DNA from: Sulfuriferula multivorans
GTDB taxonomy: Bacteria > Pseudomonadota > Gammaproteobacteria > Burkholderiales > Sulfuriferulaceae
Direction: 5' to 3'
Assembly (NCBI RefSeq): GCF_003851125.1
Contig: NZ_BGOW01000007.1
Location: 1 to 32,343 of the forward strand
Length of the DNA stretch: 32,343 nt
Part shown: positions 1 to 32,343 of the stretch, piece after piece
Position numbering within the stretch: the first letter of the stretch is position 1
Layout: the number at the start of each line of letters is the position of its first letter
Notes under the pieces: model-generated
Databases searched by the model: none
What the model was told of the DNA's origin: nothing
Seen by the model: only the letters and a program-made list of their open reading frames with translations
Translations under genes and position numbers: made by a program

Positions 1-230
1 CGCTCCCAATACCGCTTTGGTTCGCGCCATGGCTCGCTCCAGAAAGACGATGAGCGTAGTGTGGCATAAAGATAGTTAACCGAACAGTATTGGGACAAGT
101 CCAGAAATACCTTCCCGACTCTTTTCGATGAGGGCTCTTTGAAGCATCGCGTCGGTATTGTCAAGTAAAGCATGAAGAAGCAAGAAAATAGCCGAGCGAA
201 GACAAATTTCGTCATCAGTTTCTTGAAGAA
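1..230. other. Left-edge stretch without a recognisable gene
   Basis: I see no convincing gene, repeat or RNA in this stretch. The reading frame of the nitroreductase remnant that follows is open from about position 192, immediately after a TAG at 189-191, so the last 40 bases may be decayed coding sequence of that gene. The remainder could be further decayed gene sequence or the flank of a gene lying outside the window. Confidence 0.4.
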
Positions 231-569
231 TTGTTGAACGGTCAAGCCGAGTTCTGCATTTTCACGCTGGCGATGGTGGCGGAGTTCGGCGCGCCACTGC
301 AAGAGGCCCGATGGCGTTATCGACAACTGCATTGCGAGGCTGGCCTGTTGGGACAAGTACTCTACCTGGAGGCGGAAGCCGCCGGCTTGCGCGGAACCGG
401 AATCGGCTGCTACTTCGATGACGACTGCCACGAACTGCTGGGACTACAACTACATGGCACGACATCCCCATCGCTCTACCACTTTACGGTGGGCTATCAG
501 CTGGTGGATGTCCACCGCCGTTACCCGGATCATCTGGCCCTCATCGAGGGTGCAGAATCTGCGCCCTGA
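231..569 (+). pseudogene. C-terminal remnant of a SagB-type nitroreductase-family protein
   Basis: The 112-residue frame carries the typical C-terminal block of SagB/ThcOx-type nitroreductase-fold proteins: an EAGLLGQVLYLEAEAAG segment, then GTGIGCYFDD, then HELLGL and YHFTVG near the end. Family members are several hundred residues and bind FMN in an N-terminal half that is absent here. The only available start is a TTG, with no clear ribosome binding site, and the frame is closed by a stop just upstream at 189-191. I infer a 5'-truncated, probably non-functional relic. It converges on the amidase gene, leaving about 40 bases between the two stop codons. It has no obvious link to purine metabolism. 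A short expressed protein cannot be excluded. Confidence 0.6.
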
Positions 570-611
570 TATCCTAAGCCTCTACTCCGGATACTGATTA
601 TGGACGGTAAT

Positions 612-1967
612 CTAACCCAGTGGAAAACCTGCGTTATATCCTATTTGTTGGTTGCACCAGGCGGCCACTTTCAACGTCTTGCTATCGTTCAGATACGGAC
701 CCACCACTTGCAGGCCCAACGGCAACCCGTTTGGCCCATGCCCGACGGGGAAGCTTATGGCCGGCACACCCATCAGGGTCCAGATGCCGCAGAAACTCGC
801 ATCGCCGGTGTCGCTCAAGGTTTTTGGCGCTTCCCCTGTTGCAGGGGGCGTTACAATGCCGTCAAACCTGCCGAATAAGTCTGCTAGCTGCGCGCGCATT
901 TCCTCGGCAGCCTTCAGCGCTTCAAGATATTGGACGGCTGAAACTTTAAGCCCGGTTTCTATCAGAAAATCCAGCGGCTTGCTGGTTTTGCCCGGATATT
1001 GCGCCTGTAGAGGAGCATAGATTTGCGCGCCTTCGGCGAACAGGATAGTCCTCAACACATCAAGGGCACGGTCAAAGGAGTTCGGCAACTCTATCCAATG
1101 TACTACCGCGCCAGCCTCGGCAAGCTGCGCCACGTTCTTTTTGAACATGGCTTTCTGCACGTCGTCGGCCAAATCCCATACAGGCGTTTGTATCGCTGCA
1201 AGTCGAGGCGGCTGGCCCCATTCCGTGGCGTCTGCGGAACAGGCTTGCATGGGATTCACCAAAAGACTATGGGGATCGCCGCGATCAAAACCGCTCAGGC
1301 AAGATGCAAGGAATGCAGCATCCCCTATGCTACGTGCGAAAACGCCTACATGATCCAGCGTTGGACTCAGGGGATGAACCCCGGTTCTGGAAATAAGGCC
1401 GTAGCTGGGTTTGTATCCTACCACCCCGCAATAAGCTGCAGGACGAATGACGGAACCAACCGTCTGTGTGCCAAAAGCAGCAGGTACACAGCCTGCGGCA
1501 ACTGCGGCGGCCGATCCGCTCGACGAACCGCCCGGGGTATGCCCAAGATTCCATGGATTGCGGGTTTTTCCGGGATGGCGCCAGGCGAACTCGGTAGTCA
1601 CTGTTTTGCCCATCACAAACGCGCCTGCAGCGTGCAGGAGCTGAACAACAGTCGCGGATTGAGAAGGGACATGCCCGGCATAGATGGGCGATCCCATCGA
1701 AGTGGGCATCCCCCTGGTCGAGACAATGTCTTTCATTCCCGCCGGGATACCGTGCAAACTGCCGGGCGGCCGCCCGTCCGCCAACTGACGGTCGGCTTCA
1801 CGGGCGCATTGGAGTGCGAACTCCGGATCCAGCCACTCCCACGCCTTAATCTTGTCCTCCAAGCTTTCCGCCCGGACGAGACAGGCGCGAGTCAGCTCTT
1901 CGCTGGAAAAACTGCGCTCGCGTATCCCCTTTAACGCGTCCAACAAACCGAGTTCATACAATTCCAT
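612..1967 (-). CDS. Amidase of the amidase-signature family (AtzE/GatA-like)
   Basis: A 451-residue hydrolase of the amidase-signature family, predicted cytoplasmic. The Ser-cisSer-Lys triad is visible: Lys79 in GMKDI, Ser148 in GGSSSGS and Ser172 in TVGSVIRPA; the 24-residue spacing between the serines matches the family. The TQTVGSVIRPAAYCGV stretch resembles amidases of the AtzE/allophanate-hydrolase type more than true GatA. I chose the ATG at 1967 because the longer frame starts with TTG at 1994 inside the upstream TauE gene. It is the last gene of the accessory cassette, 19 bases after tauE-like, and no gatB or gatC is nearby, which argues against a tRNA amidotransferase. The substrate is unknown; a ureide, carbamoyl or other amide compound imported by the neighbouring ABC system is a reasonable inference. 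AtzE proper needs a small AtzG partner, and I see none. Confidence 0.88.
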   Translation of the reverse strand: MELYELGLLDALKGIRERSFSSEELTRACLVRAESLEDKIKAWEWLDPEFALQCAREADRQLADGRPPGSLHGIPAGMKDIVSTRGMPTSMGSPIYAGHVPSQSATVVQLLHAAGAFVMGKTVTTEFAWRHPGKTRNPWNLGHTPGGSSSGSAAAVAAGCVPAAFGTQTVGSVIRPAAYCGVVGYKPSYGLISRTGVHPLSPTLDHVGVFARSIGDAAFLASCLSGFDRGDPHSLLVNPMQACSADATEWGQPPRLAAIQTPVWDLADDVQKAMFKKNVAQLAEAGAVVHWIELPNSFDRALDVLRTILFAEGAQIYAPLQAQYPGKTSKPLDFLIETGLKVSAVQYLEALKAAEEMRAQLADLFGRFDGIVTPPATGEAPKTLSDTGDASFCGIWTLMGVPAISFPVGHGPNGLPLGLQVVGPYLNDSKTLKVAAWCNQQIGYNAGFPLG

Positions 1968-1986
1968 TCTCAATACCTTTTTATTC

Positions 1987-2799
1987 TTACCCAAAGAAAA
2001 TAATTTTTATGCCGATGCCGGCTTGCAGGGTGGCAAGCCCGTATTTCAAGTTCTGCGGAGCCATCCGTAGTGCCAGCTTTGTTCCGTAAGGCACCGAAAT
2101 CAGAGAGGCAACCCCCAGTATCAGCATTGCCGGCAGGAATATCCAACCAAGTGTCCCAGTCTCTATCGAATGGCTGCTCCACCCTTGATACACGTAGTCA
2201 GAGGTACTCAATAATGCAGAAAATACAATTGCGGCAGCGGAAGAGGCAATCGCCTTGTGTATCGAAACGCGTGCCAGCAGAACAAGCGCCGGCACCAGTA
2301 TGGCGCCACCGCCCACGCCAAACATTGCCGCCAGAAGTCCAGCCAAAATGCCTACAGCGAAATACGTGGCCCGACGTTCAGGTACTTCCTGTGCAACGCG
2401 GCTCAACGGGTAAACGGGAGCAATTGTCAGCAGGGCAAGCAGCCACATCAACAACCCAAACCCCAGCCGGATCGTACGTTCGTCAGCCGCCAACATCAGA
2501 TGTGCACCGCTGGCGGTTCCGGCAATTGAACCGAGCACTACCCAGCGTAACAACCTCCAATCTATCAGTCCCTGGCGCCGATATTCCCACGTGGTTTTGG
2601 CACCGCTAAAAATCATGACGGAAAGACTTGTGGCGATCGCGGTGCTAACCGCCACCCGCGGTTCCCAACCCCAAGACAAGAACGAATGATAAAGAATCGG
2701 CACCATGACCGCGCCACCCCCGATTCCCAGCAGCCCAGTCAAAAATCCTGCGGCCAGTCCACCCGTTACAAAAATGGAAAAAATCGAGAATGTCAGCAT
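1987..2799 (-). CDS. TauE/SafE family membrane transporter
   Basis: A 270-residue, highly hydrophobic protein with the duplicated TauE/SafE signature: GLLGIGGGAVMVPIL near the N terminus and GVGGGAILVPALVLL near the middle, giving about eight predicted membrane segments. Family members are proposed exporters of sulfite, sulfoacetate and other organic anions, but the substrate is rarely known. It lies between the ABC binding protein and the amidase, so it may export an anionic by-product of the amidase reaction or act as an extra carrier for the substrate; this is inference. The ATG at 2799 lacks a strong ribosome binding site. About 130 bases separate it from the binding-protein gene, so it may be co-transcribed at a lower level. 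Confidence 0.88.
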   Translation of the reverse strand: MLTFSIFSIFVTGGLAAGFLTGLLGIGGGAVMVPILYHSFLSWGWEPRVAVSTAIATSLSVMIFSGAKTTWEYRRQGLIDWRLLRWVVLGSIAGTASGAHLMLAADERTIRLGFGLLMWLLALLTIAPVYPLSRVAQEVPERRATYFAVGILAGLLAAMFGVGGGAILVPALVLLARVSIHKAIASSAAAIVFSALLSTSDYVYQGWSSHSIETGTLGWIFLPAMLILGVASLISVPYGTKLALRMAPQNLKYGLATLQAGIGIKIIFFG

Positions 2800-2931
2800 A
2801 TTGGGCCAGGATGGTGGGCTGGGCGCCCAGGGCTTGGAGGCATTAGTGGTCCAAGACGCGGCGGGATTGGTGCGGCCATTGAGACCACCGACCCGATCGC
2901 GCTCTGGACCAGGAAAGCGTTGGCAACAAAA

Positions 2932-3912
2932 TTATTTCATCGCAATCGCTTTGTCCGAAAAGGCCGTATTGATGACATTTTTATATGCCGGCACTTCTTT
3001 CAAGTTGCCGAGATAAACCTGGGTTTTCATGCCTGTGTCAAAGGCCTCTGCCGTTGTGGCAACGCTCTTCGGATAGACACTATCTGCAATCATGCGCTTG
3101 ACCGCTGATTCAACGACTTTAGGATCCAGTGTTGGAAACTCGGCCTGGGCGATTTTAGTGGCACCCTCGGGATCAGTAGTGATATAACGCATCGCCAATT
3201 CCATGCCGTTTACAAATCTTTGAATCGCATCCGGGTCGGTATTTTTTTTAGTTGTCACAGAAGAAAACGCATATGGGCCATACATTTTCGGGAAACCGAG
3301 AATGACGTTCATACCCTTGCTGACAGCCTGATCAAGCCCTGGCTCGTACATCACCGCCACCTTGGCCTGATTGGCTAATAATGGACCTATTTCGGAGCCA
3401 ATCTGGACCTGAATCATTTTCAGGTCCTTGTTAGGTTCGATACCCTTTTCCTTCATCAACTTGATGAATAGCGACGTACTCGTCGTAGGCATCATGCCCG
3501 TCGAAATTGTCTCGCCCTTTAGGTTCTCCACGTTGGAATACTTGAAACCCGGCTGCGCTGCTATCCACACAGCTGCCCGGTTGACCACATTGGAAACAAT
3601 TTGCAACGGCGCACCTTTGGAAATGGCGATAGCCGTCCATTCCGGGCCATGGATAGAAAAATCAGCACTACCGGAAATGACTGATGCCAGCGCAACACTG
3701 GGCGAACCCGCTGTCTGCTTCTCCACATCCAATCCTTCCTTTTTGAAAAATCCCTTATCCATGGCCACATAGAACGGCAAATACAGCAGCGACTGGAACG
3801 CTTGTGAAACGATTACCTTTTTCGGTGCCACTTCAGCCGAAGATGTACCAGGAATTGCTACCAAAGCAGCAATCAATAGGACAGAGGCAAACCTTGGAAA
3901 TTTGAAGCTCAT
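2932..3912 (-). CDS. ABC transporter substrate-binding protein, NMT1/THI5-like (SsuA/TauA type)
   Basis: A 326-residue periplasmic binding protein. The N terminus is a Sec signal peptide (positive MSFKFPR, hydrophobic core, cleavage near TSSA/E at about residue 26). The mature part starts with the NMT1/THI5-like pattern: FQSLLYLPFYVAMDKGFFKKEGLDVE, then the GSADFSIHGPEW segment that lines the ligand pocket in the family. Such proteins deliver sulfonates, nitrate, thiamine precursors, pyrimidines or other small N/S compounds. The ligand is not predictable here. It is followed on the minus strand by tauE-like and the amidase and preceded by a permease and ATPase, so the set is a complete type I importer. 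The purine-catabolic setting suggests a nitrogenous ligand such as a ureide, hydantoin or pyrimidine, but that is inference. Confidence 0.9.
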   Translation of the reverse strand: MSFKFPRFASVLLIAALVAIPGTSSAEVAPKKVIVSQAFQSLLYLPFYVAMDKGFFKKEGLDVEKQTAGSPSVALASVISGSADFSIHGPEWTAIAISKGAPLQIVSNVVNRAAVWIAAQPGFKYSNVENLKGETISTGMMPTTSTSLFIKLMKEKGIEPNKDLKMIQVQIGSEIGPLLANQAKVAVMYEPGLDQAVSKGMNVILGFPKMYGPYAFSSVTTKKNTDPDAIQRFVNGMELAMRYITTDPEGATKIAQAEFPTLDPKVVESAVKRMIADSVYPKSVATTAEAFDTGMKTQVYLGNLKEVPAYKNVINTAFSDKAIAMK

Positions 3913-3944
3913 GGATTTCTCCCTCTTGTTGAAAAGAAACTGAT

Positions 3945-4802
3945 TTAAACCCTAAAACGCTGGCCTGAATCGGCCTGCTTCCAGGGAAGCAGGCGGCGCT
4001 CCACGCGATCAACTACGTAGTACAAAATGAAACCGACAAGCATCAGGGTAAAGAGGCCTACCCAAACGGTATCCAGGTCGTAGAACGAAGAAGCAGTGAA
4101 GATCATGTGGCCGAGGCCGTGCGAGGAAGAAATGAATTCTCCGACTACCGCTCCGACCAAACCGAATCCGATATTGATTCGGAAAGTGGCAATGATGGCG
4201 GGAAGGGAATAAGGAACCACGACCTTGAAAAACAATTGGTGTTTTGTCGACCCTAAAGCCAGCATCAGCGACTGCAAGTCGCGATCCGCATTTTTTGCCG
4301 CCTCATAGGCCGCAATCAGGGCAATGATGAACGTCATTGAAGTAGCCAGCATGATCTTGGAGACCATACCCGTGCCGAACCAAAGGATCACAATCGGCGC
4401 GAAAGCGATTTTCGGAACGCTGTTAATAGCGACGATGAATGGTTCCACTACTCTGGCAAAAAACGAGGAGTACCACAAAGACAATCCGAGCAACGAACCT
4501 AGCAGGCTTCCAATCAGAAAACCTGCAATAGCTTCAATCACCGTAGCTTTGGCGTTATCCCACAGAGAGCCATTGTTCACAGCCTCCAATAGTTTGCTGA
4601 AAATTCCGGCCGGAGAACCCGCAAGAAATGCTGAAATCCAACCCCGTTCAACCACGAACTGCCAGATCAACAAAAACGCGAATACCATCCCGAGCTGGAT
4701 AGAGAGGGTCGAAGCGGTTGCCTTTAACTGTGGTGTCAAAAATTTTGCAGGCCGCTTAATTTTTTCGGCGTCGTTCGACTGCCTCGCCAAAACCTCATCC
4801 AT
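3945..4802 (-). CDS. ABC transporter permease (SsuC/TauC type)
   Basis: A 285-residue inner-membrane permease of the BPD_transp_1 family, with about six membrane segments and a recognisable EAA loop (YEAAKNADRDLQSLMLALG followed by the VVPYSLPAI segment) that docks with the ATPase. I chose the ATG at 4802: it directly follows the ATPase stop at 4805 and is preceded by a GGGAG ribosome binding site, whereas the longer frame to 4844 would run well into the ATPase gene. It forms one importer with the ATPase upstream and the NMT1/THI5-like binding protein downstream. Confidence 0.92.
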   Translation of the reverse strand: MDEVLARQSNDAEKIKRPAKFLTPQLKATASTLSIQLGMVFAFLLIWQFVVERGWISAFLAGSPAGIFSKLLEAVNNGSLWDNAKATVIEAIAGFLIGSLLGSLLGLSLWYSSFFARVVEPFIVAINSVPKIAFAPIVILWFGTGMVSKIMLATSMTFIIALIAAYEAAKNADRDLQSLMLALGSTKHQLFFKVVVPYSLPAIIATFRINIGFGLVGAVVGEFISSSHGLGHMIFTASSFYDLDTVWVGLFTLMLVGFILYYVVDRVERRLLPWKQADSGQRFRV

Positions 4803-4804
4803 GT

Positions 4805-5587
4805 TTAACTCCCGACCTTGGTCTGAATGTCCAGCTCTGCACAAAGCGCATGAAAATAACCTGAAAAGCGAGGATCGCTGCGAGACTCAATAGGGGTTCG
4901 CTGTGAGAGGCCTATCTCGTGAACGGCTTTCACAGTGCCGGGGCGTGAACTTAATACGACGACTCTCTTGGATAACGCGACAGCCTCGTCAATATCATGG
5001 GTTACCAATATCACCGTCTTCTTGAATGTTTCTACGGCTTCGACCAGGACGCCTTCAAGATAAAGTCTCGTCTGATAATCGAGTGCTGAGAATGGTTCGT
5101 CCAACAGAATGACCTGGGGGTCGTAAATCAGCGTTCGAATCAGCGCGACCCTTTGCTTCATTCCACCGGACAACGCCTTCGGATAAGCATGCTCGAAGCC
5201 GGCCAACCCGTAGGTATAAATGTATTCCATCGCAATTTCCCTGGACTCACTCAAAGGTGTACCCCGCACCTCAAGTCCCAGAACTACGTTTTCGAGTACG
5301 GTACGCCATGGAAAAAGCAGGTCTTTTTGCAGCATATAACCGACTTTTCCCCTCAGGCCGTTTACGACCTCGCCATCCATTCGGATTTCACCCTCATCGG
5401 GATGCAAGAGCCCTGCAATGATATTGAACACGGTGCTCTTTCCACATCCGCTCGGCCCGATGATGCTTACGAAATCCTGGTCGTACACATCAAAACTAAG
5501 CTTGTTGAGCACATTGACGTCTCCACCTTTTGCAGGGAAGGTCTTTGTGACGTTGCGCAAGGATAATTTCGGAACAGCTGTATTCAT
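4805..5587 (-). CDS. ABC transporter ATP-binding protein (SsuB/TauB type)
   Basis: A 260-residue nucleotide-binding subunit with all motifs intact: Walker A GPSGCGKST at residues 44-52, Q-loop at LQKDLLFPWRT near 87, signature LSGGMKQR at 139-146, Walker B VILLDEP at 159-165 and switch histidine in VTHDID near 197. The FPWRT sequence after the Q-loop is typical of nitrate/sulfonate/taurine-type importers. It is the first gene of the accessory cassette; a sequence matching a sigma54 promoter lies about 45 bases upstream of its start. The ATG at 5587 has only a weak ribosome binding site, but no better start precedes the conserved N terminus. Confidence 0.92.
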   Translation of the reverse strand: MNTAVPKLSLRNVTKTFPAKGGDVNVLNKLSFDVYDQDFVSIIGPSGCGKSTVFNIIAGLLHPDEGEIRMDGEVVNGLRGKVGYMLQKDLLFPWRTVLENVVLGLEVRGTPLSESREIAMEYIYTYGLAGFEHAYPKALSGGMKQRVALIRTLIYDPQVILLDEPFSALDYQTRLYLEGVLVEAVETFKKTVILVTHDIDEAVALSKRVVVLSSRPGTVKAVHEIGLSQRTPIESRSDPRFSGYFHALCAELDIQTKVGS

Positions 5588-5631
5588 TATTGGGAACCTG
5601 CGACATTGGCCATGTTCATGATCTGACTAAA

Positions 5632-5647
5632 AGCAGTATTCATGCCA
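5632..5647 (-). promoter_or_regulatory. Putative sigma54 promoter of the accessory ABC cassette
   Basis: Reading the minus strand: TGGCATG-AATA-CTGCT. This matches the -24/-12 consensus TGGCAYG-N4-YTGCW with exact 12-base GG-to-GC spacing. Transcription would start near 5621, leaving a short leader before the ATPase ATG at 5587. Confidence 0.62.
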
Positions 5648-5831
5648 ACGCGGAAACCAAGGTTGCGAGATGCCGAATACACTTTGGATTCAAAGAACTA
5701 ATATATTCATAACAATTGGTTATAAATAAAATGATCTTCCCTTTAAGTGGAACCAGTTAACCAAAGAAAAATTATTTTGGGCCCCATTTAAGTGCATTTA
5801 AAATTATGTTTGTTGACTCAGGACGATGAAG

Positions 5832-5863
5832 TTTAAATTTTAAATTTTGAATTTTGAATTTTA
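5832..5863. repeat. AT-rich 7-bp tandem repeat, about 4.5 units
   Basis: Consecutive units read TTTAAAT, TTTAAAT, TTTGAAT, TTTGAAT and a partial TTTA. The phasing of A/T runs at 7 bases and the upstream location suggest a flexible or bent control segment, but no function can be assigned. Confidence 0.7.
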
Positions 5864-6098
5864 CCGATCAAATCAGCCCGACCAGTATGTACAAAGAAGA
5901 CGCAAGATTTCAGACGTTGGAACGATGGCAGATCGGCGCAAGCAGATCGTACGATTACATTGCAAAGGGTCGGCGTGATGCGGATACACTGGGGATAGGC
6001 TCTTCAACTATACGTAGTTCGCTTCTATGCATAGTGGTCGATCTGAGCCATTCCATCACAAAAATCAGCTCGGCGTGGTTTTGTATCTGAATCTGTTC

Positions 6099-6614
6099 CT
6101 ATTTCTGCCAGAATGAACGATGCAGGCGAAGCGTTTCTTCCACAACTTCCTCGACCGGGCCGATCAGTTCCACTGGTTTCTGGCAGTGGTCGAACACATA
6201 GCGAGAGGGCACGCTCATCGTCTGATTTTCTTTGTGGCCCCCTGTTTCCTGCAAGAGCTGGCGCTCGGTCATGCCGTATACGATGCGGCCGATATTTGCC
6301 CAATAGGCGGTGCCGGCGCACATGCAGCAGGGTTCGACGGCGGTATAGAGCGTGCAACTCCATAGATACTCCGGCGAGAAATTGCTCGCGGCGATTCGTG
6401 CCAGCGTTGACTCCGCATGATTCACCGTATCGATGTTGCACTGCTCAAGCAGGATCGTCTCCTGATCCGGGCCTACCAGGATCGCACCGAACGGGTGACA
6501 ACCGAGGTTAACAGCGCGCTGGGCTACCTCGTTGGATCTGCGCAGATGCCGCAGCATCTGTTCGCGCGTGGGGGAAAAGCCCTGCGGGGGCAGGATGATG
6601 GAATTATCGGTCAT
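6099..6614 (-). CDS. Cytidine-deaminase-fold nucleobase deaminase (guanine deaminase-like)
   Basis: A 171-residue zinc deaminase of the CMP/dCMP deaminase superfamily. The zinc site is visible: His66-Ala-Glu68 (HAES) with Glu as proton shuttle, and Pro95-Cys96-x2-Cys99 (PCCMC). The CHPFGAILVGPD segment near residue 40 is shared with nucleobase deaminases such as bacterial guanine deaminases (for example the Nitrosomonas NE0047 type, which also deaminates ammeline). tRNA adenosine deaminase TadA has a similar core but is usually shorter with a different surrounding sequence, and the context argues against it. It is the last gene of the long purine operon, 57 bases after the 8-oxoguanine deaminase. 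An amidohydrolase-type guanine deaminase is in the same operon, so this enzyme may be redundant or act on another aminopurine or aminotriazine. Confidence 0.88.
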   Translation of the reverse strand: MTDNSIILPPQGFSPTREQMLRHLRRSNEVAQRAVNLGCHPFGAILVGPDQETILLEQCNIDTVNHAESTLARIAASNFSPEYLWSCTLYTAVEPCCMCAGTAYWANIGRIVYGMTERQLLQETGGHKENQTMSVPSRYVFDHCQKPVELIGPVEEVVEETLRLHRSFWQK

Positions 6615-6671
6615 GGTCGAGACTTCTGATTTCTCTCATAGCCAAGGTGCTGCCCCAAAGGAATAAGCATT

Positions 6672-8084
6672 TCAAACCAGCCCTGCTCTTTTTAACATGC
6701 CCATACTGGCCGCGTTATGGCGTTTGATCAGCGCTGCCATATCCATGCCTTTCAGCTCGCTATTCTCGACCACGATCTTGCCATTAATGACAGAAAGCCA
6801 GACACGGCCGGGTGCGCAAGTCAGCAGCGAAGCGACCGGATCTCCCAGCGCACCGGCGTGACCCAGGTCATCCACACGAAAGGCCACCAGATCAGCGGCT
6901 TTGCCCGGTTCCAGGCTGCCAATGTCGTCGCGTTGCAGCACACGCGCTCCACCCAGAGTAGCGAGTTCCAGCGCCTCCCGTGCAGACAGGCGATCAGCAC
7001 GCGACTCAAAGCCGGGCCAGCCTACGCGCTGCAGCAGCATGGCTTGGCGCGCCTCGCCCAGCATATGGTTGCCGTCGTTACTTGCGGAGCCATCTACCCC
7101 TAATCCCACACGCACACCCAAGTCCAGCATGCGCCGCACTGGTGCGATGCCCGAGGCGAGAATCATGTTGCTGCTGGCACAGTGACAGACACCACTGCAA
7201 TGGTGGGCCAGCCGGCCCATGTCAGATTCGCTGGGGTGCACCATGTGGGCGAACCAGACGTCACTCCCCATCCACTCGACTGATTCGGCATAGTCCAGGG
7301 GATGTTTTCCGAATTTTTCAAGGCAGAAGCGATCCTCGTCCAGGGTTTCGGCAAGGTGGGTATGCAAACCAACGCGCTGATAAGTACGCGCCAGGCGTGC
7401 ACTCTCACGCATCAGGTCTGCACTCACGCTGAAAGGCGAACAGGGCGCAAGACCGATGCGCAGCATGGAACGCGGCGCGGCATCATGAAAAGTCTCAATG
7501 ACGCGCTGGCTGTCCTCAAGAATAGCGGCCTCGTTTTCTACTACCCTGTCTGGTGGCAGCCCTCCCTGGCTCTCGCCCAGGCTCATGCTGCCGCGCGTGG
7601 GATGAAATCGCACACCGAGCTCGCGTGCGGCGGCAATTTCGTCGTCCAGCCGCGTGCCATTTGGAAACAGATAAAGGTGATCCGCCACGGTGGTGGCACC
7701 GGATAGCAGCAGTTCAGCCAGTCCAACCTGGGTACTGACGTGTATCGCTTCCGGATCCATTTCAGCCCATACCGGGTAAAGCATTTTCAGCCAGTCAAAC
7801 AGCACCCTGCCCTGCCCGGTGCCAATCGCACGCGTGAGGGTCTGGTAGAGATGATGATGGCAATTGACCAGCCCGGGCATCACCACACAGCCCCTGGCAT
7901 CAATGGTGCGATGTGGGTAGCGAAAAGCAGGGTCTTGCGCTATCCATGCATCGATTTCCGTGGCTGCACCCAGCCTCAGGATCGTGTCACCCTCGACCAG
8001 GACACTGGCGCGAGGCAACTCTTCACGAGTTGCATTCATGGTCACCACCACCTCGGCATCGTGGATCAGTATCCGATTAATCAT
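6672..8084 (-). CDS. 8-oxoguanine deaminase / amidohydrolase-superfamily deaminase
   Basis: A 470-residue metal-dependent deaminase of the amidohydrolase superfamily (TrzA/AtzA-like subgroup). Probable metal ligands are His76 and His78 in the NCHHHLYQ motif, His243 in HTHLAE, His280 in WFAHMVH, and Asp331 in GVDGSASND. The NCHHHLYQTLTRA and GVDGSASNDGNH patterns are those of enzymes annotated as 8-oxoguanine deaminase, which convert 8-oxoguanine to urate plus ammonia and so feed straight into the uricase step. The ATG at 8084 is preceded by a GAG-containing ribosome binding site. It follows the guanine deaminase gene after 119 bases in the same operon. A related substrate such as isocytosine or a pterin cannot be excluded from sequence alone. 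Confidence 0.86.
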   Translation of the reverse strand: MINRILIHDAEVVVTMNATREELPRASVLVEGDTILRLGAATEIDAWIAQDPAFRYPHRTIDARGCVVMPGLVNCHHHLYQTLTRAIGTGQGRVLFDWLKMLYPVWAEMDPEAIHVSTQVGLAELLLSGATTVADHLYLFPNGTRLDDEIAAARELGVRFHPTRGSMSLGESQGGLPPDRVVENEAAILEDSQRVIETFHDAAPRSMLRIGLAPCSPFSVSADLMRESARLARTYQRVGLHTHLAETLDEDRFCLEKFGKHPLDYAESVEWMGSDVWFAHMVHPSESDMGRLAHHCSGVCHCASSNMILASGIAPVRRMLDLGVRVGLGVDGSASNDGNHMLGEARQAMLLQRVGWPGFESRADRLSAREALELATLGGARVLQRDDIGSLEPGKAADLVAFRVDDLGHAGALGDPVASLLTCAPGRVWLSVINGKIVVENSELKGMDMAALIKRHNAASMGMLKRAGLV

Positions 8085-8203
8085 CTATTTATTTCTCAGC
8101 AGAAAGCACGCCGTAGCGCAGATTTTTTTGGCTCAAATAGCGGCGATAAACAACAGACCGGCGGTCGCTTGCCAGTGACAATTTCATTCCCGCAGCAAGT
8201 GAG

Positions 8204-9553
8204 TCATTCATTGGATAGATTCTCTGCACTGGGCAAGCATGCTCGTGTATGGACAAGTTCCCCGAGAATATAGGTGGCTGCCACAGCCCGATCATCACCC
8301 AGCGTCATAAATATGAACAGGCGTTCGATCAGGGTCGTCGCACTGCGCATGCGCCGCGCCATGAGCGGTGTTGATTCGGGATCCAGCACGATAAAATCGG
8401 CTTCTTTACCGGGAGCCAGGTTACCAATATTGTCATCCAACCCCAGAGCTTTGGCATTGCCCAGGGTGGCCAGATAGAAAGCCTGTAAAGGTGACAGGGT
8501 GTAACCCCGCAGCTGTGCCACTTTGTATGATTCACCCAGGGTGCGCAGCATGCTGAAACTGGTACCGCCGCCTACATCGGTAGCCACGCCCACGCGCATA
8601 CCTGAATCCAGTGCCCCGGCAAGATCAAACAAACCGCTGCCCAGAAACAGGTTCGAGGTGGGGCAGAAAGCGGCTGTCGCGCCGCTATCCACCATGCGCT
8701 GACGGTCGTCTTCATCGAGATGGATACAGTGCGCGTAGACGGCACGCTCGCGCAACAGGCCATAGTGGTCGTAGACGTCAAGGTAACTCCGGCTCCACGG
8801 AAACAGCCTGGTCACCCATGCCACTTCGTCCATATTTTCCGCGAGGTGGGTGTGGATATGCACCTCGGGATAGTTGCGTGCTAGCTCGCCCACTTGGGCT
8901 AGTTGCGCATCCGACGAGGTAACGGCGAAGCGCGGGGTGATGGCATACCCCAGTCGCCCTTGTCCGTGCCAGCGTTCTATCAGCGCTGCCGAATCGGCAT
9001 ACGCGCTATCAGGTGTATCGCGCAAAAACTCGGGGCAGTTACGATCCATCAGCACTTTGCCCGCCACCATGCGCAGGGCTCGCTGCCCAGCTACGGCGAA
9101 GAAGGCATCCAGCGATTGACGGTGGGTCGTGCCAAACACTAACGCTGTTGTGGTGCCGTTGCGCAGCAATTCGTCAAGGAAGAATCCAGCGACTTCTGTC
9201 GCGTGGTTCATGTCGTCGAAACGACCTTCGGCGGGAAAGGTGTAATGCTCCAGCCAGTCCAGTAGTTGCTTCCCCGGCGAGGCGATGACATCTGTCTGGG
9301 AATAGTGGATATGGGTATCGATGAAGCCCGGCAAAATCATCCGGCCCGAGTAGTCGGTAAGCTGTGTGCCGGCCGGCAGCGTGGGGTGCAATTCTGCGTA
9401 GCCACCAAGCGCGAGCACGCGGCCATTCTCCACGACCATCAAGCCGTCCGGGATAAACTGATAGGAGTGGTCAGCACCCGCCTCACCGGGGTTGGCGAGA
9501 AAATGCAGGATAGACCCACGAAAGGCATTACATACTGCTGCCGTCATGCTCAT
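8204..9553 (-). CDS. guaD: Guanine deaminase (amidohydrolase type)
   Basis: A 449-residue cytoplasmic zinc enzyme converting guanine to xanthine and ammonia. The sequence shows the GuaD hallmark PGFIDTHIHYSQTD with metal ligands His81 and His83, followed by LLDWLEHYTFPAE, then HTHLAENMDEV, YAHCIHLDEDD, and the late ligand Asp in VATDVGGGTSFSM. Length fits the family. Its ATG overlaps the PuuD stop codon as ATGA, indicating translational coupling. It supplies xanthine to the XdhAB enzyme encoded upstream in the same transcript. The next gene, 8-oxoguanine deaminase, belongs to the same superfamily but a different subgroup. Confidence 0.95.
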   Translation of the reverse strand: MSMTAAVCNAFRGSILHFLANPGEAGADHSYQFIPDGLMVVENGRVLALGGYAELHPTLPAGTQLTDYSGRMILPGFIDTHIHYSQTDVIASPGKQLLDWLEHYTFPAEGRFDDMNHATEVAGFFLDELLRNGTTTALVFGTTHRQSLDAFFAVAGQRALRMVAGKVLMDRNCPEFLRDTPDSAYADSAALIERWHGQGRLGYAITPRFAVTSSDAQLAQVGELARNYPEVHIHTHLAENMDEVAWVTRLFPWSRSYLDVYDHYGLLRERAVYAHCIHLDEDDRQRMVDSGATAAFCPTSNLFLGSGLFDLAGALDSGMRVGVATDVGGGTSFSMLRTLGESYKVAQLRGYTLSPLQAFYLATLGNAKALGLDDNIGNLAPGKEADFIVLDPESTPLMARRMRSATTLIERLFIFMTLGDDRAVAATYILGELVHTRACLPSAENLSNE

Positions 9554-10749
9554 TTAGAGGGGCCCCCGGCAATCCCCCAGGCAACAATAAATTGCCGTTC
9601 CTGATCGGTCATGCCTGTCAGATTTCCGAGCGGCATGGCCCGACTGGATACCTGCTGATAAATCTGTGTGGCGTGGGAGGCGATACGCTCAGGCGTATCC
9701 AGCATCACACCCTTGGGTGCAGCAACAAAACCTGCCTGGGTAACTTTCTCGGCATGACAACTTGCACAACGGTTTTGCACGATATGTACTACCTGTGCAA
9801 ACTGATCGGCGGTATTCACAGAAGCGACAGCCTGGGGTGCGGATGCAGGAGAGATGGCAAACGCTACACCAGCCAGCAGAACCACCCCCAGCACTATCGG
9901 CACCGGTGAGGCGTGCCCTTTGTGACGAGCGACGAAATACACGCGAATAGCTGCACCCGCAATGGAAATGGCGATAAGAAGCACCCAGTTATACGGGTGA
10001 TTAAACACCATCGCATAGTGATTGCTCATCATGGTGAATATCACCGGCAAGGTGAAGTAGGTGTTATGCAGCGAACGTTGCCTGGCCTTTAATCCTGGCG
10101 CGGGGTCGGGTTCGCGGCCTGCCAGTTTGGCTTTTATCAGCTCGCGCTGACCGGGGATAATGACAAAAAATACGTTGGCGACCATCAGAGTACCGAGCAT
10201 GGCGCCATAGTGAATGAAGGCGCCGCGACCACTAAATACATGGCACAACCCCCACGCAGCAGCGGCAGCCAGCATTGCTACCGCCAGCCCAAGCTGGCGG
10301 TCATTTCGCCCCAGGGGAGAACGACACAAGCCGTCGTAAAACAGCCAACCCAACACCAGGGTACCGAGACCAATAGTAATGGCCTCCATTGGTGAAAGCG
10401 CGGCTACCGCAGGATCAATCAGATAGGTCCCCGCCCCTACATAGTAAACCAGGCACAACATGAAAAAGCCCGATAACCATGTGGTGTAGGCTTCCCATTT
10501 GAACCAGTGCAACGGCTCCGGCAATAACTGCGGTGCCACACGGTATTTTTGCGCGTGGTAAAAACCGCCGCCGTGAACTGACCATACTTCCCCGGCAATC
10601 CCTTTGTCGGAATCATCCGGATTTTTTGGCTGGAGCAGATGGTTATCCAGCCAGACAAAATAAAACGAAGCGCCTATCCAGGCGATGCCACTAATCAGGT
10701 GCAGCCAACGTCCCAAAAGATTAAGCCAGTCCAGCCAGTAAGGATTCAT
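9550..10749 (-). CDS. puuD: Membrane-bound urate oxidase with C-terminal cytochrome c domain (urate hydroxylase PuuD)
   Basis: A 399-residue protein combining a hydrophobic N-terminal part (about residues 1-310, about eight membrane segments, starting with HLISGIAWIGASFYFVWLD) and a cytochrome c domain. The heme motif CASCH lies at residues 328-332 and a likely axial Met at 372 in AMPLGN. PuuD proteins oxidise urate to 5-hydroxyisourate and pass electrons to the respiratory chain instead of making peroxide. No soluble cofactor-free uricase or HpxO-type flavoprotein gene is in the window, so this is the expected urate-oxidising step. It lies between the importer permease and guanine deaminase, five bases after the permease stop and overlapping guaD by ATGA. 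Confidence 0.95.
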   Translation of the reverse strand: MNPYWLDWLNLLGRWLHLISGIAWIGASFYFVWLDNHLLQPKNPDDSDKGIAGEVWSVHGGGFYHAQKYRVAPQLLPEPLHWFKWEAYTTWLSGFFMLCLVYYVGAGTYLIDPAVAALSPMEAITIGLGTLVLGWLFYDGLCRSPLGRNDRQLGLAVAMLAAAAAWGLCHVFSGRGAFIHYGAMLGTLMVANVFFVIIPGQRELIKAKLAGREPDPAPGLKARQRSLHNTYFTLPVIFTMMSNHYAMVFNHPYNWVLLIAISIAGAAIRVYFVARHKGHASPVPIVLGVVLLAGVAFAISPASAPQAVASVNTADQFAQVVHIVQNRCASCHAEKVTQAGFVAAPKGVMLDTPERIASHATQIYQQVSSRAMPLGNLTGMTDQERQFIVAWGIAGGPSK

Positions 10750-10754
10750 ATTGT

Positions 10755-11681
10755 TCAGCTGTGAGGGTAATAACTCTGTCCCAGGGACATCGGTTGATTA
10801 AGCAGGATAGTTTTTGGATTTCGGCTGATCAACACCAGCACAAAGATGGTCACCAGATAAGGCAACATGGAGAGTAGCTGGGAAGCAATATGTATCCCCA
10901 TGCCCTGTCCATAAAATTGAAGGATGGTAACGCCACCAAACAGGTATGCGCCCAGCAGTACACGCATGGGTTTCCATGTACCAAAAACAACCAGAGCAAG
11001 TGCAATCCAGCCCCGTCCCGCTGTCATGCCCTCTACCCATAAAGGGGTAATGGCAAGCGATAGATAGGCTCCTGCCAAGCCGCTCATGGCTCCCCCAAAC
11101 AACACCGCCATGTAGCGTATGCCTATCACTGAATAGCCGATTGCGTGCGCCGATGCGGGCGACTCGCCTACTGCGCGCAACACCAGTCCCCAGCGTGAAC
11201 GTCCGAAGAACCACTGCAGCGCGAATAACGCCACAATCGAACCGTAAACCAGAATATCGAAGTGAAATAATAACGGTCCGAAAAATGGGATATCACTCAA
11301 CAATGGAATGGTGAGCGGCTGTAGTCCGCCAAGTGTCACACCTACATAATCACGCCCGGCAAAAGCGCTCAGCCCCACGCCGAACAGGGTTAAGGCAAGC
11401 CCCGTGGCCACCTGGTTAGTTTGCAGGCTGAGAGTAAGTACCGCGAATATCAATGCCAGGGCAACACCTGAAAACATGCCAGCAGCGAAACCCAATCCCA
11501 GGCTACCCGTGTGGAAAGCGACAGCAAAGCCGGCCACTGCGCCGACCAGCATCATGCCTTCTACGCCCAGATTGAGCACTCCCGAACGCTCAGTCACCAA
11601 CTCACCAAAAGCGGCATACGCCAGCGGTGTGGCGGCTGCAACCGTGCTGGCGAAAATGGGGATAAGTTGTTCAACGCTCAT
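10755..11681 (-). CDS. ABC transporter permease, nucleoside/purine type (second permease)
   Basis: A 308-residue permease of the BPD_transp_2 family as found in BmpC/YufQ-type nucleoside importers. It is very hydrophobic (about eight to ten segments) with the conserved N-terminal TPLAYAAFGELVTERSGVLN and LGVEGMMLVGA patterns. The start codon overlaps the end of the upstream permease gene by four bases. With the ATPase and other permease it forms the membrane part of a purine or nucleoside importer embedded in the xdh operon. No binding protein is encoded in this operon; the BMP-family protein at 26595-27653 is the nearest candidate partner. Confidence 0.92.
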   Translation of the reverse strand: MSVEQLIPIFASTVAAATPLAYAAFGELVTERSGVLNLGVEGMMLVGAVAGFAVAFHTGSLGLGFAAGMFSGVALALIFAVLTLSLQTNQVATGLALTLFGVGLSAFAGRDYVGVTLGGLQPLTIPLLSDIPFFGPLLFHFDILVYGSIVALFALQWFFGRSRWGLVLRAVGESPASAHAIGYSVIGIRYMAVLFGGAMSGLAGAYLSLAITPLWVEGMTAGRGWIALALVVFGTWKPMRVLLGAYLFGGVTILQFYGQGMGIHIASQLLSMLPYLVTIFVLVLISRNPKTILLNQPMSLGQSYYPHS

Positions 11682-12787
11682 ATAAGCTCCTCGGGCAACA
11701 ACGCATCAACCGGCCTCACCTGCTCCATGGGGCGCGAGTGTGACTTGAGGCGGAAGGTGATAAAGATATCTGCAGCAAGCAGGTAAAAAAGTAGCAACCC
11801 TTGAAAGAGTCCGGTCACTGCTGAAGGCAAACCGAGGTTCATCTGCGCTGTTTCTCCACCCAGATAAAGCAGAGACATGAGCAAACTTGCCAGCAGTACT
11901 CCGAGCGGATGAAGCCGACCAACGAAAGCAACAATGATGGCAGCAAATCCGTAGCCAGGCGAAATTGTGGGTTGCAACTGACCAATCGGACCTGCCACTT
12001 CAGCCATCCCCGCAAACCCCGCCATCCCGCCGCCGATAAGCAGTGCCAGCCAGACATTGAGCTTCTCGCTAAAACCGGCATAACGCGCTGCTGCCGGCGC
12101 CAAGCCGCTTACCTGCATGCGAAAACCGGCAAACATCTTATGCGAAAAAAACCACGACACTGCTACCAGCAGCAACGCGATGACGAATGCCAGATTGGTG
12201 CGCAAGCCATCAACCAGAAGCGGCAGCATCTCTGCATCCGTGAACATTTTTGTTTGGGGAAAGTTAAAGCCATCGGGGTCACGCCAGGGACCCTGAACGA
12301 GGTAACCCAGAAATAGCTGAGCGACATATACCAACATCAGACTCACCAGTATTTCATTGGTATGAAATCGGGTACGCAAGAACGCCGGAATAGCTGCCCA
12401 GGCCATACCACCGGCCACCCCCGCACAAACCATCAGCGGCAATACCCAGGTTGCCTCCACGCCATGGAAATACAAAGCCACGCCCCCTGCTGCAATTGCG
12501 CCCATGGTGAGCTGGCCTTCCGCACCGATGTTCCATACACTGGCACGGAACCCGATGGACAACCCCAGACCGCACAGTATCAGCGGCGTGGCTTTCAATA
12601 GCCACTCACCGATACCATAGGCTGTGGTCAAAGGCTTGATAAAGAATATCCAAAAGGCATGCAGCGGATCCTTCCCCAACAAGATAAATAACAAATAGCC
12701 GGTAATCAGCATGCACACTGCCGCAATCAGCGGTGAAGCAAACATCATTAATGTTGACGGATGGGCACGGCGTTCCAGTCTAAGCAT
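11678..12787 (-). CDS. ABC transporter permease, nucleoside/purine type (first permease)
   Basis: A 369-residue inner-membrane permease of the BPD_transp_2 family (YufP-like), with multiple membrane segments and the family pattern LSIGFRASVWNIGAEGQLTMGA. I chose the ATG at 12787: it overlaps the ATPase stop by eight bases and has a GGAG ribosome binding site eight bases upstream, whereas the frame extends to 12823 without such support. Its product should pair with the second permease and the double ATPase. The neighbouring genes for guanine and urate breakdown point to purine bases or nucleosides as cargo. Confidence 0.92.
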   Translation of the reverse strand: MLRLERRAHPSTLMMFASPLIAAVCMLITGYLLFILLGKDPLHAFWIFFIKPLTTAYGIGEWLLKATPLILCGLGLSIGFRASVWNIGAEGQLTMGAIAAGGVALYFHGVEATWVLPLMVCAGVAGGMAWAAIPAFLRTRFHTNEILVSLMLVYVAQLFLGYLVQGPWRDPDGFNFPQTKMFTDAEMLPLLVDGLRTNLAFVIALLLVAVSWFFSHKMFAGFRMQVSGLAPAAARYAGFSEKLNVWLALLIGGGMAGFAGMAEVAGPIGQLQPTISPGYGFAAIIVAFVGRLHPLGVLLASLLMSLLYLGGETAQMNLGLPSAVTGLFQGLLLFYLLAADIFITFRLKSHSRPMEQVRPVDALLPEELI

Positions 12788-14318
12788 GAGCAAGCTCCGA
12801 ATTATCCTGGGTGAATTCGCCACTCATCCACAGGCCGATTTGTGCCACGCTGGTTTCTACAGCAGCTACCACCGGCGAAAGCCGTCCGTCGGCAATGACC
12901 GCGATGCGATCGCAGATCATGAATAACTCCTCCAACTCTTCCGACACCACCAGCACAGCCACCCCCTGATTTCTCAGTTCAATCAGCGCCTGTCGTATCA
13001 GTTGTGCTGCTCCTATATCCACACCCCAGGTGGGCTGGGCAACGATCATCATCTTGGGTGCGAACATGATTTCGCGGCCAACAATGAATTTTTGCAGATT
13101 CCCGCCCGATAGACTGCTTGCTAAAGCCTTGTCGCCGCCACATTTCACATTAAAACGTTTGATGACAGCCTGGGCGAAAACACGCACTGAGGAATGGTCA
13201 ATGAGCCCTCGTTTGACCATACTGCTGTCGCTACCTGTGATCAGCGCATTGAGTCCCAGACTCAATGACGGCACAGCACCGCGTCCCAAACGCTCTTCCG
13301 GCACAAAGCGCAGGCCCAACTTACGTCGCTGTGCCGGATTCAGTTTTCCTGCTGCAGTACCGCTGATATGAGTGGTGTCTGACTGCTGTGCAGGCTGTTC
13401 CCCAGATAAAGCAGCTAATAATTCTTTCTGACCATTACCTGATATTCCGGCGATCCCGACAATTTCACCGCTGCGCACTTCAAGGTCGATATTTTGCAAA
13501 TGCGTACCGAATGGATCAACGGTAGCCAGACTGAGCTGATTGATTTTGAGACGAACTTCACCGGGCGTTCGGGTATCCATTTGGCAGTGTGGCAAATCTT
13601 TGCCTATCATCATCCGCGCCAGCGATTCACGGGTTTCCTGTTTGGGGCTCGTTGTGCCCGTTACACACCCGCTGCGCAGCACCGTGGCGCTATCGCACAA
13701 TGCCTGGATTTCGTCCAGCTTGTGGCTAATGTAGAGAATGCTGCAGCCCTCGGCTGCCAGCCGACGCAGAGTTTCGAACAGCTTGAGCACAGCTTGCGGG
13801 GTAAGTACCGAGGTAGGCTCATCCATGATCAGCAGTCGGGGACGATTTAGCAGGCAACGTACAATTTCAACACGCTGGCGCTCACCGACCGACATGCTGT
13901 GCACCAACCGGTGCGGATCAATGGGTAGGCCATATTCTTCAGACACTGCACTGATGCGCTGCGCCAGCTCGGAAGATGCCATCGGCGTATCCAGGGCAAG
14001 AGAAATGTTTTCCGCCACGGTGAGTGTCTCGAACAGGGAGAAATGCTGGAACACCATACCGATACCCATGCGCCGCGCTTCGGCCGGTGATTCAATATGC
14101 ACTTCGCGGTTCTCCCACAACATCTCGCCGGCATCAGGCCTGGTCACACCGTAGATGATCTTCATCAGCGTGCTCTTGCCAGCTCCATTCTCCCCCAGCA
14201 CCGCATGGATCTCACCGGGGTACACAATCAAATCGACCTTCTCATTCGCTACCACTGAAGGATAAATTTTGGTGATGCCGCGCAATTCCAGACGCGGGTG
14301 AGAAAGTTGTATGTTCAT
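12780..14318 (-). CDS. ABC transporter ATP-binding protein, nucleoside/purine type (two ABC domains)
   Basis: A 512-residue protein with two fused ATPase domains, as in YufO/RbsA-like subunits. The first has Walker A GENGAGKST near residue 44, MVFQHFSLFETLTVAENISL after the Q-loop, signature SVGERQRVE and Walker B LLIMDEPTSVL. The second has the usual degenerate P-loop GISGNGQKELLAALSGEQP and signature LSGGNLQKFIVGRE. The start codon overlaps the xdhC stop by ATGA and the end overlaps the permease start. This is the motor of the importer within the xdh operon. A second, diverged set is at 29708-31210. Confidence 0.94.
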   Translation of the reverse strand: MNIQLSHPRLELRGITKIYPSVVANEKVDLIVYPGEIHAVLGENGAGKSTLMKIIYGVTRPDAGEMLWENREVHIESPAEARRMGIGMVFQHFSLFETLTVAENISLALDTPMASSELAQRISAVSEEYGLPIDPHRLVHSMSVGERQRVEIVRCLLNRPRLLIMDEPTSVLTPQAVLKLFETLRRLAAEGCSILYISHKLDEIQALCDSATVLRSGCVTGTTSPKQETRESLARMMIGKDLPHCQMDTRTPGEVRLKINQLSLATVDPFGTHLQNIDLEVRSGEIVGIAGISGNGQKELLAALSGEQPAQQSDTTHISGTAAGKLNPAQRRKLGLRFVPEERLGRGAVPSLSLGLNALITGSDSSMVKRGLIDHSSVRVFAQAVIKRFNVKCGGDKALASSLSGGNLQKFIVGREIMFAPKMMIVAQPTWGVDIGAAQLIRQALIELRNQGVAVLVVSEELEELFMICDRIAVIADGRLSPVVAAVETSVAQIGLWMSGEFTQDNSELAHA

Positions 14319-15385
14319 GATCGCTGACTATCCATGGCAAGTTGGAGACTGCTACTGGTGCTATGCCCGGCAAGCTGCCGCGCTTCACGTTCCTGCAACA
14401 GCTGAGCCACGACAGCAACGGCAATCGTGGCAGGCTCTTTGCCGGAAATACCCGCAATACCAATCGGGCAAGTGATGCGTTCAGCCTGAAAACCCTGTCG
14501 TGTCAGACGATGGTCAAAACGGGCTGCCTTAGTACGCGAACCGATCAGCCCGATGAAACCTCTCGTTTCATGCGTCAGAATGGCTTGGCAGATTGTGTAA
14601 TCGAGATCGTGGTCGTGCGTTAGTACCAGGAACCACGCATCTTCCGGCGCATACCGCACTTCGGCAGCAGGTATTTCGCTCTCCAGCGTGGTGACGCCGT
14701 TGTGTGCAGATGTTGGAAAAGCCCCGGCACGGGAATCCACCCAGGTAATGTCGAAAGGCAAACTGCTCAAGAGACCGACTATGGCTTGGCCAACATGGCC
14801 AGCTCCAAATATCCACAGTGGCGTGTGTTCACGATCCAGGCGTTCGAGCAGTACCTTGCCTCCATCTCGATGCATCAACCGGGTACGTAATGAATCCGGC
14901 GCAGCGCGCATCAGTGATTCGGCGTAGCTGCTGAGTTCTGTAAATTCAGGGACAGAGTGCTGAACACCTGATACAAATAGCGTACGCTGGGAGATATTTT
15001 TATCCTCTACCAGAGTAGCAAGCACAACCTGGTTGGCCTGTTGCATTTGTATATTTGCAGCACTAATAAATTCAAGATCTGCGGCTGTAAAACGCTCCCA
15101 CCACAGGTCGACTATGCCGCCGCAACACTGCCCCAATGCGGCCCCTAGAGAGAAGCGTTGGCAGTGTGATAGTTTGCCGGACTGGTCAAGCAGGTCGCGC
15201 GCCAATTCAATGGCTTTGAATTCCAGATGCCCTCCACCCAGAGTACCTGACGTGCCATGTCGATACACCAGCATTGAAGCACCCGCCTCGCGTGGCGCAG
15301 AACCACGGGTAGCTGCCACCACCACGCGGATGACATCATTTTTATTAGTTAACAGGAGTTCGAGGTCGACTAGCCAATGCTTCAT
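14315..15385 (-). CDS. xdhC: Xanthine dehydrogenase accessory protein XdhC
   Basis: A 356-residue maturation factor for xanthine dehydrogenase. Members bind molybdenum cofactor, promote its sulfuration and insert it into the XdhB subunit. The sequence has the N-terminal XdhC/CoxI pattern (ATRGSAPREAGASMLV, GTLGGGHLEFKAIE, LGAALGQCCGG) and a C-terminal Rossmann-like domain beginning PLWIFGAGHVGQAI and ending with LIGSRTKAARFDHRL and PIGIAGISGKEPATIAVAV. It overlaps xdhB by ATGA and the importer ATPase by ATGA, so production is coupled to both. Confidence 0.95.
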   Translation of the reverse strand: MKHWLVDLELLLTNKNDVIRVVVAATRGSAPREAGASMLVYRHGTSGTLGGGHLEFKAIELARDLLDQSGKLSHCQRFSLGAALGQCCGGIVDLWWERFTAADLEFISAANIQMQQANQVVLATLVEDKNISQRTLFVSGVQHSVPEFTELSSYAESLMRAAPDSLRTRLMHRDGGKVLLERLDREHTPLWIFGAGHVGQAIVGLLSSLPFDITWVDSRAGAFPTSAHNGVTTLESEIPAAEVRYAPEDAWFLVLTHDHDLDYTICQAILTHETRGFIGLIGSRTKAARFDHRLTRQGFQAERITCPIGIAGISGKEPATIAVAVVAQLLQEREARQLAGHSTSSSLQLAMDSQRS

Positions 15386-17706
15386 ACCGATTCCTCGGCC
15401 ACGGCATGATTGCGTACTGACTCCGTGTTGCCATCTATTGCATGCAAAATCGCCTGCGGCGTGGCAGGGGCAGTTAAATTCATTGCCGCTATGGGTCCCG
15501 CCGCACTGGCCACAGCGTCGCGCAAGGCATGGAAAACAGATATTGCCAGCATCAATGGCGGTTCGCCCACTGCCTTGGAATGAAAGATGGTGTCTTCGGT
15601 ATTAGGCGTGTTTTCCAGCAGACGGACGCGTGCATCCTCGGGCCAGTCGCTTACCGCCGGGATTTTGTAGGTGGACGGTGCATGTGTTTTGAGTTCGCCT
15701 TGATTGTTCCACCATAATTCCTCGCTAGTCAGCCAGCCTGCCCCTTGTAGGAAACCGCCTTCTATCTGGCCGATATCGAGAGCCGGGTTGAGCGATTTTC
15801 CTACGTCATGAAGAATATCCACCCTTAATATACGGTTCTCTCCAGTCAGGGTATCGACTGCTACCTCGGTGACGGCCGCACCATAAGCAAAATAGAAAAA
15901 AGGCCGGCCACGCAGGGTACTACGGTTGTAGTGAATTTTTGGCGTGCGATAAAAGCCGGTCGACGATAGCGAAATACGCGCCAAATAAGCATCGCGGACG
16001 AAAGCATCGAATCCCAGAGTGTTTTCACCAATACGTACCTTCCCCGCTTCAAAGACCACCTCGTGAGCCTGTACGTGATAGTTCTCGACAGCGAAAGCAA
16101 TCAGTCTTTCCTTGATTATTCGCGCCGCTATCTGGGCAGCCTTGCCATTGAGATCACTGCCTGAGGACGCGGCGGTCGCAGACGTGTTGGGTACCTTGCT
16201 GGTGTCGGTGGTGGATACCCGTACCTGATCCAGCACGATACCAAATTCGTCGGCTACGACCTGTGCGACCTTGGTAAACAACCCCTGCCCCATCTCTGTG
16301 CCGCCGTGGTTCAGCAATACACTGCCGTCGGTATACACCTGTACCAAAGCTCCAGCCTGATTGTATTGGGTCGCAGTAAAGGAGATGCCGAATTTGACTG
16401 GCGTCAATGCGATGCCACGTTTGATGATGGGGTTATGGGCATTGAATTTGGTGATAGCTGTCCGGCGTGACGTGTAGTCACTGCTGACTACCAGATCGTC
16501 GACGATTCGGTGCACAAGGTTGTCTTCGACCTGCATGTGGTAGGGGGTAACATTGCGCTCGCCGATGCCATAGAAATTGATACGCCGCACCGCCAGCGGG
16601 TCAAGATCGAGATGGCGTGCAATATCATCGAGCACCGCTTCGATTGCCATCATCCCCTGTGGTCCGCCAAAACCGCGGAAGGCCGTATTCGACACCGTAT
16701 GCGTCTTGCAACGATGCGATACGATTTGCACGTGTTCCAGAAAATAGCAATTGTCGGCGTGAAACATGGCACGATCATTGACCGGACCTGACAGATCAAC
16801 AGAGTAACCGCAGCGCGAAGCCAACATTAGCGACAGACCGAGAATGCGTCCTTTATCATCAAAACCAACGTCGTATTCTGCAATAAAGTCATGGCGTTTC
16901 CCGGTCATCACCATGTCGTCGTCGCGGTCCAACCGCACCTTGGCGGGTCGACCCGTTGCCGTGGCGACAAGCGCAGCCACGCAGGCAAACAGAGCTGGCT
17001 GGCTTTCCTTGCCACCGAAACCACCGCCCATGCGCCGACACTGCACCACTACGTCATGAGCATGTTTGCCCAGGGCATGGGCAACCAGGTGCTGAACCTC
17101 ACTGGGATGCTGGGTGGAGCTATGGACCAGTACGCCGCCATTTTCCTGAGGCAGTGCAAAGGCAATCTGTCCTTCAAGATAAAAATGGTCTTGACCGCCG
17201 ATGGAAATCGCGCCGGATAAGCGCTGCGGTGCCCCGCTAATAACTGCTTCTGGCTCGCCTCGGCGCAATGTTTCTGTAGGCAACACGAAACTGTCGGCAG
17301 CCAAAGCAGTTGCTATATCGAGTATCGCCGGCAGCGGTTCGTAGTCGATGCGTGCAAGTTTCGCTGCTCGGCGCGCCATATCAATCGAGTTGGCCGCAAC
17401 GGCAAAAATAGGCTGGCCGTGAAATTGGATGATGTCTGTGGCGAAGATTGGGTCGTCGTGCATTACCGGCCCATAGTTGTTCTCACCTGGAATATCCATG
17501 GCGGTAAAAACCCGAACCACTCCCGGCGCACTCAAGACCGCTGACAAGTCCATGTGTTTGATACGGCCATGCGCTATATCACTCATGCCAAATGCTACAT
17601 GCAGCACATTGGCTGGTAGCGCGATATCGTCCGAATAATAAGCCCGACCAGAAACATGCAAAGCGGCACTTTCGTGGGCAACAGGCTGATTCACCACAGG
17701 GTTCAT
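15382..17706 (-). CDS. xdhB: Xanthine dehydrogenase, molybdopterin-binding subunit XdhB
   Basis: A 774-residue catalytic subunit that binds molybdenum cofactor and hydroxylates hypoxanthine and xanthine to urate. Recognised family motifs in order are RMGGGFGGKE, AFRGFGGPQG, EMGQGLFTKVAQV, the Ala/Ser-rich SATAASSGSDLNGKA segment and KAVGEPPLMLA, which contains the catalytic glutamate. I chose the ATG at 17706, which overlaps the xdhA stop by ATGA and gives the usual N terminus; the longer frame to 17892 lies wholly within xdhA. It pairs with XdhA, matured by XdhC encoded immediately downstream. Confidence 0.96.
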   Translation of the reverse strand: MNPVVNQPVAHESAALHVSGRAYYSDDIALPANVLHVAFGMSDIAHGRIKHMDLSAVLSAPGVVRVFTAMDIPGENNYGPVMHDDPIFATDIIQFHGQPIFAVAANSIDMARRAAKLARIDYEPLPAILDIATALAADSFVLPTETLRRGEPEAVISGAPQRLSGAISIGGQDHFYLEGQIAFALPQENGGVLVHSSTQHPSEVQHLVAHALGKHAHDVVVQCRRMGGGFGGKESQPALFACVAALVATATGRPAKVRLDRDDDMVMTGKRHDFIAEYDVGFDDKGRILGLSLMLASRCGYSVDLSGPVNDRAMFHADNCYFLEHVQIVSHRCKTHTVSNTAFRGFGGPQGMMAIEAVLDDIARHLDLDPLAVRRINFYGIGERNVTPYHMQVEDNLVHRIVDDLVVSSDYTSRRTAITKFNAHNPIIKRGIALTPVKFGISFTATQYNQAGALVQVYTDGSVLLNHGGTEMGQGLFTKVAQVVADEFGIVLDQVRVSTTDTSKVPNTSATAASSGSDLNGKAAQIAARIIKERLIAFAVENYHVQAHEVVFEAGKVRIGENTLGFDAFVRDAYLARISLSSTGFYRTPKIHYNRSTLRGRPFFYFAYGAAVTEVAVDTLTGENRILRVDILHDVGKSLNPALDIGQIEGGFLQGAGWLTSEELWWNNQGELKTHAPSTYKIPAVSDWPEDARVRLLENTPNTEDTIFHSKAVGEPPLMLAISVFHALRDAVASAAGPIAAMNLTAPATPQAILHAIDGNTESVRNHAVAEESV

Positions 17707-19181
17707 GATGAGACTCCGCAAACTTTTTCCACACGACAAAGTGTCGTCGATTCGGCATGTTCCAGATACAACCGCTTTAACAGGTTTTGCGCCACCTTGA
17801 GCCGATAAGCAGCACTTGCCCGCATGTCGCTGAGCGGTGCAAAATCCTGGGCAATCCCGGGTAGCGCTGCCTCGATAGAGGATGGAGACCAAGCCTGTCC
17901 AGTGAGCATGGTTTCAGTCTGTACAGCCCGCTTGGGTGTCGCCGCCATGCCACCGTATGCGATACGCGCCGCGATGATGTGACCGTTGTCGATGTCAAGC
18001 ACGTAGGCACCACACACTGCTGAAATATCCTGGTCTACGCGCTTGGAAATTTTGTAGCTAGCCACGATGCGGCCCTGCATTGGCAAAGGTACGCTCACCG
18101 CCTCGACAAACTCACCCGGCTGTAACGCTTTTTCTTGGTAGCCGAGGTATAAATCCTCCAGCGCCAATGCGCGAGTTTCGGTACCTCTGCGCAACTTCAG
18201 GATGGCGCCCAAGGCGATGAGAATGGGCATGGAATCCCCAATGGGCGAACCATTGGCTAGATTCCCGCACAAGGTGCCGGAATTGCGGATAGGCGGCGAA
18301 GCAAAGCGGCGGTACAACTCGTCCAGCATCGGATAATGTACGACCAGCGCAGCATAGGCGTCAGCCAGACACACAGCAGCGCCAATTTCCAGCGTAGCGT
18401 TCGTTTCATTTATTCGCTTCAACTCTGTGACTTCGCCGAGATAAATCAAACTGGGAAGTGCACGCAACTGCTTTGTAACCCACAAACCAATGTCAGTACC
18501 ACCGGCGAGCAGCAAGGCATCAGGGTGTCGCAGATAGTTTTGCGCCAGTTCATCCAGGCTACGCGGAGCATGAAAAGAGGCATCCCCATTCAGGCGCAGG
18601 CTGTCGGTTCGTTGCAGGGCACGCAACCGCTGCTTGCGGGATTCGTCTTGCGCGTCTGTTTGGCTCCAGCTCGCTGGGGCCGCATAGTCATTCAACCGAC
18701 ACCCTGCTTCGATAATGGGGCGGTAACCTGTGCAGCGGCACAGGTTACCGGCTAACGCATCCATTATTTGCGCGCGCCGTGCGCCGGGCTGGTTCAAATA
18801 AACATCGAACAACGCCATGACAAATCCGGGTGAGCAAAAGCCGCATTGGGAAGCATGATGATCAACCATGGCCTGCTGTACCGGATGCAGTGGCGCATCG
18901 TTGCGGGAAAGGCTCTCTACGGTCACCACCTCCTTGCCATCCACCGTGGGCAAAAAGCGGATGCAGGAATTGACCGCGCGATACGCAATTTTCTCTCCCT
19001 CCAACTCGCCCAAGACCACGGTGCAAGCTCCGCAATCGCCTTCGGCACAACCTTCTTTGGTACCTGTACGCCCGAGGGTGTCGCGCAGGTACTGAAGCAG
19101 CGTGGTCGTCGGTGGCACGCCCCTCGCCTTGATCACCTCGCCGTCCAGCACAAAGCGGATACCGTTGTCGTCAGCATCCAC
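17703..19181 (-). CDS. xdhA: Xanthine dehydrogenase, FeS/FAD subunit XdhA
   Basis: A 492-residue subunit (from the GTG start) carrying two [2Fe-2S] clusters and FAD. The first cluster cysteines are in GCAEGDCGAC plus a later Cys (about 45, 50, 53, 73), the second in CGFCSPG and LCRCTGYRP (about 113, 116, 148, 150). The FAD domain follows with LLLAGGTDIGLWVTKQ and IRNSGTLCGNLANGSPIGD. Start choice: GTG at 19181 has a GGGGGAG ribosome binding site six bases upstream and begins two bases after the hydroxyisourate hydrolase stop; the ATG at 19214 would force a 31-base overlap and gives residues unlike the family N terminus. It passes electrons from XdhB to NAD. Confidence 0.95.
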   Translation of the reverse strand: MDADDNGIRFVLDGEVIKARGVPPTTTLLQYLRDTLGRTGTKEGCAEGDCGACTVVLGELEGEKIAYRAVNSCIRFLPTVDGKEVVTVESLSRNDAPLHPVQQAMVDHHASQCGFCSPGFVMALFDVYLNQPGARRAQIMDALAGNLCRCTGYRPIIEAGCRLNDYAAPASWSQTDAQDESRKQRLRALQRTDSLRLNGDASFHAPRSLDELAQNYLRHPDALLLAGGTDIGLWVTKQLRALPSLIYLGEVTELKRINETNATLEIGAAVCLADAYAALVVHYPMLDELYRRFASPPIRNSGTLCGNLANGSPIGDSMPILIALGAILKLRRGTETRALALEDLYLGYQEKALQPGEFVEAVSVPLPMQGRIVASYKISKRVDQDISAVCGAYVLDIDNGHIIAARIAYGGMAATPKRAVQTETMLTGQAWSPSSIEAALPGIAQDFAPLSDMRASAAYRLKVAQNLLKRLYLEHAESTTLCRVEKVCGVSS

Positions 19182-19183
19182 GC

Positions 19184-19534
19184 TCAACTCCCCCGATAAG
19201 TCGAATAGCTCCACGGCGATACCAGCAGCGGCACATGGTAATGCCCTGCCGGATCAGCCACGCTGAAGCGAATGGCAATGCGATCTAGAAATGGTGGGAT
19301 TGATACGGCAAGACCAGAATTGCGGAAATATTCAGCAACATGAAACACCAATTCGTACTCACCAATGTACAGTTCCCCGCCTTCGAGTAATGCGCTGTCA
19401 GTACGCCCGTCAATGTTGCTTTGGAAAGAAACCAGCAGCGTGTCAGGTTGACCTATCCGGTAAAGCGCCACAGGGATGCCGGAGGCAGGGCAACCCTGCG
19501 CCGTATCAAGAATATGCGTGGTTAATTTTCCCAT
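19184..19534 (-). CDS. 5-hydroxyisourate hydrolase (transthyretin-like)
   Basis: A 116-residue transthyretin-family enzyme that hydrolyses 5-hydroxyisourate, the product of PuuD, to OHCU. The family marks are complete: [14 protein letters not shown] at the N terminus with catalytic His, NIDGRTD with catalytic Arg, [19 protein letters not shown] at the C terminus with catalytic His and the terminal YRGS tetrapeptide. I chose the ATG at 19534 because it gives the usual N terminus; upstream codons to 19600 are unlike the family. It has no signal peptide, so it is cytoplasmic. It is the first gene of the long minus-strand operon. Confidence 0.96.
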
Positions 19535-19729
19535 TTGGGAAGCGATTCCTTTCCAGTAAATCCATCGTGATCGCCATTCTGCTTTCCGAATGCATAACAC
19601 ACCTGAAAACAGAACAGGCTGGCGTGGCTATAGCTTGGTAAGTTCAAACACAAATCTCTCGAACCGAGCTTAACCTTCATGAAACATTTTTAATGACTTG
19701 GTGCACTGAAAGTTGGACACAATTTCCAA

Positions 19730-19745
19730 AGCAATATCCATACCT
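19730..19745 (-). promoter_or_regulatory. Candidate sigma54 promoter of the xdh operon
   Basis: The minus strand reads AGGTATGGATATTGCT: GG and GC are exactly 12 bases apart and the -12 element TTGCT is perfect, but the -24 element GGTATG deviates from GGCACG at two positions. It would leave a leader of about 185 bases before the hydroxyisourate hydrolase ATG. Confidence 0.4.
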
Positions 19746-19805
19746 TCAATTCAGATTGTTTTACTTAAGAGTAGCGTGCCGGAAAAAATACTTTCATATA
19801 GCGTT

Positions 19806-19839
19806 GTATTTAACGCTGTATGTATACAATGTTAAATAC
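19806..19839. promoter_or_regulatory. Inverted repeat, likely regulator operator
   Basis: GTATTTAAC (19806-19814) and GTTAAATAC (19831-19839) are perfect inverted 9-base arms. Between them lies the palindrome TGTATACA (19821-19828), close to the TTGTATACAA-type sites bound by many FCD-subfamily GntR regulators. The GntR gene at 20162 is the obvious candidate binder; this is inference. Confidence 0.5.
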
Positions 19840-19932
19840 TTAGCAATATAGCCTGACAATATGCAGGATAGATTTATAATGCTATAACAAAGCCGTAAAC
19901 ACGATTTGATACGATGAGCATAGGGTCTATTT

Positions 19933-19949
19933 CGCATTGCCTTGGTGCA
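19933..19949. promoter_or_regulatory. Putative NtrC-type site 1 of the divergent region
   Basis: CGCATTGCCTTGGTGCA fits the GC-N11-GC pattern of NtrC enhancers (TGCACY-N5-RGTGCA), with a perfect right half GGTGCA and a weaker left half. Confidence 0.5.
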
Positions 19950-19962
19950 ATTTTATTTTTTT

Positions 19963-19979
19963 CGCCACAATATGGTGCG
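19963..19979. promoter_or_regulatory. Putative NtrC-type site 2 of the divergent region
   Basis: CGCCACAATATGGTGCG keeps GC-N11-GC spacing; its complement, CGCACCATATTGTGGCG, is close to the classical TGCACCATATTGGTGCA enhancer. Its centre is 30 bases, about three helical turns, from site 1, as expected for cooperative binding. Confidence 0.55.
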
Positions 19980-20161
19980 CACAGCAATATTCATATGTTG
20001 TACATTTGTAATATACGATATCACGACATAGTTGTATCCAGTTCAACTGGTCCGGCTTGCTGATGCAGCGCACAATTCATTAAACCTGGAACAAAGACAA
20101 CTTTTTTATTAAAGAAAAACAGATGAAAACGCTGCAAAAGGACATGAAGGAATGAACGAAT

Positions 20162-20896
20162 ATGACTTCGCTAAATGAATCTCTATCAGCCTCCATGGCA
20201 TCCTCTTCCATCGTCACAAAACGAGGCATGTCAGACGTAGATAAAAAAATCTACGACTCTGTCTTCAATGCTGTGATGAACCAACGACTGCCTCCAGGCA
20301 CCAAATTGACCGAAGCACACTTTTGCGAGCTATTTAAAGTAAGCCGCACTATTGTGCGCAAGGCGTTACAGCGGCTTTCGCATGCCCATATTGTGGTGCT
20401 CAAACCTAATCATGGCGCAAGCATTGCTTCCCCTACACCGCAAGAAACCCGAGAAATATTTGCTGCGCGTCGCGGTATTGAAGCGGCGATTATTCCACTC
20501 GCCATTAAACACGCAAGCAATGCGCAAATTGCTGGCCTACGCAAAATGGCAAAAGCAGAACATGCGGCTTTCGAGAGCGGCGATCGCGCCAACTGGATAA
20601 GTCTAGGCGGTGCGTTCCACATTGCACTGGCAGAATTGGCCGGGAACAGTGTCTTGCAGAGATTTCTGTCTGAATTGGTGTCGCGATGCTCGTTGATCAT
20701 TGCGCTGTATCAATTACCCGGAAACGTAGCCTGCAGTCACGACGAGCATGACCGGTTGATCGATGTCATCGCAAGTAAAGATGTAAAACGCGCACTTAAA
20801 ATGATGGAACAACATTTGCTAGCGATAGAAGCGAGACTCAATCTGAACGATGAGAGAGCAAAAATAAACCTCGCTGAAATTCTTGGATTGGCGTGA
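20162..20896 (+). CDS. GntR-family transcriptional regulator, FCD subfamily
   Basis: A 244-residue regulator with an N-terminal winged helix (about residues 23-90; KIYDSVFNAVMNQRLPPGTKLTE, LFKVSRTIVRKALQRL) and a C-terminal FCD all-helical ligand domain (about 95-235). The FCD metal-site histidines are plausible in FHIALAELAGN, DEHDRLIDVI and MEQHLLAIEARL. It is the first gene of the allantoin-breakdown operon and faces the xdh operon across a shared control region, so regulation of one or both by a pathway intermediate such as urate, allantoin or xanthine is likely. FCD regulators are usually repressors, but activators are known. The ATG at 20162 follows a GAAGGAATGAACGAAT leader with AAGGA at a somewhat long spacing. 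Confidence 0.93.
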   Translation: MTSLNESLSASMASSSIVTKRGMSDVDKKIYDSVFNAVMNQRLPPGTKLTEAHFCELFKVSRTIVRKALQRLSHAHIVVLKPNHGASIASPTPQETREIFAARRGIEAAIIPLAIKHASNAQIAGLRKMAKAEHAAFESGDRANWISLGGAFHIALAELAGNSVLQRFLSELVSRCSLIIALYQLPGNVACSHDEHDRLIDVIASKDVKRALKMMEQHLLAIEARLNLNDERAKINLAEILGLA

Positions 20897-20914
20897 ACCC
20901 TCAAATGATAAAAA

Positions 20915-21847
20915 ATGATCAAAAACACATTAGCAGCTGACTACCCAAGAAATCTGATTGGCTACGGGCAGAACCCTCCACACCCAAGATGGCCTGAAAA
21001 TGCACGTATTGCCGTACAGTTCGTGCTGAATTACGAGGAAGGCTCAGAAAATTGCATCCTGCATGGTGATGCGTCTTCGGAAACATTTCTCTCGGAAATC
21101 ATCGGTGCCCGACCCTTTGTCGGCAGTCGACACATGAGCATGGAGTCATTGTTCGAATATGGAAGTCGAGCCGGTGTATGGCGAATCCTGAAACTTTTCC
21201 ATGACCGGCAACTGCCCCTCAGCGTTTTTGCTGTGGGAATGGCATTGGCGAGACACCCTGAACTGGCTAAACATTTAGTCGAATCGAAGCACGAGATCGT
21301 CGCGCATGGCTGGCGCTGGATTGATTATCACGGCATGGATGAGGCCACGGAGCGCGAACATATTCAACTGGCAGTGGAAACGTTGCGCGATTTGACCGGC
21401 AGCGCCCCTGCAGGTTGGTATACCGGACGGACCAGTGAAAATACGCGCCGTTTGCTGGTGGAACACGGTGGCTTTGTCTATGACGCCGATTCTTATAGTG
21501 ATGATTTACCTTACTGGGAAACAGTGTCCGGTCAACCTCATTTGGTTGTGCCCTATACCTTGGATACCAATGATATGCGCTTCGCCACCGCACAGGGTTT
21601 CAACAGCGGCGACCAGTTCTATTCATATCTAAAAGATGCATTTGACACCCTTTATGCAGAAGGTGCCAATGCACCAAAAATGCTCTCGATAGGCCTGCAT
21701 TGCCGCATGGCCGGCCGCCCGGGGCGAATTGCTGCACTAGCGCGTTTTCTGGACCATGTTCAGCGCCATGAACAAGTCTGGATATGTCGCCGGATCGATA
21801 TTGCCCTGCACTGGATCAAGCACCATCCTGCACCACGCAATTGTTGA
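20915..21847 (+). CDS. puuE: Allantoinase PuuE (polysaccharide-deacetylase fold)
   Basis: A 310-residue cofactor-independent allantoinase that opens allantoin to allantoate. It matches PuuE along its length: DYPRNLIGYGQNPPHPRWP, FVLNYEEGSE, then HMSMESLFEYGSRAGVWR, HGWRWIDYHGMDEA, GWYTGRTSENTRRL, DSYSDDLPYW, PYTLDTNDMRFA and SIGLHCRMAGRPGR. Metal-ligand patterns of true polysaccharide deacetylases are altered as is usual for PuuE. No metal-dependent AllB-type allantoinase is in the window. It starts 18 bases after the regulator stop and lacks a strong ribosome binding site, suggesting coupling. Confidence 0.96.
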   Translation: MIKNTLAADYPRNLIGYGQNPPHPRWPENARIAVQFVLNYEEGSENCILHGDASSETFLSEIIGARPFVGSRHMSMESLFEYGSRAGVWRILKLFHDRQLPLSVFAVGMALARHPELAKHLVESKHEIVAHGWRWIDYHGMDEATEREHIQLAVETLRDLTGSAPAGWYTGRTSENTRRLLVEHGGFVYDADSYSDDLPYWETVSGQPHLVVPYTLDTNDMRFATAQGFNSGDQFYSYLKDAFDTLYAEGANAPKMLSIGLHCRMAGRPGRIAALARFLDHVQRHEQVWICRRIDIALHWIKHHPAPRNC

Positions 21848-21855
21848 AGAGCGAT

Positions 21856-22371
21856 ATGTCTATCTATTCAATAGCGTCTCTGAACGCGCTTGAGCAAACA
21901 GCTTTCATCTCCTGTTTATCAGGTGTTTATGAACACTCGCCCTGGGTAGCCGAGCACGCCAGTCAGCGACGCCCATTTACTTCAGTGGCGAAACTCGCCG
22001 CAGCAATGCACGCATGCGTCCTCGCGGCCGGCAAATCTGAGCAGCTGGCGCTGATCCGAGCCCACCCTGAATTAGCTGGAAAACTTGCTATCGACGGCGG
22101 ATTAACTGCGGCTTCGCGTTTGGAACAAAGCGCAGCCGGTCTGGACAAGTGCACTCCACAAGAGTTTGCGCGGATATCCGAGCTTAATCATGCCTATCAG
22201 GAAAAATTCGGTTTTCCTTTTATCATCGCGGTTCGGAACATGACCAAGGCAAGCATCATCTCCGCGATGGAACAACGCATTGCCCACCCATTTGACCGGG
22301 AAGTAAATGCCGCCCTGGACGAAATCATGTGTATTGCCAGCTATCGCCTCAATGATCTTGTCATTGATTAA
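21856..22371 (+). CDS. uraD: OHCU decarboxylase (2-oxo-4-hydroxy-4-carboxy-5-ureidoimidazoline decarboxylase)
   Basis: A 171-residue all-helical enzyme that decarboxylates OHCU to (S)-allantoin, the step after hydroxyisourate hydrolase. Recognisable patterns: SLNALEQTAFISCLSGVYEHSPWVAE, the catalytic-His region LIRAHPELAGK, LNHAYQEKFGFPFIIAVRN, and the C-terminal ALDEIMCIASYRLNDLV. I chose the ATG at 21856, nine bases after the puuE stop; the longer frame from 21784 overlaps puuE by 64 bases and has no family match. Here uraD is separated from its partner hydrolase, which sits in the divergent operon; in many genomes the two are adjacent or fused. Confidence 0.95.
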   Translation: MSIYSIASLNALEQTAFISCLSGVYEHSPWVAEHASQRRPFTSVAKLAAAMHACVLAAGKSEQLALIRAHPELAGKLAIDGGLTAASRLEQSAAGLDKCTPQEFARISELNHAYQEKFGFPFIIAVRNMTKASIISAMEQRIAHPFDREVNAALDEIMCIASYRLNDLVID

Positions 22372-22392
22372 CTATTTCAGCGAAATAACCCA

Positions 22393-23412
22393 ATGGAAAT
22401 TCAATCTGCAATTCATGAGGCACCCGATTTCGCTACCCGCTGGGTCAATCTTTCAGACCTGCGCTTAGGTGCGCAGGCATTATCAGCCAGCGATGAGTTT
22501 TTTGCGCCTAAAGAACGCTTGCTCAATCCAGAACCACCAATATTCATCCCCGGGAAATATGACGATCATGGAAAGTGGATGGATGGATGGGAAACACGGC
22601 GCAAACGTGGGGCTGGAAATGATCATTGCGTGGTGAAACTGGGTCTTCGTGGCGTAATTAAAGGCATAGACATCGACACCAGCCACTTTACTGGAAACTA
22701 CCCACCTGCCGCGTCGTTAGAAGCAGCTATTTGCGATAAAGACCCGGACGAATCAACCCAGTGGGTACGTCTGCTGGATCCCATTTCCCTGCGCGGCAAC
22801 GCGCATCATTACCTTGAAATATGTGATCCCCGTATATGGAGCCATGTACGTTTAAACATATATCCCGATGGGGGCATCGCACGCCTGCGCATATTCGGTC
22901 AGGTCGCTTGTGATTGGGCAGCTCGCGCGAAAGATCAATTATATGATCTCGTTGCTCTGGAGAACGGTGGACTGGCGGTGGCCTGCAACGATGCACATTT
23001 CGGCAATCCCATTAATTTGCTGGCACCTGGTCGCGGCATCAATATGGGCGATGGATGGGAAACACGGCGCAGACGCGAACCCGGCAATGACTGGGCAATT
23101 ATTGCGCTGGGGCATCCCGGCACAATAAGGAAAATCGAAGTCGATACCGCCCATTACAAGGGCAACTATCCTGACAAATTCTCCGTACAAGGGGCTTATG
23201 TCCAAGACGGAACCGAGCAATCCATGATAACGCAAAGTATGTTTTGGCCAATGTTACTGCCAGAACAGTCGCTGACGATGGATAAAATACATACATTCAC
23301 AGACCAGATCCATGCTTTAGGAGCGATTACACACATCCGGTTCAACATTATCCCGGATGGCGGTGTCAGTCGTTTGCGACTTTGGGGAAACCTCGATGAG
23401 GGCAGCTCTTAA
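22393..23412 (+). CDS. alc: Allantoicase
   Basis: A 339-residue enzyme splitting allantoate into ureidoglycolate and urea. Two homologous jelly-roll repeats are visible: the first with [18 protein letters not shown] and [12 protein letters not shown], the second with [17 protein letters not shown] and [12 protein letters not shown], each followed by an [13 protein letters not shown] or [13 protein letters not shown] segment. Length fits. It follows uraD and overlaps the next gene by one base (TAATG). Its presence, rather than an allantoate amidohydrolase, means that urea and not ammonia is released at this step. Confidence 0.96.
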
Positions 23413-23960
23413 TGGCCTGCCTTGGCGAGTTGACGGTCGAGCCACTCACTGCAGATGAGTTTGCTCCATTCGGTGATGTGATCGAAGCCAGAGATTCAAG
23501 TGCCTTCTTTGTGAATGAGGGCCAGGCACAGCGTTTTCATGACCTCGCCAAAATTGATGTCGCCGCAGATAATGGACGCCCTTTAATCAGCATATTTCGC
23601 AGCGCTCCCACCCACTTCCCGCTGACATTGCATAAAATCGAACGGCATCCGCTAGGAAGCCAGGCATTTATCCCATTGGGAAATCATCAATTCCTGATTG
23701 TCGTCGCCAGCACGACCAATAACGATTTTCCAGACAGGCCACGAGTTTTCTTGAGCAATGGCCATCAAGGCGTAAATTACAAACCCGGCGTATGGCATCA
23801 CCCTCTCATTGTGCTAAATCGCACAACTGAATTCCTGGTTATTGATCGAGGCGGTATAGGAACTAACTGTGATGTTTCTGAGCTCAACGAAAAATTCGTA
23901 ATCGAATTTCCTGAAATTAAGAGATGGCTCAAACCCGATAGTTGGCTATCTTCCAGCTAG
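23412..23960 (+). CDS. allA: Ureidoglycolate lyase (ureidoglycolase)
   Basis: A 182-residue cupin-fold lyase converting ureidoglycolate to glyoxylate and urea. Family patterns: EPLTADEFAPFGDVIEA at the N terminus, IERHPLGSQAFIPLGNHQFLIVVA in the middle, GVNYKPGVWHHPLIVL and EFLVIDRGG near the C terminus. Overlap with the allantoicase stop as TAATG indicates coupled translation. It completes the route to glyoxylate; the two urea molecules would need a urease elsewhere. The last 48 bases before its end are partly duplicated at 25608-25655. Confidence 0.95.
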   Translation: MACLGELTVEPLTADEFAPFGDVIEARDSSAFFVNEGQAQRFHDLAKIDVAADNGRPLISIFRSAPTHFPLTLHKIERHPLGSQAFIPLGNHQFLIVVASTTNNDFPDRPRVFLSNGHQGVNYKPGVWHHPLIVLNRTTEFLVIDRGGIGTNCDVSELNEKFVIEFPEIKRWLKPDSWLSSS

Positions 23961-24045
23961 CGTTCGAACAACTACAGTCAGGAAGCTGTTAGTTAAATGT
24001 CTATGAAAGCAGGTGAAATCCAGACGCACTGCCTTACAAAATAGA

Positions 24046-24091
24046 CTCCAACACGAGCTTGATGTGCTGATCGCATCAATCCACGCTGGAG
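24046..24091. terminator. Imperfect hairpin between convergent allA and channel gene
   Basis: Arms CTCCA and TGGAG with an inner TTGATG/CATCAA stem and mismatches between. On the minus strand it is followed by a T-rich TCTATTTTG, so it could end transcription of the channel gene; no T-run exists on the plus side. Confidence 0.35.
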
Positions 24092-24129
24092 CCTTGACGA
24101 ATCCTGACTGCGAATTTGTCATTCCCTGT

Positions 24130-25017
24130 TTAGAAGTGGTACTCGGCTCTAATCATTGGGGTCTTGGCAAAAGCGCCACTTCCAGCAGAGCCTGATGCAT
24201 CGACACCGAACTTATTCTTCCAGTATTGATATTCGACACCAAGCTTGAACGTGCCTTTCGGCCCACCCATAAGCTTTCCTACATCGGCCATGATCTGAGC
24301 ATCAATGTTGGTCTCCGGTTTGGTCTGCGCACCAAACTCATCCCTACCCTTTGCGGCAATGAAATTCGCAAAACCTTCGAATGAAAATGCCGAATCACCA
24401 ATTGGAATGGCCCATGCCGCGGTCAGCATCGGATGCGTTTTATAGGAATAGCGCGAGACGCATGTGTTGGTGTAGGTATTGCATGGTGCATTGCTTTCCC
24501 ACAAAACCAGCAAACTAACATTAAGAAAGCCTGGCACGTCAAACATAAGGGTTGGCCCCAATACCAGCATCCGTTTCTTGGAGTTGTAACCGGCATCAGT
24601 CTTGGTGTTCCAATCGAATCCCCCAGTAATACCGATGTCTTTCACGACACCAAATTTGTAATCTTTGCCTGTGATCTTACCGAGGTCTAACGTGTTGCGA
24701 TAGACTACATATGCTTCTTGCGCGCCATCAGTCGAATGGGCATTAGACGGATCCTTGCTGTTCGACAACAGCATGTCGACATTGAAAAAATTAGTGCCGT
24801 ACTTGTAGCCGCTCGCATGAGTCAGCGCAAAAATGTTCTTGGTGATGTCATTCCCCTCATAAGGCTCCGCAAAACTGGTGCCATAACGCCAACTGATAGA
24901 CGTGTCACTCCAGTCAGCTGCGAATGCGGGAAAGCACGCAAGCAACACTGAACATCCAATCAGTGCAGTAGAGGCCCTTAACTTGGTCGCGCTTGAGTTT
25001 GTGCTTAACTTAACCAT
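24130..25017 (-). CDS. Tsx-like nucleoside-type outer-membrane channel protein
   Basis: A 295-residue predicted outer-membrane beta-barrel. The N terminus is a signal peptide ending ACFPAFA/ADWSD near residue 33. The mature protein starts with WSDTSISWRYGTSFAEPYEG and shows alternating polar and aromatic strands, ending in a terminal Phe (IRAEYHF), a standard BAM-recognised barrel end. The pattern resembles the Tsx nucleoside-channel family, and the neighbourhood of two purine importers and the degradation genes supports nucleoside or base uptake across the outer membrane. I chose the ATG at 25017, which has a GGGAG sequence about 11 bases upstream; the ATG at 25035 has no ribosome binding site. 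One pair of cysteines (CNTYTNTC) lies in a probable external loop. A sigma54-type promoter sits about 80 bases upstream. Confidence 0.85.
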   Translation of the reverse strand: MVKLSTNSSATKLRASTALIGCSVLLACFPAFAADWSDTSISWRYGTSFAEPYEGNDITKNIFALTHASGYKYGTNFFNVDMLLSNSKDPSNAHSTDGAQEAYVVYRNTLDLGKITGKDYKFGVVKDIGITGGFDWNTKTDAGYNSKKRMLVLGPTLMFDVPGFLNVSLLVLWESNAPCNTYTNTCVSRYSYKTHPMLTAAWAIPIGDSAFSFEGFANFIAAKGRDEFGAQTKPETNIDAQIMADVGKLMGGPKGTFKLGVEYQYWKNKFGVDASGSAGSGAFAKTPMIRAEYHF

Positions 25018-25095
25018 TTTTGATATCACTCCCATTCATTAATTAAAAAGTTGAGTACGGAGAATTTAAAGTCCCCCTCCGTTCAAAGGCATTAA

Positions 25096-25111
25096 AGCAA
25101 ACGATATGCCA
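25096..25111 (-). promoter_or_regulatory. Putative sigma54 promoter of the channel gene
   Basis: Minus strand TGGCATA-TCGT-TTGCT: -24 TGGCA and -12 TTGCT are intact with exact spacing. Start of transcription would be near 25085, about 70 bases before the ATG. Confidence 0.6.
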
Positions 25112-25154
25112 AATAACCAACCCAACTAAACTGCATGCAACATTTCAGAAAAAT

Positions 25155-25171
25155 TGCATACAACATATGCA
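25155..25171. promoter_or_regulatory. Putative NtrC-type dyad upstream of the channel gene
   Basis: TGCATACAACATATGCA has GC-N11-GC spacing with TGCA at both ends, and lies inside a longer perfect inverted repeat with 9-base arms AAATTGCAT (25151-25159) and ATGCAATTT (25167-25175). Its centre is about 78 bases upstream of the predicted start site. A GntR-type operator is the alternative. Confidence 0.5.
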
Positions 25172-25384
25172 ATTTCATAGAGAAATTATGAATTATTCGA
25201 GTGACTGACAAAGAGAAATGTGAGAATTTCTTATTGGGGTGCGGACGAGTAATGCGTAAACATAGTGCATTCTGACAGGTGCTTTGTTCCAAGATAGTGC
25301 AAGCCAATGATTTTTACCTCTTTAAGCATCACAAAATAATAGTTCTCAATATGTCAATAAAGTGGACACAATTGAATTTTTGCT

Positions 25385-25471
25385 AACTACTCAAAGGAAG
25401 CCGAACTTCGCAGCATCAAGGCCAAATTGCATCGGGATACCGATGAGCGCGATATCTTGAAAATAGCCACA
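25385..25471 (+). pseudogene. Remnant of an IS3-family OrfA transposase
   Basis: The plus-strand frame reads KEAELRSIKAKLHRDTDERD then ILKIAT, matching the leucine-zipper C-terminal region of IS3-family OrfA proteins, which typically ends LREERDILKKATAYFA. No helix-turn-helix part or OrfB is present. A short AGTGGACACAATT word at 25361-25373, just upstream, resembles IS3-type ends. The element is badly decayed. Confidence 0.55.
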
Positions 25472-25607
25472 TTGCCTGCCGCACCAAAGCATAGAAACAC
25501 TAGAAGAGGACAGTACCGTCTACTCCTTGGAGGTCATCAAAAACCTAATCTTGGAGGAGCTGAGGACCCTATGTGGAGGCGCCCCCGGGTGGCCCTGTTT
25601 GGGAATT

Positions 25608-25666
25608 AATTCGTAATAGAATTTCCTGAAATTGGGAATCGATTCAAACCCAATATAAGAACCTGA
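25608..25666 (+). pseudogene. Diverged duplicate of the 3' end of the allA gene
   Basis: Positions 25608-25655 align without gaps to 23893-23940 in allA with 38 of 48 bases identical by eye. In frame it encodes FVIEFPEIGNRFKPN, against FVIEFPEIKRWLKPD in the lyase, and reaches a stop at 25664-25666. A TAA lies immediately upstream in frame. It is a relic, not a gene. Confidence 0.7.
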
Positions 25667-25754
25667 CCCCACGCTGGATACACTTTATTTCAGATCGGCA
25701 ACACATAGTGTTATTTCCATGCCAACTGAAATTGCAAACCCTGATCCCGCATCT

Positions 25755-26450
25755 CTAAACTAAAACCCGAAGAGCATTAATCAAACTGTCCGAAGTTGCA
25801 GTTGCCCCGAAAATACCCCCTTGCATGCTTACCATTGTGATTGCCGCTTCATGGTGGCGCTTCTCCGTCGCTCCTGTGCAATCGGTGAGGAGCAGGCATT
25901 CGAAGCCCCGGTCATTGGCCTCCCGCATAGTCGTGTGGACGCACACATCGGTCGTGATGCCTGTGAGGATCAGGTGAGTGATACCCACGGTGTGCAAGAT
26001 GTGCTCCAAGTCTGTGGCATAGAAGCTTCCCTTACCCGGTTTATCGATGATAACTTCTCCGGGAATAGGCACAAGTTCAGGGATAATGTCCCAACCAACC
26101 TCACCGCGTACCAGAATGCGCCCACACGGACCCATTTCGCCGATGCCGGGGCAAACGTTCTTGCTCCGCCAGACCTTATTGGCTGGCAGGTCAACAAGCT
26201 CGGGACGGTGTCCTTCCCGGGTATGGATAACCCGCATGCCCGGCACTTTGCGCACGACATCCAGTGTCCGTCGTATGGGCTCTACAGCCGCGCGAGTCAT
26301 GCTGATGTCGTAGCCCATCGCGTCGACGTAACCGCCTTTGCCACAAAAGTCGGTCTGCATATCTATAACCAGCAGTGCGACCCGCTCCGGCGAAATTTCC
26401 CCGTCGAAGGGCCATATATAGGGATCGGCGTTTACTTTGAATGTTTTCAT
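25755..26450 (-). CDS. Isochorismatase-fold cysteine hydrolase, biuret amidohydrolase-like
   Basis: A 231-residue hydrolase of the isochorismatase-like family. The likely Asp-Lys-Cys triad is Asp30 in LVIDMQTDF, Lys137 in IIDKPGK and Cys170 in [12 protein letters not shown], with the family cis-peptide before the cysteine. The fingerprint ([72 protein letters not shown]) is that of biuret amidohydrolase (BiuH) and close relatives more than of ureidoacrylate hydrolase RutB. BiuH makes allophanate and ammonia. The ATG has a strong AGAGGA ribosome binding site. A hairpin terminator separates it from the BMP gene upstream, so read-through or its own promoter is needed. No cyanuric acid hydrolase is present, so the natural substrate may be a ureide rather than biuret. 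Confidence 0.87.
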
Positions 26451-26540
26451 TGCTTCCTCTGAATCCGGATAAGCCGTGGTGCAGCCCGTTGATGGTCAAG
26501 GATATGAGCAAACGGGATCGGACCACCACAGCAAATTGTG

Positions 26541-26571
26541 AAAAACCGCCGGGCGGTATTCACCCAGCGGT
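26541..26571 (-). terminator. Rho-independent terminator downstream of the BMP gene
   Basis: On the minus strand, ACCGCTGGG and CCCGGCGGT pair over nine positions (one G-T) around a nine-base loop and are followed by a run of T. It begins 23 bases after the BMP-family stop codon and precedes the biuret-hydrolase-like gene. Confidence 0.75.
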
Positions 26572-26594
26572 CAGCCAACGCAGACCGAGTCAGT

Positions 26595-27653
26595 TTATTG
26601 AACAGTACCGATCACGCCCTTCACAAAAAAGTTCATCTGCTCTACAGAAGCGGACGGCATGGTGGTACCTTCCGCCGCAACTACGGTGCCGTCCTGTTTC
26701 ACAATTGGGCCAGCCCACAGCGGATCTTTACCCGACACGAAGGCCTGTTCTTTCTTGGCGATCAGCGCTTTGGTCTTGTCGGTAACGGATGGACCGAATT
26801 TCGTCAGCTTAACATCGCCGGTCGCCAGGCTGCCGCGGATGTTTTCCGATTTCCATGTGCCTTTTTCAATACTCTCGACGATCTTGGTCATCATCGGCCC
26901 CCAGTTCCAGGCGGCACCCACCAACCAGCCCTTGGGTGCAAATTTACTTGCGTCGGCGTGATAGCCAACCACGTGCACACCGCGTTTTTCAGCAGTTTGG
27001 ACAATGGCAATGGGAGAGTCCACGTGCATGGAGAGCACATCTACTCCGGAATCAATCAGTGCATTGGCTGCTTCGGCTTCCTTCGCAGGATCAGACCATG
27101 TACCAGTCCAAACAACGGTAGTGGTCACTTTAGGATTGACGCTTTGGGCGCCACGAGTAAAGGCGTTGATATTGCGGAGCACCTGGGGGATTGGGTGCGC
27201 GGCGATGAAGCCCAATTTACCGGATTTTGTGCTTGCGCCTGCCGAAATGCCCGCTAGATACATCACGTCATCGATGTCGGCAAAATAGGTGCCCAAGTTT
27301 TTTGCCAGTTTGAATCCGCCCGAATGCATAAAAGTAACATTCGGATACTTCTTGGCAACCTTAAGGGCCGGATCCAGGTAGCCATAGCTGGTGGCGAAAA
27401 TGACCTTGTATCCGGACTGTGCCAGACGCTCCATCACCCGTTCCACATCGGCGTTTTCCGGGATGTTTTCAAAGTAGCTGGTCTTGACATCCTTGACGTG
27501 CTTTTCCATATAAAGCCGCCCCTGATCCTGGGCGTAGTTGTATCCATAGTCTGTTTTTGGGCCGACATAAATATAGCCGATCTTTGTTTCGGCATAGGCA
27601 GTTGTGATAGCGGCAAACAGCCCGATGGCGGCCAATATGCTTTTGAATTTCAT
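26595..27653 (-). CDS. BMP-family ABC transporter substrate-binding protein (purine/nucleoside type)
   Basis: A 352-residue periplasmic binding protein of the BMP/PnrA-like family, which binds purine nucleosides or bases. The signal peptide is MKFKSILAAIGLFAAITTAYA, cleaved before ETKIGYIYVG. Family patterns follow: KTDYGYNYAQDQGRLYMEKH, IFATSYGYLDPALKVAKKYPNV, MHSGGFKLAKNLGTYFADIDDVMYLAG, GKLGFIAAHPIPQVLRNINAF, and GVDVLSMHVDSPIAIVQTAEKRG. I chose the ATG at 27653, which has GGGGAG seven bases upstream; the longer frame to 27722 adds residues before the signal. It ends the second importer operon and could also serve the permeases in the xdh operon, which lack a binding protein of their own. 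Confidence 0.94.
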   Translation of the reverse strand: MKFKSILAAIGLFAAITTAYAETKIGYIYVGPKTDYGYNYAQDQGRLYMEKHVKDVKTSYFENIPENADVERVMERLAQSGYKVIFATSYGYLDPALKVAKKYPNVTFMHSGGFKLAKNLGTYFADIDDVMYLAGISAGASTKSGKLGFIAAHPIPQVLRNINAFTRGAQSVNPKVTTTVVWTGTWSDPAKEAEAANALIDSGVDVLSMHVDSPIAIVQTAEKRGVHVVGYHADASKFAPKGWLVGAAWNWGPMMTKIVESIEKGTWKSENIRGSLATGDVKLTKFGPSVTDKTKALIAKKEQAFVSGKDPLWAGPIVKQDGTVVAAEGTTMPSASVEQMNFFVKGVIGTVQ

Positions 27654-27760
27654 GCTTTGCTCCCCGTTGTGATCAATGTTAAAAAACGTCAGAAAAAAAT
27701 AGATGCTTTCCTGCTTCCACACTCACAAATCCGATGCAGAACCAGCCATGCCAAAAACCG

Positions 27761-28684
27761 CTAGCGAAAAATTGCAGTGAGTCCCTGAGGAGCCCCTCCT
27801 TCCTTGTTTGCCAGATAATAGCTAACCAGTAAAACAAGCAGCGTCACGACATAGGGTATGGTGGCCAACAAGTACGGAGAGACGGCCACACCAGCCGTCT
27901 GCAGCCGCAGATAGAAGGCTTCCGACCCGCCGAACAGTAGTGCTGCAGGCAAAGCCAGGAAGGGATTCCAGCGGGCTACGATAACCAGACCGACTGCGAC
28001 CAATCCTCGGCCTCCGGTCATGTTCTCAACCCAGTCGCGCGTGTAATCCACGGACATCGCCGCGCCAGCGAAACCCGAGAAAAATCCTCCAATCAGAACA
28101 CCCTGAACCTGGACAAATGCCGGGTTGATTCCTGTCGCGCGGGCAACCTGGACGGACTCACCTACGGATCGCCAAATCAGCCCGGTTCTTGTGCGGTACA
28201 GCCATATTCCCACTAGTGGGGTCGCGATCAGACCGATGATCACAGTAGGTGTCAGTTGGGAGACGAAAGTCCCAAGTATTGGCACGGTCTGCCAATGTGC
28301 TGATAAAAGGTGATGGAATCCATGTATTTTTTGGCCCACATATGGAATTCCATAAAACGAGGTCAGCCCCATGCCCAGGATCAGAACGGCGATACCACTA
28401 GCGATTTGATTTGCTTTCAGACCAACACAAAGCCCGGCGTGCAAGGACGACATCAGCACGCCTGCCAATGCGCCGACCAGGAGTCCGATCCAGGGATTAC
28501 CGAAACTCAGGGTTGCAGCGAACCCGGCCAAAGCGCCGACCAGCATTTGACCCTCTACGCCGAGATTGATAATGCCCACCCGCTGGGTAAGCGTTTCACC
28601 CAGAATTGCGAGCAGGATTGGCGTTGAGCTGCGCAGGGAAGAAACCGTCAGATCGCTGATGTTAAATGCGGAAGAGTCAAGCAT
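27761..28684 (-). CDS. ABC transporter permease, nucleoside/purine type (second importer, permease 2)
   Basis: A 307-residue hydrophobic permease of the BPD_transp_2 family. The N-terminal STPILLAILGETLTQRVGIIN and LGVEGQMLVGALAGF patterns correspond to those of the permease at 10755-11681, showing the same class but clear divergence. It overlaps the upstream permease by eight bases. A 107-base gap with two T-runs separates it from the binding-protein gene. Confidence 0.93.
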   Translation of the reverse strand: MLDSSAFNISDLTVSSLRSSTPILLAILGETLTQRVGIINLGVEGQMLVGALAGFAATLSFGNPWIGLLVGALAGVLMSSLHAGLCVGLKANQIASGIAVLILGMGLTSFYGIPYVGQKIHGFHHLLSAHWQTVPILGTFVSQLTPTVIIGLIATPLVGIWLYRTRTGLIWRSVGESVQVARATGINPAFVQVQGVLIGGFFSGFAGAAMSVDYTRDWVENMTGGRGLVAVGLVIVARWNPFLALPAALLFGGSEAFYLRLQTAGVAVSPYLLATIPYVVTLLVLLVSYYLANKEGGAPQGLTAIFR

Positions 28685-29711
28685 GGTAGCCTCTCAGTTT
28701 CACCCAGTTCATGACCACCAATGCGCTTACGAACAACATCCCTTGCAGGATAATGGCGCTGGAGGAAGGAAGTTGCGCGAACAACTGTAAAGCGTCGGCA
28801 GAAGACAGCAGGCCACCAACGAGAATGGACATTGGGATAATCCTCAAAAAACTTTGTCCCGACAGCCACGCCACTAGGAATCCGCTCCAACCGTAGCCAC
28901 CGGCCAAGCCCGCTTGCAGCCTTCCCTGCATGACGGAGGTTTCAGCGATACCTGCGATCCCGGCCAGGAGCCCGGAAATCGCCATGACGATAATGACGTT
29001 GCGCTCATAATTCAAACCCGCACTCAGAGCAACCCGTTGGTTACTGCGCATTACTTTCAAAGCGATGCCCCAACGACTGTAGGTCACCAAAACGTGAAGA
29101 ATGAGTGCAGCCACAACCCCGATGACCAATCCTAAATGCACTCGCGAGCCGAAAAAAGTGGGCAATATGGCGGCATCCGGGAAGTTGGCGGAGGCAGGCC
29201 ATCCCAAATTGCTTGGGTCTTTCCAGGGTCCATGCACCACATAGTCCACGAGTTGCAGCGCGAGATAGTTCAACATGAGGGTGCTAATTGTCTCGTTAAC
29301 GCCGAGCCGCGCCTTGAACACGCCAGGCACCGCTCCCCAGAATGCACCGCCGAGACTCGCTGTCAGGAGCATGAGTGGCAGCACAACCCATGCCGATCCA
29401 TTCATCATGCTCAGCACCAGTGCAGTGCCTGCCATGGCACCGAAATTCATTTGCCCCTGAGCCCCTACAGTGACAAGACCGAGCTTGGCCGGAAGTACGA
29501 CGGCACTGGCACAAAGCAGTATTGGGGCGACTTTTACCAAGGTTTCGGACCAGGCAAAGCTGTCACCAAATGCACTCTTCACCATCTCCAAGAAAAGCGC
29601 TACCGGGGCATGCCCCTCAAGCAGAAAAAACCCTGCACCCAGAGCCAAGAATAGGCATGCCGATGCCAGGATTGGAAATACTTCGGCGCGCAAAACCCGG
29701 CTTCCATTCAT
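28677..29711 (-). CDS. ABC transporter permease, nucleoside/purine type (second importer, permease 1)
   Basis: A 344-residue inner-membrane permease of the BPD_transp_2 family, corresponding to the one at 11678-12787. The KLGLVTVGAQGQMNFGAMAG segment is the equivalent of the NIGAEGQLTMGA pattern, and TISTLMLNYLALQLVDYVVHGPWKDP parallels the LVQGPWRDP motif of the other set. Its ATG overlaps the ATPase stop by four bases and its end overlaps permease 2 by eight, so translation is coupled along the set. Confidence 0.93.
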   Translation of the reverse strand: MNGSRVLRAEVFPILASACLFLALGAGFFLLEGHAPVALFLEMVKSAFGDSFAWSETLVKVAPILLCASAVVLPAKLGLVTVGAQGQMNFGAMAGTALVLSMMNGSAWVVLPLMLLTASLGGAFWGAVPGVFKARLGVNETISTLMLNYLALQLVDYVVHGPWKDPSNLGWPASANFPDAAILPTFFGSRVHLGLVIGVVAALILHVLVTYSRWGIALKVMRSNQRVALSAGLNYERNVIIVMAISGLLAGIAGIAETSVMQGRLQAGLAGGYGWSGFLVAWLSGQSFLRIIPMSILVGGLLSSADALQLFAQLPSSSAIILQGMLFVSALVVMNWVKLRGYHA

Positions 29712-31210
29712 GCCGTCTTCCTCGCACCTGTCATGAGTAATCCGATGGTCTGCCTGTCTGCTGATGCTGCGGGCAGAATACCGGTAATTTTTCCATGGGA
29801 AAGAACCGCGATACGGTGCGCGTATTGCAACAGGTCATCAAGATCTTCTGATATCCATAGAATGCATGCGCCTCTTTCAGCGTGCTTGAACATCTGCTCA
29901 TAGATCGCCCGAGTGGATAAAATATCCAAACCCATGCTCGGGTAGCAAGCTACGACCAAAGACGGCATGCCGGACAACTCCCGCGCCGAAACTAGTTTTT
30001 GCAAATTGCCGCCGGATAAATCCTGTGCCAACTTGGTTGGATCCGATGGCCGCACGTTAAACTCATCAATTAGTTTCTGCGCCTGAGCTTGCTCAGTCTG
30101 TTTTTTCGGAAAGAAAGGCATACCGACAAGACGATGGAGACTAAGGTTGGTGGTAAGGTCAAGGTCCGACGCCACACCGTTTTCCAGAGGTTGTTCAGGG
30201 ATATACCCGATTTTGCTGTTCCGGTTTGGATTAACTGGTTGCCGCCCCAGGCGGCTCACCACCTCCCCATCCAGTATCACTTCGCCGTTATCCAAAACAG
30301 CCAGGCCCGCGACCGCATCAGCCAGCAGACGCTGTCCGTTTCCTGCAACACCGGCAATGCCCAGAATTTCTCCCGGAGCGAGTTGGAGTTCGATGTCAAC
30401 GATAGCGGCACGCCGATCCTTGGCGCTGATGCTCTTGATCCAAAGTTTTTGAATGTCCTTTTGCGGGCTCTTGACTGATGGATTGGCAGCTACTTGATGC
30501 TGTCCCATCATCAAAGTAACCATCTCGTCGATGGTTTTCCCACGTGCGTCGGCGACCTCCACCAAGCGACCAGCGCGCATGATTGCGACCCGGTCAGCGC
30601 ACGCTTCCACATCTTCAAATTTATGGGTAATAAGCACCACACTACGGCCGCTGTCAGCTAATTGCCTAACCAGCGCCCACAGCCTTTCCGACTCCTGAGG
30701 CGTGAGTACGGCTGTAGGCTCGTCAAGAATGACCAGTTGTGCATTCAGGTTAAGCACTTTTGCCAACTCCACCAGTTGCTGCTCTCCGATAGCGAGGTGG
30801 CGGACAAGTTTGGATGGATCAATATCACGAGCAAGTTTGGTTAAATTCTCTAAAACAGTTGACCATACAGGGCGGTGCCTGCTTTGCCACCATGGGGACT
30901 TTGGGTAAGCCAGCATCAGGTTTTCCGCCACACTTAACGCCGGAATCAAGTTGAACTGCTGAAATACCATGCCTATGCCCAAGGCCATTGCAGTGCGAGG
31001 CGTATCGATTTCCACTGTGGTTCCGTCAATAACGATCTCTCCCGAGTCACCTTGGTAGAAACCATAGAGGATTTTCATCAAAGTGCTCTTGCCTGCACCA
31101 TTTTCACCCAGCAGCGCTAACACCTCGCCGGCTTTGATTTCCAGGTTCACGTCCGCGTTGGCAGCGACTTCACCGAAATGTTTGCTGATACCTCGAAGTT
31201 CGATATGCAT
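29708..31210 (-). CDS. ABC transporter ATP-binding protein, nucleoside/purine type (second importer)
   Basis: A 500-residue double ATPase. Domain one: Walker A GENGAGKST near residue 36, VFQQFNLIPALSVAENLMLA, signature LAIGEQQLVELAK and Walker B LVILDEPTAVL. Domain two: degenerate P-loop GVAGNGQRLLADAVAGL and signature LSGGNLQKLVSARELSG. It is the first gene of the second importer operon, about 40 bases downstream of a strong sigma54-type promoter. The ATG at 31210 has a poor ribosome binding site. The set is complete because the BMP binding protein follows the permeases. Confidence 0.94.
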   Translation of the reverse strand: MHIELRGISKHFGEVAANADVNLEIKAGEVLALLGENGAGKSTLMKILYGFYQGDSGEIVIDGTTVEIDTPRTAMALGIGMVFQQFNLIPALSVAENLMLAYPKSPWWQSRHRPVWSTVLENLTKLARDIDPSKLVRHLAIGEQQLVELAKVLNLNAQLVILDEPTAVLTPQESERLWALVRQLADSGRSVVLITHKFEDVEACADRVAIMRAGRLVEVADARGKTIDEMVTLMMGQHQVAANPSVKSPQKDIQKLWIKSISAKDRRAAIVDIELQLAPGEILGIAGVAGNGQRLLADAVAGLAVLDNGEVILDGEVVSRLGRQPVNPNRNSKIGYIPEQPLENGVASDLDLTTNLSLHRLVGMPFFPKKQTEQAQAQKLIDEFNVRPSDPTKLAQDLSGGNLQKLVSARELSGMPSLVVACYPSMGLDILSTRAIYEQMFKHAERGACILWISEDLDDLLQYAHRIAVLSHGKITGILPAASADRQTIGLLMTGARKTA

Positions 31211-31237
31211 GAAGTCGGCCCAAATTAAAATGCATCA

Positions 31238-31247
31238 TTGCATGCAA
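31238..31247. promoter_or_regulatory. Palindrome at the predicted transcription start of the second importer
   Basis: TTGCATGCAA is a perfect 10-base palindrome starting four bases downstream of the -12 element. A shorter TGCATGCA copy is at 25132-25139 near the channel-gene promoter. It could be a repressor site, possibly for the GntR protein. Confidence 0.4.
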
Positions 31248-31250
31248 CAA

Positions 31251-31266
31251 AGCAAGTTACATGCCA
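31251..31266 (-). promoter_or_regulatory. Putative sigma54 promoter of the second importer operon
   Basis: Minus strand TGGCATG-TAAC-TTGCT matches the consensus TGGCACG-N4-TTGCW at all but one fixed position and has exact spacing. Start of transcription would be near 31240. Confidence 0.72.
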
Positions 31267-31419
31267 TTTGATTGAAACTAAACCGGTGCTGCTGGCAAAA
31301 TCAATACCCTTATAAGGGGAAAGGGGCAGAACTAAGACTGCTTCCTCTATAAACTTTATTTAGCCTCCTACATTTTTGAATTTTATATGGGACGATTTCT
31401 GCCATGATTACCCTTTACA

Positions 31420-31436
31420 TGCACAAAGGAAGTGCA
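31420..31436. promoter_or_regulatory. NtrC-type enhancer site upstream of the second importer
   Basis: TGCACAAAGGAAGTGCA is a 17-base dyad with perfect outer arms TGCAC and GTGCA and GC-N11-GC spacing, the classical NtrC site form. Its centre is about 190 bases upstream of the predicted sigma54 start site. Confidence 0.65.
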
Positions 31437-31653
31437 AAAATAGCGAAAATCGCACCACAACAGGATCATATCCAAAAGATCTGTAAGCTATTTTTAGCCC
31501 GCGCTCCTTTTACGGAAATTTAACTACCTGGCTGGGTTCGCTGCGCCGTAATGGAAAGCGATACATATGCTTCCTCAAAGCAGGCAGACAAGACCGATAC
31601 TGATCTAGATAATGGTCCTGAAGACCTTATGGATCTTGCCTGTACAAACAACA

Positions 31654-32252
31654 TTAACGCCGTACTTCTTGTTGAAATATGTGCAAACAGTGCGCTTTGG
31701 TGCGGACGAATTCCGCATCCGACAGGGTTTCCACGCTGCGTGGGCGCGCAATGTCAAATGGCACGATCTCTGCAATGCGTGTCGGACGCCGCGTGAGTAA
31801 CAGAATTTGATCCGATAGGTATACAGCTTCTTCAAGATCGTGAGAAACCAGGACCATCGTGGTGTGAGTTGCCAAGAATACTTCCTGCAGTTTGTCTCGA
31901 ATGAACAGCGTCATCTCGTAGTCCAGCGACGAAAATGGTTCATCGAGAAAAAGTACTTCTGGCTGCGGTGCTAGCGCACGCATGATTGACGCCGTCTGTT
32001 GTTGTCCACCAGACAACTCATATGGGTAGCGATTAAGGTCGAACTGCACATCGAACGAAGTAACGAGTTCTCCGACACGATGCTCAACCTCTTGCTTAGT
32101 CTTGCCCGCTAGCTTCAGCGGATAACGGATGTTATCGATGGTGCGCATCCAGGGGAACAGCGCGTCACGGTAGTTCTGGAATACGTAGCCGATAGTCGTG
32201 TCACGCAGTGACTTGCCATCAAAAAGTATCTCGCCGCTGTCGACCGGAACAG
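31654..32252 (-). pseudogene. 5'-truncated ABC transporter ATP-binding protein (SsuB/TauB type)
   Basis: The frame encodes about 200 residues of a nitrate/sulfonate-type importer ATPase: SGEILFDGKSL, Q-loop GYVFQNYRDALFPWMRT, signature LSGGQQQ, Walker B VLFLDEPFSSLD, switch His in LVSHDLEEAV, and a normal C-terminal tail. The Walker A half, expected just before SGEIL, is missing. At the point where homology stops, about 32252, the sequence changes to the end of an IS256-family element. I infer that insertion cut the gene, and the 5' part must lie outside the window or be lost. Without Walker A the remaining product cannot bind ATP normally. It is similar in class to the ATPase at 4805-5587. 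Confidence 0.8.
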
Positions 32253-32343
32253 GGGGTATCCGCGATTTTGTGTAAACGGGAAATCGTTTAAAGCTGCGGC
32301 ATGCGCTCATCGAACATGATCGTGAACCGATTTAACGCGGCCT
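32252..32343 (-). mobile_element. Right end of an IS256-family insertion sequence (partial)
   Basis: Starts with a GGGGGTATCCGCGATTTTG terminal sequence followed by TGTAAAC, the form of IS256-family inverted repeats (containing ACACAAAA on the other strand), then the 3' end of a transposase gene. The other end is outside the window, so target duplication cannot be checked. Confidence 0.7.
32288..32343 (-). CDS. IS256-family transposase, C-terminal end only
   Basis: The last 18 codons of a minus-strand gene read AALNRFTIMFDERMPQL and stop (TAA at 32288-32290). This is the usual C terminus of IS256-family (mutator-type) DDE transposases, which end in an ALNQFAI-F-ERF-like sequence about 35-100 bases from the right inverted repeat, as here. 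The rest of the gene continues beyond the window edge. Confidence 0.72.
   Translation of the reverse strand, partial: AALNRFTIMFDERMPQL

Follow-up and report, generated by a model that had tools for sequence, protein, structure and literature searches.

Putative GntR-type operators at NtrC/sigma54-type promoters of a betaproteobacterial purine-catabolic cluster

Promoters of genes for purine uptake and breakdown in Sulfuriferula multivorans look built to fire under nitrogen shortage and, because a repressor-type site spans or adjoins them, probably do so only when purines are present as well. A related bacterium already provides a precedent for the nitrogen half of this arrangement; what seems to be new is the repressor half. 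The window (the whole stretch of DNA analysed, 32,343 nucleotides) carries a purine-catabolic cluster of a betaproteobacterium in which, we think it likely, NtrC/sigma54 activation and a GntR repressor together form an AND gate. In the proposed mechanism, the operons for a channel, a second importer and xanthine oxidation would be read from sigma54 promoters, and under limiting nitrogen phosphorylated NtrC would activate them from upstream dyads, about 150–230 bp from the -24 element. The FCD/GntR product of the gene at 20162–20896, or a paralogue, would bind 10-bp TTGnATnCAA sites placed over the start (importer and xdh) or between enhancer and promoter (channel) and keep the operons off until released by a ligand derived from purines, so that expression would require both nitrogen limitation and purine. 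Several parts of this gate are predictions: that NtrC and the GntR protein bind, that the latter represses instead of activating, that a ligand releases it, and that transcription takes place.

The direct observations comprise the sequence elements together with their statistics and conservation. An earlier note on this DNA had listed four exactly spaced -24/-12 elements, and all four are present with GG-N10-GC spacing: TGGCATGAATACTGCT before an NMT1/Ssu-type ABC cassette (5632–5647), AGGTATGGATATTGCT before hiuH-xdhABC (19730–19745), TGGCATATCGTTTGCT before the Tsx-like channel gene at 24130–25035 (25096–25111) and TGGCATGTAACTTGCT before the second importer (31251–31266). Each is a minus-strand element ahead of genes on the same strand, in the orientation claimed; the description of all of them as intergenic is only loosely true of the 5632 site. 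With a sigma54 matrix, they score 16.0, 11.2, 17.0 and 18.3 bits, respectively; they match the TGGCAY/TTGCW context, most strongly at 31251 and 25096 and weakly at 19730, which the note had already called the weaker element. Three of the four best sites in the window are among those listed, the other being a 17.2-bit site at 31759 on the plus strand, within an open frame on the opposite strand. In the eight gaps of at least 100 bp (2,798 bp in total), three sites reach 16 bits or more against a mean of 0.015 in dinucleotide shuffles, none of 400 of which reached three. The genome contains 47 matches to TGGCAYRNNNNYTGCW (1 in the reversed control), four of them in the window, which makes up 0.9% of the genome (binomial P = 0.0008 for four and 0.009 for three). 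A looser sigma54 match with up to three mismatches was not enriched in the window (124 versus 110 ± 11), and no Rfam family was found there at gathering thresholds. RpoN is encoded in the genome (one match).

Conservation is seen at the channel gene, whose predicted transcription start lies near 25085. The sigma54 site is kept in 50 of 79 upstream regions of relatives, compared with 3 of 79 when the opposite strand is scanned (one further locus, L089, had no upstream DNA and was left out); after clustering by upstream similarity, the counts are 16 of 32 forward and 3 of 32 reverse. Before hiuH, where we place the predicted start of the xdh operon near 19719, all three congeners with a gntR orthologue carry a site of 14.0–15.3 bits. 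The second importer comprises an ATPase (29708–31210), permeases and a BMP protein (26595–27722), with a predicted start near 31240; six genomes of a different genus have orthologues of it, and in none of them does a sigma54 site of at least 14 bits point toward that ATPase.

Evidence for NtrC had been sought in GC-N11-GC dyads at 19933, 19963, 25155 and 31420. All four exist, but the pattern occurs at chance frequency (233 found versus 234 expected) and is uninformative; calling an NtrC site requires the full 17-mer, read in context. We scored 12 positions of the 17-bp enteric dyad, of the form TGCACC-N5-GGTGCA and given as TGCACCAnnnTGGTGCA and TGGCACnnTTnTTGC in excerpts of a published account (PMC8743547). 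The dyad TGCACAAAGGAAGTGCA at 31420–31436 has one mismatch, that at 19933–19949 has two, and 19963–19979, 30 bp from the latter, has four. We set aside 25155 as an NtrC dyad: its four mismatches (hand count) are no worse than those of 19963, so the case against it rests on the pair of GntR-type 10-mers that it overlaps and on a better tandem for the channel, formed by a proximal dyad at 25253–25269 (three mismatches) and a distal one 32 bp away at 25285–25301 (two mismatches). The centres of this tandem lie at -150/-182 from the -24 element, compared with -149/-180 at the genome's own glnA, and none of 200 shuffles reached its score. The same holds for the importer tandem (0 of 200), in which the partner of the 31420 dyad, 31 bp further upstream at 31451–31467, has five of 12 mismatches, so that the importer in effect has a single strong dyad; the xdh tandem has a shuffle p of 0.005. 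These results support tandem NtrC-like dyads for channel and xdh, like those of glnA, and a single strong dyad for the importer. The tandems resemble the enteric glnA type in being spaced as at this genome's glnA, but differ from it in that most window dyads are degenerate, lie about 150–230 bp from the -24 element and are accompanied by a repressor-type 10-mer.

Across relatives the dyads are less regular. They are kept with the promoter at several congener promoters and absent at others. Under a rule devised after some congener promoters had already been seen, tandem scores gave shuffle p ≤ 0.005 at 9 of 16 promoters examined, including the window's channel, xdh and importer promoters and the genome's glnA, and p ≥ 0.03 at the other 7; at the congener xdh promoters, G001 gave p = 0.99 and the G014 pair lay partly outside the 300 bp scanned. 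Among 60 channel upstreams (the window and 59 of the 80 loci, restricted to those that score 12 or more for sigma54 and have 350 bp or more of upstream DNA), single 17-mers were not enriched and tandems mildly so (score ≤7 in 10 of 60 versus 3.5% of shuffles). This lack of enrichment of single dyads, together with the genome's 20 matches to the activator domain, 13 of them strong, would suit a different explanation, namely that the sigma54 promoters are real and answer to another of those 13 activators rather than to NtrC. Against it, the dyads fit the NtrC consensus and are spaced as at glnA, and perfect arms (TGCAC-N7-GTGCA) occur at five places in the genome (reversed control, 2), two of them outside long open frames and both of these upstream of such sigma54 promoters. 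We regard another activator as quite improbable and take NtrC, represented by one protein above the curated cut-off (700.6 versus 558.6 bits), as the predicted activator.

A 10-mer motif, TTGnATnCAA, that had escaped the first reading is present in all four promoter gaps, exactly or with one mismatch. At the importer, TTGCATGCAA (31238–31247), an exact match to TTGNATNCAA, extends from about -7 to about +3 relative to the predicted start, and at xdh, TTGTGTCCAA (19713–19722, one mismatch) spans about -3 to +7 (both hand counts), so that the 10-mer overlaps the predicted start in each case. The xdh position reads TTGTATCCAA in congeners G001 and G016 and TTGTGTTCAA in G014, and two further matches with one mismatch each lie upstream, at 19804–19813 and 19820–19829. 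The channel has a pair, 25131–25140 (one mismatch) and 25154–25163 (exact), with centres 23 bp apart, located between enhancer and promoter and not overlapping the promoter. These 10-mers are likely operators of the FCD-type GntR regulator encoded on the plus strand at 20162–20896 (PF07729, 3e-23; PF00392, 8e-13).

The closest precedent is Burkholderia cenocepacia H111, where, in excerpts of the published regulon study, xdhAB and a urate-oxidase cluster are common sigma54/NtrC targets (PMC5491218); in its ntrC mutant, allantoicase falls, and growth is worse on allantoin and better on uric acid, a growth pattern that speaks against the gate (PMC5491218). The window resembles that system in placing xdh under sigma54/NtrC, here as read from sequence alone; it differs in also containing two importers and a channel, and in having predicted GntR operators at these promoters, of which those excerpts describe none (PMC5491218). 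With such a precedent, and with promoters and dyads as found, a plain NtrC/sigma54 regulon of the kind first proposed could suffice, the 10-mers being incidental or belonging to an unrelated regulator, and it is in keeping with this that 10-mers with up to one mismatch are not enriched over the whole window (18 versus 19). However, exact 10-mers are enriched in the gaps (3 versus 0.13 expected), they recur just downstream of the -12 element and they co-occur with gntR, and we therefore consider the plain regulon unlikely and favour a repressor acting on the same promoters.

Recurrence was quantified with a composite sigma54 plus 10-mer pattern, which matches 14 times across 18 genomes of the genus and never in the reversed control, the 31251 site being its sole match in the window. 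As the pattern was devised after the first sightings, 9 of the 14 were known beforehand and 5 are new; of the latter, one (the G017 channel) precedes a recognised cluster gene. In 9 of the 14, the first downstream frame has at least 44% identity to a purine-cluster gene of the window, and 7 of the 14 have a tandem score ≤6, compared with 0.4% of shuffles. Twelve matches fall in the four genomes with a gntR orthologue. The composite also occurs once each in G013 and G017, both without an orthologue, and the binder may therefore be a paralogue of the 20162–20896 regulator.

Among channel upstreams, 10-mer pairs occur in 17 of 34 with gntR in the locus and in 0 of 46 without (shuffle rate, 0.1%), where 'with gntR' requires a match of 30% identity or more within the locus as fetched; short loci may therefore be miscounted as lacking it. 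Duganella/Pseudoduganella carry the unit of gntR and channel gene. By cluster, the counts are 4 of 9 versus 0 of 23 (Fisher p = 0.0035), with the pair in just 11 of 22 members of the largest cluster; single exact 10-mers occur in 17 of 34 versus 4 of 46 (shuffles, 1.0%). Of 24 loci in which gntR and the other importer are divergent, a site of at least 13 bits points toward the importer in 22 and an exact 10-mer is present in 8, counts made without a shuffle control. Whether several groups of Betaproteobacteria share a conserved AND gate specific for purines, with FCD/GntR 10-bp operators across the start sites of NtrC-activated sigma54 promoters for the channel, importers and xanthine oxidation, is a question on which we are evenly divided. 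If true, a single repressor whose operators differ in position from promoter to promoter would make a general nitrogen-limitation signal substrate-specific. This would be a concrete answer to how a general nitrogen-starvation response can be confined to the substrate actually present, and it would point to a probable regulator, with its operator, through which Betaproteobacteria control the uptake and oxidation of purines. Among the papers listed in a literature search, none gave a precedent for GntR operators on sigma54 purine promoters. The Klebsiella hpx system, which has a GntR-type regulator and nitrogen control and was not met in that search, could reduce the novelty of the AND-gate reading.

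The accessory cassette has the weakest support of the four sigma54 sites. Its site lies inside an open 35-codon frame (5590–5694) whose stop overlaps the next start codon, that of the cassette (TAATG), and a chance match in a coding remnant, with the cassette outside the regulon, is a serious contender to which we give a little under even credence. Consistent with chance, the tandem score upstream is not compelling (p = 0.045), with a single dyad at 5780–5796 (two mismatches), and the two orthologous cassettes scored have sites of just 11.9 (G064) and 12.3 bits (G048), the latter about 175 bp upstream; the ATPase has matches in three other genomes, the third of which (G193, about 50% identity, two matches) was left out. 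Yet the site has 16.0 bits, correct spacing and an exact TTGNATNCAA match 37 bp upstream (5684–5693), the G064 site lies about 40 bp before its gene with a one-mismatch NtrC-like dyad upstream, and the 35-residue frame has no detected relative. The frame resembles the tail of a sulfatase-modifying enzyme, a tentative identity at best, since it has no Pfam match and no relative but itself in 399 genomes of the order.

The earlier note had proposed a coherent nitrogen-limitation regulon covering uptake and breakdown. This is supported for the channel, the second importer and xdh, given the conservation at channel and xdh and the glnA-like dyads, and is weak for the accessory cassette. The gntR-allantoinase-allantoicase operon lacks a convincing sigma54 promoter (best site 11.3 bits, about 540 bp upstream), and "uptake and breakdown" is therefore too broad for sigma54. 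Downstream of gntR lie genes for puuE, uraD, allantoicase and ureidoglycolate lyase.

The putative operators can be compared with those of Atu1419, an FCD regulator of Agrobacterium fabrum that binds the 10-mer ATGTATACAT, with G3 essential and C8 its partner, and whose tetramer can hold two sites, according to excerpts of the original report (PMC7797058). G3 and C8 are likewise fixed in TTGnATnCAA; by contrast, the Atu1419 sites described there lie at promoters with predicted -10/-35 boxes rather than at sigma54 promoters, and a distance of 190 bp separates two of them, compared with 22–23 bp for the pairs here (PMC7797058). TTGTATACAA-type sites carry the GT...AC boxes of the general GntR consensus as excerpted from PMC4494728, and the TTGGATTCAA and TTGCATGCAA types do not. 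On the gntR strand there is one sigma70 candidate for that gene (19853–19880), below the shuffled mean of 2.4. An NtrC-like pair lies upstream of gntR in three congeners, with spacings of 32 (G001), 30 (G014) and 31 bp (G016), and a 10-mer-like TTGTATCCAG upstream of the window's gntR (20032–20041) aligns with TTGTATTCAA, TTGTATTCAG and CTGTATTCAA in three congeners.

The window is an entire contig (C7, 32,343 bp) from a genome of 3.62 Mb and 87 contigs, and protein families reveal a purine cluster in it. The first strand carries, in order, genes for 8-oxoguanine deaminase, guanine deaminase, a urate oxidase with a cytochrome-like tail and an importer, followed by xdhC, xdhB, xdhA and hiuH (hydroxyisourate hydrolase). 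Next, on the opposite strand, come an FCD/GntR regulator (gntR; 20162-20896), the allantoinase PuuE, OHCU decarboxylase, allantoicase and ureidoglycolate lyase; a Tsx-like channel (24130-25035; its score fell short of the curated cut-off), a gene of isochorismatase type and a second importer complete the cluster. An accessory cassette (612-5587) encodes an amidase, a TauE-type protein and an NMT1/Ssu-type ABC system, with no purine link found within the window. Near the contig end, an ABC ATPase frame (31654-32310, minus strand) matches ABC_tran in part (profile 38-136 of 137) and may be truncated.

All four sigma54-type -24/-12 elements claimed previously were found, with correct spacing and orientation, scoring 18.3 bits at 31251 (second importer), 17.0 at 25096 (channel), 16.0 at 5632 (cassette) and 11.2 at 19730 (hiuH-xdhABC operon, here xdh). 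The matrix used general weights rather than ones fitted on these data, and its consensus agrees with that in the excerpted text of PMC8743547. Gaps of 100 bp or longer held 3 sites of at least 16 bits compared with 0.015 expected, a count reached by 0 of 400 shuffles. The sequence TGGCAYRNNNNYTGCW occurs 47 times genome-wide (reversed control, 1), and the window, 0.9% of the genome, holds 4 of these 47 (P = 0.0008; for the three claimed ones, 0.009); the fourth, at 31759 (+), lies within an open frame of the opposite strand. Loose matches with up to three mismatches showed no excess in the window.

Like the cis elements themselves and their statistics, their conservation is a direct observation. 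Channel relatives numbered 185, of which 80 loci were kept, 79 with upstream DNA. Within 350 bp upstream and in the gene's direction, 50 of 79 had a site of at least 14 bits, compared with 3 of 79 on the reverse strand; among 1,580 mononucleotide shuffles, 2 had one. When upstreams were clustered by similarity, a forward site was present in 16 of 32 clusters and a reverse one in 3 of 32. The weak xdh site is upheld because hiuH is preceded by TGGTATAGATATTGCT, CGGCACGCAAATTGCT and TGGTATGGTTATTGCT (14.0-15.3 bits) in the three congeners with the gntR orthologue. In 24 loci, mostly Duganella-group records, gntR is divergent from the other importer, which in the window instead shares the strand of xdh and follows it; sites of at least 13 bits face this importer in 22 of the 24 (a raw count with no shuffle control).

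For site 5632, membership of the regulon is almost evenly balanced. The site lies within an open 35-codon frame (5590-5694, minus strand) whose TAA overlaps the ATG of the cassette's ABC ATPase gene (TAATG); no relatives of this frame were detected, and it may be the end of an upstream gene that has been lost. Two orthologous cassettes were compared: that of G064 (74%) has an 11.9-bit site ~40 bp before the gene and an NtrC-like dyad with one mismatch, and that of G048 (65%) has a 12.3-bit site ~175 bp upstream, with the tandem absent.

The GC-N11-GC dyads previously taken as evidence for NtrC are uninformative, since 233 were found and 234 expected. We instead searched 300 bp upstream of promoters for tandem copies, 30-33 bp apart, of the 17-mer TGCACY-N5-RGTGCA, a rule drawn up once several of the tested promoters had been seen. 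Summed mismatches were 5 for the channel, 6 for xdh and 6 for the importer (shuffle p ≤ 0.005 each), and 8 for the cassette (p = 0.045); the genome's own glnA has a tandem sum of 5, at a distance near that of the channel tandem. The importer tandem combines a 1-mismatch dyad with a 5-mismatch partner, so this promoter in effect has a single dyad. Of 16 promoters examined, 9 reached p ≤ 0.005, and the remaining 7 ranged from 0.03 to 0.99. The dyad at 25155 did not stand as the channel's NtrC site, and the channel dyads were placed at 25253-25269 and 25285-25301. Pairs resembling that at 19933/19963 lie upstream of gntR in three congeners (spacings 32, 30 and 31); in G001 and G016, a cytidine-deaminase-type gene, rather than hiuH, adjoins the pair. 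TGCAC-N7-GTGCA occurs at five places in the genome (reversed control, 2): 31420 and C18:7884 are upstream of two sigma54 importer-type promoters, and the other three fall within long open frames. Across 60 channel upstreams, single 17-mers were not enriched and tandems were mildly so (score ≤7 in 10 of 60 versus 3.5% of shuffles). A second BMP-type operon of this genome (L140, G000:C18:1-20000), with a sigma54 site at 7763-7778, a 10-mer pair at 7731 and a perfect-arm NtrC-like dyad at 7884-7900, is likely, from its sequence, to be a further regulon member.

The first reading missed another element, the 10-mer TTGnATnCAA, which recurs in relatives' promoters, often paired at a spacing of 22-23 bp and often placed immediately downstream of the -12 element. 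Pairs occurred in 17 of 34 upstreams with a gntR homologue in the locus (the window's own included) versus 0 of 46 without (shuffle rate, 0.00125), and single exact copies in 17 of 34 versus 4 of 46 (shuffles, 1.0%). By cluster, pairs were present in 4 of 9 versus 0 of 23 (Fisher p = 0.0035), the largest cluster qualifying narrowly (11 of 22 members). In the four pair-bearing clusters, gntR identity is at least 53%; homologues ~39% identical lack pairs. Exact copies in the window lie in gaps at 5684, 25154 and 31238 (3 versus 0.13 expected; 0 of 400 shuffles) and in xdhB at 15438. Allowing one mismatch, the gaps held 8 versus 2.7 (2 of 400 shuffles) and the whole window, without excess, 18 versus 19. 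By hand count, the 10-mer overlaps the predicted start at about -7 to +3 (importer) and -3 to +7 (xdh), whereas the window's channel has it upstream of the -24 element. An FCD regulator is known to bind DNA with such a 10-mer, with G3 essential and C8 its partner (PMC7797058, in part); the general GntR consensus as excerpted from PMC4494728 has GT/AC boxes that are missing from some of the present variants. A second GntR regulator, ~22-23% identical (L133 18043-18618, L138 9115-9690, L166 1097-1666), adjoins channel or BMP operons with TTGTTGYATACAA in their promoters, and is likely a paralogue with a related operator. By eye, the xdh/gntR gap also contains a perfect 9-bp inverted repeat (19806-19839), GTATTTAAC-N16-GTTAAATAC, around ATGTATACAA.

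The regulon idea of the earlier note holds in outline, with one doubtful NtrC call, one doubtful member and a repressor-type layer overlooked. Most likely, under nitrogen limitation NtrC-P would act on the upstream dyads to activate sigma54 polymerase, and the GntR protein would keep the start blocked until released by a purine metabolite; we infer every protein-DNA step and the ligand. In Burkholderia cenocepacia, xdh and urate genes are known to be under NtrC and sigma54 control, although growth of the ntrC mutant was improved on uric acid and impaired on allantoin (PMC5491218, in part). Purine genes are not listed in the excerpted part of a comparative NtrC reconstruction (PMC5343134).

A composite of sigma54 element and nearby 10-mer, TGGYAYNNNNNYTGCN{1,14}TTGNANNCAA, matched 14 times across 18 genomes of the genus, this one among them (reversed control, 0), with 12 of 14 in the four gntR-orthologue genomes. 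The first downstream frame was the channel in 3, a BMP protein in 3, hiuH in 2, the second importer in 1 (the window's own) and others in 5. The pattern was written with 9 of the 14 sites already seen, and among the five new matches (G000, G013, G014, G016 and G017, one apiece) only that in G017 precedes a recognised cluster gene (channel, 45%); what the test shows is therefore the rarity of the composite elsewhere, not a power to predict new members. At L165 (G000:C20:105000-118000), two sigma54-type sites (2196 and 4631) lie close to genes for a deacetylase resembling PuuE (27% identity) and for an ABC ATPase 37% identical to that of the cassette; the ATPase gene carries a composite with a 10-mer-like site, and this region may be another nitrogen-source cluster.
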